A DNA stretch of 64,000 nucleotides from Jiella flava (GTDB lineage: Bacteria; Pseudomonadota; Alphaproteobacteria; Rhizobiales; Rhizobiaceae): contig NZ_JAFMPP010000019.1 of NCBI RefSeq assembly GCF_017349315.1, positions 1 to 64,000 on the forward strand, in the 5' to 3' direction. The first letter of the stretch is position 1. Every line of letters begins with the position of its first letter. The notes beneath the pieces were generated by a model that was given only the letters and a program-made list of their open reading frames with translations, was not told the DNA's origin and ran no database searches. Positions 1 to 64,000 of this stretch are shown in pieces. The position numbers and the translations under genes are program-made.

Positions 1-369
1 AAGCCGCGGCATGTGCCGGTGCTGATCGCGGTGATCGATGATCTGTGCGCCGACGCCGATGCCGTCTGGGATCGCCTCAATTCAGAAGAGCGAGAAATCA
101 TCGACGACATCCGGGCGCAAGGCGCGCTGCTGAAAGCCGGTGGCTGGCCTCCCTATCGCCAACCACAAGATTGCTTCTTTCGATATAAAACGCCGAATAT
201 CGATGCTCTGGTCGACAATTTCGGTAATCGTGCCGAGGATGTCTCAGCGTCGCTCTTTGAACGCTGGCGCCCCTATCCCGCCAAGAAACCACCGCTCGCC
301 GCTCCCGTTCCGGGCCTGCCGGCAGAAGCGCCCCCCTTGCCGCAGGCCTTGGAGGGCAAGCTCCCCTGA
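1..369 (+). CDS. C-terminal part of an unknown protein, upstream tandem copy
   Basis: The reading frame is open from base 1 (AAG) to the TGA at 367-369, so the start lies outside the window. The 122 visible residues match the C-terminal half of the gene at 484-1188 with no indel at a constant offset of 819 bp. Differences cluster in one short patch (about bases 192-258), and the last ~120 bases, including the stop and ten bases beyond, are identical. No domain is recognised. It is acidic in the middle (DDLCADADAVWD) and ends in a proline-rich tail (PVPGLPAEAPPLP). Tandem paralogues with one variable patch are sometimes immunity proteins of toxin systems, but nothing here proves that. Confidence 0.7.
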   Translation, partial: KPRHVPVLIAVIDDLCADADAVWDRLNSEEREIIDDIRAQGALLKAGGWPPYRQPQDCFFRYKTPNIDALVDNFGNRAEDVSASLFERWRPYPAKKPPLAAPVPGLPAEAPPLPQALEGKLP

Positions 370-483
370 TCGGCGGATCCGGGCGGCGGGGCCCAGACAA
401 AGCAGGCAGCTGCGAGACCGATGCGGCCTCCGCCGTCAAACATCCTGCGATCCATTCAGCGCCATCCAGGAGATTTTCTGGCC

Positions 484-1188
484 ATGATCGAAATCACACC
501 CGCCATTATGGGGCCGGGCATCGAGGAGGAATATGCCGATGCCATGGCCGCCATCACCGATCTGCGGCGCGCGCTGGGCGGCGAGCGCCGGCTGACCAAC
601 GACACCCCCGATGGCCGCGTGCTGCTCGAAATCGCCTGGATCGAGCAAGAGATCGGGCGGCGGCGCCTGCCGATCCCGGTCCCTCACAGCTATGCCGGGA
701 CGATCTATTATGTGGTGGGGTCCGGAGATCTTGCCTGCGTGGCGGACATCGTCGATCCGGACGGGCTGGATGATGCGCTCGGGCGGCTCTACTTGGTTTT
801 GCGTGGTCATGGCCTGCTCAAGCCGCGGCATGTGCCGGTGCTGATCGCGATGATCGATGATCTGTGCGCCGACGCCGATGCCGTCTGGGATCGCCTCAAT
901 TCAGAAGAGCGAGAGATCATCGACGACATCCGGGCACAAGGCGCGCTGCTGAAAGCCGGTGGCTGGCCCCCCTATCGCCAACCGCAGGACCGTTTCTTTC
1001 GATATAAAACGCCTAACCTCGATGCTCTGGTCGACAATTTCGGCAACCTAACTCGTAGTATCGCAATCTCTCTTTTTGAACGCTGGCGCCCCTATCCCGC
1101 CAAGAAACCACCGCTCGCCGCTCCCGTTCCGGGCCTGCCGGCAGAAGCGCCCCCCTTGCCGCAGGCCTTGGAGGGCAAGCTCCCCTGA
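484..1188 (+). CDS. Unknown 234-aa protein, downstream tandem copy
   Basis: The start is placed at ATG 484 because AGGAG at about 470 precedes it at a usual distance; an in-frame ATG at 421 lacks such a site. The product is soluble with no signal peptide or membrane segment, contains a helical N-terminal half and ends in an Ala/Pro-rich tail. I do not recognise a family. The C-terminal ~120 residues repeat the partial gene upstream, with a divergent patch at residues ~178-198 (DALVDNFGN is shared, followed by a different ~8-residue stretch, then FERWRPYP shared). The short spacing between the copies suggests co-transcription. Duplication is certain from the sequence; function is unknown. Confidence 0.75.
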   Translation: MIEITPAIMGPGIEEEYADAMAAITDLRRALGGERRLTNDTPDGRVLLEIAWIEQEIGRRRLPIPVPHSYAGTIYYVVGSGDLACVADIVDPDGLDDALGRLYLVLRGHGLLKPRHVPVLIAMIDDLCADADAVWDRLNSEEREIIDDIRAQGALLKAGGWPPYRQPQDRFFRYKTPNLDALVDNFGNLTRSIAISLFERWRPYPAKKPPLAAPVPGLPAEAPPLPQALEGKLP

Positions 1189-1307
1189 TCGGCGGATCAG
1201 GACAAAGCTCAGGGGCTGAACCGCAAGGCGGTCCGACGAAAAAGACCGCGATGCGGGCCCCTCCGATGGCGAAATCTGCACCCCGAAACAGCCCCCAAAC
1301 ATCAAAA

Positions 1308-1335
1308 GGCCGCTTTCCCGGCAGGGAAAGCGGCC
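1308..1335 (-). terminator. Rho-independent terminator of the mini transcription unit
   Basis: A perfect 12-bp inverted repeat (GGCCGCTTTCCC / GGGAAAGCGGCC) encloses a 4-base loop. Read on the minus strand the stem is followed by TTTT (plus-strand AAAA at 1304-1307), so it ends transcription coming from the small ORF at 1390-1467. Confidence 0.85.
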
Positions 1336-1389
1336 CCGTGATCTGCGTCAGCCGGCGGTCGTCAGAGACCGTGGCGGTATCCGCAATTC

Positions 1390-1467
1390 TCAGGCGAAGC
1401 GCGGAGGCTGCTCCGTCGAAACACCGAGAATCATAGATCCAACCGGCTTCAGACAATCACTCGACAT
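1390..1467 (-). CDS. 25-residue small ORF with an extended Shine-Dalgarno
   Basis: ATG at 1467 is preceded by AAAGGAGGTGATCC (1469-1482), which pairs with essentially the whole anti-Shine-Dalgarno tail of 16S rRNA, with AGGAGG 7 bases from the start. The 25 codons begin MSSDCLKPVG and end EQPPRFA, with one Cys and no repeated regulatory codons. A consensus-like promoter (1505-1533) lies just upstream and a strong terminator (1308-1335) follows ~55 bases after the stop, giving a transcript of about 190 nt. It could be a small protein, a leader peptide without a downstream gene, a peptide precursor, or a dual-function RNA. No known family is recognised. The unit itself is well supported; the role is not. 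Confidence 0.65.
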   Translation of the reverse strand: MSSDCLKPVGSMILGVSTEQPPRFA

Positions 1468-1504
1468 TGGATCACCTCCTTTCACTTCGTTGAACACAAA
1501 GAAG

Positions 1505-1533
1505 AGTATGGGGCGCGGATTCGGGCCGTGCAA
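1505..1533 (-). promoter_or_regulatory. Sigma-70-type promoter for the small ORF
   Basis: On the minus strand TTGCAC (plus 1528-1533) and CATACT (plus 1505-1510) are separated by exactly 17 bp. The expected start of transcription is near 1498, about 30 bases before the ATG at 1467, so the leader is little more than the ribosome-binding site. Confidence 0.6.
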
Positions 1534-1677
1534 GAGGCTGCCGGAATTTTCGCCAGTCTCGCACAAGCTCAGCGAGCAATCTCCGGCAACATTGCGGCTG
1601 ACGGCGCTCGCAACACTGGATGCGCCTGGCATCTCTCGGACAAACGCCCTCCGTCTTTCGCCCAATGCCGCCATTGC

Positions 1678-1869
1678 TCAACCCGCACCCAGCGGCTCGG
1701 CCGTCGGCCGCATCGCGGCGACATCCAGCGTTCCGCCGGGCTCGATCGCCAGAAACCGCGCCGGGTCGATTCCCGCCGCGTCCAGGGCCTGGCGCAACGC
1801 CGTTGCCGGCTCATCGCGCGGCAGGCCGGGCACCGCGGTGGGCCATTCCCCTCCACCGCGCCGCGCCAC
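1678..1869 (-). CDS. Possible 63-aa protein or gene remnant
   Basis: A GTG-started frame within the 464-bp stretch between the small ORF and acs. The peptide has a plausible composition (a helix-like segment ALRQALDAAGIDPARF followed by GGTLDVAAM), and codon third positions are GC-rich as in neighbouring genes. There is no good ribosome-binding site and no recognised family. It may be the 3-prime end of a lost gene. The rest of 1534-1931 shows nothing else I can support. Confidence 0.3.
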   Translation of the reverse strand: MARRGGGEWPTAVPGLPRDEPATALRQALDAAGIDPARFLAIEPGGTLDVAAMRPTAEPLGAG

Positions 1870-1931
1870 GGCCTGAAGACTTCGGGGCCAGGGTTCTGCG
1901 AAACGAGATACGCGTCGCGACCGCCCGCCGG

Positions 1932-3881
<1,950 letters not shown>

Positions 3882-4025
3882 CGTCTTCCTCCCAGACATG
3901 CTACATGCGAACCGCTTGGTCGGCGGCCTCCTCCCCCGCATTTAGGGCAGGAATCCCGGCAAGGTCCAGGTGAACAGCGTTAGACTTTCGGCAAGCGCCA
4001 TCCCAGCCAGTCTGTCGCCGTCTAC

Positions 4026-4424
4026 TCATCCCCAGGTGCCGATCACCACGCCCATGATGATGAAGACGCCGAGCCAGTGGCCGCCATTGATCAGAGTCTG
4101 TTTGCGCGGCCGGGCCTCGAAGGAATGGTCGACGACCATCGGCGCGAGGATGAAGCCGGCCCAGACGATCAGGGCATTGAGCAGGGTATTTTGCAGGGTG
4201 ATCCCGCCGATATGGGCAGAGACGCCGGCCAACATTTCGGCGATGACGAAATAGGCGATGAAGACGATGAGCAGCGGTGCGAATTTGAGGCCGGGCTCGC
4301 CCTCGTAGCCCGGCGCCGTCATCCAGGGCTTTTCGAACAGCTTGTGCCAGAAGAAGCCGAAGCCGAAGGCGAGAAGCGCGGCAATGAGGCTCGGAACGGG
4401 ATTGGCGGCATCGGCAAGACCCAT
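4026..4424 (-). CDS. DUF1761 membrane protein
   Basis: A 132-residue protein with about four hydrophobic segments and the DUF1761 pattern: a WHKLFEKPWM motif after the first helix and a final SFEARPRKQTLINGGHWL segment before the last helix. It is expected in the inner membrane; the family has no established function. AAAGGAT (4434-4440 region) precedes the ATG at 4424. That ribosome-binding site overlaps the parS-like palindrome at 4436-4451, so ParB binding there could affect its translation or transcription. It is not clearly in an operon with the neighbouring permease, which ends ~180 bp upstream. Confidence 0.8.
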   Translation of the reverse strand: MGLADAANPVPSLIAALLAFGFGFFWHKLFEKPWMTAPGYEGEPGLKFAPLLIVFIAYFVIAEMLAGVSAHIGGITLQNTLLNALIVWAGFILAPMVVDHSFEARPRKQTLINGGHWLGVFIIMGVVIGTWG

Positions 4425-4435
4425 GGGGCTGAGAT

Positions 4436-4451
4436 CCTTTCACGTGAAACA
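4436..4451. promoter_or_regulatory. parS: parS-like ParB-binding site 1
   Basis: CCTTTCACGTGAAACA matches 14 of 16 positions of the parS consensus TGTTTCACGTGAAACA. It lies in the untranslated leader of the DUF1761 gene and is the only non-coding one of the five sites in the window. Confidence 0.7.
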
Positions 4452-4604
4452 TGAGCGGCGGCCGGCGGAGCCTCGCCGGGGGTGATGGCGTGGCACCGCA
4501 TGATCGAAGCGGAAGATGGGCATCGCTCACATGATGCCGTGGCGCGCCACGCGGTTTTCGAGACAACGCCCTTGCCGCCGCTTCGTTGCGGGGCGCCGGC
4601 ACCC

Positions 4605-5705
4605 TCATGGCGCCGCGCCGTCGCGCTCGTCATAGATGCCGCCGAGCGTATCCTCCACATAAAGCTCGCGCACGAACACCATGATCACCGCCACCAGCGG
4701 CACCGCCAGCGCAATGCCAAGGGTGCCGAGCAAGACGCCGAACACCGCCTGGGCGCCCAGCGTCAGCACCGGCGGCAGCGATGAGGTGTAGCGCTGGGCG
4801 AGCGGCTGGGCGACATTGCTCTCGACGCCCTGCACCAGGACATAGATGCCGAGCCCCCAGACCGCCATCGACATCGATTCCGACAGGCCGACAAGAACGA
4901 TCGGGATGCCGGCGATGAATGGGCCGAGCGTCGGAATGAAGGCGAGCAACCCGGCCTGCAGCGCCAAGAGGAAGGCGGTGGGCATGCCCGCCAGCCATAG
5001 GCCGACAAAGGTGACGACGAAGACGATCGCCATCGAAATGCCGGTGCCGCAGACCCACAGGATCAGCTCTTCGGTGGCGGCGCCGATGGTCTCGTTCAAA
5101 CGGCGGCGCTTCGACTTCGGAAACAGGCTGACCAGGCCGCGCCGATAGATATCCGGCTGGGCGATCAGAAAGATCGCGATAAACACGACGACGAAGATGT
5201 TACCGAGCCCGCCGAGCACCGAGAACATCGCCTGAGAAGCGGAGGAGAAGATCCCGGACGGGTTCGGCAGCAGCGTATCGAGCCCCAGCGATCGGCCGCC
5301 ATCACCGCCATTTGCCCCGTTGCCTCCGGCGCTTTTGTCGCCCTGGCCGGACGGAATGCCCATGTCGGAGACGGTCTTGGCGAGCGCATGCAGCTGCTCG
5401 CGCAGCTGATGCCACAGATCGTTGAACTGGGTGACCAGGGTAAAGCCGCCCCAAAACAATCCGCCGCCGATGGCAACGACCAGAAAGCCGACGACGATCC
5501 AGAAGGCCCAGTTGCGTGGCAGGCCGGCCCAGCGCAGCGGCCGGGCAAGCGCGGCGACGATCGCCGCGAGGAGCAGGCCGCCGAAGATTAGCAGGAGAGC
5601 GGGTGCCGCGGCCCACACCAACGCTGCCGTAGCCGTCATGGCAAGCACGACCGCGGTGACGATCGTCGCCTTCTTGGTGAGTTCTTCCTCGACCTCGTCT
5701 TTCAC
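4605..5705 (-). CDS. AI-2E family permease
   Basis: A 366-residue polytopic membrane protein with the family layout: two N-terminal transmembrane segments, a soluble loop (residues ~75-145, here with a Gly/Asn-rich stretch SAGGNGANGGDGG), then five or six C-terminal segments including the conserved LGPFIAGIP. The family is named for an E. coli member linked to autoinducer-2 export, but most members have no proven substrate and some exchange ions, so no quorum-sensing role is claimed. The start ATG 5705 gives the usual length. It is an isolated gene transcribed away from dedA. Confidence 0.85.
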   Translation of the reverse strand: MKDEVEEELTKKATIVTAVVLAMTATAALVWAAAPALLLIFGGLLLAAIVAALARPLRWAGLPRNWAFWIVVGFLVVAIGGGLFWGGFTLVTQFNDLWHQLREQLHALAKTVSDMGIPSGQGDKSAGGNGANGGDGGRSLGLDTLLPNPSGIFSSASQAMFSVLGGLGNIFVVVFIAIFLIAQPDIYRRGLVSLFPKSKRRRLNETIGAATEELILWVCGTGISMAIVFVVTFVGLWLAGMPTAFLLALQAGLLAFIPTLGPFIAGIPIVLVGLSESMSMAVWGLGIYVLVQGVESNVAQPLAQRYTSSLPPVLTLGAQAVFGVLLGTLGIALAVPLVAVIMVFVRELYVEDTLGGIYDERDGAAP

Positions 5706-6121
5706 GCGCGGCTCTCCGTCACAGGGGGTGCGCCAGCCGATATGGCGCCCGATTGCCGTAGGGACAGTTGGCGAAGCGATGGCCGGCTACCGGCTTTCGC
5801 GCCAAAGCCACGCGCCGCAAGGCTTAGAGTGGCGTTTCACCTTGGACGCCGCCGAGCGCATGCGCCGCAGGTGGGAATTGTCCGACTGCCGGAACGCATC
5901 GGTCCGCCGCCAGCATCGGCGCAATGTTACGAAATCGTATAGTGTGCCGCGCTACCCTTGCCCCCCATGCGCCGTTACAGCCCCATGCATCCGCCAAACC
6001 ATCGCCAAGCCCCCTCGCAACGCTCTGGCCCGGCATCACGGCGATCCGCGTCGATCGATCACCATCCGTGCGGCCGTTGCCGGCAGACCGCACGCTTACC
6101 TGCAGGTTCGAAGTCGCTTTC
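5706..6121. other. Gene-free 416-bp divergent intergenic region
   Basis: It lies between the divergent AI-2E permease and dedA genes, so it should contain both promoters. No ORF with a credible ribosome-binding site and no clear hairpin or repeat was found. An AT-richer stretch near 5925-5945 is the most promoter-like part. Confidence 0.5.
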
Positions 6122-6769
6122 ATGACCTCCATCATCGCCACGCTCTCCGCCTGGGTGCTTGCCGTCATCTCGGCGCTCGGCCTGCCCGGCATCGCTGTTC
6201 TGATGGCGCTTGAATCGGCCTGCCTGCCGATCCCGTCCGAAATCGTCATGCCGTTTGCCGGCTATCTCGCCTCGACCGGACGGTTCGATCTCATCATGGT
6301 GTCGCTGGCCGGGGCGATCGGCTGCAATCTCGGCTCCTGGGCCGCCTACGCCGTTGGTGCCCGTGGCGGGCGCAAGCTGATCGAGCGCTGGAGCCACAAG
6401 GCGATCTTCAGCGAGCGCGAATTGGTGCTGTCGGAAAAGTTCTTCGCCCGCTACGGCGCCTCGGCGGTGTTCCTGGCGCGGTTGTTGCCGGTGGTGCGCT
6501 CCTTCATCGCGGTGCCGGCCGGCATGGCGCGGATGAACCGGCTGACCTTCCACCTCTACACCTTCGCCGGCTCGTTCATCTGGTGTCTGGGCCTTGCCTG
6601 GGTGGGCAAGCTGCTCGGCGATCACTGGAACGACAGCCCGGCGATGAAGACCGCTTTTCACATCGCCGATGCCGTGATGATCCTCGCGCTCATCGCCGCC
6701 GGGATCTGGTATTGGCGCCGCCGCCGGCGGCAGGCCCGCGAAGGCCTCGGCGGCGAAGGTCAGGCGTAG
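6122..6769 (+). CDS. DedA family membrane protein
   Basis: A 215-residue inner-membrane protein of the DedA/VTT superfamily, several of which act as undecaprenyl-phosphate or lipid flippases. It shows the N-terminal re-entrant motif ESACLPIPSEIVMPFAGYLA and the second conserved loop with ARLLPVVRSFIAVPAGMARM, both containing the residues typical of the family. The ATG at 6122 is chosen because the upstream part of the open frame is Arg/Pro-rich and not membrane-like. The gene overlaps the 3-prime end of the convergent YggS-type gene by 10 bp. Confidence 0.88.
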   Translation: MTSIIATLSAWVLAVISALGLPGIAVLMALESACLPIPSEIVMPFAGYLASTGRFDLIMVSLAGAIGCNLGSWAAYAVGARGGRKLIERWSHKAIFSERELVLSEKFFARYGASAVFLARLLPVVRSFIAVPAGMARMNRLTFHLYTFAGSFIWCLGLAWVGKLLGDHWNDSPAMKTAFHIADAVMILALIAAGIWYWRRRRRQAREGLGGEGQA

Positions 6770-7428
6770 TCGCGCGCGCCGAAAATCGCCGAGCCGACGC
6801 GCACCGAGGTCGCGCCCATCTCGACGGCGGTTTCGAAATCGCCGCTCATGCCCATGGAAAGTTTGTCGAGACCCGCCTCGCCGGCGAGCTTTTTCAAAAG
6901 CGCGAAATGCGGGCCGGGATTTTCATCCGCCGGCGGAATGCACATCAGGCCCTCGAGCGCCAAGCCGTGTTCCTCGCGGCAGCGCGCAACGAAGGCGACC
7001 GCCTCGCTCGGCAGAATGCCGGCCTTCTGGGGCTCCTCGCCGGTGTTGACCTGGACATAGAGGCGCGGCGTGCGGCCCTGTTTGGCGATCTCCTTGGCCA
7101 GCTCGCGAGCGATCTTCTCCCGGTCGACGCTCTCGATCACGTCGAACAGCGCGACCGCATCGGCCGCCTTATTTGACTGCAGCGGCCCGATCAGCCGCAA
7201 TTCGATGTCCGGAAAGCGCTCGCGCAGCGCCGGCCATTTGGCCTTGGCCTCCTGCACCTTGTTCTCGCCGAACACCCGCTGCCCGGCCTCGAGCACCGGC
7301 AGGATCGCCGCCGCGTCATGGGTCTTCGACACCGCGACGAGAGTCACGGCGCCGGCGGGGCGGCCGCCCCCCGTCGCGGCCTTGTCGATCGCGGATAGAA
7401 CGGCTCGGTATCGCTCGGCGATGGGCAT
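6760..7428 (-). CDS. YggS/PROSC-family pyridoxal-phosphate homeostasis protein
   Basis: A 222-residue single-domain PLP-binding protein of the YggS family, which buffers free pyridoxal phosphate in the cytoplasm. The PLP lysine is in TLVAVSKTH (residue ~31), followed by FGENKVQEA and the late MSGDFETAVEMGATSVRVGSAIFG segment, which binds the phosphate. Start ATG 7428 has GGAAGGA at a usual distance; an upstream in-frame ATG at 7452 is possible. The 3-prime end overlaps dedA by 10 bp tail to tail. Confidence 0.9.
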   Translation of the reverse strand: MPIAERYRAVLSAIDKAATGGGRPAGAVTLVAVSKTHDAAAILPVLEAGQRVFGENKVQEAKAKWPALRERFPDIELRLIGPLQSNKAADAVALFDVIESVDREKIARELAKEIAKQGRTPRLYVQVNTGEEPQKAGILPSEAVAFVARCREEHGLALEGLMCIPPADENPGPHFALLKKLAGEAGLDKLSMGMSGDFETAVEMGATSVRVGSAIFGARDYA

Positions 7429-7576
7429 GGCTGACGTCCTTCCAACAATCATGTCGCCCTGCTCCCATATCAAACGACGCCCCGCGAGCAAGCTTGGTTG
7501 ACGGGTCCTGCGAAGCGGTGTTGAACGACGGGCAACGACTTCCAAGACGGCTCTCCCAGCGAAAAGCATCCCGACT

Positions 7577-10181
<2,605 letters not shown>

Positions 10182-10195
<14 letters not shown>

Positions 10196-10769
10196 TCGCG
10201 CCCTGCGCCCTGCCCTGTCCCAGCGGCGCCCGGCTCGCACCCTCCTCCTTGCCGCCGGAGCGCTCATGGCCGGCGCAGCGCTGCTGCTTGCCGGCTGCCG
10301 CGCCGGCCCGCTCTACGGCACTTACGGCGTTGCCACGGTCGATTTCGGCAGCACCCAGTCGCGCCTGCCCTATACGGGCCGGATCGCCATCACCGAGGCC
10401 GATACCCGCACCGATCAGTTGGTCCGCAACGAGCTTCTGTTCCGCCTCAATCGCGGCACGCCGGTCACCAATCCGCTCTACGAGGTCAAGCTCGCCGTCA
10501 CCGGCAAGGCGCGCGGCACGATCGTGCAGAGTGAAGGCGTGTCGCGCTCGGTGATCTATATCGAGACCGCGACCTATCAGGTCGTGCGGCTTGCCGACCG
10601 GGTCGTGGTCGCCTCTGGCACACGCTCGGTGACGGTGCCCTACGACCAGACGATCCAGCTCTATCAGAGCCAGCGCGCCCTGAAGAATGCCCGTAAGGAA
10701 GCGAGCACGGAGCTTGCCGGCTCGCTCGAACTCGCCATCGCCACCGCGCTGTCGAAGAGCGCCGGCTAG
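10182..10769 (+). CDS. lptE: LPS-assembly lipoprotein LptE
   Basis: LptE is the outer-membrane lipoprotein that plugs the LptD barrel in lipopolysaccharide export. The 195-residue product has a long basic N-terminus, a hydrophobic signal segment and the lipobox LLAGC with Cys at residue 39, then a beta-rich domain ([30 protein letters not shown]). Rapid divergence makes sequence identification weak on its own; the position between leuS and holA is what makes the call firm. The ATG overlaps the end of leuS by 14 bp, implying translational coupling. Confidence 0.85.
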
Positions 10770-10888
10770 AAGCATCGATCCGCGGTCCGCCCTGAAGCGT
10801 CGGCGATTGGCTCGAAGCGCAGCGGCGTGAAGGATTTCATCTTTGGCGCCGCCGGCTCGTCGCGGCGCAGCAGGAGGACGCAAGCCGC

Positions 10889-11932
10889 GTGGCCCAAAAG
10901 AAAGCCAGCGAGGTCGATGCCTTTCTCGCTCGGCCCGACTTCGCCTTTTCCCTCGTCGTCTTCTACGGCCCCGACACCGGCCTTGTCGCCGAACGCGCCG
11001 GCAAGCTGGCCCAGGCTTTTGGCGTCGACCCGAGCGATCCCTTCGCGGCCGTGACGCTGGCCGCCGATGATCTGGAAAAGGATATCGGCCGGCTCTATGA
11101 CGAGGCGAAAACCCTGTCGCTGCTCGGCGGCAAGCGGCTGGTGCGGGTGCGCGGCGCCGGCGCCGGGCGGGCACTCTGCGACGCGGTCGGCGAGCTTGCA
11201 GCCGAACACCTTCCCGACACGCTGATCATCGTCGAGGCCGGCGATCTGAAGAAAAACGCCGGCCTGCGGCTGAATGTCGAGCGCGGGCGCCATGGGATGG
11301 CCCTGCCCTGTTATCAGGACGAAGGCCGGGCGCTCGACCAGATGATCGACGAGGAGCTGACCGCCGCCGGCCTGACCATGGACCGCGACGCCCGCGATGC
11401 CCTCAGAGCCCGGCTCGGCGCCGACCGGATCGCCTCGCGCGGCGAGGTGAAGAAGCTCTGCCTCTACGCCCTTGGCACGCCAACGGTGACCGAAGCGGAT
11501 GTCGTCGCGATCGTCGGCGACGTTTCGGCCGACGCGCTTGAGGAAGCGATCGACGCGGCGGCGGCCGGCGCGGTGAAGCGGCTGCCGCATCTGATCGACC
11601 GGCTGACCACGGCGGGCACCGCGACCTTCCAGCTGCATCAGGCGCTGCTGCGCTATTTCCAGCAGCTGCAAGCGCTGCGCGAGGGGGTCGAGCGGCGCGG
11701 CGAGCCGGTGGCCCGCGCGGTGGAGCGCCGCCGCCCGCATTTTCGCCGCCGCGCGGCGCTGGAAGCCGCCCTCAACGCCTGGACGCTGGAGGCGATCGAC
11801 GCGCGGCTGCAGACCATCGAGGCCGACATTCTGGCGAGCCGCAAGGACGCCCACCTCGCCCTCGCCATCACCCACCGCACGCTGATCGACACCGCCGTTA
11901 CGGCCGCCCAACTGCGGGCCCGCCGGTCATAA
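10889..11932 (+). CDS. holA: DNA polymerase III subunit delta
   Basis: HolA is the clamp-loader subunit that opens the sliding clamp. The 347-residue protein shows the family N-terminal pattern (VFYGPDTGLVAERA, then a region ending LVRVRGAG) and the helical C-terminal collar domain (AGTATFQLHQALLRYFQQL). The start is GTG 10889, preceded by CAGGAGG at 10871-10877. It follows lptE by ~120 bp in the same direction and ends the leuS-lptE-holA group. In related genomes its 3-prime side normally faces parB; here 25.7 kb of accessory DNA intervene. Confidence 0.9.
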   Translation: MAQKKASEVDAFLARPDFAFSLVVFYGPDTGLVAERAGKLAQAFGVDPSDPFAAVTLAADDLEKDIGRLYDEAKTLSLLGGKRLVRVRGAGAGRALCDAVGELAAEHLPDTLIIVEAGDLKKNAGLRLNVERGRHGMALPCYQDEGRALDQMIDEELTAAGLTMDRDARDALRARLGADRIASRGEVKKLCLYALGTPTVTEADVVAIVGDVSADALEEAIDAAAAGAVKRLPHLIDRLTTAGTATFQLHQALLRYFQQLQALREGVERRGEPVARAVERRRPHFRRRAALEAALNAWTLEAIDARLQTIEADILASRKDAHLALAITHRTLIDTAVTAAQLRARRS

Positions 11933-11995
11933 CGCATCGCCTGCACGCATCGTCTGTCGAGGGCCCGGTCGAGCCTTGCCCTCCGATCGTAAACC

Positions 11996-12886
11996 TCAAG
12001 CCTCCGGGTCGAACAGCGGCTCAGGAACCCCCGGCACCTTTGTGCGCAGGCTGAAAATCCCGCCCGAATGGGGCAAACGGGCGAGTTCGTCCGCCGGCCG
12101 GCCGTCCCGCGCCGAGGTGATATAGAGCGTCTTCATATCCGCCCCGCCAAAGGCCACCATCGTCGGCGCGCCCGCCGGCACTTGATATTCCGCCAACAGC
12201 TCGCCCGTCGGCGAATAGCGCTGCACCCGACCGCCATCATAGAGCGCCGTCCAGTAGCAGCCCTCGACATCCACGGCGCCGCCATCCGGCCGCCCGCCCC
12301 CGCCACCGGGGTTCGGCTGCAGCTGCGCGAAGATCCGCCGGTTTGACGCCGTGCCGGTCTCGACGTCGTAGTCATAGGCATAGATGGTGAAGCGCGGCGT
12401 ATCGGAATGGTACATCACCCGGCCATCGGGCGAAAAGGCCAGGCCGTTGGAGGTGGTGAGCCCACCTTCGATCTGTGCCAGCCCCCGCTTGTCGAAGCGA
12501 TAGAGCCCGGCCGTCGCGCCGGCCTTCGGCTCGTCGATCGTGCCGAGAAAGAATCGCCCACGTGGATCGGTGCGCCCGTCATTGAAGCGGTTGGTCGCGT
12601 GATGTTCGGGGTTCGGCGCCAGCATCGCAACGCGCGAGCCGTCGGCCGCCAGATGCCAGACGCCGGAACGCAGGCCGGCGATGAAGCCACCATCCTTGCG
12701 GATCGCGAAACAGCCGATCTCCTCCGACAAGGCGATCACCGTGTGGCGCTTGGTCTCCGGCTCGAGGCGATGCAGCTTCATACCTTTGATGTCGACGAAA
12801 TAGAGCGCGGTCTCGCGCGGCGACCAGACCGGGCATTCGCCGAGCGCGCATTGCGAATCGAGAACGAGATCAAGGCGTTCGGTCAT
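11996..12886 (-). CDS. SMP-30/gluconolactonase/LRE family protein
   Basis: A 296-residue six-bladed beta-propeller lactonase-like enzyme. Metal-ligand positions of the family can be seen: the Glu in GECPVWS (residue ~18), the Asn in [12 protein letters not shown], and Asn/Asp in [20 protein letters not shown]. Members hydrolyse sugar lactones such as L-arabinono- or glucono-lactone; the actual substrate cannot be read. It ends 64 bp from holA, convergent, and is the first gene of the accessory stretch. A sugar-lactone role would suit the nearby inositol/sugar-type genes but is not demonstrated. Confidence 0.85.
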
Positions 12887-13032
12887 GGGCTGAAATCCGG
12901 TCGGTTGGAAGAGCGGACAGGGCAGTCTCTCTCGACCGCCGCGGCGCCGACCTTATATCGGCTCGACAGCCCCTCGGCCAGCCGCAAGCCGGCCCGCCCG
13001 AAGGGCGATCACCCCCAATGAGGAGCAGATCG

Positions 13033-13428
13033 ATGGACCTCAAACCCGTTGGCGAGACGCCGTCCAATCCCGGTCCGGCCGACTATTTTACTGGACGCGT
13101 TCGCATCGATCCGCTGGCGAGCCCTCCGGAGCCCGCCCGCGTCGCCATGGCCCGGGTGACCTTCGAGCCCGGCGCCCGCACCGCCTGGCACACCCATCCG
13201 CTCGGCCAGACGCTGATCGTTACCGAGGGCTGCGGCTGGGTGCAGAGCGAAGGTCAGGCCCGCCAGACCATTCGGCCGGGCGACGTCGTATGGTTCGCGC
13301 CGGGCGAGAAACACTGGCACGGTGCGACGGCCACCACCGGCATGACCCACATCGCCATTCAGGAGCGCCAGAACGGCAGCCCCGTCGACTGGTTGGAGCA
13401 CGTCTCAGACGCCGATTACGACGGCTGA
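13033..13428 (+). CDS. Small cupin-domain protein
   Basis: A 131-residue single-cupin protein. Motif 1 is [14 protein letters not shown] and motif 2 is [16 protein letters not shown], giving the usual three-His metal site. It resembles the group annotated as (R)-mandelonitrile-lyase-like or carboxymuconolactone-decarboxylase-associated cupins, with no specific reaction assignable. The start is ATG 13033 because GAGGAG (13020-13025) lies 7 bases upstream; ATG 13018 lacks a site. It is divergent from the SMP-30 gene with ~146 bp between them. Confidence 0.85.
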
Positions 13429-13450
13429 GCCGGTCGATCGGCCGCCTTGA

Positions 13451-13483
13451 GCGGAATGCGATAAACTGGAATCGCCATTCCGC
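13451..13483. repeat. Inverted repeat in intergenic region
   Basis: GCGGAATG (13451-13458) and CATTCCGC (13476-13483) form an 8-bp stem with a 17-base loop, 22 bp after the cupin stop. There is no T-run directly after, so it is not a classical terminator. It belongs to a 519-bp gene-free stretch (13429-13947) that also holds the hairpin element at 13555-13612. Confidence 0.5.
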
Positions 13484-13554
13484 TGTAAGCCATTGTTTTG
13501 GCGCATGATGTGACTCGAAAAGTCATGCAATTTTTCGGCACCATGCTTTAGTGC

Positions 13555-13612
13555 GCCCTGCGTCCTATCGGACGCAGACAGGTCGCTCGAACCCTTGGAA
13601 TCGACGCATCGT
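13555..13612. repeat. Dispersed intergenic hairpin element, copy 1
   Basis: The core is TGCGTCC-TATC-GGACGCA (13559-13576), followed 27 nt later by GACGCATC. The same architecture, with the same stem, a 4-nt loop and the same 27-nt spacing to GACGCATC, recurs at 45293-45344. The flanks carry ATGATGTGACTCGAAAAGTCATGCAATTT-like text seen in rhizobial intergenic repeats. It is likely a non-coding dispersed repeat. Confidence 0.65.
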
Positions 13613-13947
13613 GCTTTGCCGAAAATCGATTCCGATTGTCGGGCCGATGCTGTAGGGAGGCGCCGGTCTCAAGCCGAAAACGGCCGTGCGCAGCTTCTGC
13701 CGTTGTCCTGGATCCTCGGGCCGGAGCCCGAGGATGACGGCTGAGAGGGGCAGAGGTGTGTATTCAGGCGAGCGTCGCGCGGATGAAACCCGCAGACGGG
13801 CGAAATGGAGTGGCCTCGAGACCGTGGAGATCGCTTTCGGATTTGACCCTCCGGTGCTTCCAACGGAGGCGGGCCGATGAGGTCGACGCCAATGCATGAA
13901 ACATCGCGGCAACTCAGCGACATCTCACACAGGTGATGTCATGTCCG

Positions 13948-15141
13948 TCAGGCCGCTTTGAGAAACGTCTTCAGATTGTGAGAGGGATCGGCCAATGCAT
14001 CGGGGTCCAGCGGGGCATTCTTCTCGATCAGCTTCTCGAAGAGCTTGATATCCTTGGCGACGGTGTTGCCCGGCCCGATCCCAGCGGCGGCAACGAGCTT
14101 TCCGGCCGTATCGCACTGGAAGACAATATGCGTGTCGCCGGCAGCGCCTGCGCCACGCGAGCGCGTCTGGAACCGCGGGTCGAAGAGGCCGGCAACCTGC
14201 AGGGTCAAATCATATTGGTCGGACCAGAACCAAGGCACCTTCTCGTAAGGTGCCAATGTCCCCATCATTGCCTCCGCGACGTGGGTGCCCTGATCCTGCG
14301 CGGCCTTCCAGCTCTCAAGCCGGACCGGTGTGCCGCGCCAGGGGAAGCGGCAGCAATCGCCGGCGGCATAGACGTCCTTGGCCGAGGCCTGGAAACTGCC
14401 GTCGACGACGATGCCATTCTCGACGTCGAGCCCTGCGTCCTCTGCCAGCGCGGTGTTCGGCAGGGCGCCGACGCCTGCGATCACCTTGTCGAAGCAGAAT
14501 TCGCGCCCGTCCGACAGCGTCACGCCCGTCGCGCGCACCGTTTCGACGCCCGTTCCGGTGAGGAGCGTGACACCCTCGGCCGCGTGGCGCTCATGCACGA
14601 GCCGGGCGATCTCCTCCGGCACGGCGCGGCCGAGAATGCGCGGACCGGCCTCGATCACCGTGACATCCGCGCCGGCCTTGACCGCGGTCGCCGCGAGCTC
14701 CAGCCCGATGAAGCCGCCGCCGACGATGCCGATCGTCGCGGCCGGCTCAACATGGCGCATGATCGTCTCGGCATCCTCGTGGGTGCGAAGGGTCAGGCAA
14801 TCGTCCATGCCGGGGAAGAGCCGCGCGCGGGCGCCGGTCGCGATCAGCAGCTTGCCGTAAGAATGGCTCGCCCCTTCTTCGAGCGTCACCGTCTTCGCCC
14901 TGGTGTCGATCGCCCTCACCGTCACGCCAAGGCGCAGGTCGATCTGCGCCTCCTCGAAGGCCTCGCGGGCCGCGATCGGCTTGTGTTCCGGCGCTTTCGC
15001 CTTGGACAGCGGCGGGCGTTCGTACGGCACCATTGTCTCCGCGCCGAAAAGCACGATCCGGCCTTCGAAGCCAAGCTTGCGCAGGGTGAAGGCGGCGCGT
15101 ACGCCGCATTCTCCCGCGCCGATGATCACGATGTCGTCCAT
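13948..15141 (-). CDS. FAD-dependent ferredoxin reductase, MocF-like
   Basis: A 397-residue oxidoreductase of the rubredoxin/ferredoxin reductase family. It has an N-terminal FAD site GAGECG (residues 8-13), the FAD-contact VPYERPPLSK, a second Rossmann motif GGGFIGLELAATA for NAD(P)H, and the late YAAGDCCRF motif. It should pass electrons from NAD(P)H to the Rieske ferredoxin encoded next upstream (15353-15667), which feeds the desaturase-like hydroxylase. This triad matches rhizopine demethylase MocDEF of rhizobia. The start is ATG 15141; a TTG at 15150 is the only longer alternative. Naming as mocF rests on context. Confidence 0.82.
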   Translation of the reverse strand: MDDIVIIGAGECGVRAAFTLRKLGFEGRIVLFGAETMVPYERPPLSKAKAPEHKPIAAREAFEEAQIDLRLGVTVRAIDTRAKTVTLEEGASHSYGKLLIATGARARLFPGMDDCLTLRTHEDAETIMRHVEPAATIGIVGGGFIGLELAATAVKAGADVTVIEAGPRILGRAVPEEIARLVHERHAAEGVTLLTGTGVETVRATGVTLSDGREFCFDKVIAGVGALPNTALAEDAGLDVENGIVVDGSFQASAKDVYAAGDCCRFPWRGTPVRLESWKAAQDQGTHVAEAMMGTLAPYEKVPWFWSDQYDLTLQVAGLFDPRFQTRSRGAGAAGDTHIVFQCDTAGKLVAAAGIGPGNTVAKDIKLFEKLIEKNAPLDPDALADPSHNLKTFLKAA

Positions 15142-15352
15142 GGGATTCAATCTCAGATAAATTAGATCGCGATGATGTCACCGGCCACACTGACGGCCAC
15201 ACGCAGCGTCTGCCTGCAGACATCGATCGAATTTGACGCCAAGGATGCGGCAGACCCTTGTTTCGACGAGATTTATCCTCGTCATCGATTGCTGCGCTCT
15301 CACTCAGGCAGCGACGGATCGCCGCCTGAATGAGTTGTATCTTGATCCAGCC

Positions 15353-15667
15353 TTACCCCAAATCGATCAGAACTCGACCGCCCTCGACCTTCGCCGGGTA
15401 GGTCTTGAGATCGACGCAAACCGGGGCACCGAGCGCCTCGCCGGTCCGGTAATCGAAGCGGCCGTTATGCTTCGGGCACTCGATCACTTCGTCCATCACG
15501 AGACCGTCGGCAAGGTGGATCTGCTCATGGGTGCAAAGCCCGTCCGTCGCGAAGTAGGCATCGTCCGGCGAGCGATAAACGGCGAAGGTGCGACCGTCGT
15601 GATCGAAGCGAATGACATCTTCCTCCTCGATCTCTCCCTCGGCACAGACTTCGATCCAATTGGCCAT
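15353..15667 (-). CDS. Rieske [2Fe-2S] ferredoxin, MocE-like
   Basis: A 104-residue soluble Rieske ferredoxin. The cluster ligands are C45-T-H47 and C64-P-K-H67. The start is ATG 15667, preceded by GGAGGAG; an ATG three codons upstream would be too close to that site. It lies between the hydroxylase gene (47 bp away) and the reductase gene (211 bp away) on the same strand and is the electron carrier between them. MocE of rhizopine catabolism has the same size and order of neighbours. Nitrite-reductase small subunits share the fold but not this context. Confidence 0.87.
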   Translation of the reverse strand: MANWIEVCAEGEIEEEDVIRFDHDGRTFAVYRSPDDAYFATDGLCTHEQIHLADGLVMDEVIECPKHNGRFDYRTGEALGAPVCVDLKTYPAKVEGGRVLIDLG

Positions 15668-15714
15668 GACGATCATTCTCCTCCATATTTCGGCATGTTG
15701 TTCAGTAATGGCGT

Positions 15715-16866
15715 TTACGCGGCTTTGGCACGCAAACCTGGCTCGACTTCGTGAAACTCGCCGCGATAGGGCTTGGCTGTCGCGGGCAATTCGCGCTTCA
15801 GAAAATAATCCTCGTTCTTCATCTGGCGACGCACTGCCGGCCACATCTCACGATAACCGTCAAAGATCGACGTGTTCGCCCGGGGCAAGTCGTGCTTGAT
15901 CAAAGCATGAAGTCGGGGAAGGGCGTGGTAAGGAACCATCGGGAACATATGATGCTCCACGTGGTAATTCATGTTCCAGTAGATGAACCGGCTGACCGGA
16001 TTCATATAGACCGTACGGCTGTTCAGCCGGTGGTCGATCACGTCTTCGGCAAGGCCGCCATGCTGCAAGAGACCCGTCATGACCCCGTGCCACGCACCGT
16101 ACATTCTCGGCAAGCCGACGAGCAAAAGGGGCAGGAATGACTGGGTCGCGATCGCAAGGGCGACGGTTGCGGCATAAATGGCGAACCAGATGCGGGCGAT
16201 CTTGATCGCGCGAGACCATTCCATCTCCGGGACGAAGGTTTTTTCCTCTTCACTCAGGCCGCCGAACGTGTTGACCACCATCGATTTCAAACCGTGCCAG
16301 GTGTCGAGAATGCCGACGAAGTTCAGCGCGACTTTCATCGCCTCGACCGGCCGCATGAAAACGATCTCCGGATCGCGCCCGACGATCACTGTATCAGTAT
16401 GGTGGCGGGTATGGCTCCATCGCCAGACAACCGGGTTGCGGATCATCATGAACGAAGCGATCTGGTAGACCCAATCGTTCATCCAACGGGTCTTGAAGGC
16501 CGTCCCGTGGCCGCACTCATGCCAGCGGCTGTCCGACGCGGACCCGTAGAGTGTCCCGTATGCCAGGAAGAACGGGATCGACCAAAGCGAGGGATAGAGC
16601 CAAGCCGCAATTCCTGCGAAAGCGACCATGGACCCGATCCAAATCGCCGTATCCCGGATCGCGGGCCCATCTTCGCGCTTCATCAGTTCCTTCATCTGCT
16701 TGCGCGGAACGTCACTGTGGTACCACTGCGCCGATGCAAGACCGATTTCGACAGCCTGCTGCCCCTCCTCTCCGACCAAGCTGTAGTCGCGACGCGTGGA
16801 GCGGCGGGGGCGAAGCGGAACGGCGTCCAAGGCACCGGCCTCTGGTGAATCTGCGATAAGAGACAT
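15715..16866 (-). CDS. Fatty-acid-desaturase-like di-iron hydroxylase, MocD-like
   Basis: A 383-residue integral-membrane di-iron enzyme. The three histidine boxes are HECGH (116-120), HTRHH (152-156) and HVEHH (302-306), with hydrophobic segments at ~73-105 and ~225-255. Members hydroxylate or desaturate lipids, but MocD of rhizobia uses this fold with MocE/MocF to O-demethylate the rhizopine 3-O-methyl-scyllo-inosamine. The adjoining Rieske ferredoxin, reductase and sugar-type importer favour that reading. The start ATG 16866 has GAGGAGG upstream. It is divergent from the LacI regulator, with a palindromic operator between. Substrate specificity is inferred. Confidence 0.82.
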   Translation of the reverse strand: MSLIADSPEAGALDAVPLRPRRSTRRDYSLVGEEGQQAVEIGLASAQWYHSDVPRKQMKELMKREDGPAIRDTAIWIGSMVAFAGIAAWLYPSLWSIPFFLAYGTLYGSASDSRWHECGHGTAFKTRWMNDWVYQIASFMMIRNPVVWRWSHTRHHTDTVIVGRDPEIVFMRPVEAMKVALNFVGILDTWHGLKSMVVNTFGGLSEEEKTFVPEMEWSRAIKIARIWFAIYAATVALAIATQSFLPLLLVGLPRMYGAWHGVMTGLLQHGGLAEDVIDHRLNSRTVYMNPVSRFIYWNMNYHVEHHMFPMVPYHALPRLHALIKHDLPRANTSIFDGYREMWPAVRRQMKNEDYFLKRELPATAKPYRGEFHEVEPGLRAKAA

Positions 16867-16931
16867 GCGCGAACCTCCTCAAATCTATCGGAAATAGAAT
16901 AGGTGCAGAGCACCAATCACCTCAAGCGCAT

Positions 16932-16948
16932 TGATAGATAATCTATCA
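16932..16948. promoter_or_regulatory. Operator palindrome between mocD-like and lacI-like genes
   Basis: TGATAGAT-A-ATCTATCA is a perfect 17-bp palindrome in the 125-bp divergent region. A related half site, ATCTATCG, lies at 16883-16890, close to the hydroxylase start. The octamer TGATAGAT recurs at 22244-22251 ahead of the transporter operon. It is a probable binding site of the adjacent LacI-type regulator. Confidence 0.6.
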
Positions 16949-16991
16949 TTTCCATCATTTTCAAATCGCGAAAAGGTGGCTAAAACGTCAA

Positions 16992-18056
16992 ATGCTTCAT
17001 CGTCTGATCTCCTCATGGACCGCAATGGTGAACCGACCAACGATCTCCGATCTCGCCCGCCAAGCCGGCGTCAGTGTTGCCACCGTCGACCGCGTCCTGA
17101 ACGGTCGGGCGCGTGTTCGCGAAGAGACCACACGACGGGTCTACGAAGCCGCGACGGCGATTGGCTATCATGGCGCCTCGCTTGTTCGTCAACGCATTAT
17201 GGCGGACGTCAAGCCGGTGACCCTCGGCTTTGTCCTTCTGAAACGGAACGAGCTTTTCTACAATCGTTTCGCGCGCGAACTCGAGACGGCCATCGAAGCA
17301 ATCGAGAGCGTCCGTGGAACCATTCGGATCGCGTTCGTCGACGAGCAAAAACCCGAGGCATTCGCTGACGCGTTGGAGGGACTGGGGACGCGTTGCGACG
17401 CTGTCGCCGCAACCGCCATCGACTGCCCACAGGTGACGCGTACCGCAGCCCGGCTGCGCGAAAAAGGCGTGCCAGTCTACGCGCTGCTTTCGGATTTCGC
17501 GCAAGGAATCCGCGAGTCTTACGTCGGATTGAACAACATCAAGGCCGGTCGAACCGCAGCTTGGATGATCTCGAGAACGGCGGCTCAGCCCGGACCTGTC
17601 GCGTTCTTTCTTGCTAGTCATCGGTGGCATGGACATCAATTGCGAGAGACTGGCTTTCGGGCGTATTTCCGCGAGAGAGCACCGCAGTTCGAGATTCTCG
17701 ACACCGTTTTCGATCTCGACACCGTCGACGTGACGCGTGAAGCGACCCTGTCACTGATGGCACGCAAGCCCGATCTGGCGGGCATTTACGTCGCCGGTGG
17801 GGGGACGGAAGGCGCGATAGCGGCGTTACGCGAGACCACCTTGAACCCACTGCCGAGCGTCGTCGTCAACGAATTGACCGAAGCCTCGGTCGCGGCATTG
17901 GAAGACGGCGTTCTGACCACAGTCATCGGGACGCCGCTTCGCGCCCTGAGTACGGCATTGGTCGAACGCATGGTCGCATCGCTGGATGTCGGCCACTCCG
18001 CGATCCCAGGGCAGTATTTTCTGCCATTCGACCTTCATGTTCCTGAAAGCATTTAA
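16992..18056 (+). CDS. LacI-family transcriptional regulator
   Basis: A 354-residue regulator with an N-terminal LacI helix-turn-helix (TISDLARQAGVSVATVDRVL, residues 17-36) and a periplasmic-binding-protein-like effector domain. The VATVDRVLN variant of the recognition helix is typical of regulators of inositol and sugar-derivative uptake in rhizobia. ATG 16992 is used because AAGGTGG lies about 11 bases upstream; ATG 17025 (343 residues, beginning MVNRPTISD) is an equally familiar start without a clear site. It is divergent from the hydroxylase gene and flanked on the other side by the ABC transporter, so it probably senses the transported compound. Confidence 0.88.
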   Translation: MLHRLISSWTAMVNRPTISDLARQAGVSVATVDRVLNGRARVREETTRRVYEAATAIGYHGASLVRQRIMADVKPVTLGFVLLKRNELFYNRFARELETAIEAIESVRGTIRIAFVDEQKPEAFADALEGLGTRCDAVAATAIDCPQVTRTAARLREKGVPVYALLSDFAQGIRESYVGLNNIKAGRTAAWMISRTAAQPGPVAFFLASHRWHGHQLRETGFRAYFRERAPQFEILDTVFDLDTVDVTREATLSLMARKPDLAGIYVAGGGTEGAIAALRETTLNPLPSVVVNELTEASVAALEDGVLTTVIGTPLRALSTALVERMVASLDVGHSAIPGQYFLPFDLHVPESI

Positions 18057-18078
18057 GACCTGAGGTGCTCGTGCCCAC

Positions 18079-18125
18079 GATGGCTCCGTCTGCTGACTGA
18101 AGGAGCGGAGCCATCGGCAATTTTT
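18079..18125 (+). terminator. Rho-independent terminator after the lacI-like gene
   Basis: GATGGCTCCG (18079-18088) pairs with CGGAGCCATC (18106-18115), and TTTTT follows at 18121-18125. It lies between the convergent regulator and ABC-transporter genes. Confidence 0.75.
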
Positions 18126-18151
18126 GGGCGGTTCACCTTCGGATCGGTGCT

Positions 18152-18985
18152 TCAAATATAGCTGGCGTTCTCATGAACGCCGCTGTCGGCAACACCGGTG
18201 ATCATGGAGACGACCTCATTGCCTGTCGTCTTGTCGGCCTCGAGCATGCCAGCGATCTCACCGCGCCTGAACACCCAGATCTTATCGACGAGATTGAACA
18301 CCTGCCGCAGATTGTGGCTGACCAGAATGAGCGGAATCCGCTTCTGCTTCAACCGACGGATGATATTCTCGACTTGCGTCGTCTCCTGAACGCCCAGTGC
18401 CGCGGTCGGCTCATCCATGAGAATGAGCTTCGAGGCAAACGAGGCCGCCCTCGAAATGGCCACGCATTGGCGTTGTCCGCCGGACATATGGCGCAGCGAA
18501 CTGGAGAGGTTGGGGATTTTGACCCCCGTCGTTTCCAAGGCCGCGATCGAACGCTCCCGCATCTTCTTCTCGTTGACGAAGGCGAATGGCCCGAGCCAGG
18601 GAAGGATCTTCTCCTCGCGGCCGAGGAAGATGTTCGACGGAACGTCGAGGTCGTCGGCGAGAGCCAGGTTCTGGAACACCGCTTCGATTCCGGTCTGACG
18701 GGCATCGACCGGACTCTCGAACTTCACCGGTTTGCCGTCGAACAGGATCTCTCCCGACGTCGGTACTTCGACACCGGTGATCTGGCGGACGAAGGTCGAC
18801 TTGCCGGCCCCGTTGTCGCCGACGATCGCCACGTGCTCGCCCTCGTGGAGCACGAAGTTGGCATCGCTCAGCGCACGGACGCCGCCGTAGTGCTTCGTCA
18901 GGCCTCGGGTTTCCAGCACCACGCGGCCGCTGCCGGTGTTCAGAGGGCGTTCCGGGCTATTGGTCTTGGCAATGTCAGCTTGCAC
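18152..18985 (-). CDS. Sugar-type ABC transporter ATP-binding protein
   Basis: A 277-residue protein with a single ATPase domain. It has Walker A GDNGAGKST, signature MSGGQRQ, Walker B LILMDEP and switch His in LVSHN. Single-domain ATPases of this class pair with one permease and one ribose/rhizopine-type binding protein. GTG 18985 is preferred because AAGGAG lies 8 bases upstream; GTG 18994, which overlaps the permease stop as GTGA, sits directly on that site. It is the last gene of an operon with the permease, binding protein and isomerase. Confidence 0.88.
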   Translation of the reverse strand: MQADIAKTNSPERPLNTGSGRVVLETRGLTKHYGGVRALSDANFVLHEGEHVAIVGDNGAGKSTFVRQITGVEVPTSGEILFDGKPVKFESPVDARQTGIEAVFQNLALADDLDVPSNIFLGREEKILPWLGPFAFVNEKKMRERSIAALETTGVKIPNLSSSLRHMSGGQRQCVAISRAASFASKLILMDEPTAALGVQETTQVENIIRRLKQKRIPLILVSHNLRQVFNLVDKIWVFRRGEIAGMLEADKTTGNEVVSMITGVADSGVHENASYI

Positions 18986-18990
18986 GGCGC

Positions 18991-20061
18991 TCACTCCTTA
19001 TCGATCATTTTGGCGCGCGAGCGCTGGCGATAGATGTCCGCGACCACAGCGGCGACGATGATGACGCCCTTGATCATCTCCTGGTAATAGGCATCGAGCC
19101 GCAGGAAGGTGAAACCGGAAAGGATCACGCCAAAGATCAAAGCGCCCAGGACCGTGCCCGGAACGGATCCCCGGCCACCCGACAGCGAAACACCGCCGAT
19201 GACCGCCATCGCGATCGCATCGAGTTCGTACATGTTGCCGAAGCTCGCCTGCGCGGTCAGATTGCGGGAAGAGATCACGACGGCTGCAAGCGCGGCAAGC
19301 ATGCCGGCGATCGCATAGACGAGGACGAGATGCCGTTCCACGTTGATGCCGCTCATGCGCGCACCCTGCTCATTTGAGCCGATCGCGTAGGTGTGCTTGC
19401 CGTAGACGGTATAGCGCAGCGCGACATGAAACACGATCGCGACGGCCAGGAAGATCAGAACCGGATTCATTCCATCGCCGATCGCGGCGTAAGAGTCGGT
19501 CGGAAAGGAAACGGGCTGGCCGCGCGTGTACCATTTCGCGACACCACGCGCGAAGACCATCATGCCGAGTGTCGCGATGAAGGGGGGTATTTTGGTATAT
19601 GCGATCAAGGCGCCATTGACGACACCCGCCAGGATTCCGCACCCCAACCCGATGGCGATTGGGACGATGACCGGAAGATCCGTCAGGCTTGGGTAAACGG
19701 CCCGCGCATAAGTCGATGCCTGTGCGAAGCTCATCGCGATCATCGCCGTTGCGCCGACGAGGGAGCCCGACGAGAGGTCGATGCCGCCGGTGATGATGAC
19801 CTGGGTCACGCCGACGGCGATGATGCCGACGACGGAGACCTGAAGGATCATGATGGAAAGCCGCTGAGTGTTGAACAGGAAGCTTTCGCCCTGCACGATC
19901 CAGCCGAGAATCTCGAAGATCAGCGCGATCGCAACGAGCCCTATAAGGACGTTCATTTCCTGAGGTCGCGAAACGGATTTGCGCGCCGGCTGCGACCGCT
20001 TATCGGTTGAAAGGCCGGCCGTCGTCTGCGGCGAACTTGAAATTTCGGTATTCGATGACAT
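18991..20061 (-). CDS. Sugar-type ABC transporter permease (RbsC-like)
   Basis: A 356-residue inner-membrane permease of the ribose/xylose branched family. It has an N-terminal cytoplasmic tail of ~45 residues and about ten membrane segments, with conserved VIITGGIDLSSGSLVG and AVIGGVSLSGGRGSVPGT motifs. ATG 20061 has GGAGGAA upstream; the open frame runs ten codons longer from a CTG. The stop overlaps the start region of the ATPase gene. With the binding protein and ATPase it forms a complete importer next to the MocDEF-like genes. Confidence 0.9.
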   Translation of the reverse strand: MSSNTEISSSPQTTAGLSTDKRSQPARKSVSRPQEMNVLIGLVAIALIFEILGWIVQGESFLFNTQRLSIMILQVSVVGIIAVGVTQVIITGGIDLSSGSLVGATAMIAMSFAQASTYARAVYPSLTDLPVIVPIAIGLGCGILAGVVNGALIAYTKIPPFIATLGMMVFARGVAKWYTRGQPVSFPTDSYAAIGDGMNPVLIFLAVAIVFHVALRYTVYGKHTYAIGSNEQGARMSGINVERHLVLVYAIAGMLAALAAVVISSRNLTAQASFGNMYELDAIAMAVIGGVSLSGGRGSVPGTVLGALIFGVILSGFTFLRLDAYYQEMIKGVIIVAAVVADIYRQRSRAKMIDKE

Positions 20062-20243
20062 CGTTTCGGGTTCCTCCCGGAGGATCTGCAACGAGGGGCG
20101 CGATCGTCAGGGACGCAAGCGTCGCCGCCTCATGTGGGAACGCAGTCTTGATCGCAGATCACGGACTTGGACGGCCCGCCGATCCATTCATGATGACGGT
20201 CCGGCGGCGGCTAATGTCACGCCGCTGCCGAACCGATTCGAAG

Positions 20244-21188
20244 TCAGTTCTTCGTCTGAAACTTGGCGACGTTCGCCGGGGTCACCAGCTGGAAGGGGAT
20301 GTAGACCTTCTGATCGACATGCTCGCCTTTGGCCAGCTTCAACGCCGCGTCGATCGAGGCTTTTCCCTGTCCCGCCGCGTTTTGAAAGACGGTGACGTCG
20401 AGGTCGCCGGCTTCCATTGCGGCAAGAGCGTCCTGCGTGGCGTCGATACCACCGACGATGACCTTCTTCATATCCATGCCAGCCGACTTCATCGCCTGGA
20501 TGGCGCCGATTGCCATCTCGTCATTGTTCGAAATCACGGCATCGAACGGCGTGCTCGTGGACAGCCAATTCTGCATCAGACTTTGCGCCTGGTCACGCGA
20601 CCAATTGGCGGTCTGCTGGTCGATGATTTTGAGGGTAACGCCGCAGTCGCCAGACTTCATCACGTCATGGATATCTTGGGTGCGCTGGCGTGCCGCCTGA
20701 TTGGAAAGCTCGCCCATGATCACATAGATATTGGCTTCGCTCTTGCCCTCTTGCTTCAGCAGACGACAGACTTCCTTCGTCTCGAGCGTTCCAGACTCTT
20801 TCTCGTCGGATGCGACGAAAGCCTGATTGTCGGGCAAACTGTCCACGTTCACCGGCTGACGATTGACGTAGACGAGGGGGATGCCCGCGCGTTCCGCCTC
20901 CTTCGTCATCGCTTGTGTGGCGTCGGTGTCGACCGGATTGACGACGATGGCATTAACGCCGGAAGCGACAAAGTTCTGGATCTGATTGAGCTGCTTTCCG
21001 ACGTCGTTCTGCGCATCTTCGATCTGCAGATCGACTCCCTTGAGGGTTTTCACGTAATCCTGCATCCCGTTCCGGAGAACGGTGAGGAAGTTGTCGTCGA
21101 ACTTCGCCATCGAGACTGCGACCGTCTCAGCCATAGCGGTGGTCGTCATCATGGCTGCAAGAGCAGCTGCGAGAAGAGCCTTTTTCAT
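20244..21188 (-). CDS. Periplasmic sugar-binding protein, MocB-like
   Basis: A 314-residue substrate-binding protein of the ribose/rhizopine class. It has a Sec signal peptide with likely cleavage after AMA at residue 20, then a two-lobed fold (VSMAKFDDNFLTVLRNGM, VASGVNAIVVNPVDTDAT, ISNNDEMAIGAIQAMKSAGM, VGGIDATQDAL). The rhizopine-binding protein MocB belongs to this class, but the myo-inositol binder IbpA is similar, so the ligand is only suggested by context. It is in one operon with the isomerase upstream (140 bp) and the permease downstream (~180 bp). Confidence 0.85.
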   Translation of the reverse strand: MKKALLAAALAAMMTTTAMAETVAVSMAKFDDNFLTVLRNGMQDYVKTLKGVDLQIEDAQNDVGKQLNQIQNFVASGVNAIVVNPVDTDATQAMTKEAERAGIPLVYVNRQPVNVDSLPDNQAFVASDEKESGTLETKEVCRLLKQEGKSEANIYVIMGELSNQAARQRTQDIHDVMKSGDCGVTLKIIDQQTANWSRDQAQSLMQNWLSTSTPFDAVISNNDEMAIGAIQAMKSAGMDMKKVIVGGIDATQDALAAMEAGDLDVTVFQNAAGQGKASIDAALKLAKGEHVDQKVYIPFQLVTPANVAKFQTKN

Positions 21189-21327
21189 TCATTTCCTCCG
21201 CTTTGGGTATCCGGCCGTACCCGTAAAACAAACCGGAATTCAGTGCCGCTCGCCATTGCGGCGCTTCGCCGATCGACGGTCCTCCCAGACCGCTGTGCTC
21301 GATCGCGACATAAGGGGAATTGAGAGT

Positions 21328-22152
21328 TTAAACCGACTGCCGCTGCAAGCCCTCATTGATAAATTCGATAGAATATTCGATCGCCCCTTGAAGGTCGGAA
21401 AGTTCGTGAACCTCCCGCGCGAACGGTTCGAACGAATACAAGCCCTGATATCCCGCCCGGTCGAGAGCGACGATCTGCTCGACATTGCCCAGCCGGTCCG
21501 TCGCGTCGACAAGAACGCGGTGCTCGTCTTTCATGTCTGCGACAGCGAGAGAGGGATCTGTCACACCTGATATGTGCACGAGGCCCGTCTGTTCGGGAAA
21601 GATCGCCGTTTCGCCGGCCAGATGATGGTGGAACGTATCATGCACGAGCTTGAAGACCTCGCGCCCAGCCGTCGCCTCGATCCCGGCGACAGCTTCGCTC
21701 TTCAAACGAAGCGAACAGCACTCGAAACCGAGCGGCTCGACGAGACCGATCAAGCCTCGCGCTTGAAGGATCGGCGCAAGCCCGGCGAGGGCTTCTTTCA
21801 AATTCGGCAGTCTCTCCGATTCCTCGACACCGGTCCCATCATTCTTCGGAACGAGAACGAGGGCTTGCGCCCCACACGCCTGGGCATAGTCGGCAAGCTC
21901 GATCGCTTCGGCCTCTCGTGCCGGCGACCAGGCGTTGAAGCGCTGCAACGCATTGATCGAAACGATCCGCACCCGTGCCGCAGAGGCCAACGCCTTGATC
22001 CTGTCGGGGAAGGTCCCGTCCAGGATCGCATTGCCTTCCAAATCGTTTCGAATTTCGACGGCCTCAATGCCGGTTTTTGTGGCAAGGGCGAAAAAGTCTT
22101 CAGGGCCGAGCTTTGGCGCTGTCATGTGATTCAAAGCGAAGATAATTGGCAC
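21328..22152 (-). CDS. Xylose-isomerase-like TIM-barrel protein, MocC/IolE-like
   Basis: A 274-residue sugar-phosphate isomerase/epimerase-type TIM barrel. Likely metal and substrate residues lie in EPLGFECCSLRLKS (Glu), KLVHDTFHHHLAG (Asp/His) and YSFEPFAREVHEL (Glu). MocC of the rhizopine pathway and inosose dehydratase IolE belong to this superfamily. GTG 22152 is chosen because AGCAGG precedes it and the residues before it are not family-like; the frame remains open to 22215. It is the first gene of the transporter operon, and the palindrome at 22234-22249 lies in its promoter region. Confidence 0.8.
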   Translation of the reverse strand: MPIIFALNHMTAPKLGPEDFFALATKTGIEAVEIRNDLEGNAILDGTFPDRIKALASAARVRIVSINALQRFNAWSPAREAEAIELADYAQACGAQALVLVPKNDGTGVEESERLPNLKEALAGLAPILQARGLIGLVEPLGFECCSLRLKSEAVAGIEATAGREVFKLVHDTFHHHLAGETAIFPEQTGLVHISGVTDPSLAVADMKDEHRVLVDATDRLGNVEQIVALDRAGYQGLYSFEPFAREVHELSDLQGAIEYSIEFINEGLQRQSV

Positions 22153-22233
22153 AGCTGACCTGCTGAATGAACACTTGTAGCGGCAATAGTTGCCATCTCG
22201 TTTGTGCTTGCACAATCATATCCTGCCTCGATC

Positions 22234-22251
22234 CTATCATCAATGATAGAT
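22234..22251. promoter_or_regulatory. Operator-like repeat upstream of the transporter operon
   Basis: CTATCAT-CA-ATGATAG (22234-22249) is a perfect inverted repeat and contains the octamer TGATAGAT (22244-22251), also present in the lacI/mocD divergent region. It lies ~85 bp before the isomerase start, in an AT-rich stretch suited to a promoter. It is a probable second site for the same LacI regulator. Confidence 0.5.
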
Positions 22252-22568
22252 ATCGCAATCATTAATGCAATTATTTTATCATTGTCCGCTCGAACGGCGC
22301 TCCGCTCTGTCTGAAATGGCAGTTGATGCCGTGGAGGATCGATGCCGCGGCATTTTGCTGCCCCCGCCCATTCCGGCGAACACAGGAGCGCATCGCTGTC
22401 CTGCGATGTTCGCTCCGAGGCTCGTTGCCGTGTGACAACCACACAAATGGCCCAACAGACACCGTCCCGAGGCCCGTCCAATCCGCCACCACGCTTGCCG
22501 GTGTTGGGGACTTCTGGAACTGACCGGAACCAAGATCGTCGTAAAATGCGTTGCGGCCGACAGACCCC
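22252..22568. other. Gene-free boundary between moc-like cluster and catabolic island
   Basis: The AT-rich part near 22255-22285 probably belongs to the transporter-operon promoter. The rest shows no ORF with a ribosome-binding site, no terminator with a T-run and no recognisable transposase remnant or direct-repeat end. Base composition changes from here towards the strongly C-ending codon use of the island. Confidence 0.45.
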
Positions 22569-23777
22569 TCAATCGGCGTGCCAAGTCTTGACCGGCGACC
22601 CTGTCGACGGCCGGGACTGCTCCGCGATCGCCCGTGCCAGCCCAATCAGCCGACGGTCGCTTCCCCGCGGCCCGACCAGCGACAGGCCCACGGGCGCCCC
22701 TTCGACCTCGGCCAACGGCACGCTAATCTGGGGCAGCCCGGCATGGCCGGCCAGACAGAGGAGCGAGAGCGCCCGGTTGCGGTAAAGCTCCATCTGCGCG
22801 CCCGACGAGCCCAGACGTGGCGCCGCCCCCGGCGCGGTGGGAACCAGCATGACCCCCTCCGGAGCGAGCCGATCCATGATGATCGCAGCGATCCTCGCGC
22901 GCAGCGCCCTTGCCGTCGCAATGGCCTCGGGGTGAAGCCGCAGCGCCGCCTCGAACCGCTCTCGCACGCCCGGGCCGAATTCCGGGTTGTTGGCGCGGAT
23001 CCAGTCACCGAAGACCTCGGCAACCTCCGCTCCCTGCACGATACCGAAGACCGGCTGCAACTCGGCGATCAATGCGGGCGGCAACAGCGCCGACCGGTCG
23101 GCTCCGTCGCGATGGCGCGCCAGCGGCACCGCCGCGTCGGGCGCAAGCGCCCAGATATCGTCGGGAGCGATCGACCGGTGCGGGCCCCTCGGAGCCTCCT
23201 TTGCAACCGCCTCGGTGATCCCCCCCAGCACCGCGTCGGCGACGCGCGACAGCGTCGCACCATCCCGCGTGAGGAACCCCGGCACGTCGTAGGAGGGCGC
23301 CAGCGCCTGCAATCCCACCGCAGGCAGCAAGCCATGGGTCGGCCGCCAGCCCCAGAGGCCGCAGAACGAGGCCGGCAACCGAACCGACCCACCGGTGTCC
23401 GAGCCGAGACCGATGTCGGCCAAACCTTGCGCTACCGCAGAGGCGGACCCCGAAGAGGAGCCACCCGGCACACGCTCCGGCGCGGCGGGGTTGAGGGGCG
23501 TTCCATAATGGGCATTCTCGCCCATCAGTGAATAGGCCAGCTCATCCATATGGGTCTTGCCCACGGGCCGAGCGCCCTGCCTGATCAGTCGATCCACGAG
23601 GGGCGCGGTATCGAGGGCGGGCGGACGCGAGGCCGCCCACAGCGGATGCCCCGAGCCCGCGATCGTCCCCGCCAGTTCGAAATTGTCCTTGATCGCCAGG
23701 CGCAGCCCGGCGAGCGGCCCGTCGCCCGCGGGAAAATCGGCGGGGTCGAGCGTCAGAACGAAGGGCGAAGCGGCCAT
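22569..23777 (-). CDS. Amidase-signature hydrolase
   Basis: A 402-residue amidase of the Ser-cisSer-Lys family. The catalytic lysine is in LAIKDNF (residue ~30), and the signature GGSSSGSASAVAQGLADIGL continues to SDTGGSVRLPA, which holds both serines. It is shorter than typical GatA (~480), near the size of AtzE/AtzF and allophanate-type amidases without an extra C-terminal domain. ATG 23777 shares its A with the TGA stop of the upstream gene (TGATG), so translation is coupled. It is the last gene of the hydrolase operon and should cleave a small amide or carbamoyl product of the pathway. Confidence 0.87.
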   Translation of the reverse strand: MAASPFVLTLDPADFPAGDGPLAGLRLAIKDNFELAGTIAGSGHPLWAASRPPALDTAPLVDRLIRQGARPVGKTHMDELAYSLMGENAHYGTPLNPAAPERVPGGSSSGSASAVAQGLADIGLGSDTGGSVRLPASFCGLWGWRPTHGLLPAVGLQALAPSYDVPGFLTRDGATLSRVADAVLGGITEAVAKEAPRGPHRSIAPDDIWALAPDAAVPLARHRDGADRSALLPPALIAELQPVFGIVQGAEVAEVFGDWIRANNPEFGPGVRERFEAALRLHPEAIATARALRARIAAIIMDRLAPEGVMLVPTAPGAAPRLGSSGAQMELYRNRALSLLCLAGHAGLPQISVPLAEVEGAPVGLSLVGPRGSDRRLIGLARAIAEQSRPSTGSPVKTWHAD

Positions 23778-25468
23778 CACACCCCCTCCTCTGCTGGCAG
23801 GATCGGCAGGGTCAAGGCGCAGTCGGCGCCCAGCTGCAGGACGATCGTAGTCACCAATGCGGCCTCCGCGGCCGCGGTCACCGGGTCGGCCCCGGTGCCC
23901 GGATTGACCGGATGGGCCGGAAAATCCGAGGCGGCGAGCGAGAGGCGCAGCGCCTCGCCCGGCTGCAGAGTGCGGCAGGTGCCGGTCATCGCGATCTTGA
24001 CCGGGCCGTCGGGCCGTTCGCGCAGGTGCCGGTATCCGCCGCAGAGCGGCGCAACCTTGCCCGAACGCTCAATCACCGACAGGGTCGCCGAAAGGTCAAA
24101 GCTCGGCCGGTCGGCCGTGACGCGGAGTGACAGCGCCACCCGCCCCGCCAGGCGGACAGGCGCGTCGAATGGTGCGGTGTCGAAGGTCGCGACATCGCCT
24201 CGCGCGTCGGTCTCGCTGCGGTCATGGGGGCCCGGGCCCCGCCCATAGATCGGCCCTGCCGCCGGCGCCGGGCGCCAGGGATCGTGGACGATGATCTCCG
24301 AGCCTTGGCCCGGGGCTTCGGCCAGACCGCCATCGCCCGGCCGCGTCGCCGCCCGGCCCGCACCGGTCAGATAGAGCCGGCGCGGGGTCGTGGGCAGCGC
24401 GGCGTGGCTCTGCCAGCGGCCGGTGCCCATGTCGAAGAGCCGCACCCGGTCATCCGCCGCAAGGGTGCCCCTGCCTTTGAGCACCGCGTCGAGAAAGGCG
24501 ATCTGTGCCCGGTCGGTGTCGGTCGCTGCTTCGGGGCCGAAATCCATGCCAGCCAGATGCCGCGTCCAAGGGAAATGCGCCCAGGGCCCGACTTTTAGCC
24601 GCAGCGTCGGATCACCGGGCCGGTCGAGGGCTGAGAATCCTGTCAGGGTGGCGCCCAGAAAGCTATCGTACCAGCCGCCGATGAACAGCATCGGCAGACC
24701 CCGCGCCCGAAGCCTCGCCACCTGCGCCCCGACCGAGATCATCTGCCAGCGCGGATCGTCGGGCGGGGTGGTCGACCAGGCGGGAAAGTGGCCAGCGGCC
24801 TGCGCGCCGACCAGCGCCTCGGGCTGGCCCGGAACCCGGCCGGAAAACAATCCTGGGAGGCCTGCGCGCAGACTGGCATGGGCCGCGCCCTGCCCCGCCC
24901 GGCGCGCGCCCTCGACGGCGATCTGGGTGCCCCAGCCGGCCATTTCGGCCAGGTTGAACGCGCCGCCCTGCCAGGCCCAACCCTCGGCCGGATCCCACGG
25001 CCCCATCGCCGGGATGAGCGCCGCCAGCGAGGGGCAGTCGCCGGTGGCGGCCAGAAGCTGGTTATAGGCCTGATAGGAAAACCCATACATCGCGACCCGG
25101 CCGTCCGAGCCGGGCAGCGCCGCCGCCCATTCCACCGTCTCGGCACCGTCAGCGGCCTCGTCAGCGCCCGGGTCGAACCGGCCCTCGGAGGTGCCGCGCC
25201 CGCGCACGTCCTGAACCACCACTAGATAGCCCTGCGCCGCATACCAGGCCGGATGGGCGTAGCAGACAGTGCAGCCGATCCGCCGCCCGTAGGCCTGCCG
25301 CTGCAAGAGCACCGGCCAGGGCCCCGGCCCCGCCGGGCGCCAGATATCGGCATCGAGCCGCGTGCCGTCCGCTGTGGTCATCGACCGGGTTTCGGGCGCC
25401 AGCACGCCCCCGCCCCCCGCCATGGGCAGATCCGGCAGGCCCAATGGCGGCTGGTCGGGCCTGGTCAT
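23777..25468 (-). CDS. CocE/NonD family serine hydrolase
   Basis: A 563-residue hydrolase of the cocaine-esterase / X-Pro dipeptidyl-peptidase (S15) family. An alpha/beta-hydrolase core has the nucleophile in GFSYQAY (Ser131), VVVQDVRGRGTSEG before it, and the catalytic His in VGPWAHF (~residue 290). A beta-rich jelly-roll domain follows at the C-terminus (~370-563). The family hydrolyses esters or amides of bulky compounds, including tropane esters. No signal peptide is seen, so it is cytoplasmic. Both ends overlap neighbours by 1-4 bp within the operon. The substrate is unknown. Confidence 0.88.
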   Translation of the reverse strand: MTRPDQPPLGLPDLPMAGGGGVLAPETRSMTTADGTRLDADIWRPAGPGPWPVLLQRQAYGRRIGCTVCYAHPAWYAAQGYLVVVQDVRGRGTSEGRFDPGADEAADGAETVEWAAALPGSDGRVAMYGFSYQAYNQLLAATGDCPSLAALIPAMGPWDPAEGWAWQGGAFNLAEMAGWGTQIAVEGARRAGQGAAHASLRAGLPGLFSGRVPGQPEALVGAQAAGHFPAWSTTPPDDPRWQMISVGAQVARLRARGLPMLFIGGWYDSFLGATLTGFSALDRPGDPTLRLKVGPWAHFPWTRHLAGMDFGPEAATDTDRAQIAFLDAVLKGRGTLAADDRVRLFDMGTGRWQSHAALPTTPRRLYLTGAGRAATRPGDGGLAEAPGQGSEIIVHDPWRPAPAAGPIYGRGPGPHDRSETDARGDVATFDTAPFDAPVRLAGRVALSLRVTADRPSFDLSATLSVIERSGKVAPLCGGYRHLRERPDGPVKIAMTGTCRTLQPGEALRLSLAASDFPAHPVNPGTGADPVTAAAEAALVTTIVLQLGADCALTLPILPAEEGV

Positions 25469-26295
25469 GCGCGGTCCTGCGGGAGCGCGTGATCGGGCGC
25501 CGTGTTGAACGTCTCCAGAGGAAAGGCGGAAACCTCGCCGATCAGGGTCAGGAGGCGCCCGACCGCGCGGTCGAACACCGCCGCCCCCCGCTCGGCATCC
25601 GCTGCCGCGGCATTGCCCGCGGCGCCCGAGGGATGCAGATCCTGCGCCTGCCAGCCAAAGCCCACGGCACCCTCGGGCGTCAGCATTCCGCCGATCTGCT
25701 CCAGCGCGACCGACAGCGGCACGAAGTCGCCCGCCTGGTCCATCCCGACCAGATCCGGCCTAAGGTGCAGCATGACGCTGGTTTCCACCTCGCCGCCATG
25801 AATGCCGTGGTTCAGCTCATGGTCCGAGAACAGATCATTCATCGGCGTAAAGCGCGACCACGTGGATGACACCGCCAGCATGCCCAGTTCGATCCGCAGG
25901 CGCCGGCAGACCATTTCCATCACCTGCGGCTGGCCGCCATGGGAGTTGACGAAAAGGATCCGCCGGCAGCCGGCGCGCCGGACGCTGCGGGCGATCTCGA
26001 ACCAGTACTCGGCCAAAAGCGGCCCGGGGATGGTCAACGTGCCGGGATAGGCCAGATGTTCGTCGGACTTGCCCACCGCCGACAGGGGCAAGACCAGCGC
26101 GGGAAAGTCGGGATCCATCCGCTCCACCGCCGCCCGGATCAACCGGTCGCAGATCTCGGCGTCGACGCGGACCGGCAAGTGGGGTCCGTGCTGTTCGGTC
26201 GCCCCGACCGGAAACACTGCCACCACCTGCGACAGGTCCAGCGCCGCGAAGTCGGCCGTGGTCAGATCGCTCCACCAATGGGATTTCAAGGTCAT
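25465..26295 (-). CDS. Creatininase family amidohydrolase
   Basis: A 276-residue metal-dependent hydrolase of the creatininase superfamily. The metal residues appear in GATEQHGPHLPVRVDAE (Glu34, His36, Asp45), FVNSHGGQ (His119) and HGGEVETS (Glu169/171), the full set expected for activity. The superfamily opens cyclic amides (creatinine, formamides, F420 and mycofactocin precursors), so ring opening is a reasonable guess. Nothing else in the window points to creatine metabolism. Its stop overlaps the next gene by 4 bp (ATGA). Confidence 0.87.
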   Translation of the reverse strand: MTLKSHWWSDLTTADFAALDLSQVVAVFPVGATEQHGPHLPVRVDAEICDRLIRAAVERMDPDFPALVLPLSAVGKSDEHLAYPGTLTIPGPLLAEYWFEIARSVRRAGCRRILFVNSHGGQPQVMEMVCRRLRIELGMLAVSSTWSRFTPMNDLFSDHELNHGIHGGEVETSVMLHLRPDLVGMDQAGDFVPLSVALEQIGGMLTPEGAVGFGWQAQDLHPSGAAGNAAAADAERGAAVFDRAVGRLLTLIGEVSAFPLETFNTAPDHALPQDRA

Positions 26296-26359
26296 CTCGT
26301 CCTTTCGCTACGGCAGAGCCCCGGCATGCCACAGGCGGCAGAGGGGCAAGTGGGAGGAA

Positions 26360-26743
26360 TCAATGCGTGTCGGCCATCAGCGAGACATGGGCGGCGACCA
26401 CCTTCCACCCGTCCGCGGTCAGGATCCAGGTCTGGCTTTGCCGGCCCAGACTGCCCCCGGCGCGGCGGAAGATCAGGTTGCACACGCCGAGGTCGGGGCC
26501 AAAAGTGACGATGTCGCGCCGCACCACCTCCCGCGCGGGAGAGCCGCCGGGGCGGGCCTTGCGGAATGCCCGGATCTCGTCGATGCCATGCAGGTTCTCG
26601 CCCACGCCATAGCGCAAGGTCAGCGGGCTGTCCCAGAACAGCGCATCCATCTCGTCGAGCCGATTGTCCCTGAGCGCCGTCTCATAGGCATCGCAGGCCG
26701 CGGTCAGGTTGGCCAGGGTCTCGTCGTCGTTCACGATCATCAT
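26360..26743 (-). CDS. HpxZ/AtzH-like SnoaL-fold protein
   Basis: A 127-residue protein of the DUF3225/HpxZ family, with TALRDNRLDEMDALFWDSPLTLRYGVGENLHG and a C-terminal SQTWILTADGWKVVAAHVS. Relatives include HpxZ of oxalurate breakdown and AtzH of cyanurate breakdown, where the gene sits beside an amidase. AGGAGG lies only 1 base before the first ATG (26743), so ATG 26740 or GTG 26734 may be the real start. Its presence next to amidases links the operon to nitrogen-rich ring degradation. Confidence 0.8.
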   Translation of the reverse strand: MMIVNDDETLANLTAACDAYETALRDNRLDEMDALFWDSPLTLRYGVGENLHGIDEIRAFRKARPGGSPAREVVRRDIVTFGPDLGVCNLIFRRAGGSLGRQSQTWILTADGWKVVAAHVSLMADTH

Positions 26744-26783
26744 GCCTCCTTTCCCACCGGTCGCGGCGCTGACCGCGTGCTCA

Positions 26784-28031
26784 TCATGCCCGGGGATCCC
26801 GCATCAGGACCGGTTCGGGCCGCCAGAGCCGAACCCGCCCGCCCCGCACCACCCCGGTGACCGGGGCATTGCGGCGGATGGCCTCCGCCTCGGTCCGGGC
26901 GGCCAAAAGCACGAATTCCGCGCTCTGACCGACCGCGATGCCCGGCGCGGCCAGCCCGGTGATCTCTTGCGCGGCGGACGAGATCATCCGCCATACGCCG
27001 GCCAGCGCGGTCTCGCTCCCCAGCTGGTCGAGATGGGCGTAATACTGCGCCATGCGCAAAAGCGCGGCGTCACCGAATGGGGTGAACGGATTCTCGACAT
27101 TGTTGGTCGCCAAGGCGACGGTCGCGCCGAGCCCGGCAATCTCGGCCGCCGGCGCCATGCCGCGGGGGCGCATCGGGCCCTGCCCGGCGGCGTTGAGGAA
27201 ACTGTCGGTCGCAGGCAGCACCACCAGCCCGACGCCTGCGCGGGCCATGGCGCGCGCCAGCTCCTGGCGTTGCGCCTCGGGAAAAGACGCGAACTTGGTG
27301 GCATGGCCGACGGTCACCCGCCCCTGCCAGCCGCGTGCCTCGGTCTCGGCCAGGATCACCGGCAGGATCGTGCCCTCCGGATCAAGGTCGAAATCCGCAT
27401 GGAAATCGACATCGACGTCGAACTGCTCCGCCAGGTCAAAGATCGCCCGGACATGAGCCGGCGGGTCGGTATCGGTATAGGGGCAGCCGCCCACCAGATC
27501 GGCCCCCGCCGCCAGCGCCTCGGCCAGAAGCGCCAGCGTCTCGGGTTCCTGCGTCAGTCCTTCTTGCGCGAAGACGCAGACCTGCACCTCGATCAGGTCG
27601 GCAAAATCGCGGGCCAGCTGCAAGACCCCTTCGAAAGCGCGCAGCCCCACGCGGGGGTCGACCTCGGCAAAGCTGCGCATGCGAAGGGTGCCCGCGCGCA
27701 CCGCCATCTCCAACACCTCGGCGCCGCGGGCGTGCACGTCCTCGGCCGTAAAGCCCGCCTTGGCCGCCGCGGTCAGTCGCACCGCCTCGGAAAGCGTGCC
27801 CTCGCAGATCGGACAGCGACCGAGGATCAGCGCCTTGTCCAGATGAACATGCGCATCGGTGAAGCCCGGCACCATCAGCGCGCCTTGCGCGTCCAGCACC
27901 TCCGCCCCGTCGGTATCGACCTCGGTCTCCAGCGCGGCAATACATCCGCCCTCGACCCGCACCGACAGGCCGGCGCGCCCGTCGGGCAGCCGCAGATTGC
28001 GGATCACGAAGGGCGCGTCATTCGCCAGCAA
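26784..28031 (-). CDS. Cytosine-deaminase-like amidohydrolase with altered active site
   Basis: A 415-residue amidohydrolase-superfamily protein resembling CodA. The metal motif HVHLD (61-65) and later histidines H211 (DFHADFD) and H243 (VGHATKF) are present. Aligned by eye to E. coli CodA, the catalytic Glu217 position is Phe214 and the metal-ligand Asp313 position is Asn310 (TNNVENPFTPFG). It is therefore unlikely to be a standard cytosine deaminase and may be a diverged hydrolase. The start is TTG 28031, with GGAG upstream, overlapping the monooxygenase gene by 14 bp. Confidence 0.82.
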   Translation of the reverse strand: MLANDAPFVIRNLRLPDGRAGLSVRVEGGCIAALETEVDTDGAEVLDAQGALMVPGFTDAHVHLDKALILGRCPICEGTLSEAVRLTAAAKAGFTAEDVHARGAEVLEMAVRAGTLRMRSFAEVDPRVGLRAFEGVLQLARDFADLIEVQVCVFAQEGLTQEPETLALLAEALAAGADLVGGCPYTDTDPPAHVRAIFDLAEQFDVDVDFHADFDLDPEGTILPVILAETEARGWQGRVTVGHATKFASFPEAQRQELARAMARAGVGLVVLPATDSFLNAAGQGPMRPRGMAPAAEIAGLGATVALATNNVENPFTPFGDAALLRMAQYYAHLDQLGSETALAGVWRMISSAAQEITGLAAPGIAVGQSAEFVLLAARTEAEAIRRNAPVTGVVRGGRVRLWRPEPVLMRDPRA

Positions 28032-29499
28032 GACACATCTCCGCCACCGCTCGTTCCTCTTCCGCGAGCCAGCGCGCCATGGCGTCAGGCACCACGACTC
28101 CGGGCGCGGTCAGGGCCTCCAGCTGCGGCATGATCTTGTCGATCTGCTCGTCGAAAAGCCGCCGGGTCACCGCCTGTACCAGTCGCGGCGTGCCATGAAG
28201 GAAGGCCGCGATCGACACCGAAGCAAAGCTGCCCATGCTCATCGCCGACAGCTGATTGAAGGCCAGCACCCTGTCGATCCCCGGCGCGCTGCCCGGGGTC
28301 CGTTCCGTAAAGGCATAGTCGTCGAGCCAGGGGAAATCCAATTTGGGGCTGCGTTCCTCGCCCGCCGGCGGGGTGAAGCGATCGCGCCACAGCGCGGCCT
28401 CCTCGCGCAACCGCGAGAGCTCCGGGCGCAGCGCCATGTTCACCCCCACCCCGGTCGCGGCAAAGAGGTGGTCGAAGCCCCAGAGCCGCCGCGGCGTGCG
28501 CAGCGCGATCTCACTGCCCGTCCAGGACAACGCCTCGATCCCCGATCCAACGTGAATCTTGAAGTTCTCGAACGTGCAGGCCCGGTGAAAGTGATGCGCC
28601 GCAGGGGCCTGACGCAGCCCCCCGACATAGGACGAGATCTGCCACTTGACCTCGGGCGGAATGCGCGCCGCATGAACCAGGAAGCCGCCGGTCTCGAACC
28701 AGCGCAGCACGTCGCGCAGCGGCAGCTCGGGGCGGCGGATCAGCATGTCGACCCGTTCGGCCCCGGCGTCGAGCGCCGTCACCGCCATGTCGAAGGCCGC
28801 AGCTCCCGCGCCCAGCACCGCAACGCGCTTGCCACTCAGATGGCGCTCGTCAAAAACGTCCGCAGAATGGTTCCAGACATGCCGCGGCAGGTTCTCAGAC
28901 ACGATCCCGGGTGTGACCCAGGCTCCGCCGCCCTCCATCCCCGTGGCCAGCACCAGAAGCCGCGCGCGCATCGTGCCGCCGCCGGCCAGCGACAGGCTCA
29001 CCCCATCGGCGTCATAATCGATTCGCTCGACCCGCGTGTCGTTGCGGATTTCGAGCCCCGCGAAGCTGCGGAACCAGCGCAGATAATCCATCCAGATCGT
29101 GCGCGGCACGCCGCCCATCGCGTCCCAGGCAGGCTGGCCCAGCCGCGCCACCGTGTAAGCCTCGATCGACAGGGACGGAATGCCTCCCTCGATCCCCGTG
29201 GTTTCCTTGGGAGAGCGGATCTCGTAATTGCGGGCATAGGTTTCCCAGACGCCTTCGCACCCGGCCGGACTGGCGTCGAGCAGGACGACATTGGTGACGC
29301 CGTGACGTTTCAGCCCCCAGCCCGCGGCAAGTCCGCTCTGCCCGGCGCCGAGGATCACCACGTCGGGCATCTCCGGCCCCTGCCCCGGGGCGGGTAGAAC
29401 CCAAGGCCGGGTCGCAAAGCGCATCATCTCGATATCGCGGCGGATTTGTGCGGCCAGCGCATCGAGGCGCGCCTCAGCCTGAGGGTGATTTTGTAGCAT
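28018..29499 (-). CDS. Flavin-dependent monooxygenase-like NAD(P)/FAD oxidoreductase
   Basis: A 493-residue protein with two Rossmann motifs: GAGQSGLAAG (51-60) for FAD and VLGAGAAAFDMA (~residue 215) for NAD(P)H. The layout is that of flavin-containing, N-hydroxylating or Baeyer-Villiger monooxygenases, without the textbook FxGxxxHxxxY fingerprint, so the exact class is open. ATG 29499 follows GGGAAGAG. It is the first gene of the hydrolase operon (monooxygenase, amidohydrolase, HpxZ-like, creatininase-like, CocE, amidase), suggesting that oxygenation precedes hydrolysis. A LysR-type palindrome lies ~100 bp upstream. Confidence 0.83.
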   Translation of the reverse strand: MLQNHPQAEARLDALAAQIRRDIEMMRFATRPWVLPAPGQGPEMPDVVILGAGQSGLAAGWGLKRHGVTNVVLLDASPAGCEGVWETYARNYEIRSPKETTGIEGGIPSLSIEAYTVARLGQPAWDAMGGVPRTIWMDYLRWFRSFAGLEIRNDTRVERIDYDADGVSLSLAGGGTMRARLLVLATGMEGGGAWVTPGIVSENLPRHVWNHSADVFDERHLSGKRVAVLGAGAAAFDMAVTALDAGAERVDMLIRRPELPLRDVLRWFETGGFLVHAARIPPEVKWQISSYVGGLRQAPAAHHFHRACTFENFKIHVGSGIEALSWTGSEIALRTPRRLWGFDHLFAATGVGVNMALRPELSRLREEAALWRDRFTPPAGEERSPKLDFPWLDDYAFTERTPGSAPGIDRVLAFNQLSAMSMGSFASVSIAAFLHGTPRLVQAVTRRLFDEQIDKIMPQLEALTAPGVVVPDAMARWLAEEERAVAEMCLAGE

Positions 29500-29595
29500 C
29501 GCTCTTCCCTTGCGGGGGCGGGCAGACGCGCCCGCCGAGCCCAAAGCTACCGGCCTCTTAGGACAAAGGGACAGCGCAGAATAAGGCGCGCATCG

Positions 29596-29610
29596 TTGCC
29601 TATCGGGCAA
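29596..29610. promoter_or_regulatory. LysR-type binding palindrome upstream of the hydrolase operon
   Basis: TTGCC-TATCG-GGCAA is a perfect inverted repeat fitting the LysR T-N11-A rule. It lies ~97 bp before the monooxygenase start, and the same pattern occurs at 33264-33278 and, as TTGC-N7-GCAA, at 33330-33344. Confidence 0.65.
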
Positions 29611-29742
29611 CGGCGCCCGCCGCCCACACACGGGCGGGCCCGGCAGGCCCCCAACGGCGAGATCGACCACGGGCGCGGCGGCGGAAACGGGCAGCGCCAG
29701 GCGTGATCTCTCGGTTGAATTGGAGGAAGCAGGCTGCCAGGC

Positions 29743-30690
29743 TTAGGCGTCGGCCACGCGCCAGACCTCCAGCTTTTCGGAGAACAGCGGCAGCGCGGCG
29801 GTCAGCCGCTGCAAGAGCACCGCCGCGGCATTGGACCGGCCCTGGCTCATCTGCGTCCAGAGGACGATCTGCATCTTGGGCGTCGCCCGGCCTGAAAGCG
29901 GAACGAAGACCAGATCGCCGCGGCCAAGGCGCTCCATGATCCCCACCGGACTGCGCACCGCGAGGCCAAGGCCCGCCAGCACGAGGTCCAGCGCACTATC
30001 GGAGGTGTTGATCTCGATGAACGGCCGGTGGCGACCGCCTTCGGTGAGGATATGATTGACCGGCCCGCCGCCGCCATAGCCGGCGCTGCCAAGCACCATC
30101 CGTTCCCCCGCCAGATCCGACAGCGTCACACTGGCGCGGCTGGCCAGCGGATGATCGGGGCGCATGATCGCGCCGGTAGGGATCGGCAGCGCCGCAATCC
30201 GGCGGATGTCGGACCGGGTCGGCGGATCCACCGACAGGCCGATGTCGGCCTCTCCATCGGCCAAACATTCCATGACCTTGGCGGCCTCCTGCATGATCAG
30301 CGAGTAGGAGATCCCGGGATATTCCTTGGAGAACTTCGCCAGCTCAGGCCCGAAAAAATCGCGCGCGATGCCGTCTTCCAGCGCAATCCGCACATGGCCC
30401 CGGCGCAATCCGCGCATGTCGTCGATCTGCGCGATCGCCTTGTCCAGATCGCGCTGCAGGTTGCTGATATAGCCGTAGAGAACCTCACCCGCCGCGGTCA
30501 GTTTGACCCCGTCGGCCACCCGGTCGAACAGCCGCACCTGCAGCTGATCCTCCAGCTTCAGGATCTGCCGATTCACCGCCGAGGGCGCGATCGACAGGAA
30601 ATCCGAGGCCTGACGCATCGACCCGGCGCGGGCGGCTTCGGCAAAGTAGCGCAGCGCCACCAGGTGGACATGAACGAAACTCTTGGGCAT
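29743..30690 (-). CDS. LysR-family transcriptional regulator
   Basis: A 315-residue LysR regulator. The N-terminal winged helix is at residues ~8-65 (YFAEAARAGSMRQASDFLSI then SAVNRQILKLEDQL), followed by an effector domain with GHVRIALEDG. ATG 30690 follows GAGAAGG. It lies between the hydrolase operon and the ABC permeases on the same strand, and palindromes of one type lie ahead of both operons, so it is the likely pathway activator. An ORF extending to 31206 in this frame is an artefact overlapping the permease. Confidence 0.9.
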   Translation of the reverse strand: MPKSFVHVHLVALRYFAEAARAGSMRQASDFLSIAPSAVNRQILKLEDQLQVRLFDRVADGVKLTAAGEVLYGYISNLQRDLDKAIAQIDDMRGLRRGHVRIALEDGIARDFFGPELAKFSKEYPGISYSLIMQEAAKVMECLADGEADIGLSVDPPTRSDIRRIAALPIPTGAIMRPDHPLASRASVTLSDLAGERMVLGSAGYGGGGPVNHILTEGGRHRPFIEINTSDSALDLVLAGLGLAVRSPVGIMERLGRGDLVFVPLSGRATPKMQIVLWTQMSQGRSNAAAVLLQRLTAALPLFSEKLEVWRVADA

Positions 30691-30791
30691 CGACCTTCTC
30701 TTTCCAGTTCGCGGAAAAGATATAGGCCGAGATGCAGATTGGGCGCCAGGCGGCATCGCCGGTTCCGCCACACATGGCCACTTCGCGCGTT

Positions 30792-31544
30792 TTAGCGCGT
30801 CCGGCGGCTCAACGCCCATTTTTCGCCCGCGGCGGTGATGCCGTAGAAGGCCAGCGCCAGCAGACAGGCCAGCGTCGCCGCCGCCCAGACATCGGCGACG
30901 CGGTAGCCCTGGCCGTAGGAGATGATCAGGTAACCGAGCCCCTGGTCCGAGGCCAGCCACTCGGCCACCAGTGCCGAGACGATCGACGAGCAGGCCGAGA
31001 GCTTCAAGGCGGTGAACATGAAGGGCAGCGCCGCAGGCAATCGCACCTTCCAGAACAGCTGTTCGGGGCTGGCCGAATAGCTGAGCATCAGCTCCTGGAC
31101 ATCCGCATCGACGTTGGAAAAGCCGCGATAGGCGTTCACCAGCATCGGAAAGAAGCTCAGAAAGGCCGCGATGAAGATCTTCGGCGCCATGCCGTTGCCC
31201 ATCCACAGCATCAGTACCGGCAGGATCGCCACCACCGGCACCGCCTCCATCAAGATGGTCAGCGGAAAGACGGCGCGCTGCAACGCGCCGAAGCGGATGA
31301 ACAGCGCGGCAGTCGCCAGTCCTGCCAGGCTGCCCAGCACAAAACCCGACACCGCTTCGGTCAGGGTGATCAGCCCGTTCGACAGAAGCGTCGGTGCCTC
31401 GGTGATCAGCGCGGTGACGATCTGCACCGGCCCGGTCAGCACCAGCTTCGATACCATCCCGGCCTCGATCACCCCCTGCCAGACGACCAACACCGCCAAG
31501 CCAAAGGTCACCGGCAACACCACGCGGTGCATCAGTTGCGCCAT
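30792..31544 (-). CDS. SsuC/TauC-type ABC transporter permease (second)
   Basis: A 250-residue inner-membrane permease with six predicted segments and the binding-protein-dependent motif ELMLSYSASPEQLFWKVRLPAALP, which docks the ATPase. It belongs to the nitrate/sulfonate/taurine/pyrimidine-precursor import class. It starts 1 bp after the stop of the companion permease (31546-32325), so the two are translated together and probably form a heterodimer. Confidence 0.9.
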   Translation of the reverse strand: MAQLMHRVVLPVTFGLAVLVVWQGVIEAGMVSKLVLTGPVQIVTALITEAPTLLSNGLITLTEAVSGFVLGSLAGLATAALFIRFGALQRAVFPLTILMEAVPVVAILPVLMLWMGNGMAPKIFIAAFLSFFPMLVNAYRGFSNVDADVQELMLSYSASPEQLFWKVRLPAALPFMFTALKLSACSSIVSALVAEWLASDQGLGYLIISYGQGYRVADVWAAATLACLLALAFYGITAAGEKWALSRRTR

Positions 31545-31545
31545 T

Positions 31546-32325
31546 TCAGACCTCCGTCGCCTGTTGGGTCCAGCGCCCCGCCAGACGCTCGGCCAACAGG
31601 ATCAGCCCCAGCAGCGCCAGCGTCATCAGCGCTGCGGAAAAGATCGCGGCCCACATCAGCGGCAGGCGGAAATACTGGCCCGAGACCATCACCAGATAGC
31701 CCAGTCCGGCATTGGCCGCGATCCACTCGGTCACCAGCGCGTTGACGAAGGCCGTCGAGGCCGCGACCTTGAGCGCGGCAAAGAGATATGGCAGCGCCGA
31801 GGGCAGCTGGACCTTCCACAGGATCTGCGTGGGGCTGGCCGAAAGACTATACAACAGCTCCATCCGATCGGGATTTGACCGCTCCAGCCCGCGCATCATG
31901 CCAAGGAAGACCGGGAAGTAGGTGGTCACCGACACGATCACCATGACCGGCACGATGCCGCGCCCGACCACGATCACCAGGACCGGGGTAAAGACGATCA
32001 GCGGCAGCGCCCGGCTGGCCAGCGCGTAAGCGTAGAGCGTCTGCCGCAACGGCGCGACCAGCGTCATCACCATCGCCGCGGCCACGCCGAGGACGGAGCC
32101 AATCGCGCACCCCCCCAGCGCCTCGGTCGCGGTGACCTGGGCATGTTTCAAAAGGACGGCGCGCGAGACATCGAATTCGTGCAACACGGCACCTGGACCG
32201 GGCAGCAGCCAGCGCGGCAACAGGCCGGTCGCCGCGCTCCAGCCCCAAATCGCGACCAGCGCCGCGACCAGCACCACGGGCGGCAGGATCCGCGCGCCGC
32301 GCCCCATCCACAGCTCACGCGTCAT
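31546..32325 (-). CDS. SsuC/TauC-type ABC transporter permease (first)
   Basis: A 259-residue permease paralogous to the next gene, with the matching docking loop ELLYSLSASPTQILWKVQLPSALP. The two-permease arrangement differs from the homodimeric SsuC and resembles heterodimeric thiamine-precursor-type importers. It overlaps the 3-prime end of the ATPase gene by 11 bp. It is part of the transcription unit ATPase - permease - permease (- LysR). Confidence 0.9.
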   Translation of the reverse strand: MTRELWMGRGARILPPVVLVAALVAIWGWSAATGLLPRWLLPGPGAVLHEFDVSRAVLLKHAQVTATEALGGCAIGSVLGVAAAMVMTLVAPLRQTLYAYALASRALPLIVFTPVLVIVVGRGIVPVMVIVSVTTYFPVFLGMMRGLERSNPDRMELLYSLSASPTQILWKVQLPSALPYLFAALKVAASTAFVNALVTEWIAANAGLGYLVMVSGQYFRLPLMWAAIFSAALMTLALLGLILLAERLAGRWTQQATEV

Positions 32326-33139
32326 GGTGCAACGCCCGCCGCAACATCAGCTCATAATGGCCAAAGCGCGGATCCTCTCGCGTTGCGGGCGTGCGATGCT
32401 GGCCGAGATCAACATCGATCACCTGCGAGATCCGGCCTGGACGCGGCGTCATCACCACCACCTTGTCCGACAGGATCACCGCCTCGGCGATCGAGTGGGT
32501 GACCAGGAAGAGCGTCGCCCCCGTCTCTTCGAGGATCCGCAACAGCTCGAAATGCAGCCGATCGCGGGTGATCTCGTCCAGCGCGCCGAAGGGCTCGTCC
32601 ATCAACAGAAACCGCGGACGCAGGGTCAGCGCCCGTGCGATCGCCGCGCGTTGCCGCATGCCGCCCGAAAGCTCGGCCGGCAGGCTTTTCTCGAAACCTT
32701 TCAGCCCGACCAGAGCCAGACTTTCGGCGGCCCGCTCCAGCCGTTCGGGCTTCGATGTACCGGCGATTTCCAGCCCCAGCGCGACATTATCGATCACCGT
32801 GCGCCACGGCAGCATGGTGGAGCCCTGCTGCACCAGCGCATAGACTCGGTTGGCGCGCGCTTCTGCCGGAGTGAGGCCGTAATGGCTGGCCGTGCCGGAG
32901 GTCGGCTGAACGATGTCGGCAAACACCCGCAGCAGCGTGGATTTCCCGCAGCCAGAGGCACCGATCAGCGCCGCCCGCGTGCCGCGCGGAATGTTCAACG
33001 ACACGTCCTTGAGCGCATCGATCACCTGGGTGCCGCGCCGAAAGGTGACGCTCACCCCTTGGGCCACGAGGCCCGCGGCGCCGGTCGCCTCGCTCGCGGT
33101 GTCTGCCCTGGTCAAGCTGGCGGCGCTGGCTGACGTCAT
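32315..33139 (-). CDS. SsuB/TauB-type ABC transporter ATP-binding protein
   Basis: A 274-residue ATPase with Walker A GASGCGKST, signature LSGGMRQRAAIARAL, Walker B FLLMDEPFGALD and switch HSIAEAV. The first ~30 residues are a Ser/Ala/Thr-rich extension. ATG 33139 is preceded by GAGGAG. It is the first gene of the importer operon, divergent from the questin-oxidase-like gene across a 332-bp region carrying two LysR-type palindromes. Its binding protein is probably the one at 36233-37243. Confidence 0.92.
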   Translation of the reverse strand: MTSASAASLTRADTASEATGAAGLVAQGVSVTFRRGTQVIDALKDVSLNIPRGTRAALIGASGCGKSTLLRVFADIVQPTSGTASHYGLTPAEARANRVYALVQQGSTMLPWRTVIDNVALGLEIAGTSKPERLERAAESLALVGLKGFEKSLPAELSGGMRQRAAIARALTLRPRFLLMDEPFGALDEITRDRLHFELLRILEETGATLFLVTHSIAEAVILSDKVVVMTPRPGRISQVIDVDLGQHRTPATREDPRFGHYELMLRRALHHDA

Positions 33140-33263
33140 GCCGGATGTTCTCCTCTCTGAAAACGGGCCACGAATGGCGCGGCACACCGCGCATGTCTCG
33201 CAGCCGTTCTGAGGCTAGCGGCGCGACACCGGTCGGCACAAACACCATTTGGTGGGTAGGCTA

Positions 33264-33278
33264 TTGCCCAACAGGCAA
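33264..33278. promoter_or_regulatory. LysR-type binding palindrome, divergent promoter region, site A
   Basis: TTGCC-CAACA-GGCAA is a perfect inverted repeat of the same form as 29596-29610, in the region between the importer ATPase and the questin-oxidase-like gene. Confidence 0.65.
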
Positions 33279-33329
33279 CACCGACATGCGCTCGCCGCCT
33301 TGCCCTGTCGGAGAATTGGCAGGGTGGCG

Positions 33330-33344
33330 TTGCGCCCCCGGCAA
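33330..33344. promoter_or_regulatory. LysR-type binding palindrome, divergent promoter region, site B
   Basis: TTGC-GCCCCCG-GCAA (GTTGC...GCAAC when extended) lies 66 bp from site A, about six helical turns, so both sites would face the same side of the DNA. No gene is seen in 33140-33471. Confidence 0.6.
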
Positions 33345-33471
33345 CGGTTGAAGCTTTTCAATCGCTTAGCGGACGCGAACACGGCGCGACACCCGCGCCT
33401 TGACGCTTGCGCCGCAAGCCGGGCGGCGCATGATCAGGCACCGTCCAAGGCACCGCAAGAGGGAGCAACAC

Positions 33472-34539
33472 ATGCATGGCCGACACTTCCAAGGCCCCGA
33501 AATGACGCCGGCCACCCGCCAGAGCCTGGACGACCTGCTGGCGCGGATGCCGGCGTTTGGCAGCGAATTCGCGCTGACCTTCGCCAACCATGCGCCGATG
33601 GTTCTTGTGGCGCAAGCGCGGATGGGCGGCAGCCCGGCACAGATGCAGCGCTTTTTCGACTTCTACAGCGGCTACAAAAGGCTCCTTCCGTTCCAGGACT
33701 GCGCCTTTGATATCGCTCCCGACGACTGGCAGGCGTATCTCGGCGAGCGTCGCGCCGAAGGCGCCTACCGACGGCTGTTTGACGCCGAGATGGCGGCGCT
33801 GGGGCGCGCGGCACTGCTCGCCCGCTGGCTGCCGCGGCTGGCGCCGGGGATCGGCGCCTCGGCCTTTCACGGGCTGATGCGCACGGCTTACGGAGTGATC
33901 GACGACAACGATGCCGAGATCGTGCTGGGCCTGGCCTATTGGTGCGCGACCTGGCTGATGATGCCCGCCCGCACCGGCACCGCCGCACTGACGGACGACC
34001 CGGCGGCGGTCCTCGCCCACGCGGGATCCATTCCGGCGATGCACGGTCAGCCGGTGCATCCGCTGATCTGGCACAACATGCGCCAGAGTTTTGGTCTGCC
34101 GGGGTTCGAGACCGCCGGTGACTGGCTGGCGATCAACGACACGGCCTGCGCGCGCTGCGCCGCTGCCTCGATCGCGCTTTTTGCCGCGACACAGGATTTT
34201 TGCGCCCTGCACGCGGTGACCGGGATGCATTGGATCCGCGTCCTTGCCCCCTATCACGGCGCCACGCCCGAGATGGTGCGCTGCTTCTGGGCCGGGGTGG
34301 CCGCGCTGATGAACGAGATGGGCTATCCCGCTCTGCCCGCGCCCGCCACGCTGGACCGCTGGCGCAGCCTGCCCTGCCCCGACTGGCCCGAGATTTTTCA
34401 CGCCGCCTGCCAGAGCCTTGACGAACACGACCTCAGCCTGACCTTCAGCGCCCAGCAGGAGGAGGCGGTCTATGGCGACCCGCTCTACCGCCGGGCCGCC
34501 GCCCGCCGGCTGGGCCTGATTGCGGAGATGACGGCATGA
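33472..34539 (+). CDS. Questin-oxidase-family protein
   Basis: A 355-residue protein of the DUF4243/questin oxidase family; the fungal founder cleaves an anthraquinone ring by a Baeyer-Villiger-type oxidation. Visible are the early segment FTNHAPM-like (LTFANHAPMVL), GIGASAFHGLMRTAYGV in the middle and ALHAVTGMHWIRVL late, containing the family histidines. ATG 33472 has GAGGGAG upstream. Its stop overlaps the amidohydrolase start by 4 bp. It supplies a second possible oxygenation step beside the flavin monooxygenase. The bacterial substrate is unknown. Confidence 0.8.
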   Translation: MHGRHFQGPEMTPATRQSLDDLLARMPAFGSEFALTFANHAPMVLVAQARMGGSPAQMQRFFDFYSGYKRLLPFQDCAFDIAPDDWQAYLGERRAEGAYRRLFDAEMAALGRAALLARWLPRLAPGIGASAFHGLMRTAYGVIDDNDAEIVLGLAYWCATWLMMPARTGTAALTDDPAAVLAHAGSIPAMHGQPVHPLIWHNMRQSFGLPGFETAGDWLAINDTACARCAAASIALFAATQDFCALHAVTGMHWIRVLAPYHGATPEMVRCFWAGVAALMNEMGYPALPAPATLDRWRSLPCPDWPEIFHAACQSLDEHDLSLTFSAQQEEAVYGDPLYRRAAARRLGLIAEMTA

Positions 34540-36047
34540 GCACGCCGCAAAAGGCCGAAAGCTGCCTGGTCGAAGCCGACACCGTTCTGGTCGGGCTGAA
34601 GCCCGATGGCAGCATGGACCTGCGCCACGACGTGGCGCTCCACGTGCATGAAGGGGTGATTGCCCAGATCGGCCCACTGCGCGGCATGATGGGCGGCAAC
34701 GAAGATCTGCCAAGATATGGCGGCCGCGGCACCATCGTGATGCCCGGGATGACCAACGCACACCACCATTTCGGGATCACGCCGCTGATGGCCGGGGTGC
34801 CGTTCGAGCCGCTGGAATTCTGGCTGCCGCAATTTCGCATGATGCGCCCGGTGGGGGCGCGGCTGGATACGCTCTATTCGGCCATCGAGATGCTGGAGTC
34901 CGGGGTGACCACCGTTCACCACATCGCCAGTGCTTTGATCGGCGGCCCCGACGACTGGGACGGCCAGGCCGACGCCGTCATCGCCGCCTATGGCGAGGCC
35001 GGGATGCGGGCCGGCTGGTCGGTCATGCTGCGCGACCAAAACATCCTCGCCTATGACGGCGACGACGCGCTGCTGGCGGCGATGCCCGAGGCCGCGCGCA
35101 GCTGGTTCGCGCCGCGGCTTTACCCGCGCAACGGCAGCACCGCCGCCTATCTCGACTTTCACCACCGCTTGGCGCGGCGCCATGCCGCAAACCCGCATTT
35201 GCGGGTGAACTATGCGCCGGCCAACCTGCACTGGTGCTCCGACCCGCTGCTCGAAGCGCTGGGGGCTGCCGCCCGCGACAACGGCGCGCGGCTGCACATG
35301 CATCTCGTGGAGACCGAGCGGCAGGCGATCTATGCCCGCGAACGCTTCGGCTGCTCCGCGGTCAGACACCTGGAACGCCTCGGCTTTCTCGGCCCGCACA
35401 CGACCTTCGGCCATGGCAATTGGCTGGAGCCGGGCGACGCGGAAATCCTCGGGCAGTGCGGCTGCACGCTCTGCCACAACGCTTCATCCGGGCTGCGGCT
35501 CGGCAGCGGGCGGGCGGATATCGCGACGGCACTCAAGGCGGGCGTGGGGTTTGCGCTCGGAATCGACCAGTCGAACATCGCCGACGATCGCGACATGCTG
35601 CTGGAAATGAAGCTCGCCTGGGCTTTGCACCGCGGCACCACGATGTTCGGTCCGCGCGTGCCCGAGGCTGAGATCCTGCGTGCCGTCACCGAAACCGGGG
35701 CGGAAACCGCGGGCTTCGGCGGATGGACGGGCCGGGTCGAATGTGGGATGCGCGCCGATCTGGTGCTGCTCGACCGCGCCCGGGTGGAACGCCCCTTCAC
35801 CGACCCGCGCACCCCACCCGAGGCGCTGGTGCTGCACCGCGCGACCAAGGATGCGGTCCAAATGGTGCTGGTCGACGGCCGTCCGGTGGTGAAGGACGGC
35901 AAGGTCTGCCTTTTCGACCGCGACGCGGTGCTGGAGGAAATCCGCGTCAAGCTGACCGCGCCGCCCAGCGCGGCAGAGGTCGAGGCCGCCGCGATGGTCA
36001 GCGCCGCGATGCCGGCGATCCGGGCGCATTACGCGCGCTACGCCTGA
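34536..36047 (+). CDS. Amidohydrolase, TrzN/guanine-deaminase-like
   Basis: A 503-residue amidohydrolase-superfamily enzyme. The metal-binding motif NAHHHFG (75-81), HMHLVETE in the middle, GHGNWL and the Asp in GIDQSNIADD fit a mononuclear deaminase/chlorohydrolase-type active site. The family includes TrzN, AtzB, guanine deaminase and other C-N or C-Cl hydrolases. It is translationally coupled to the questin-oxidase-like gene (ATGA). A bidirectional terminator follows at 36102-36135. The ring substrate is inferred only from family and context. Confidence 0.85.
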   Translation: MSTPQKAESCLVEADTVLVGLKPDGSMDLRHDVALHVHEGVIAQIGPLRGMMGGNEDLPRYGGRGTIVMPGMTNAHHHFGITPLMAGVPFEPLEFWLPQFRMMRPVGARLDTLYSAIEMLESGVTTVHHIASALIGGPDDWDGQADAVIAAYGEAGMRAGWSVMLRDQNILAYDGDDALLAAMPEAARSWFAPRLYPRNGSTAAYLDFHHRLARRHAANPHLRVNYAPANLHWCSDPLLEALGAAARDNGARLHMHLVETERQAIYARERFGCSAVRHLERLGFLGPHTTFGHGNWLEPGDAEILGQCGCTLCHNASSGLRLGSGRADIATALKAGVGFALGIDQSNIADDRDMLLEMKLAWALHRGTTMFGPRVPEAEILRAVTETGAETAGFGGWTGRVECGMRADLVLLDRARVERPFTDPRTPPEALVLHRATKDAVQMVLVDGRPVVKDGKVCLFDRDAVLEEIRVKLTAPPSAAEVEAAAMVSAAMPAIRAHYARYA

Positions 36048-36101
36048 CGCACCGTCCGGGCCCGCTCCGGCGACCCCGCACCCGTGAACGAAGCAAATGA
36101 C

Positions 36102-36135
36102 AAACGCCCCGGTCCATCGCGGAACCGGGGCGTTT
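36102..36135. terminator. Bidirectional Rho-independent terminator
   Basis: AAACGCCCCGGT (36102-36113) and ACCGGGGCGTTT (36124-36135) form a 12-bp stem with a 10-base loop and T-runs on both strands. It lies between the convergent amidohydrolase and binding-protein genes. Confidence 0.85.
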
Positions 36136-36232
36136 TCTTGAGACGCGGGCGCTTACGGCACCGCCACAGCGGCGTTCGAACCAAAGCCGAGAGGGAAAGG
36201 GCCGAGAGGTCATTTCCCTTTGATCGGCGGTA

Positions 36233-37243
36233 TTACTGTTTGAAGGTACCGACGGCCTTGAGGATCTCGTCGGTCAACATCGGCGTCGGATCCACCACCT
36301 TATCGGTCAGGCCGGCCAGCTTGTCGTTCTCGGCCGTTTCCTTCCAGGTCGCGAGATTCAGCGACATGAAGCCGTCTTGCTTGGTCAGCGGACTGGTCAT
36401 GTAGCCGACCATCGCCTTGGCCTGGTAGATCTGCTGGTCCATGTCGAGACCGTCATAGAAGCCGCCGTTGACGATGAATTGGGCCGCCGCGGTCGGATCC
36501 TTGAAGAACACCTTCCAGGCCTCGAGCTCGGCCTTCAGGTATTTCTTGAGGATCTCCTTGTTCTTCGGATCGGCGAGGTACGAAGCCTTGACGAAGTAGG
36601 AATCCGACTGGCCGTTCATGCCCCAGTCGCCGAGGCTGATCACGTTGACCGGCACGCCGGCATCCTCGATCTGGCGCGGCTCGTTGAAGGCGAAGGTGGT
36701 GATCATGCAATCCACCCGGCCGGCGATGATCTGCGACACGTCGTTCGGGCCGATTGCGGTGGTCTTCAGGTCGCTCTTCTTGATGCCGTTCTTGCTGAGA
36801 AACAGGTCGGCGAAGGCCTGGGCGTTCTGCTTGACCCCCAGCGTATGACCGGGCAGGTCCGCGGGCTTGGTCACCCCGGAATCCTTGCGGCAGGTCATCG
36901 CCAGCGGCGTGCGCTGGAACTCCCCGGCGATCACCTTGAACTTTTCGCCCTTGTCCTGCCCCGCGAGGATCAGCTCCGGGTTGGAGATGCCGATCTGCGC
37001 GGTCCCGGCCGAGACCATCTGCACGCCGTCGACGCCAACGCCCGCAGGCACCAGCGTCACGTCCAGCCCCTCTTTCTCGAACAGGCCCTTGGCCTTGGCA
37101 TAGACAGGACCAAAGCTCTCGACGTTGGGGATGTAGCCCAGAACGACGGTCAGCTTGGTCATGTCCTGCGCATTGGCCGAACCGGTGTTCATGCCGGCGG
37201 CAAGAGTAGAGGCAAGCAAGGTGAGGCGGATGGTGGCTTTCAT
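36233..37243 (-). CDS. NMT1/SsuA-type ABC transporter substrate-binding protein
   Basis: A 336-residue periplasmic binding protein of the NMT1/THI5-like group. A Sec signal has likely cleavage after ANA at residue 25, then VVLGYIPNVESFGPVYAKAKGLFEKEGLDV and the central PGHTLGVKQNAQAFADLFL. ATG 37243 follows AGGAGC. The group binds thiamine-pyrimidine precursors, sulfonates, nitrate or aromatic acids. It is transcribed alone, but no other NMT1-type binding protein is in the window, so it very probably serves the importer at 30792-33139. It ends the island next to parB. Confidence 0.88.
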   Translation of the reverse strand: MKATIRLTLLASTLAAGMNTGSANAQDMTKLTVVLGYIPNVESFGPVYAKAKGLFEKEGLDVTLVPAGVGVDGVQMVSAGTAQIGISNPELILAGQDKGEKFKVIAGEFQRTPLAMTCRKDSGVTKPADLPGHTLGVKQNAQAFADLFLSKNGIKKSDLKTTAIGPNDVSQIIAGRVDCMITTFAFNEPRQIEDAGVPVNVISLGDWGMNGQSDSYFVKASYLADPKNKEILKKYLKAELEAWKVFFKDPTAAAQFIVNGGFYDGLDMDQQIYQAKAMVGYMTSPLTKQDGFMSLNLATWKETAENDKLAGLTDKVVDPTPMLTDEILKAVGTFKQ

Positions 37244-37603
37244 GGCGGGGCTCCTGGCGGGAAGGAAACGGAGGTTTTTCAGGGTTTCTCCGTTGACCTC
37301 ACACGATAGGCCGGCCTCGACCCGGCCTCCTATCGCCAATTTCGAAGCGTTGCGACCACCATACGGCAACGCCCAAGCCGCCGAGCCGAGTCTCGTCATG
37401 ACCGTGATCGGGTCCAGGCGGCCGCGAAATTTTGCGCCCGGGGGAGGGCAGACATGGACTGTCCGGCCGACGACGGCCGACCCACCGCGATGAGCCCACC
37501 GCAGGGAAACTGCGCCGGCCGCCGCGATGAGGCGGGCAGGGCGTTCGAAGCCGGTGGCGCACAACCGCCTGGCAAGCGCGGCACAGGCCTTACCGCGAGG
37601 GCC
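37244..37603. other. Gene-free boundary between catabolic island and parB
   Basis: It contains the promoter of the binding-protein gene. CGTTGC and GCAACG (37349-37372) form an inverted pair like the LysR half sites but 12 bases apart, so it is only a weak candidate. No repeat end, integrase or tRNA marks the island border, and I see no ORF with codon support. Confidence 0.4.
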
Positions 37604-38632
37604 TTACAACGAGCGCAGGCGCGGGCCTGCCATGACCCCGGCCGAGCCCGCATTTGAAGACCCCTTGGCAAGGCGATCGGCGAGGGCGTCGAGGTCTGCA
37701 AGTTGGTCGAGGGTGAAGGCGAGAACCGGCCGGCGCCCGGCCATGTCGATCGCGACGTCGAAACCGCTCAGCTCGCGAAAACGCCGCTCCCAGGCAAGAA
37801 TGGCCTCGCTCTTCGGCTCAGAGTCTTCGGCATCGCCATTGGCGCTGCGGGCCTTCGATTTCGCCGGCTTAGCGTGACGATAATCAGCCGGCTTATCATC
37901 CAGCGCGGCGTCCTCTCCATCCGGATTTCGCGCTAAGGCCTCGGCCTCGCGGACCGACAGGTTTTCCGCGACGATGCGCTTGGCCAGCGCCAGCGGATCA
38001 GCCGCGGTCACGACCGTGCGCGCGGCGCCGGCGGACAAAATGCCCTGTTCGACCATCGCCCGCACCTCCGCCGGCAGCTTCAAGAGCCGCAGCGTATTCG
38101 CCACGTGACTGCGGCTTTTGGCGAGGATTTCGGCGAGATCGGCCTGGGTATAGCCATGCTCGTCGATCAGCGCCTGATAGCCCTGGGCCTCTTCGATCGC
38201 GTTCAGATCCGCGCGCTGGACGTTTTCGATGATCGCGATCTCCAGCGACTGGCGATCATTGATCTCGCGCGTCACCACCGGGACGTCCCGCAATCCGGCG
38301 AGCTGGGCGGCGCGCAGGCGGCGCTCGCCGGCGACCAGCTCGAAATGGCCATCACGGCCGGGCAGGGGACGCACCAAAAGCGGCTGGACGACGCCATGGT
38401 GGCGGATCGACGCCGCCAGCTCCTCCAGCTCGTCCTGGCGAAAGGTGCGGCGCGGATTGTGCGGGTTGGGCGTGATGCGGATGATCGGCACCTGGCCCTC
38501 CGCCTGCACGGTCGGGGTCGCCGGCTGCTGGGAATCGAAGCCCGGAACCGGCCGCGCCGGCGCGGCAACGCCCGATCCGATCAACGAGGCGAGGCCCCGT
38601 CCCAATCTCTGGCGCGATCTATCTTCGCTCAT
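37604..38632 (-). CDS. parB: Chromosome partitioning protein ParB
   Basis: A 342-residue CTP-dependent DNA clamp that loads at parS and spreads. It has the N-terminal RLGRGLASLIG motif, the CTP-binding box GERRLRAA (102-109) with ENVQRADLNAIEEA, the helix-turn-helix that reads parS (TQADLAEILAKSRSHVANTLRLLKL), a charged linker (~250-290) and a C-terminal dimerisation domain ending RLAKG. ATG 38632 is chosen over a longer Arg/Gly-rich extension. It forms a probable operon with parA and rsmG; five candidate binding sites lie within the window. Confidence 0.96.
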   Translation of the reverse strand: MSEDRSRQRLGRGLASLIGSGVAAPARPVPGFDSQQPATPTVQAEGQVPIIRITPNPHNPRRTFRQDELEELAASIRHHGVVQPLLVRPLPGRDGHFELVAGERRLRAAQLAGLRDVPVVTREINDRQSLEIAIIENVQRADLNAIEEAQGYQALIDEHGYTQADLAEILAKSRSHVANTLRLLKLPAEVRAMVEQGILSAGAARTVVTAADPLALAKRIVAENLSVREAEALARNPDGEDAALDDKPADYRHAKPAKSKARSANGDAEDSEPKSEAILAWERRFRELSGFDVAIDMAGRRPVLAFTLDQLADLDALADRLAKGSSNAGSAGVMAGPRLRSL

Positions 38633-38795
38633 TGATCTTTTCCCTGTTGTGCCTGACGCCCCGTCGCCGTCCGGTTCGCTCGCCTGTCTATCGCCGCCCG
38701 GCGCGGCCACCCGTTCTGCCCGCCGCGCGCTGCCTGCCGGCTCTGCCGCCAGGATCGCCCGAGGCGGCCGACCCGGCGATAAATCGCTTCCGCCG

Positions 38796-39605
38796 CTAAG
38801 CGGCCACCAGCCGGCGCTCGCGACGGATCACCTCGGAGGCCAGTTGGATATAGGCCTGACTGCCCGGGCATTTCATATCGTAAAGGATCGCCGGCTTGCC
38901 GAAGGACGGCGCCTCGGAGACCCGGACATTGCGCGGGATCACCGTGTCATAGACATGCTCGCCCATATAGGAGCGCACGTCGCGCATCACTTGGGCGGCA
39001 AGATTGTTGCGGCTGTCATACATGGTCAGGACAATGCCATGCAGGCCAAGCATCGGATTGAGGCTGTCGCGCACCTGCTCGACGGTCTGCAAGAGCTGCG
39101 ACAGGCCTTCGAGGGCGAAGAATTCGCATTGCAGCGGTACCAGGATCGCGTCCGCCGCGGCCATGGCGTTGATCGTCAGCAGGTTCAGCGAGGGCGGGCA
39201 GTCGATCAGCACGAAATCGTAGTCCGCCTGCTCCTCCTGATGAAAATGCAGGGCGTCGCGCAGGCGATAGGCGCGGCCATGGACACCGGAAATCTCCATT
39301 TCGAGGCCAAGCAGATCCATCGTCGAGGGGATGATCGACAGATTGGGCACGACGGTCTGCATCGCCGCCGTGCTGATCGACGCGGTCTCGCGCAACACGT
39401 CGTAGGAAGAGAATTCGCGGTCGTCCTTGTCGATGCCGATGCCGGTCGAGGCGTTGCCTTGCGGATCGAGATCGATCAGCAGGGTCCGCTTGTCGATGGC
39501 GGCCAAGGCGGTGGCGAGATTGATCGCCGTCGTCGTCTTGCCGACGCCACCCTTCTGATTGGCGATGGTGATGATCCGCATTCGCTTTTTGGCTGCCACG
39601 TCCAT
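38796..39605 (-). CDS. parA: Chromosome partitioning ATPase ParA
   Basis: A 269-residue deviant Walker-A ATPase that moves ParB-bound origins along the nucleoid. It has KGGVGKTT (18-25) with the signature lysine, LLIDLDPQGNAS (switch I region) and DFVLIDCPPSLN (Walker B), plus a C-terminal RRERR basic segment for DNA contact. It lies between rsmG and parB on the same strand with ~107 and ~163 bp gaps. The start ATG 39605 gives the normal length. Confidence 0.97.
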   Translation of the reverse strand: MDVAAKKRMRIITIANQKGGVGKTTTAINLATALAAIDKRTLLIDLDPQGNASTGIGIDKDDREFSSYDVLRETASISTAAMQTVVPNLSIIPSTMDLLGLEMEISGVHGRAYRLRDALHFHQEEQADYDFVLIDCPPSLNLLTINAMAAADAILVPLQCEFFALEGLSQLLQTVEQVRDSLNPMLGLHGIVLTMYDSRNNLAAQVMRDVRSYMGEHVYDTVIPRNVRVSEAPSFGKPAILYDMKCPGSQAYIQLASEVIRRERRLVAA

Positions 39606-39712
39606 CGACTGAAATCCAAGGTTACCTGACGGCCCGTCGAGACAGTCGGTCGCCTCGCCGCTGGACCCAACTCAAGACTCGAGGCGGCGAACGCGTGGCG
39701 CCAGATATCAGG

Positions 39713-40483
39713 TCAGTCCGCGCGCGCCGCGAGATCGGCAAGCTCCAGAATGACCGAATCATCCTCGAGCGCTGATCTGTGAATTAACATGGTGAATCGC
39801 CAATGGGCAGTCGCGGCGTCAATTTCCTGTTCATGACTGCGGCCTTTGGCGAAAAAACATCGTGTTTCACGTGAAATATGCGGGGCGACCATGGCCAGCA
39901 AGTCGGCGAGGGGCGCGAGTGCCCGGGCGGTGACGATGTCGGCGCGGGCGATCCTTGCGCCCGCCGTTTCGATCCGGATCGGGTGAACCCGTCCGGTAAC
40001 GCCCATCTCGCGCTGGGCGGCGGCAAGAAACGCCGCCTTTTTGTGGCTCGACTCCACCATGTCGACGGCTGCGTCGGGTCTGCAGGCGGCAATGACCAGT
40101 GCCGGCAGCCCGCCGCCCGAGCCGAGATCCACCACTTGGGAAAACTTTGGCAGCCGCGCTTCGAGGCTCATTGCATCGGCGACATGCCGCCGCCAGACGT
40201 CGCCGATCGTCGAGGGCGCGACAAGATTAAACCGCGCCTGCCACTCGGTCAGCAGACGGACATAGATGTCGAGCCGCTGCATGGTTTCACGTGAAACGTC
40301 ATAATGCGACAGAAACCACGCGCGACCCTCGGATTGCTGCGCTGCAACATCAACAGGCGAGGGCGACTTGGCACCACTCCTCCTCCGCGTGCCTGCGGCC
40401 GGCCTCGGCCGAGCCGCGCGATCGTCGTCGCGCTTGTCACCATGCCGCTCGTGAAAGCGCCCACCCGGCCGGTCACGCCGCAT
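39713..40483 (-). CDS. rsmG: 16S rRNA (guanine527-N7)-methyltransferase RsmG
   Basis: An AdoMet-dependent methyltransferase (GidB). The SAM motif [25 protein letters not shown] before it and [13 protein letters not shown] are typical. The frame begins at ATG 40483, overlapping mnmG by 11 bp, and gives 256 residues, about 45 more than usual. The extra N-terminus is Arg/Pro-rich, and no standard start lies between it and ATG 40282, which would cut into the conserved [12 protein letters not shown] region. Two parS-like sites lie inside the gene, one encoding VSRET at 40283-40298. Confidence 0.92.
39862..39877. promoter_or_regulatory. parS: parS-like ParB-binding site 3 (inside rsmG)
   Basis: TGTTTCACGTGAAATA matches 15 of 16 positions of the parS consensus. 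It lies in rsmG coding DNA about 260 bp from parA. Confidence 0.85.
40283..40298. promoter_or_regulatory. parS: parS-like ParB-binding site 4 (inside rsmG)
   Basis: GGTTTCACGTGAAACG matches 14 of 16 positions, with the central 14 bases a perfect palindrome. It lies 421 bp from site 3, at the codons for VSRET. Confidence 0.82.
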
Positions 40484-42374
40484 CGGCGAGCCCCCGGCGG
40501 CGAAGGGCGACGAGCACCAGGGCCAGCGCCGCCGGCGTCATGCCGTCGATCCGCTCGGCCTCGGCGATGCTTGACGGCCGGCGCGCTTCGAGCTTCTGCC
40601 GAAGCTCGTTGGACAGGCCGGGGATCGCACGATAATCGAGATCGGCCGGAAGCTCTCGGGCTTCGTCCTTGCGCAGCCGCTCCTGATCCTTGCGCTGGCG
40701 ATCGAGATAGACGTCGTAGGCTGCCTCGATCCGCACCCGTTCAAGCGTCTCACCGCCGATCTCTGGCAGCTGCGGAAACACCGCGGCAAGCTGATCGGGC
40801 GTGATCGCCGCTTGGGCCAAAAGCTGCCAAGCGCTGCGCCGACGGCCATCCTGATTGAGGGTAATGCCATGCCGGGCGGCCTCCGGCGGAGTGAGGGTGA
40901 CGGCTTCGAGCGCGGCGCGGGCCGTGAGAAACGCCTGCTCGCCCGCCTCGAACCGCCGAACCCGCTCGGTCGAGACGATGCCAAGGCCGATCGCCAGCGG
41001 CGTCAGCCGGCGATCGGCATTGTCGGCCCGCAGCGACAGGCGGAATTCGGCCCGCGAGGTGAACATGCGATAAGGTTCGGTGACGCCGGTGCGGGTGAGA
41101 TCGTCGATCATCACGCCGATATAGGCGTCGGCCCGGCCGATCACGATCGGCTCGGCGCCGCCGGCGAGCCGCGCCGCATTGAGGCCGGCGACGAGCCCCT
41201 GCGCCCCGGCCTCCTCATAGCCGGTGGTGCCATTGATCTGGCCGGCGAGAAACAGCCCCGACGCCTTGCGCACAGCAAGGGACCGATCCAGCTCGCGCGG
41301 GTCGACATGGTCGTATTCGATCGCATAGCCGGGCTTGAGAATGCGCACTGTTTCGAGCCCCGGGATCGAGCGCAGGAACGCCGTCTGCACATCTTCGGGC
41401 AGCGACGTCGACAGACCGTTCGGATAGACCGTGTCGTCGTCGAGACCCTCGGGTTCGAGAAAGATCTGATGGCCGTCGCGCTCGCCGAATTTGACGATCT
41501 TGTCCTCGATCGAGGGACAATAGCGCGGGCCAACGCCCTCGATCTGGCCGGAATAAAGCGCCGAGCGATGAAGATTGTCGCGGATGATCGCGTGGGTCGC
41601 CGGCGTCGTGCGGGTGATGCCGCAATCGATCTGCGGCGTTGTGATCCGCTCGGTGAGAAAGGAAAAGGGCACCGGCGCCTCGTCCGGCCGCTGCCGGTCG
41701 AGGCTCGCCCAATCGATGGTGGCGCCATCAAGCCGCGCCGGCGTGCCGGTCTTGAGGCGGCCAAGGCGCAGGCCGAGCCGGCCGAGCGTGGCAGAGAGGC
41801 CGAGCGAGGGCGCTTCGCCCATGCGGCCCGCCGGAATCGTTTGATCACCAAGATGGATCAGCCCGCCCAAAAACGTGCCCGTCGTCAACACCACCGCGCG
41901 GCAGGCGATCTGTCGTCCATCGGCGAAAACGACGCCCGCGATCGCACCGGCGTCATTCAGGCTGAGATCGAAGACATCGCCCTCAACGACGCTGAGGCCA
42001 TCGGTTTCGCCGATCAGCGCCTGCATCGCAGCGCGATAGAGTTTTCGGTCGGCCTGGGTGCGCGGCCCCCAGACGGCCGGGCCCTTGCGCCGGTTGAGCA
42101 TGCGGAACTGGATGCCGCCACGATCGGCGGCGAGCCCCATCAGCCCCCCCAGCGCATCGATCTCGCGCACCAGATGGCCCTTGCCGATCCCGCCAATCGC
42201 CGGGTTGCAGCTCATCGCGCCGATGGTGTCCGCCCGGTGGGTGACCAGCACCGTCGCCGCTCCCGCCCGCGCCGCCGCACTCGCCGCCTCGCAGCCCGCG
42301 TGGCCACCGCCCACCACGACCACGTCGCAGGCAGCGGGGAGGGCAGACGGGATAAGGGATGAAGGATCGCTCAT
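40473..42374 (-). CDS. mnmG: tRNA modification enzyme MnmG (GidA)
   Basis: MnmG with MnmE forms cmnm5U at wobble position 34 of certain tRNAs. The 633-residue protein has the FAD motif [13 protein letters not shown] near the N-terminus, the GidA signature [11 protein letters not shown], the segment [18 protein letters not shown], and a helical C-terminal MnmE-binding domain ([21 protein letters not shown]). The start ATG 42374 is normal. It overlaps rsmG. It is separated from mnmE by 3.1 kb of inserted genes here, although the two are usually adjacent in this order. Confidence 0.97.
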
Positions 42375-42664
42375 GGCTGCGAGATCGGGTTAACGGATGT
42401 GGGTTGCAAGGGCTGGTGTTGGGTGGCGGCGCGCTGGCGTGGATGCCGCAGACTGCGGCGCGGGTTCGCAACGCCATCGGCTCTTTGAGCGCTGCTATAA
42501 AAGAAACCGCGCTTGGGGACAATGATCGGACTTGGGGAGTTGATCCTTCCAAAGACACCGTTCATTTGGTCCATTGGCAGGGCCAATTGTGCCGCTGGAA
42601 ATGCACCTCTGTTGCCTCGGGAACCAAAGCCATCAGCGGCATTTGCGATCCGCTCGGCAGCACA

Positions 42665-42826
42665 CGGTTGCAGCACTCCGTTATGAGCGGCGATCGACCC
42701 GTACAAGGCAGCGAAGAGAACCGGCAATCTGGCTTCGAGATCCGGTCGCTCCTGTGGCGCCATTGCGATGCTGGACTTGCCCGAGCGCGGCGCACCGTTC
42801 AGCACAACGATCCAGCCGATCCCCGC
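42665..42826 (-). pseudogene. Remnant of a chloramphenicol-phosphotransferase-like kinase
   Basis: The frame reads GIGWIVVLNGAPRSGKSSIA, a P-loop as in the CPT family, and then runs directly into ERPDLEARLPVLFAALYGSIAAH, which in intact relatives lies several tens of residues later. So the middle is deleted, and after SIAAH homology stops. A stop codon precedes the fragment and no ribosome-binding site is visible. The rest of 42375-42848 has no supported gene. It is a decayed acquired gene in the gap between mnmG and the HxlR regulator. Confidence 0.6.
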
Positions 42827-42848
42827 TCAACCATTGGACCCGCCCCCT

Positions 42849-43598
42849 TCACCTCGACACATCGGCATCGTCCGAACGCGTTGGCCCATGGGCGGCCCTG
42901 GCCGGCCGCGGTTCCATCTCAAAAATTCGGGGCAGATCGAAAAAAGCGATGACGCGTCGAGCCAGAGCTGGATCTCCCTCGATCACCACGCCGACGTCTG
43001 AGGGCGCGGCCCGGCCATAAAACACGGCGGCCATCACCGGGCCGGACGGTGCGGTGAAGCGCAGATCGGCTGGGACGGTCTCTCCCCGCTCGATCGCGAT
43101 CTCGCCGTCTTTCAGACATGCCGTGAACCGCACTGTCCCGATCGCGAAGACGACGACAGCCGACAGATCGCGGGCTGCCGCCCTGTCCAGCATCGTTCGC
43201 AGCGAGAGCATGAAGGAGACCGGCGAAAGCGGCAGTCTCGGATCATGCAGCGGCGAGGCGGCCGCCCAGCGGCCGAGCTCCAGGAGGATCGGCTCGGCGG
43301 CATAACCCCATTTCGTCAGTTCGTAGAGCCGAGCCGGCGTCGGCTCCGGGACGGTGCGCCGAACCAGCACCCCGTAAGCCTCCAATCCGGCCAGGCGTTC
43401 GCTGAGAACTTTGGCGCTGATCCCGGGCAGATCCGCGCGAATGTCGGAAAAGCGTCGCGGGCCCAACATCAACTCGCGCATGATCAGCAACGACCAGCGC
43501 TCGCCGATGAGTTCGAGCGCGAAGGCCGCCCCGCAGGCATCGCCATACCACTTGCCATGCGGACCATTATCGGATTTAGTTACTTTTTGTGATTCCAT
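42849..43598 (-). CDS. HxlR-family regulator with C-terminal SCP2-like domain
   Basis: A 249-residue protein. Residues ~18-110 are an HxlR winged helix (CGAAFALELIGERWSLLIMRELMLGPRRFSDIRADL). Residues ~140-230 resemble a sterol-carrier-protein-2 fold (VRFTACLKDGEIAIERG, ADLRFTAPSGPVMAAVFYG), possibly a ligand-sensing part. ATG 43598 begins MESQKVTKSD. It is divergent from a VOC-family gene with 63 bp between, and an inverted AGTTAC/GTAACT pair spans that gap, so it probably autoregulates and controls the neighbour. Confidence 0.85.
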   Translation of the reverse strand: MESQKVTKSDNGPHGKWYGDACGAAFALELIGERWSLLIMRELMLGPRRFSDIRADLPGISAKVLSERLAGLEAYGVLVRRTVPEPTPARLYELTKWGYAAEPILLELGRWAAASPLHDPRLPLSPVSFMLSLRTMLDRAAARDLSAVVVFAIGTVRFTACLKDGEIAIERGETVPADLRFTAPSGPVMAAVFYGRAAPSDVGVVIEGDPALARRVIAFFDLPRIFEMEPRPARAAHGPTRSDDADVSR

Positions 43599-43615
43599 AG
43601 TGGTATTTTGTAACT
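43578..43615. promoter_or_regulatory. Candidate HxlR operator
   Basis: AGTTAC (43578-43583) and GTAACT (43610-43615) form an inverted pair around an AT-rich core (the TTTTTGTG and ATTTTGTAA parts), overlapping the start codon of the regulator and lying upstream of the VOC gene. Confidence 0.45.
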
Positions 43616-43661
43616 CAAGCCGGGTCATCTGTCCACGGCGATGACTGAGGAGGAACCTGAC

Positions 43662-44096
43662 ATGAATCCGATGATTTTCATCAACCTGCCCGTTGCTGAC
43701 CTCGACCGCGCCAAAGCCTTCTACGCGGCCATCGGCTTCACCAATGACCCGAAATTCACCAATGACAAGGCCGCCTGCATGCGGCTCTCGGATACCATCC
43801 ACGTCATGCTGCTGACCCACGACTTCTGGGCGACCTTCACCGACCGGCGCCGCGTCGACGCGCGGGCCGAGGCGCAGGTGCTTCTCGCCATCAGCCGAGC
43901 CGGCAGAGCGGCCGTAGATGAGATAACGGAGGCTGCGGCGCATGCGGGGGGCACCGCCGATCCTTGCCCAAGACAGGATTACGGCTTCATGTATGGCCGC
44001 AGCTTCGCTGATCCCGACGGCCATATCTGGGAACCGATGTGGATGAGCGCGGAAGCGATCGCACAAGGTCCTGAGGCGATGTCCCATGCCGGCTGA
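43662..44096 (+). CDS. VOC-family (glyoxalase-like) protein
   Basis: A 144-residue vicinal-oxygen-chelate protein with the typical opening MIFINLPVADLDRAKAFYAAIGF and closing GRSFADPDGHIWEPMWM. It resembles bleomycin-resistance or lactoylglutathione-lyase relatives without assignable substrate. ATG 43662 follows GGAGGAA, 8 bases away. Divergent pairing with an HxlR regulator is common for stress-inducible VOC genes. Confidence 0.87.
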   Translation: MNPMIFINLPVADLDRAKAFYAAIGFTNDPKFTNDKAACMRLSDTIHVMLLTHDFWATFTDRRRVDARAEAQVLLAISRAGRAAVDEITEAAAHAGGTADPCPRQDYGFMYGRSFADPDGHIWEPMWMSAEAIAQGPEAMSHAG

Positions 44097-44330
44097 TCCG
44101 AACGCCCGCCGTCTTCGACGGAGTTCCCACCGCCGCTTGAAAGGCTATGCGGCACTCTCAACGATCCGAGCCGCTGATTGTGGACCGGGCGACCACGCTC
44201 CCGTCGAGGCGCGCCGAGCCCGTTTGCCGCGTCTGCCGTTCTGACGTCGTCGACAAAGTCGTGCGATAATGCTTGCGAACGAACCGGACGCCACATGGTC
44301 GACGGAGGCCTGCCGAAGGATCATCCCCCG

Positions 44331-45230
44331 ATGCCGCTTCTGAGGCCCGATGACTGCGTCCGTTTCGTCTCGCCCGCGAGCCCGGTGGAGCGGGAGGCGG
44401 TCGAGCGACGGGCGGAGGTGTTGCGGGATTGGGGGCTGCGGGTCGAGGTCGCGGCACATGCGTTCGATCGGCTGGGGTATCTGGCCGGGGAGGATGACGC
44501 GCGGCTGGCCGATCTTGCCGACGCGCTGCTCGATCCGGTGGTTCACGCGGTGTTTGCGACGCGCGGCGGCAAAGGATCGTATCGGATCGCCCATCGCCTG
44601 CCTTTTGCGGCGATCGCCCACCGGCCGAAGCCGCTGATCGGCTTCAGCGACATCACCGCGCTGCATCTCGCCTTGTGGCAAAAGAGCGGCGCCATCGGGG
44701 TGCATAGCGCCTTGACCGGCAATGAGGCGGACCGGCTGAGCGGGGTCGCGACCGCCTCGCTTCAAAGGGTGCTGATGAGTGACGACGCCGTGGTCGTCGC
44801 CGCCGATCCGGCGATCGCGTCGGGCTCCCTGACGACCACCGGCCGCGCCATGGGGCCGCTGATCGGCGGCAATTTGACGATGATCGCGACCGCTGCCGGC
44901 TGGGCGCTGCCAACGCTTGCCGGCGCGATCCTGTTGATCGAATCAAATGATCTTTTCATCGGCCAGTTCCACCGGTTTTTGACCATGCTGGTGCGCGCCG
45001 GCCATCTCGACGGCATCGCCGGTATTGCCGTCGGCCATCTCGTCGGCACGCCGGATCGCCCGCCATTCAGCGCCATGTCGCTTCTCCGCGAGCATCTGGC
45101 GGGGTTTGGCGTGCCGATCCTTGGCGGGTTGCCGATCGGCCACCATGCCGATGCCCGCACGGTGCTGATCGGCGCGAAGACGGTGATCGACGCCGATGCC
45201 GGCACGCTTATCCAGGATCGCGCGCGATGA
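44331..45230 (+). CDS. LD-carboxypeptidase (S66 family)
   Basis: A 299-residue serine peptidase that trims the terminal D-alanine from murein tetrapeptides during recycling. It has the oxyanion/nucleophile region GFSDITALHLAL, the Glu in ILLIESNDL, and the His in LPIGHHAD, the expected Ser-Glu-His triad. ATG 44331 has AAGGAT upstream; ATG 44295 (12 residues longer) is an alternative. No signal peptide, so it is cytoplasmic, consistent with LdcA-type recycling. A dispersed hairpin element follows 60 bp after the stop. Confidence 0.88.
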   Translation: MPLLRPDDCVRFVSPASPVEREAVERRAEVLRDWGLRVEVAAHAFDRLGYLAGEDDARLADLADALLDPVVHAVFATRGGKGSYRIAHRLPFAAIAHRPKPLIGFSDITALHLALWQKSGAIGVHSALTGNEADRLSGVATASLQRVLMSDDAVVVAADPAIASGSLTTTGRAMGPLIGGNLTMIATAAGWALPTLAGAILLIESNDLFIGQFHRFLTMLVRAGHLDGIAGIAVGHLVGTPDRPPFSAMSLLREHLAGFGVPILGGLPIGHHADARTVLIGAKTVIDADAGTLIQDRAR

Positions 45231-45288
45231 GGGCGGCTTGGGCCGCAGCTTTTGCGCCCGCGGGATCGCCGTGTCCAACCGTCAGAGC

Positions 45289-45346
45289 GCTCTGCGTCCG
45301 ATTGGACGCAGAAAAGACGCTCTGAATCTTTGAATTGACGCATCGG
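45289..45346. repeat. Dispersed intergenic hairpin element, copy 2
   Basis: TGCGTCC-GATT-GGACGCA (45293-45310) followed 27 nt later by GACGCATC. This is the same architecture as 13559-13610, including AGACGCTCTGAATCTTTGAAT-like text between the parts. Confidence 0.65.
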
Positions 45347-45352
45347 CCCCTC

Positions 45353-45516
45353 TCAGCGGGCGCGCTGCGGCGGCGCTTTCAACCGGCCCATGATGAGCGT
45401 GTCGACCAGCACGCCCTCGCGCAAGACCGCGCCGGAAAGCCGCCCCTCGACAAGCTTGCGGGCGAGGCCATTGATCCAGGTCCGGTTTCCGGATCGGTCG
45501 CGCCGAAGTTTACCTG
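45353..45516 (-). pseudogene. Possible small gene or C-terminal remnant downstream of mnmE
   Basis: The frame ends in a protein-like stretch (WINGLARKLVEGRLSGAVLR, then VLVDTLIMGRLKAPP) directly after the mnmE stop. Its only ATG (45571) lies inside mnmE, and no ribosome-binding site is evident, so it may be a remnant or translated by coupling. No family is recognised. Confidence 0.25.
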
Positions 45517-45518
45517 GC

Positions 45519-46964
45519 TTACTTGCCGATACAAAATTCCGAAAAGATGACGTCGAGCAGATCCTCGACATCGACCCGCCCGGTCAGCCGGCCGAGCGTG
45601 TCCGAAGCGCGGCGGAGCGTCTCGGCGCCGATCTCCGGAGGCAGGCTGGCGCGGCCGACGAACTCCTGTAGGATCGCCAAGGTCTCTTGTAAAAGCGCCC
45701 GCTGGCGATCGCGCAAGGGGATCGCGTCGCCGCCGCCGGTGCCATCGATCCCGGCGGCCGCGGCAGCCAGCTTCGCGATCCGCGCCGTCAGCGCGTCGAG
45801 GCCCTCGCCGGTCTTGGCCGAGATCGAGAAATCGAAGCGAAAGTCGCTCCACTCGTTACCGAAGCGCGCGGCAAGGCCGCTCGGCGCCGGCCGGTCGGCC
45901 TTGGTGCGCACCGTCAGGATCCGCCGCCGGCCTTTGGCGGTGCTTTCGGCGAGATCTTCCAGCGATGCATCCGCCGCCAGCATCATCGGGTGTTTCACGT
46001 GAGACAGAAGATCGGTGAAGCGGGCGAGCGGGCCGTGGCCGTGCTGGGTGTCGACGAGGGCGAGCACCAGATCGGCCTTGGCCATCACGCCCCGTGCGCG
46101 CTCGACACCGATCGCCTCGACCGTATCGGAGGTCTCGCGGATCCCCGCCGTATCGGAAAAGCGCACCGGCAGACCACCGAGATCGAGCGTCGCCTCGATC
46201 ACGTCGCGCGTCGTGCCGGGCACTTCGGTCACGATCGCCACCTCGCGGTCGGCGAGCGCATTCAAAAGGCTCGACTTGCCGGCATTCGGCGCGCCGACGA
46301 TCGCCACCTTGAAGCCGCTGCGCAGAATCTCGCCACGATCGGCCCGGCCGAGATGATCGCGGATCTCGGCGACGATCGCCGCGACATTTGCAACCAGCGC
46401 ATCGGCGACATCCTCGCCGACATCGCCCTCGTCGGAAAAGTCGAAGGAGGCTTCAAGCCGCGCCCGCGCCTCGGTCAGCCGGCGCATCCAGCCGTCGTAG
46501 ATCGTCCGAAGCGCCCCGCTCGCCTGCAGGATCGCCGCCTTGTGTTGGCCCTCGGTCTCGGCGGCGATCAGATCGGCAAGGCCCTCCGCCTCGGTGAGGT
46601 CGATGCGGCCGTTCTCAAACGCCCGGCGGGTGAACTCGCCGGCCTCGGCGAGCCGTGTGCCAACCTTTTCGGTGATCGCGGCCAAGCAGGCGGTGACCAC
46701 CGCCCGGCCGCCATGCAGATGAAACTCGGCGATATCCTCGCCGGTCACCGTGTTCGGCCCGGTAAAGATAACGACGATCGCCTGGTCGATGACGGCCCCG
46801 GCTCGGTCCTTGAGAGTGCGCAGGCTCGCCCGGCGCTCGGGCGGCAGCGCCCCGTCACACAGCCTGCGGACGGCGTCGAAGGCGTCAGTCCCGCTGACCC
46901 GGACGACCGCGACGCCCGAGGGCAGCGCGCCGGAGGAGAGGGCGGCGATGGTATCGGAATGCAT
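45519..46964 (-). CDS. mnmE: tRNA modification GTPase MnmE (TrmE)
   Basis: Partner of MnmG in U34 modification. The 481-residue protein has an N-terminal folate-binding domain (EDIAEFHLHGGRAV), a helical domain, and an inserted G domain with G1 GAPNAGKSSLLN, G2 GTTRD, G3 DTAG and G4 TKAD in place of the usual NKxD, ending in the invariant FCIGK. It carries a 15/16 parS-like site at 45991-46006, which encodes SHVKH. In many relatives rho lies upstream; here a LysE exporter gene does. Confidence 0.96.
   Translation of the reverse strand: MHSDTIAALSSGALPSGVAVVRVSGTDAFDAVRRLCDGALPPERRASLRTLKDRAGAVIDQAIVVIFTGPNTVTGEDIAEFHLHGGRAVVTACLAAITEKVGTRLAEAGEFTRRAFENGRIDLTEAEGLADLIAAETEGQHKAAILQASGALRTIYDGWMRRLTEARARLEASFDFSDEGDVGEDVADALVANVAAIVAEIRDHLGRADRGEILRSGFKVAIVGAPNAGKSSLLNALADREVAIVTEVPGTTRDVIEATLDLGGLPVRFSDTAGIRETSDTVEAIGVERARGVMAKADLVLALVDTQHGHGPLARFTDLLSHVKHPMMLAADASLEDLAESTAKGRRRILTVRTKADRPAPSGLAARFGNEWSDFRFDFSISAKTGEGLDALTARIAKLAAAAAGIDGTGGGDAIPLRDRQRALLQETLAILQEFVGRASLPPEIGAETLRRASDTLGRLTGRVDVEDLLDVIFSEFCIGK
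45991..46006. promoter_or_regulatory. parS: parS-like ParB-binding site 5 (inside mnmE)
   Basis: TGTTTCACGTGAGACA matches 15 of 16 positions of the parS consensus, within mnmE coding DNA. Confidence 0.8.
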
Positions 46965-47211
46965 GCGCGGCGCCTTTTCCTCGCGTCGTCGGTTTGTCGC
47001 GCGCCCGGGGGCCCAGCAGGCGGGGCGAGGCGCAAACGAGAGTCAGCGGCATCGAGGCGACGTTCGGCTGCGCAACGCGCGTCCGATCGTCGATGCTTGA
47101 GCTTCGCCGCAACCCTACGACATCGCGGGCGCGAGCGCGATGGCTCTTCGGCGATGGTTTCAAAGATCAGCGAGGGCGATCCGCCGCCGCGCGGCGATGG
47201 CTGGCAAAGGC

Positions 47212-47880
47212 TCAGCCGCGGCGGGTCAGGGTGACCACCGCCTCGCCGAGGATCAACGCCCCGGCGCCGCTGACAAAGCCGCCGGCGATCCGGTTCAGTC
47301 GTTTCAAAGTCGCCGGCGCGCTCATCACACGGCCGGCCTTGGCGGCAAGCAACGCATAGGGGGACAGGACGGTGAAGAGGACGACGATGGTGATCGCGGC
47401 GAGCAGCGCCCATTCGCCGAAGCCAACCCCCTTCAGATCAAGCACCGACGGCACCAGCGCCAGATAGAAGACGATGGTCTTCGGATTGCCGAGGGTAACG
47501 GTGAAGCCCGAGAGAAAGGCCTTTAGCCCGCGCCGCGCCGATCGGGCGGCGCGAAGCTTATCGGCTGCAGCGAGCGCGCCGCTTGCCCCATCGCTGGTCC
47601 AGAATCGCCAGCCGAGGTCAATAAGATAGGCGCCGCCGACAAGTTTCACGACAAAGAAGGCTTCGGCAAAGATCTCGGCGAGCGCCGCAAGACCGGCGAC
47701 CGCGACCGTCAGATAGACGAGATCGCCAAGGGCGAGACCGGCGAGAAAGAACAGCGCCGCCCGCAGGCCGTTGCCGAGCGACTGGCCGACAAGCGCGGCA
47801 ACCCCCGGCCCTGGAATCGCGGCGGCAACACCGAGGGCGGCGGCATAGGCAAAAAGCGGGGCAAGCAGCGGCGCGGTCAT
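47212..47880 (-). CDS. LysE-family exporter
   Basis: A 222-residue inner-membrane protein of the LysE/RhtB family, which exports amino acids or related compounds. There are about six hydrophobic segments, with the family motif GVAAAIPGPGVAALVGQSLGNG after the first and LSGFTVTLGNPKTIVFYLAL in the middle. ATG 47880 is used; a TTG two codons earlier is possible. No LysG-type regulator is adjacent, so substrate and control are unknown. Confidence 0.88.
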   Translation of the reverse strand: MTAPLLAPLFAYAAALGVAAAIPGPGVAALVGQSLGNGLRAALFFLAGLALGDLVYLTVAVAGLAALAEIFAEAFFVVKLVGGAYLIDLGWRFWTSDGASGALAAADKLRAARSARRGLKAFLSGFTVTLGNPKTIVFYLALVPSVLDLKGVGFGEWALLAAITIVVLFTVLSPYALLAAKAGRVMSAPATLKRLNRIAGGFVSGAGALILGEAVVTLTRRG

Positions 47881-48090
47881 CGACAAGGTCCCAAGTGCGG
47901 AACGTCACCGCCCAGCATAGCGGGGCGCCGACGCCTGTCAGCCCGAAAAGCGGTATTCGTTCGTCGTGTCCGACATAAAGGTGCAATTTTGCGTGTGTTG
48001 GCAAATGACGGCATCTTCGCATTGGCGCCAAAGACCCTAACCTTAGCGTATCAATCCGCCCCAGCCGGCTTGGACGAGGAAAATACCGTC

Positions 48091-50154
<2,064 letters not shown>

Positions 50155-50249
50155 TCGACATCGAACGGCTTGGCTGCTGAGTTGGCCGAAGTTCAGACGG
50201 TCGTCACCCGAGGGCTGCGGCGACCGCGATCAACGCCGTGGCGGGATCG

Positions 50250-50753
50250 TCAAAGCACCGAGCCGGCCTTTGCCGGCCGTTCGGCATCGCTGCGCAGCCG
50301 AGCATCGTCGCACCAGTCGCGACGTTTGCCGCCCTGATAGGGCACGACCAGCCCTTCCTTGAGCAGCGTCCTGCCGAGATCGGCGTTGCCGTCGACACCG
50401 AGTCGCGCCAGCACCCGGCCGAAATATTTGCCACCGGAAATATCGGTCAGATAGACGTGATCGGTGTCGAGGAGAGCCTTCAGCCGGTCGGTGGCGCGGG
50501 CGGCGGCCGCCTTTTCCGCCGGGCACTTTCCGTGCATCTCCGGTGCGTCGATGCCGCGCAGCCGCACCGCCACATGGACACTCTGCATCGGCCAGACATA
50601 GGCCTCGACCTCGACCGTATCGCCGTCACGCACCTTGACCACCTTGGCGGCCACCGGGCCGGCGATCTGGGTCTGAAAAGGCTCGTCCGCCGCATGGCCG
50701 GGGCTGCTGGCGAAAACACATCCTATAAGTGCAAGGCGGATTGCGAGATGCAT
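50250..50753 (-). CDS. Secreted thermonuclease-family protein
   Basis: A 167-residue staphylococcal-nuclease-fold protein with a Sec signal (cleavage after GHAA, residue ~22) and the active-site segments KVRDGDTVEVEA, RLRGIDAPE and KYFGRVLARL. It is probably periplasmic or secreted and degrades nucleic acids. It is convergent with the YyaL-like gene. Confidence 0.85.
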   Translation of the reverse strand: MHLAIRLALIGCVFASSPGHAADEPFQTQIAGPVAAKVVKVRDGDTVEVEAYVWPMQSVHVAVRLRGIDAPEMHGKCPAEKAAAARATDRLKALLDTDHVYLTDISGGKYFGRVLARLGVDGNADLGRTLLKEGLVVPYQGGKRRDWCDDARLRSDAERPAKAGSVL

Positions 50754-51010
50754 ACGGCCGATGCTCCGAATATGAACATCTTCCTAATATGGCACGCTTG
50801 CCGATTCGGCAAGTCCAGTGGAAAATTTTGCCCCGCAATGGGCGCGAACACGGCTCGTCGATGTCTGGTGAGGCTGGGCGCCGTCCAATCATCGCGCTTC
50901 GGGGCGCGGAACGCCCTCCGTCGACGACAGGTGCCGCCGTCATGTGGACTCGTCTGAGTTATAGGATAATTCGCCCACTCGCAAAGGTTTAGCGGCTGCG
51001 CGGCGATCCG

Positions 51011-51271
51011 TCAGAAATCGGAGATGATGCCGTTCTTTTCCCAATCGCCGTAGCGGATCGGCTCCGGCCCGGCGCGGCCGGCGACTTCCTTCGGCCGATT
51101 GCAGGCATGGACCGTCTCGGCGGACCGCTGGCGCCGCCGCTCCTCGACCTCGGCCAGCGCCCGGCGGGCCGCCGGCGTCAGCGTCTTGCCGCCCTGTTCG
51201 GAGGAGAGCCGCAGCTTCGCCAAAACGGCATCGGCTTTTGCCGCCTCGTCTGATCCCGTTTCGTCGCTCAC
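51011..51271 (-). CDS. DUF1674 protein, SDHAF4-like
   Basis: An 86-residue protein ending in the hallmark GPEPIRYGDWEKNGIISDF of DUF1674, homologous to mitochondrial succinate-dehydrogenase assembly factor 4, which protects flavinylated SdhA. The N-terminus is acidic and disordered, with a central basic helix (ALAEVEERRRQR). GTG 51271 is preferred because GGAGG precedes it by ~5 bases; GTG 51283 is the longer option. Divergent from htpX, as seen in many related genomes. Confidence 0.88.
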   Translation of the reverse strand: MSDETGSDEAAKADAVLAKLRLSSEQGGKTLTPAARRALAEVEERRRQRSAETVHACNRPKEVAGRAGPEPIRYGDWEKNGIISDF

Positions 51272-51512
51272 CGGTTCCTCCACCGCATTTCGTCGGCGCT
51301 TTCGATCGAAGCTCAGATAATCGCGTCGACCGCAAAACTAAAGTCGAATCAAGCCCCCGCAGCGATCGGCAAGACGCAAAAGCATCAGCGTCGAGGATCA
51401 AAGGCGGCTGCGGCGCCCTTGGGGAATATTGAAGCGGAGGCCCCTGCCTCCCAAATTCCCCGGTAAGAGGGCGTCAATCACGCCGGCAAACGCGAAAGGT
51501 GCGAGGCACCCG

Positions 51513-52583
51513 ATGGACATGCTCAAGACGGCGATGCTGGTCGCCTTTCTCACCGCGCTCTTCATGGGCGTCGGGCTTTTGATCGGCGGGCGCGCCGGCA
51601 TGATGATCGCCTTCCTCATCGCGCTCGGCATGAACGCCTTCGCCTATTGGAACGGCGACAAGATGGTGCTGCGCATGCATGGCGCGCGCGAGGTCGACGC
51701 CCGCACGGCGCCGGAGTTCTACCGCATCGTCGAGAGGCTGGCGGCGCAGGCCGAGCTGCCGATGCCGCGCGTCTTCGTCCTCGACAGCAACCAGCCGAAC
51801 GCCTTCGCCACCGGCCGTGATCCGGAACACGCGGCCGTCGCGGCGAGCGTCGGGCTGTTGCAGCGGCTGACGCCGGAGGAGGTCGCCGGCGTGATGGCCC
51901 ATGAGCTCGCCCATGTCGACAATCGCGACATGCTGACGATGACGCTGACCGCGACACTTGCCGGCGCGATTTCGATGCTCGGCAACTTCGCCTTCTTCTT
52001 CGGCGGCAATCGCGACAACAACAACCCGTTCGGCTTCGTCGGCGTTTTGGTGGCGATGCTGGTCGCGCCGTTTGCCGCGATGATGGTGCAGATGGCGGTT
52101 AGCCGCACCCGCGAATATGCCGCCGACCGGCGCGGCGCGGAAATCTGCGGCAACCCCTTGTGGCTCGCCTCCGCCCTCGGCAAGATCGCCGGCGCCGCGC
52201 ACCGGATCCCGAATCCGAGCGCCGACCGCAATCCCGCCACGGCCCATATGTTCATCATCAATCCTTTGAGCGGTCAGAAAATGGATGGTCTGTTCTCGAC
52301 CCATCCGGCGACCGAAAACCGCATTGCCGCGCTGCGTGAGCTCGCGGCCGAGGTGGGCAGCGCCGACACCGTGCTTGGCGCCGGCAGCTTCGACCGCGTC
52401 GCCGCCGATCGCGGCCCTGACGAGGGCGCCGACGGCCCGTGGTCGCGAGGCGCGGGGCGCTCGGCAGAAGGCCGCCGGCCGGCCTCCCACGGCCATGCCG
52501 GCCCCTGGGACGGCCGCCCCTACGATCCGAGCGCCGATCACGACGACGACCAGCCGTCCTCAAGACGCGGGCCGTGGGGTTGA
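51513..52583 (+). CDS. htpX: Membrane metalloprotease HtpX
   Basis: An M48 zinc protease of the inner membrane that degrades misfolded membrane proteins. The 356-residue protein has two N-terminal membrane segments (5-25, 28-46), HELAH (130-134), a third membrane region (~150-205), and [15 protein letters not shown] with the third zinc ligand. The C-terminal ~60 residues are a Gly/Asp/Arg-rich tail beyond the usual end. ATG 51513 begins MDMLKTAML. It overlaps the rsmB start region. Confidence 0.93.
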
Positions 52584-54028
52584 GCGTCGAGGACAAGGCG
52601 CGGGGCGACCGGGCGGCATCGCAGAGCAAGGGCAAACCCGCCCGAGACGGGCGCGGCAAGAGCACCGGCAAGCACGCGGCAAGGCCGCCGGCTTCCACGA
52701 CCGACGAGCGGCCGGGCCTGAAGGCGCGGCAGGTGGCCGCGCGGCTTCTCGCAGCCGTCGTCGACAAAAAGACCTCGCTTGACGGCCTCACGGACCCGGC
52801 TGGAGGACAGCCGCATTTTCGCCAGCTCGAGCTGCGCGATCAGGCGCTGGTCAAGGCGATCCTCACGGCGGCGCTGCGGTTTCGCGGCTCGATCGAGACC
52901 GAGATCGCCGCGCGGCTAGAACGGCCTCTGCCGCCGAACGCCGCCTCGCTGCGCCACATCCTGCATGTCGGCGCCGCCCAGATCCTCTGTCTCGAGGTGC
53001 CGGATTCGGCGGCCGTGGACCTCGCCGTCGCCAGCGCCTCGGCCGATCCGCGCGCCGCGCGCTTCGCCAAGCTGGTGAATGCGCTGCTGCGCCGGATCGC
53101 CCGCGAGGCCGGCCGGCTGCCGCGGGCGGACGCCGATCCGACGCGCGACTGCCCGGCATGGCTGTTCGATCGCCTCGTCGCCCAATATGGCGACGCGCGG
53201 GCGCGGGCGATCGCCCGCGCCCATCTCAAACGCGCGCCGATCGATCTCACCGTCAAAGCCGACGTCGCGGCCTGGGCCGAGCGTCTCGGCGGCCGGGCGA
53301 TCGGCCCAGGAACCGTCCGTCTCGGGCCGATCGAGGGTGCCGTGTCGACGCTGCCAGGGTTCGACGAGGGCGCCTGGTGGGTGCAGGACGTCGCCGCCGC
53401 ACTGCCGGCACGGCTTTTCGGCGACAGCCTTGCCGGCCTCCGGGTCGCCGATCTCTGCGCCGCGCCCGGGGGCAAGACTGCCCAGCTCTGCGCCATGGGG
53501 GCACACGTCACCGCCGTCGAAAAATCCAACAGCCGGATGACGCGGCTTAAGGACAATCTCGCCCGGCTGAAGCTTGAGGCCGACTGCGTCGTCGGCGATC
53601 TGATGGGTTTTGCGCCCGATGCGGCCTTCGACGCGGTGCTCCTCGACGCGCCCTGTTCCTCCACCGGCACGATCCGCCGCCATCCCGACGTCGCCTTCAC
53701 CAAGGACGACGCCGAGATTGAAAAGCTTGCAGCCCTGCAGGGCAAGCTGCTGGCCAAGGCGGCCGATCTCGTCGTGCCCGGCGGCCGGCTGGTCTTTGCC
53801 AATTGCTCGATCGACCGGCGCGAGGGGGAAGACGTCGTTGCGGCTTTTCTCGCGGCGCGCCCGGATTTTCGGCTTTTACCGGTGGACGTGGAAGAATTGC
53901 CGGGCTTTGACTTTGCCGTTTCGAGCGCCGGTCACCTGCGCACCACTCCGGAGATGCTGGACGGGGCGGGCGAGGGCGGCGGCCTTGACGGCTTTTTCGC
54001 CGCCCGCTTGAGGCGTCAAGCGCATTGA
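52574..54028 (+). CDS. rsmB: 16S rRNA (cytosine-C5)-methyltransferase RsmB-like
   Basis: A ~484-residue protein: a low-complexity Lys/Gly-rich leader (~45 residues), a NusB-like RNA-binding domain ([20 protein letters not shown] to ~190), then a Rossmann methyltransferase with [14 protein letters not shown], the catalytic-Cys motif [15 protein letters not shown] and a second Cys in [13 protein letters not shown]. The start is uncertain: GTG 52574 or TTG 52580 overlaps the htpX stop. Family members methylate C967, but specificity here is by homology. Confidence 0.9.
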
Positions 54029-54205
54029 TCTTTTCCCGCCGATAGCCTCATATTCCCTTTCGTCATCACAAGTGGTGATAAGGAATTATTTACCTTACGG
54101 GCAGAAACTTGGCACCGAAACGAGCCGGCCGAGAGCCGGTCTTGGCAACACGTCGAATTCGAGCGAGGCGCAAGATCTCGGTTCGGCCGGGTAGGATGAT
54201 CGGAC

Positions 54206-55903
54206 GTGTCGACAGCCTTGGCGAACAAGCCGCTGATCGCGATTCTGACGATACAGGAAGCCTGGCGACGGGTGCGCCGGCGGCTGCGCACGGGTCCGAT
54301 CCATAGCCTGCGCTTCGTCGGCGCGGCGCCCGATCGGCTCGCCTCTGTGCCGCCATCGCTGCGGCGCGGCGATCCCTTCATCGCCGAGGCGATCTACGGC
54401 GGTCGCTTTCATCTCGCCGGCAAGGTTGTCCAGGCCTTCGACCAATCGATCTTCCACAGTCCCATGCCCTCGGCCGACTTCACCACCGAACTGCACAGCT
54501 TTGCCTGGCTCTGCCACCATGCGGCGGCGGCCGATACGCTGGCGGCAGCCAATGCCCGGGCGCTGGTGTCCGACTGGCTGCGGCTCGCCTCGGGCAAGCT
54601 CAGCGGTCCGGCCTATGAGCCGGAGACGGCGGCCCGGCGGGTGATCGCCTGGCTCAGCCATGCCGATCTCCTGCTCGGCTCGGCCGAGTACGACTTCTAC
54701 CGCCGCTTTCTCAAAAGCCTGATGGCGCAGACCCGTTTCCTGCGCTCCATCGCCCAAGAGGCCCCCGCCGGCATGCCGCGGCTGCGGGTGCGCATGGCCT
54801 TGGCGCTGGCGACCCTCTGCCTTCCGCTTGCGGCCGGGCGGAGCCGCACCGCGGCCCAGCATCTCGCCGATGAACTCGATCGCCAGATCCTGCCGGATGG
54901 CGGCCACATCAGCCGCAATCCGGCGGCGCTTGCCGAAATCCTCGCCGAACTGCTGCCGATCCGCGAGACCCTCACCTCTCAGGGTCAGCCGGTGCCGAAG
55001 GGTATCTATTCGGCGATCGACCGGATGCTGCCGGCGCTGCGCTTCTTCCGCCACACCGACGGGACGCTCGCCCAGTTCAACGGCGCCGGCGCCAGCGACG
55101 TGCAGCTTCTGGCCTCGCTGACCCGCTTCGACGAGACCCTCGGCGAGCCGCTGTCCCATGCCCGCCATTCCGGCTACCACCGGCTCTCGGCCGGCGGAAC
55201 CGTGGTGATCGCCGACACCGGCACCCCGCCGCCGCTCGCCGTCTCGCAAAACGCCCATGCCGGCACGCTCGCCTTCGAACTATCGTCCGAAAACGCCCGC
55301 ATCGTCGTCAATTGCGGCTGCCCGCAGCCGGGCCAGCCGGAGCTGAAGCGACTCGCCCGCTCGACCGCCGCCCATTCGACGCTGGTTCTCGACGAGCGGT
55401 CATCCTCGCGCTTTGCCGGTCAGCCCGGCCTCGACCGGTTTCTCGGCTCGCCTTTGGTGCCCGGCCCGACCGAAGTATCGGTGGAGGAGGTCGAAACGGC
55501 AGAAACCGGCCGTGCCGTCGGCTTCTTTGCCAGCCACAACGGCTATGAGCGTGAGCTTGGCTTCCTGCACGCCCGCCGTCTGGAGCTCTCGCCGGACGGT
55601 TATCGACTGGACGGTGAGGACCGACTCATCGCCCCGCGCCGGACCCGAGGCCGGGCGGATGCCCAAGCGGCAGACTTGCGCTTCCATCTCCATCCGGGCG
55701 TGACCGTCGAGACCCTCGGCCGCTTCGCCCGGCTGTCGCTGCGCGGACAAATCTGGCGGTTCAGCGCCGACCAAAATTTCAGCGTCGACGATTCGATCCA
55801 ATTCGCCGAGACCTCCGGGCCGCGGCGCACGCTGCAGCTCGTCATCACCTTCGTGCCGGGCCCCGTGACCACAGTCCGTTGGGCATTCGAGCGGCTGTCA
55901 TAG
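54206..55903 (+). CDS. Heparinase II/III family protein
   Basis: A 565-residue protein with an alpha/alpha-toroid N-terminal half (TELHSFAWLCHHAAAADTLAAA, LPDGGHISRNPAALAEILAEL, YSAIDRMLPALRFFRHTDG) and a beta-sandwich heparinase II/III C-terminal half (AHAGTLAFELSSENARIVVN, STAAHSTLVLDERSSSRF, YGHxxS-like ASHNGYER). No signal peptide. In rhizobia this gene lies between rsmB and purH, and its substrate is unknown. GTG 54206 is preceded by AGGAT. It points in the same direction as rsmB, 177 bp away. Confidence 0.88.
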   Translation: MSTALANKPLIAILTIQEAWRRVRRRLRTGPIHSLRFVGAAPDRLASVPPSLRRGDPFIAEAIYGGRFHLAGKVVQAFDQSIFHSPMPSADFTTELHSFAWLCHHAAAADTLAAANARALVSDWLRLASGKLSGPAYEPETAARRVIAWLSHADLLLGSAEYDFYRRFLKSLMAQTRFLRSIAQEAPAGMPRLRVRMALALATLCLPLAAGRSRTAAQHLADELDRQILPDGGHISRNPAALAEILAELLPIRETLTSQGQPVPKGIYSAIDRMLPALRFFRHTDGTLAQFNGAGASDVQLLASLTRFDETLGEPLSHARHSGYHRLSAGGTVVIADTGTPPPLAVSQNAHAGTLAFELSSENARIVVNCGCPQPGQPELKRLARSTAAHSTLVLDERSSSRFAGQPGLDRFLGSPLVPGPTEVSVEEVETAETGRAVGFFASHNGYERELGFLHARRLELSPDGYRLDGEDRLIAPRRTRGRADAQAADLRFHLHPGVTVETLGRFARLSLRGQIWRFSADQNFSVDDSIQFAETSGPRRTLQLVITFVPGPVTTVRWAFERLS

Positions 55904-55970
55904 AACGCCGCGGACAACTCAGCCGTCGCGCAGCTGGATTTTTCGAACGACCTGGCCATCTGTCGAGGGT

Positions 55971-56180
55971 GTGATCAGGTCTATCTGCCCCCTTCGGCTG
56001 GCCGCCCTCGGCCTGTTTGCCTTGCTGTCGGCCTGTGCCGGCATGAACCGGGCAGTGACAACCGTGCCGCGGACCTTTGACGACCTTGAAGCAAAGACCG
56101 CGCCGTTTCGCGCCAAGCGTGCGGAGGAGCAAGCGCGCCCGGATCGCCGCTCGGATGAGCCGGGCGCGCGGGGTCAATGA
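55971..56180 (+). CDS. Small putative lipoprotein
   Basis: A 69-residue peptide with a GTG start, a basic N-terminus, a hydrophobic segment and the lipobox LLSAC (Cys at residue ~22), then a Lys/Arg/Asp-rich tail. Such small lipoproteins are common and often missed. There is no family match. GAGGGT lies upstream. It could be an entericidin-like or orphan lipoprotein. Confidence 0.5.
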   Translation: MIRSICPLRLAALGLFALLSACAGMNRAVTTVPRTFDDLEAKTAPFRAKRAEEQARPDRRSDEPGARGQ

Positions 56181-56828
56181 CCTGTCAGCGTTGATCCGGA
56201 TTATCCCCCACGGGCGGGCGATTGGCGCGCCTTGGACCCGAGCATCAACGCCAATCGCGCGAAAGTGATGCGGTGCACAAAATCGCTCGTCGCGCAATCC
56301 GCGGGCCGGGTCGACGCCGCCGATTGAAGATCCAAGTGATTCCCCTGTCAGGGTTGTGGCGCCGGTCTTATAATCAGTTTTTAGGCGATTTTACGACCAT
56401 CGTTTTGATGGCCCGTCCGCACCTGAAAACCCACCGAATTTCAAGCTGTTCGATCAGCAAGTCGGAACGCGGCCAGCTTCCCGGGTGGCAACTTGCCCAT
56501 TGACTGTGGCGCGACTTGGCGCAATGACGCATCGAGAGATGCCGGCCACCCTCTGATCTTGGCCGTGCTTGCGCGAACCTATTGCCGCACTCGGCATTAT
56601 CAGGCTGCAAATCGGTTTCTTCCTTCTTCATATCGCGACCACGACAAGGGTGGATTGATGATCCAGCGCTGACAATGCCGGTTCAAAACGATTGCGGCCG
56701 GTCGCCCGATACCTCCTGGCGGCCCGCTCCCTCCCCATCTTAACCCTGACAAGTCAGGCCCGGTCACGCGCGAGATTGCGCCACGCCGCAGCCTGTCATT
56801 TGGAGTAAGGCCTTCGGGCTGCTCGAAC
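56181..56828. other. Gene-free 648-bp region upstream of kup
   Basis: It is less GC-rich than the flanks between about 56340 and 56640. A promoter-like CTGTCA-N18-TATAAT lies near 56345-56375 on the plus strand with no credible ORF behind it; an 85-codon minus-strand frame (56374-56631) lacks protein-like composition. It may encode an RNA, carry kup regulatory DNA, or be a decayed gene. Confidence 0.4.
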
Positions 56829-58745
56829 ATGATCGACACTCCCTTCGGTGCAAACCAATCCAGCGCCTTCGGCTTCTCTGGCCATCGCGCCGATCCGACC
56901 CTGGTGCTGACCATCGGCGCTCTCGGCGTTGTCTTCGGGGACATCGGCACGAGTCCTCTCTACGCCTTCCGCGTTGCCCTTCAAGCCTCCGGCAGTGCCG
57001 GACAGTCCGCCGTCTTCGGCGTCTTGTCGCTGATCCTATGGGCGCTGATCCTGGTGGTGACGATCAAGTATCTGTTCTGGATCCTGCGCGTCGACAATGC
57101 CGGTGAAGGCGGCATTCTCGCGCTCGCGGCGCTCCTTAGGCTCGACCGTCGGCACGAGATGAAACCGCGCACGGTGTTTCTGCTCGCTGTCGCTCTGGCC
57201 GGCGGTGCGCTGCTGTTCGGCGACGCGGTCCTCACGCCGGCGATTTCCGTTCTCAGCGCCGTCGAGGGCCTCGGCGAGATCACCTCAAGCCTCAACCATC
57301 TGATCGTGCCGGTCGCGCTGGCCATTGTCGTCGGTCTGTTCGCCGTGCAGTTTCTCGGCACCGGGCGGATCGGCAAGGCCTTCGGCCCGATCATGCTGGC
57401 CTGGTTTGCCATGCTGGCGGTTTCCGGCATCATCCAGATCGCCAAAGTGCCGGAGGTCCTGGTCGCCGTATCGCCGAGCTATGCGATCGTCCTGCTCGTT
57501 GATCATCCGGCAATCGCCGCGGCAATCTGCGGGGCGGTGTTTCTGGCGGTCACCGGCGGCGAGGCACTGTATGCCGACCTCGGCCAGTTCGGCCGCACGG
57601 CGATCAATCGCGCCTGGCTCTACATCGCCTTTCCGGCGCTGGCGCTGAACTATTTCGGCCAAGGCGCGCTGGTTTTGTCCGGCCGCGTCACCGGCAGCAC
57701 CTTCTACAGCCTGTTCGGCCCGAGCGTGCTGCCGATTGCGGTGGCCCTTGCAACCCTCGCCTCAATCATCGCATCACAGGCAGTGATCACCGGTATCGCC
57801 AGCCTCGCCAGCCAGTCGATGCGGCTCGACTTCCTACCATCGATGCGCATCCAGTATTTCTCGCCGACCAATCCGCACGACCTTTTGACCCCCGCCGTCA
57901 ACACCCTTGTCGGCGTCTGCACCGCCCTTGTCGTGATCACGTTTCGTTCCTCCGACGCGCTGTCCAACGCCTATGGCATCGCCGTCGCCGGCGCGATGCT
58001 GAGCACCACGATCCTCTATCTGGCCTATCGGCTGACCAAGCGTGGCAAGGGCCTTTGGCGCGTGGTGTCGATCAGCATCACCACCGCCTTCCTTTTAGGA
58101 GATCTCGCCTTCGTCACCGCCAATTTCGGCAAGCTGGAGGCCGGCGGTCTGTTGCCGGTGGCGCTCGCCGTCGCCGTGACGTTCCTCGCCGTGTCCTGGC
58201 GCTTCGGCCAGCTGCGCATGGCGCGTTTGCAAGAGGGCGAGGAACAGGGTCTGCGCGACTATCTGAAGGGTTGTGCCAACCGTCCGGCGACCACCACGCG
58301 CTCAGCGGTCTTCCTGGTGCGCCGCGGTGCCAACATCCCGCGCACGCTGGTCGAGATGACCGATCTCGCCGAGACCCGATTTGCCCGCACCGTCCTCGTC
58401 TCGGTGCGCACCCGCGCCATTCCGCGCGTCTCCCAGGAAGATCGCATCCAGCTGACCCAGATCCGGGACGATCTGACCCGCATCGTCGTCAATGTCGGCT
58501 ATTTGCAGCGCATCAACCTGCCGTCGCTGATCGCCGGCGAACTGCAGGGTCTTGGCGCCGATCCGGAAGAGACCGTCTACATCGTCGGCCTCGAGCGACC
58601 GATCTCGCCGTCGATCTTCTCCAAGCCGCTAGGCCTGTTGCTGTTCGCCTATGCGGCGATGGCGCGGCTGGCACTGCGACCGTCGGACCGCTTCAACCTG
58701 CCGCCGACCCGCACGCTGGAAGTCGGTATGCCGCGTTATCTGTGA
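56829..58745 (+). CDS. kup: Kup-type potassium uptake protein
   Basis: A 638-residue K+/H+ symporter of the HAK/KUP family. About twelve membrane segments occupy residues ~25-460, with the signatures GVVFGDIGTSPLYAF, GEGGILALAALLRL and the ALNYFGQGAL segment. A cytoplasmic C-terminal domain follows (~470-638). ATG 56829 has a weak ribosome-binding site. It is inserted between the heparinase-like gene and purH, which are often neighbours in relatives. Confidence 0.94.
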   Translation: MIDTPFGANQSSAFGFSGHRADPTLVLTIGALGVVFGDIGTSPLYAFRVALQASGSAGQSAVFGVLSLILWALILVVTIKYLFWILRVDNAGEGGILALAALLRLDRRHEMKPRTVFLLAVALAGGALLFGDAVLTPAISVLSAVEGLGEITSSLNHLIVPVALAIVVGLFAVQFLGTGRIGKAFGPIMLAWFAMLAVSGIIQIAKVPEVLVAVSPSYAIVLLVDHPAIAAAICGAVFLAVTGGEALYADLGQFGRTAINRAWLYIAFPALALNYFGQGALVLSGRVTGSTFYSLFGPSVLPIAVALATLASIIASQAVITGIASLASQSMRLDFLPSMRIQYFSPTNPHDLLTPAVNTLVGVCTALVVITFRSSDALSNAYGIAVAGAMLSTTILYLAYRLTKRGKGLWRVVSISITTAFLLGDLAFVTANFGKLEAGGLLPVALAVAVTFLAVSWRFGQLRMARLQEGEEQGLRDYLKGCANRPATTTRSAVFLVRRGANIPRTLVEMTDLAETRFARTVLVSVRTRAIPRVSQEDRIQLTQIRDDLTRIVVNVGYLQRINLPSLIAGELQGLGADPEETVYIVGLERPISPSIFSKPLGLLLFAYAAMARLALRPSDRFNLPPTRTLEVGMPRYL

Positions 58746-58891
58746 TTGCTGCGGGGTTATTGTCGCAGCGCGGCAGGGCGACTATCAGGGGCGGCAGAAC
58801 CGAAGGCCCGGCCTTATGCCGCGCTGAGAGCCCCCGCTAGCGCCGCTTTGCAGGAAGACTAGGCGCCACAGATCAGCCGAGGAAGATCACC

Positions 58892-60508
58892 ATGTCCGTC
58901 AAAGCCAACGCCACGCCGCTGCCCGACCGCGTCAAGGTCCGCCGCGCGCTGCTCTCGGTCTCCGACAAGACCGGGCTGGCGGACTTCGCCAAAGGCCTCG
59001 CCGGTCTCGGCGTCGAGCTGATCTCCACTGGCGGCACCGCCAAGGCGATCGCCGCTCTCGGTCTCGCCGTGCGCGACGTTTCCGATATCACCGGCTTTCC
59101 GGAGATTATGGATGGGCGGGTGAAGACGCTGCATCCCGCTGTCCATGGCGGCCTGCTCGGGATTCGCGACGACGCGGCCCATGCCGCCGCGATGCAGGAG
59201 CACGACATCACCGGCATCGACCTTCTGGTGGTCAATCTCTATCCCTTCGAAGAAACCCGCGCGTCCGGTGCCTCGCCTGAAACCATCGTCGAGAACATCG
59301 ACATCGGCGGCCCGGCGATGATCCGCGCCGGGGCCAAGAACCACGGCTATGTAACGGTCGTCGTCGATCCCGCCGATTACGCCGAGGTTCTGGAGACGCT
59401 GAAGGCGAATGGCGGCGAGACCGGCATCGCGCTGCGCCGGCAGCTCGCCGGCCGAGCCTATGCCCGCACCGCCGCCTATGACGCGGCCGTTGCCGGCTGG
59501 TTCGCCGAAACCCTTGGCGAAAGCGCACCGAAACGCCTGTCGATCGCCGGCGAACTCGCCGAGTCCCTGCGCTATGGCGAAAACCCGCATCAAACCGCCG
59601 GCTTTTATCGCACCGGCGAGGCCCGGCCGGGCGTTGCCACGGCCCGCCAGTTGCAGGGCAAGGCGCTGTCCTACAACAACATCAACGACACCGACGCCGC
59701 CTTCGAACTGGTCGGCGAGTTCGATCCGGCGCGCACGGCCGCCGTTGCGATCATCAAGCACGCCAATCCCTGCGGCGTCGCCGAAGGCCCCGACCTGATC
59801 AGCGCCTATCACGCTGCGCTCGCCTGCGACCCGGTCTCGGCCTTTGGCGGCATCGTCGCCCTCAACCGCCGACTCGACGCGGCAAGCGCCGAGGAGATCG
59901 TCAAGGTCTTCACCGAGGTGATCATCGCGCCGGAGGCCGAGGAGGAGGCGATCGCCATCATTTCGGCCAAGAAGAACCTGCGGCTGCTTCTCACCGGCGG
60001 TCTGCCGGATCCGCGCGCACCCGGCCGCTTCATCAAGTCGGTCGCCGGCGGCCTGCTGGTCCAATCGCGCGATAACGGCGTCGTCGACGATCTGGAGCTG
60101 AACGTGGTCACCAAGCGTGCGCCGAACGAGACCGAACTCGCCGACCTGCGCTTTGCCTTCCGCGTTGCCAAACATGTGAAGTCGAACACCATCGTCTACG
60201 CCAAGAACGGCGCGACCGTCGGCATCGGCGCGGGGCAGATGAGCCGGGTCGATTCGGCGCGTATTGCGGCCCGCAAGGCGGAGGACGCGGCCGAGGCGGC
60301 CGGCGCCGACACGCCGGCGACGATCGGTTCGGTGGTCGCCTCCGACGCCTTCTTCCCCTTTGCCGACGGATTGTTGTCGGCTGTCGAGGCCGGCGCGACG
60401 GCGGTGATTCAGCCCGGCGGCTCGATGCGCGACGACGAGGTCATCGCGGCCGCCGATGCCCATGGCATCGCCATGGTGATGACCGGCATGCGCCACTTCC
60501 GTCACTGA
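58892..60508 (+). CDS. purH: Bifunctional AICAR transformylase / IMP cyclohydrolase
   Basis: PurH performs the last two steps of IMP synthesis. The 538-residue protein has an N-terminal cyclohydrolase domain ([46 protein letters not shown]) and a C-terminal transformylase domain ([13 protein letters not shown], the catalytic KHANPCGVA with Lys-His, and the ending [14 protein letters not shown]). ATG 58892 is preceded by GAGGAAGA. Confidence 0.97.
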
Positions 60509-60560
60509 CGGCTTCGCGAGGGGTGGCCGGTGCCTGCCCCTTCGCAACGTCACGGAAATG

Positions 60561-60575
60561 CTCTAAATATTAGAG
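60561..60575. promoter_or_regulatory. 15-bp palindrome in the kinase promoter
   Basis: CTCTAA-ATA-TTAGAG is a perfect inverted repeat in the 95-bp AT-richer region between purH and the histidine kinase, 29 bp before its start. It is a possible operator for an unidentified regulator. Confidence 0.45.
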
Positions 60576-60603
60576 GATTAAAGTTTTCCGCGAGTTCCAC
60601 TAC

Positions 60604-62688
60604 GTGACATCCTCCTCGAAGACCGGACGGACTGCAGCCGCCTTCTGCCCGCGACCAGAGGACAATCGGACCGACGTTGCGTCACCGGAACCGATTGGCG
60701 ATCCGGATCGGCTGGCCGCCCTGGCCAGCTACGACGTGCTCGATACGCCGGTCGAGCCTGCCTATGAGGACATCGTTCGACTGGCCAGACGATTGTGCGA
60801 GACGCCCGTCGCGCTGATCAGTCTGCTCGACGAGCACCGCCAGTGGTTCAAGGCCCGGATCGGCTTCGAGCCGTTCGAGACACCGATCTCCCATTCGGTC
60901 TGCGCCCATGGGATGGCCAGCGACGATCTGTTGATCATCCCTGACCTCACAAAGGATCTGCGCACCGCCGACAACCCTCTGGTGGTCGGCGACCCGTTCC
61001 TGCGCTTTTACGCCGGCGCGCCGCTGGTCACGCCCGACGGCCATACGCTCGGCTCGCTCTGCGTGATCGATCACGCGCTGCGGCCACAAGGGCTGAGCGA
61101 GGAACAAAAGGGCGATCTGCGCGGGCTCGCCGGGCAGGTGGTGGCGCTGCTCGAGGCGCGACGCACTGTGGCAGAGCGCGACGCGCTGCTCGCCGAAGCA
61201 CGCGAGACCGAACAACGGATTCGCGACGATCGGCGACGCTTTGCCGACATGTTCTGCCAGGCGCCGAGCTTCATGGCGATGCTGCGTGGGCCGAACCACG
61301 TCTTCGAATTCGCCAATCCGGCCTACAGCGCGCTCATCGGCGGCCGCGACGTCGTCGGCCGATCCGTCGCCGAGGCGCTCCCCGACGCTGCGGCGCAAGG
61401 CTATGTCGAGGTGCTCGACCGGGTCTACCGGACCGGCGAAGCCCATGTTGCGCAAGGCTCGCTGTTTTCGGTCCAATCAATCCCCGGCGGCCCGATCGTC
61501 GACCGTTATGTCGACTTCGTCTTCCAGCCGGTGCGCAACACCGATGGTGCCGTTACAGGTCTTTTCATCGACGGCTCCGACGTGACCGAACGGATCCGGC
61601 AGATCAAACGACAAGTCATTCTCGCCGATCTCGGTGAACGGCTGCGCAAGCTGCACGACATTTCGGAGGTCGTCCGCGTGGCGACCGAAAGCCTCGTCGG
61701 CGTCATCGATTGCAGCCGCATCGGCTTCGGCAGCGTCGATCCGGACAACGAAACGGTGCTGATGCATCCCGAAACCTGCGCGCCGGGTATCGAGAGCATC
61801 GCCGGTACGCATGCCTTCCGAACGTTTGGATCGTTCATCGACGATCTGAACCGAGGCGAGATGGTCGTCATTCAGGACGTGAGGAAGGATCCGCGCACGG
61901 CCGCGAATGCCGATCAGTTCGCGCAGATCAACATCGGCGCGATGCTCAACCTTCCGGTCATCGAGCGCGGCCGGTTCGTGCTGGTGGTCTTTGTCCATCA
62001 CGACGGACCTTATCGCTGGACCGAGGACGAACTCTGGCTGCTGCGCCAGGTCGGCGATCGCACCCAGGCGGCGATCGCCCAGATCGAGGCGGAAGTTCAG
62101 CAGGGCGTGCTGAATCAGGAACTCAGCCACCGGCTGAAGAACACCCTGACCATGGTGCAGGCAATCGCTTCGCAGACACTGCGCGGCGTCAGCGAGCGGG
62201 ATGCCGTCGACGCGTTCAACAAGCGGATTCACGCGCTGTCCACCGCCCACGATGTGCTGTTGCAGCGCAGCTGGTCGACGGCGCCGATCCGTGCCATCGC
62301 CGCGGCGGTGCTCGCGACTTTCGACCGCTCCGATTGCATCGACATCGAAGGGCCGGATGTCACCCTCGGCGCCCGTTCGGCCCTGTATTTCTCGCTGCTG
62401 GTTCACGAACTCGGGACCAATGCGGTGAAATATGGGTCTCTCTCCGCCATGACCGGCCGCGTGCGATTTCGCTGGTGGCTCGAGGGCCAGACCGGGCACG
62501 AGGACCTGGTGATGAGCTGGACGGAGACCGGTGGACCCACCGTTTCGGAACCACCGTCCGCCCGTGGCTTCGGCTCGCGCCTCATCCGCATGGGTCTACT
62601 CGGCACCGGCGGCGTCGAGACCGATTATGAGCCGGAGGGCCTTGTGGTGCGGCTCCGCGCGCCGTTGTCGCAGGTGCAACGCTCGTAG
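60604..62688 (+). CDS. GAF-PAS-GAF sensor histidine kinase of the HWE type
   Basis: A 694-residue soluble sensor. An N-terminal GAF domain (~30-185, LISLLDEHRQWFKARIGF), a PAS domain (~205-335), a second GAF (~345-490), then an HWE kinase core with the phosphoacceptor in ELSHRLKNTLTMVQAI (His509), HELGTNAVKYGSLS and the WTE motif of the class. HWE/HisKA2 kinases of alphaproteobacteria often feed PhyR in the general stress response or sense light. No LOV-type Cys is apparent and no response regulator is adjacent. GTG 60604 lies behind the palindrome at 60561-60575. Confidence 0.9.
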   Translation: MTSSSKTGRTAAAFCPRPEDNRTDVASPEPIGDPDRLAALASYDVLDTPVEPAYEDIVRLARRLCETPVALISLLDEHRQWFKARIGFEPFETPISHSVCAHGMASDDLLIIPDLTKDLRTADNPLVVGDPFLRFYAGAPLVTPDGHTLGSLCVIDHALRPQGLSEEQKGDLRGLAGQVVALLEARRTVAERDALLAEARETEQRIRDDRRRFADMFCQAPSFMAMLRGPNHVFEFANPAYSALIGGRDVVGRSVAEALPDAAAQGYVEVLDRVYRTGEAHVAQGSLFSVQSIPGGPIVDRYVDFVFQPVRNTDGAVTGLFIDGSDVTERIRQIKRQVILADLGERLRKLHDISEVVRVATESLVGVIDCSRIGFGSVDPDNETVLMHPETCAPGIESIAGTHAFRTFGSFIDDLNRGEMVVIQDVRKDPRTAANADQFAQINIGAMLNLPVIERGRFVLVVFVHHDGPYRWTEDELWLLRQVGDRTQAAIAQIEAEVQQGVLNQELSHRLKNTLTMVQAIASQTLRGVSERDAVDAFNKRIHALSTAHDVLLQRSWSTAPIRAIAAAVLATFDRSDCIDIEGPDVTLGARSALYFSLLVHELGTNAVKYGSLSAMTGRVRFRWWLEGQTGHEDLVMSWTETGGPTVSEPPSARGFGSRLIRMGLLGTGGVETDYEPEGLVVRLRAPLSQVQRS

Positions 62689-62738
62689 GCCAACGACCGA
62701 GGCCGGCCGCTGGATGGCGGGTCGGCGGGCCGTCCCGC

Positions 62739-63716
62739 TCAGCCGCCGCCGATCAAGATGCCGGCGGCCAGCACCAGGGCGCCGCCGACGACCACCTGCG
62801 TTGTCGCCCGCAGCACCGGCGTTTCCATGAAGCGGTTCTGGATCCAGACGATCGCCCACAGCTCCAGAAAGACGACGACGAAGGCGATCATCGTCGCTGT
62901 CCAGAAATCCGAGATCAGATAGGGGAGGGCATGGCCGAGCCCGCCAAGGGCGGTCATGAGGCCCGAGGCAAGACCCCGCTTGACCGGCGAGCCGCGCCCG
63001 GACAGCTTGCCGTCATCATGGGCCGCTTCCGTAAAGCCCATTGAAATGCCCGCTCCGACGGCGGCGGCGAGGCCGACCAGCAGCGTCGTCTGCGGATCGC
63101 GGGTGGCAAAGGCCGTCGCGAAGATCGGCGCCAAAGTCGAGACCGAGCCGTCCATCAGCCCGGCAAGACCCGGCTGAACGAGGGTGAGGATCTGCCGCCG
63201 CCGGGCCGTGCGATCCTCTTCCGCGCGGGCTTCGTCGGTCAAGCTCGCGCCGGTCAAAACCTCGGCCCGGTGGCCGTGTTCGCGTTCGGTCGCCGCCAGA
63301 TCGCCGAGCATCCGCCGCGTGCCGGCGTCTTTGCTGCGCTTTGCCGCAAGCTCGTAAAAGCGCGCGGCGTCGCTCTCCATCCGCTCGGCTGCGGCGCGGA
63401 TCCTTGCCAGGCCAAGATTTTCGACCAGCCAAATCGGCTGGCGCGAGACATAGTCGGCGACATGCTCGCGGCGGATCAGCGGGATCGTCGGACCAAAGCG
63501 GCGCTCATGCTCGCCGATCAGAGCGCGGCGATGGACGTCTTCCTCCTTCGCCATTTCGCGAAAGATCCTCGCCGTCGCGGGATAGTCCGCTTCCAGCCGT
63601 TCGGCATAGCCGTCATAGATCCGCCCGTCGTCCTCCTCGGCGGAAATGGCGAGCGCCAGGATCTCGCGCTCGGAAAGGTCGGAAAACCGGCGGCGACCGG
63701 CGGAAAACATGAACAT
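62739..63716 (-). CDS. mbfA: Membrane-bound ferritin / iron exporter MbfA
   Basis: A 325-residue protein joining a ferritin-like four-helix domain (residues ~10-165, with ligand motifs SAEEDDGRIY, KEEDVHRRALIGEHERR and ATEREHGH) to a VIT1/CCC1-type membrane domain (~180-325, VQPGLAGLMDGSVSTLAPIF). MbfA exports iron and protects against iron and peroxide stress, and is repressed by Irr in rhizobia. ATG 63716 follows AGGTCG; ATG 63710 is possible. The Irr-type palindrome 56 bp upstream agrees with the call. Confidence 0.93.
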   Translation of the reverse strand: MFMFSAGRRRFSDLSEREILALAISAEEDDGRIYDGYAERLEADYPATARIFREMAKEEDVHRRALIGEHERRFGPTIPLIRREHVADYVSRQPIWLVENLGLARIRAAAERMESDAARFYELAAKRSKDAGTRRMLGDLAATEREHGHRAEVLTGASLTDEARAEEDRTARRRQILTLVQPGLAGLMDGSVSTLAPIFATAFATRDPQTTLLVGLAAAVGAGISMGFTEAAHDDGKLSGRGSPVKRGLASGLMTALGGLGHALPYLISDFWTATMIAFVVVFLELWAIVWIQNRFMETPVLRATTQVVVGGALVLAAGILIGGG

Positions 63717-63771
63717 CGGCGACCTGCGGAGAAACCACCGCCAGACAGAGCGGGCGGATGACGACAATAAA

Positions 63772-63786
63772 TTAGAATTATTCTAA
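63772..63786. promoter_or_regulatory. Iron control element (Irr box) of mbfA
   Basis: TTAGAA-TTA-TTCTAA is a perfect palindrome matching the ICE core TTTAGAA-N3-TTCTAAA of Irr-regulated genes. It lies 56 bp upstream of the mbfA ATG. Confidence 0.85.
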
Positions 63787-63901
63787 GTTATGGCAAGGCT
63801 GGCAATGCGGCCAGCAACGGCGGCACAATATCGCACGACATGGCGCCGACGAGCAGCGGAGCGCTCACGCCTCGGCCCTCGCGGCATCCCAGGGATTGCG
63901 T

Positions 63902-63915
63902 CGCAACCGGTTGCG
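63902..63915. promoter_or_regulatory. LacI/GalR-type operator palindrome
   Basis: CGCAACCGGTTGCG is a perfect 14-bp palindrome with the central CG-type symmetry of LacI/GalR-family operators. It lies about 55 bp before a possible GTG start at 63969, so it probably controls the gene leaving the window. Confidence 0.5.
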
Positions 63916-63968
63916 CACCGCACTTTTTAAACTGCTGACGCCGGAAACGCCCGAGGACCGTCTTCACG

Positions 63969-64000
63969 TGACCACAACGACCGCCGTCGCCGAGACCGGG
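63969..64000 (+). CDS. Possible start of a gene cut by the window edge
   Basis: GTG 63969 is preceded by CGAGGA, and the frame reads VTTTTAVAETG to the window end. It is too short to identify. The palindrome at 63902-63915 supports a transcription unit beginning here. Confidence 0.3.

Follow-up and report, generated by a model that had tools for sequence, protein, structure and literature searches.

Background

The nonheme-iron mono-oxygenase of oxazinomycin, reportedly the subject of Ren et al. 2022, is an enzyme that we take to be a DUF4243 protein, and from the name of the family we likewise presume GedK to belong to PF14027, the Pfam family of the protein QUEST described below. In geodin biosynthesis, GedK works with the reductase GedF as an oxygen-dependent ring-cleaving dioxygenase, its ring opening needing this redox partner enzyme (accessible part of PMC9890505). 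The system differs from the island studied here in being fungal and biosynthetic, in its carbocyclic substrate and in a partner that is an NADPH reductase rather than a flavin monooxygenase (FMO). MinC, which acts in the synthesis of the N-heterocyclic C-nucleoside minimycin, shares with QUEST a bacterial DUF4243 domain and the N-heterocycle context, whereas it is biosynthetic, is fused to a HAD phosphatase domain and has no FMO partner named in the accessible part of the source (PMC8724604). The characterised enzymes of the questin oxidase family open or remodel rings.

For 4-hydroxypyridine in Arthrobacter sp. IN13 the enzymes KpiA-KpiC-KpiB combine hydroxylation by a flavin monooxygenase, ring opening by a dioxygenase and the action of a hydrolase on an N-formyl product; according to the part of the account available, KpiA belongs to PF01494 and ring opening falls to KpiC, a protein of the amidohydrolase type, not DUF4243 (PMC7356986). 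The island would be a variant of this known hydroxylate, cleave and hydrolyse logic.

The hpx oxalurate pathway comprises the AtzG/AtzE-like HpxX/HpxY and the GGT-family HpxW. A ggt gene has been described adjoining atzGEH (PMC6219798). Together with the cyanuric acid genes atzDGEHF, the hpx pathway resembles the island in having an HpxZ/AtzH-like protein and an amidase-signature protein. The island differs from atzDGEHF in lacking AtzD and in an amidase that is of the PRK08310 family, not AtzE, and atzDGEHF has no counterpart of FMO or QUEST.

Gene content and setting of the island

In the window, a stretch of 64,000 nucleotides from Jiella flava, the island spans 22569-37243, its ends coinciding with the stop of the amidase gene and the Met at which the binding protein begins. 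It encodes an NMT1-type importer, a LysR regulator, FMO, QUEST, two amidohydrolase-superfamily proteins and creatininase-like, CocE-type, HpxZ/AtzH-like and amidase proteins. Every named gene is backed by a curated profile in Pfam and NCBIfam searches of the island ORFs, and all genes inventoried in the preliminary description were found. The starts of FMO, LysR, QUEST and SBP were revised by inspection to the coordinates given here:

13421 to 37593, no strand: insertion holding the island, ends approximate, from comparison with congeners
22569 to 23780, minus strand: AMID, amidase-signature hydrolase of the PRK08310 family (Pfam Amidase, 9.9e-64)
23777 to 25468, minus strand: CocE, CocE/NonD family serine hydrolase (Peptidase_S15, 8.7e-62, and PepX_C)
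25465 to 26295, minus strand: CREAT, creatininase-superfamily metallohydrolase (PF02633, 1.2e-67)
26360 to 26743, minus strand: HpxZ, HpxZ/AtzH-like NTF2-fold protein (PF11533, AtzH-like, 8e-48)
26784 to 28031, minus strand: AHcda, amidohydrolase on the cytosine deaminase/AtzC side (Amidohydro_3, 6.7e-24; best PDB match 4r7w)
28018 to 29499, minus strand: FMO, flavin monooxygenase-like protein with FAD and NAD(P) domains (Pfam Pyr_redox_3, 3.2e-13)
29743 to 30690, minus strand: LysR-type regulator (HTH_1, 2.3e-17; LysR_substrate, 9.8e-36)
30792 to 31544, minus strand: ABC permease 2 (BPD_transp_1, 4.9e-28)
31546 to 32325, minus strand: ABC permease 1 (BPD_transp_1, 6.1e-23)
32315 to 33187, minus strand: ABC ATPase (ABC_tran, 2.7e-29), start possibly the ATG at codon 17
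33502 to 34539, plus strand: QUEST, questin-oxidase-like protein (PF14027/DUF4243), predicted ring-opening oxygenase (Questin_oxidase, 5.2e-21)
34536 to 36047, plus strand: AHatz, TRZ/ATZ-8-oxoguanine-deaminase-type amidohydrolase (Amidohydro_1, 2.5e-35)
36233 to 37243, minus strand: SBP, NMT1/THI5-like substrate-binding protein (PF09084, NMT1, 5.3e-38)

The island lies next to the chromosomal parAB genes, in an insertion of about 24 kb adjoining parB. The distance from the gene at 10889-11932 to parB is below 3 kb in eight of nine congeners versus 25.7 kb here, and homology to the congeners stops near 13420 and restarts near 37594, with the caveat for the left end that one congener also matches 13545-13649, inverted. 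To the left of the island the same insertion holds unrelated sugar-type genes.

The tightly overlapping operons described earlier are borne out for most of the genes, given minus-strand overlaps of 4, 4, 14 and 11 bp, one of 4 bp between QUEST and AHatz, and a gap of 1 bp between the two permeases, but not at the gaps of 64, 40, 243 (FMO-LysR) and 101 bp (LysR-permease). The minus-strand genes need not form a single transcript, and QUEST-AHatz and SBP are separate units.

The NMT1 binding protein, two permeases and ATPase, all detected by Pfam, make up the complete NMT1/SsuA-type ABC importer that had been proposed. The best PDB matches of SBP are 3qsl and 4nmy, followed by the FAMP-binding 3ix1 (1.6e-8).

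The oxygenase pair

QUEST passes the curated Pfam score of PF14027 (76 bits vs a cut-off of 27), a modest match, and a sequence search of the PDB returned no relative. An alignment of 18 sequences has four invariant His and one invariant Asp, and identity to the aligned bacterial homologues is 24-66%. Homologues of FMO are 35-42% identical in a search of 60 relatives, 31-59% in a search of genome contigs and 62% at locus L013 with a trimmed query.

Among 199 genomes of the family, QUEST was found in eight and FMO in 41. In all eight genomes with QUEST, FMO shares its contig, at less than 1 kb in seven and at 3.7 kb in the window; in one of the eight (G543) QUEST is split across two contigs and FMO adjoins one piece. 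The hypergeometric probability of the co-occurrence by genome alone is 1.8e-6, or 8.8e-6 without the genome of the window, neither value being corrected for kinship. In one relative the two proteins are fused in a single 870-residue frame that keeps all four His motifs, a single case that a stop codon missing from the assembly might also explain. In an FMO tree of 50 rows the QUEST-linked FMOs occupy two distinct regions, with at least three label changes. The FMO family has other partners, since QUEST went unmatched in 33 of the 41 genomes with FMO, and no FMO was found near distant QUEST homologues (0/8 loci). By these comparisons FMO and QUEST are the constant pair and the heart of the island.

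Hydrolases and deaminase-like proteins

AHatz has atrazine chlorohydrolase (4v1x) as its best PDB match and contains the motifs NAHHH, HLVETE, GHGN and GIDQSN, presumably the metal and catalytic motifs of the TRZ/ATZ-8-oxoguanine-deaminase group. While it keeps these group motifs, it scores below the cut-off of the 8-oxoguanine deaminase equivalog (NF006055, 159.9 vs 532).

Two labels proved unsafe. CREAT passes PF02633 (228.3 vs 31.3) and keeps E34, H36, D45 and the His of NSHGG; as a creatininase it fails, both on TIGR04448 (77.8 vs 235) and on the second-metal Glu, which is not conserved in the alignment at the position that we take from the numbering of Pseudomonas creatininase, so that the name creatininase-like ring hydrolase is not a safe one. 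Likewise AHcda, labelled cytosine-deaminase-like, falls below PRK05985 (220.6 vs 408) and PRK07572 (218.7 vs 438) as a candidate cytosine deaminase or AtzC. Its catalytic Glu and Asp, presumably those of positions 217 and 313 of E. coli CodA, are replaced by F and N with respect to cytosine deaminase, the reference of this residue comparison. The clade shares this replacement in all six sequences aligned, that of the window among them, and AHcda may not be a deaminase. Since these two proteins lack the residues and scores of their namesakes, their substrates cannot be read from the names.

The CocE-type hydrolase passes TIGR00976 (CocE_NonD, 366 vs 66.3), with Ser, Asp and His motif residues at 131, 268 and 298; beyond this broad subfamily, the suggested tropane-ester breakdown finds no support here. 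HpxZ passes the HpxZ equivalog NF033625 (145.1 vs 135) and in alignment to AtzH (6bjt) keeps the active-site Tyr and Arg as Y20 and R44. AMID passes PRK08310 (NCBIfam, 435 vs 391) and keeps the Lys/Ser motifs IKD at 30, GGSSSGS at 106 and GSDTGGS at 126; its scores against the AtzE families lie far under the cut-offs (192 vs 461 and 182 vs 425.75).

Conservation at other loci

Sixteen loci with FMO and QUEST were compared, the window counted. AHatz accompanies the pair in nine, CREAT in nine and CocE in seven, largely on Rhizobium plasmids, and CREAT (54-62% identity in relatives) and CocE do so in differing gene orders and species. Five Rhizobium plasmid regions share one run of LysR, a different importer, FMO, CREAT, CocE, QUEST and AHatz, with a nucleoside deaminase in four of them. 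HpxZ and AMID accompany the pair in the window only (1/16), and relatives of one or the other occur near FMO homologues without QUEST at three loci (L036, L015 and L047). The gene co-occurrence search suggested in the preliminary description is therefore positive for part of the set, namely FMO and QUEST and, at many loci, AHatz, CREAT and CocE, and not for HpxZ and AMID. The ten genes are not a single conserved set; the comparison splits the island. Because it is co-conserved in other genomes, the core is more than a chance assembly.

L013 keeps AHatz, QUEST, importer, LysR, FMO and SBP at 56-70% identity. L079 combines the pair with CREAT (62%), a CocE end at the edge of the locus (60%, 79 bits), AHcda and an NMT1 binding protein. 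An amidohydrolase-superfamily gene is present in 14 of the 16 loci (the L049 copy about 10 kb away), whereas L078 and L080 gave no match to any amidohydrolase query. Allophanate hydrolase occurs at L049, L078 and L080, a GGT-family protein at L055, and an 8-oxoguanine deaminase equivalog adjoins the pair in L072. The importer type varies among the loci and FGGY sugar kinases lie near the pair in L049 and L080, which suggests that substrates may differ and perhaps be glycosylated.

Proposed pathway and alternatives

We propose, in a reading that we hold to be evenly poised, that the island encodes a regulated catabolic pathway by which nitrogen is scavenged from an amino-substituted N-heterocycle taken up from outside; the substrate and the order of steps are inferred. 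The NMT1-type importer would take up the ring compound and AHatz would strip its exocyclic amino group to give a (hydroxy)pyrimidinone-like ring, which FMO would hydroxylate with NAD(P)H and O2. The four-His/Asp site of QUEST would then add O2 to the hydroxylated ring and open it, by analogy with known questin-oxidase-family enzymes, and a product of the N-acyl urea or N-formyl amide type would be hydrolysed to ammonia by CREAT, CocE, AHcda, HpxZ and AMID. For a 5-hydroxypyrimidine-type ring, C5-C6 cleavage on paper would yield an N-formyl-oxalurate-type acyl urea. Such a product would explain the oxalurate- and allophanate-side enzymes found with the pair (HpxZ in the window, and at other loci allophanate hydrolase or a GGT-family protein); because the window alone combines HpxZ and AMID with the pair, this end rests on one locus and on other finishing enzymes elsewhere. 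The absence of AHatz from seven of the 16 loci argues against the N-heterocycle pathway, as do the modest Pfam match of QUEST, the replaced residues of AHcda, the lack of amidohydrolase matches at L078 and L080, the FMO genomes without QUEST, the distant QUEST homologues without FMO and the variation of the importers. What the comparisons show is which genes are present, that part of them is conserved together and that FMO and QUEST are tightly paired, once as a fusion. The import, oxygenation, ring opening and hydrolysis logic put forward earlier is supported; the preliminary description places ester cleavage ahead of ring opening, an order that the present comparisons neither favour nor contradict. 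The system also appears to be undescribed, as had been supposed: the literature searched, which covered few subscription papers, describes no such set and holds no account joining these gene families.

The island could instead hold two pathways side by side, the core (importer, LysR, FMO, QUEST and AHatz) acting on one ring compound and a block of hydrolases acquired separately (AHcda, HpxZ, CREAT, CocE and AMID) on another ureide or amide. This view is in keeping with the FMO-LysR gap, with the confinement of HpxZ and AMID, among loci with the pair, to the window, and with L013, which has the core and lacks the block within its 21 kb (CREAT relatives in its genome reach at most 39%). We nevertheless think it rather unlikely, given the recurrence of CREAT and CocE with the pair in varied orders and species, even if six of the nine CREAT loci are Rhizobium plasmids, and the AHcda relatives (48-51%) at L055, L072 and L079, with a copy about 10 kb from QUEST in L064. 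In a reading that seems distinctly improbable, FMO and QUEST would open the carbon ring of a carbocyclic aromatic or quinone-like plant substrate as GedK does, hydrolases trimming ester or amide substituents, for a gain of carbon and not nitrogen. The best-described member of the family indeed opens an anthraquinone (accessible part of PMC9890505), ester trimming suits CocE-type esterases and many hosts of the pair are plant-associated rhizobia; the amidohydrolase-superfamily, allophanate hydrolase, 8-oxoguanine deaminase and nucleoside deaminase genes at the compared loci speak against it, as does the lack of ring-carbon funnel genes in the island by Pfam (neighbours at the other loci were scanned in part).

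A true cyanurate- or oxalurate-type pathway, in which the oxygenases would be passengers, would agree with the HpxZ score, its retained AtzH active-site residues and an amidase within the same gene run. However, the island genes include no AtzD, AtzE or AtzF, and one allophanate hydrolase domain lies on another contig (C12); a scan of ORFs of at least 120 aa found no GGT in the island, where a smaller AtzG-like ORF may be present, AMID falls short of AtzE and the most conserved part is the oxygenase pair, which makes this reading very unlikely. Most improbable of all would be a role of the set in detoxification or tailoring instead of growth; a DUF4243 domain protein does act in antibiotic biosynthesis, that of minimycin (PMC8724604, in its accessible part), whereas the island has a dedicated binding-protein importer, a LysR regulator and several hydrolases, and none of its genes encodes a synthase (NRPS, PKS or glycosynthase).

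Implications

Within the proposed N-heterocycle pathway we suggest, tentatively and with somewhat less than even confidence, that FMO and QUEST may together make up a two-component oxygenase, sometimes fused, that opens N-heterocyclic rings and has so far gone unrecognised. As a plug-in module, the pair would be joined by rhizobia and related bacteria to varied importers, deaminases and finishing hydrolases, and amino-pyrimidine-like rings would thereby be converted oxidatively into oxalurate- or allophanate-type ureas and ammonia. Questin-oxidase-like proteins are encoded on 85 Rhizobium plasmid records, and the literature searched gives no rhizobial function for them. If true, the idea, which is directly testable in tractable rhizobia, would assign a catabolic role to bacterial questin-oxidase-like proteins and add another way to open aromatic nitrogen rings, and it would mean that plant-associated bacteria draw nitrogen from an as yet unnamed N-heterocycle of plants or soil.

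Gene content and chromosomal setting

Profile matches supported every gene family that the preliminary description had named for the catabolic island. The island holds thirteen genes in 22569-37243.

Genes of the catabolic island
22569-23780, minus: amidase (AMID)
23777-25468, minus: CocE/NonD serine hydrolase (CocE)
25465-26295, minus: creatininase-superfamily protein (CREAT)
26360-26743, minus: HpxZ/AtzH-like protein (HpxZ)
26784-28031, minus: amidohydrolase of the cytosine deaminase/AtzC side (AHcda)
28018-29499, minus: flavin monooxygenase-like protein (FMO)
29743-30690, minus: LysR regulator
30792-31544, minus: ABC permease 2
31546-32325, minus: ABC permease 1
32315-33187, minus: ABC ATPase
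33502-34539, plus: questin-oxidase-like protein (QUEST)
34536-36047, plus: TRZ/ATZ-type amidohydrolase (AHatz)
36233-37243, minus: NMT1 binding protein (SBP), beyond QUEST and AHatz

The frame listed for LysR, 29743-31206, starts within a permease gene, and the actual start lies lower. Another frame, 36377-37309 on the plus strand, overlaps the SBP gene and gave no family match in Pfam.

Directly beyond the island lie parB, parA, gidB and gidA (37604-42374). The orthologue of the gene at 10889-11932, which is situated two genes past leuS and belongs to no Pfam family, is found less than 3 kb from parB in eight of nine congeners, as against 25.7 kb in the window; in five of those eight a cupin gene, orthologous to 13018-13428, adjoins parB. 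In the ninth congener (L100) the orthologue was not found in the stretch fetched. Congener homology stops near 13420 and restarts near 37594, delimiting an insertion of ~24 kb (13421-37593), whose left end is approximate because one congener also matches 13545-13649, inverted. The insertion is composite, its left part being clearly lower in GC (57-61% in the sugar-type block 15233-22215 versus 63-73% in the catabolic block). The left block encodes a LacI protein, a sugar-type ABC importer and a TIM-barrel protein. A mobile-element mark was rejected, as repeats, tRNA and integrase were all negative: 37200-37700 shared zero 11-mers with either 13300-14000 or 21900-22700, the 64-kb window contains no tRNA, and no integrase occurred among the Pfam-scanned genes between 13018 and 22215.

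Recurrence of the island genes at other loci

Sixteen loci, comprising all fetched loci in which QUEST matched at 37% identity or higher (the window, L013, L049, L055, L056, L063-L068, L072 and L077-L080), were compared, absence of a gene being defined as no tblastn match at 1e-5. FMO was present by tblastn in all sixteen, an unfair test of the pairing because most loci had been reached through FMO or QUEST searches. The fair test is a sample of 199 genomes of the host's family, in which QUEST was found in 8 and FMO in 41. All eight QUEST genomes carry FMO on the same contig, the two matches being spaced by about 26-850 bp in seven genomes and by 3.7 kb in the window; the remaining 33 FMO genomes lack QUEST. 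Speaking against the pairing, no FMO match was found around any of the eight distant QUEST homologues L081-L088 (eight of the nine genomes from a class search), though L081 and L083 are contigs of 7-9 kb.

Co-occurrence of the island genes in other genomes, which the preliminary description had proposed as a check, holds for the FMO-QUEST pair and in part for AHatz, CREAT and CocE, but not for HpxZ and AMID, which accompany the pair in the window only (1/16). An amidohydrolase-superfamily gene is present in 14/16 loci, the exceptions being L078 and L080. AHatz and CREAT are equally constant, each occurring in nine loci: AHatz in the window, L013, L063-L068 and L077, and CREAT (54-62% identity) in the window, L063-L068, L077 and L079. 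CocE was found in seven (the window, L063-L067 and L079), in two pieces in L067 and truncated by the locus edge in L079. A GGT-family gene is found in L055 only. Weak amidase matches of 44-72 bits occur in L049, L068, L078 and L080; those of L049, L078 and L080 are allophanate hydrolases, an enzyme present in these three of the sixteen loci. FGGY sugar kinases lie near the pair in two loci that also carry allophanate hydrolase (L049:4652-6160 and L080:12859-14367), and given these kinases the substrate there may be glycosylated.

CREAT relatives are near-universal in the family (188/199 genomes at 1e-40), and the three best (the host's own, 62% in G576 and 53% in G510) belong to QUEST loci. 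Near FMO homologues without QUEST, an HpxZ relative was found in L036 (43%) and AMID relatives in L015 (42%) and L047 (39%), a weaker sign of an association between this FMO family and hydrolases of ureides or amides. Amidohydrolases are also found near the QUEST-less FMO homologue in L015 and L036.

Plasmid loci and exchange of the importer

QUEST matches were found in 85 of 72,556 plasmid records, every one from Rhizobium. In the plant symbiont Rhizobium tropici CIAT 899, QUEST lies at 1710238-1711281 and FMO at 1711329-1712717 of NC_020062, and the symbiont R. leguminosarum bv. trifolii TA1 carries QUEST and CREAT on CP053208. In L063-L066 the gene order is LysR, binding protein, ATPase, permeases, FMO, CREAT, CocE, then, in all but one of the four, a nucleoside deaminase, followed by QUEST and AHatz. 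By annotation and tblastn L067 is consistent with this order, its FMO, CocE and binding protein being unannotated; in L068, which carries no annotation, CocE is absent by tblastn. L072 represents a second type: alongside FMO and QUEST it holds AHcda, an amidohydrolase and a protein that scores 624 as an 8-oxoguanine deaminase equivalog, above the cut-off of 532. Twelve plasmid records appeared in both the FMO and QUEST searches among the matches listed: in nine the best FMO lies at most 5 kb from QUEST, and in the other three, where the listed FMO place is at least 17 kb away, there is a second, unlisted one.

The binding protein is of the NMT1 family in the window, L013 and L079, of another family in L063-L066 (SBP_bac_8 in L064), and an SBP_bac_1 protein lies close to the pair in L055 and L078. 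Importers of different families therefore serve the pair at different loci.

Fusion, phylogeny and conserved residues of the pair

A natural FMO-QUEST fusion was identified in genome G046 as a single frame of 870 residues (L056:2415-5027, minus strand). Its best match to FAD/NAD(P) domains spans 80-326 and its Questin_oxidase domain 556-838, and it keeps all four His motifs. An FMO tree of 50 rows, built without 14 near-copy loci (L018, L020, L022, L023, L025, L026, L027, L037, L039, L040, L042, L043, L065 and L067) and with long frames trimmed to their last 520 residues, split the 14 QUEST-linked rows into two distant groups of seven, some unlinked rows lying between. The tree requires no fewer than 3 link changes, and 0/500 shuffles were as low, a result that near-copies favour. 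The pairing therefore arose more than once, or the FMO was exchanged within the pair.

Residues H30, H123, H237, H309, D307 and R127 of QUEST (numbered from the start Met) are invariant in the 18 sequences aligned, an alignment without L056, L065 and L067, and without L085-L087, where there was no tblastn match to align. This conservation suggests a metal or catalytic site. A sequence comparison of QUEST with the PDB gave no credible relative.

Specificity of the hydrolases

AHatz carries the motif set of the TRZ/ATZ group but, scoring 159.9 against a cut-off of 532, falls short of 8-oxoguanine deaminase. In AHcda and five relatives aligned with it, Phe and Asn stand at the positions of the catalytic Glu and Asp of cytosine deaminase. 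Cytosine deamination was rejected, both acids being replaced, and the clade (window 26784-28031; L055, L064, L071, L072 and L079) probably catalyses a different reaction. Its other motifs are kept, with LPATD and TNN..NPFTPFGD. CREAT retains E34, H36, D45 and the next His but lacks the second-metal Glu; as it also falls short of the creatininase cut-off, creatinine degradation was rejected. HpxZ retains the Tyr and Arg that were tested by mutation in AtzH (PMC6219798). AMID belongs to the PRK08310 family, not to AtzE. The cyanurate and oxalurate pathways as such were rejected on family cut-offs and since allophanate hydrolase lies on another contig only.

Creatininase relatives on a Klebsiella plasmid and in Pantoea stand in other contexts, FMO and QUEST being absent among the annotated genes. 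The window's CREAT was matched by 352 Klebsiella plasmid records; one fragmentary gene of the creatininase family, in L070 (plasmid pMS14393A of K. pneumoniae), has an ABC importer and an acetamidase/formamidase as neighbours. The host genome itself carries a second creatininase-family gene, 38-39% identical to CREAT (L102; contig C11, 18001-37500), with a stretch 28% similar to AHatz downstream.

A possible ring-opening pathway

Going by how Ren et al. titled their 2022 paper, the key enzyme for oxazinomycin is a nonheme-iron mono-oxygenase; this oxygenase is presumably the DUF4243 protein. MinC, a HAD phosphatase with a DUF4243 domain, belongs to the minimycin synthesis enzymes (PMC8724604). 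GedK is a cofactor-free ring-cleaving dioxygenase that opens questin hydroquinone, a reductase preparing the substrate (PMC9890505). The 4-hydroxypyridine route (PMC7356986) runs from flavin hydroxylation through oxygenative ring opening, giving an N-formyl product, to hydrolysis; the order of events is like that proposed for the island, but the enzymes are unrelated.

The preliminary description's view that the pathway may be undescribed held in the literature searched, mostly outside subscription journals, for questin oxidase/DUF4243 and for the combined gene families. There, nothing was found on questin oxidase in Rhizobium, the questin-oxidase-like/DUF4243 papers among the matches listed were fungal work and a C-nucleoside review, and no paper combined 'questin oxidase' with the island's families. 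No such pathway was found within that scope. Its general logic is already known, however, and it is not categorically new.

The genes, their linkage, the fusion and the motif conservation are observed. The deaminase-type enzymes, the ureide-finishing enzymes and NMT1 import suggest that the ring is an N-heterocycle, and on paper its opening would give an intermediate of the N-formyl-oxalurate type. The proposed order of steps is import, deamination, hydroxylation, ring opening and hydrolysis to ammonia. We give this general statement an even chance of being correct, and any particular substrate a clearly poorer one.
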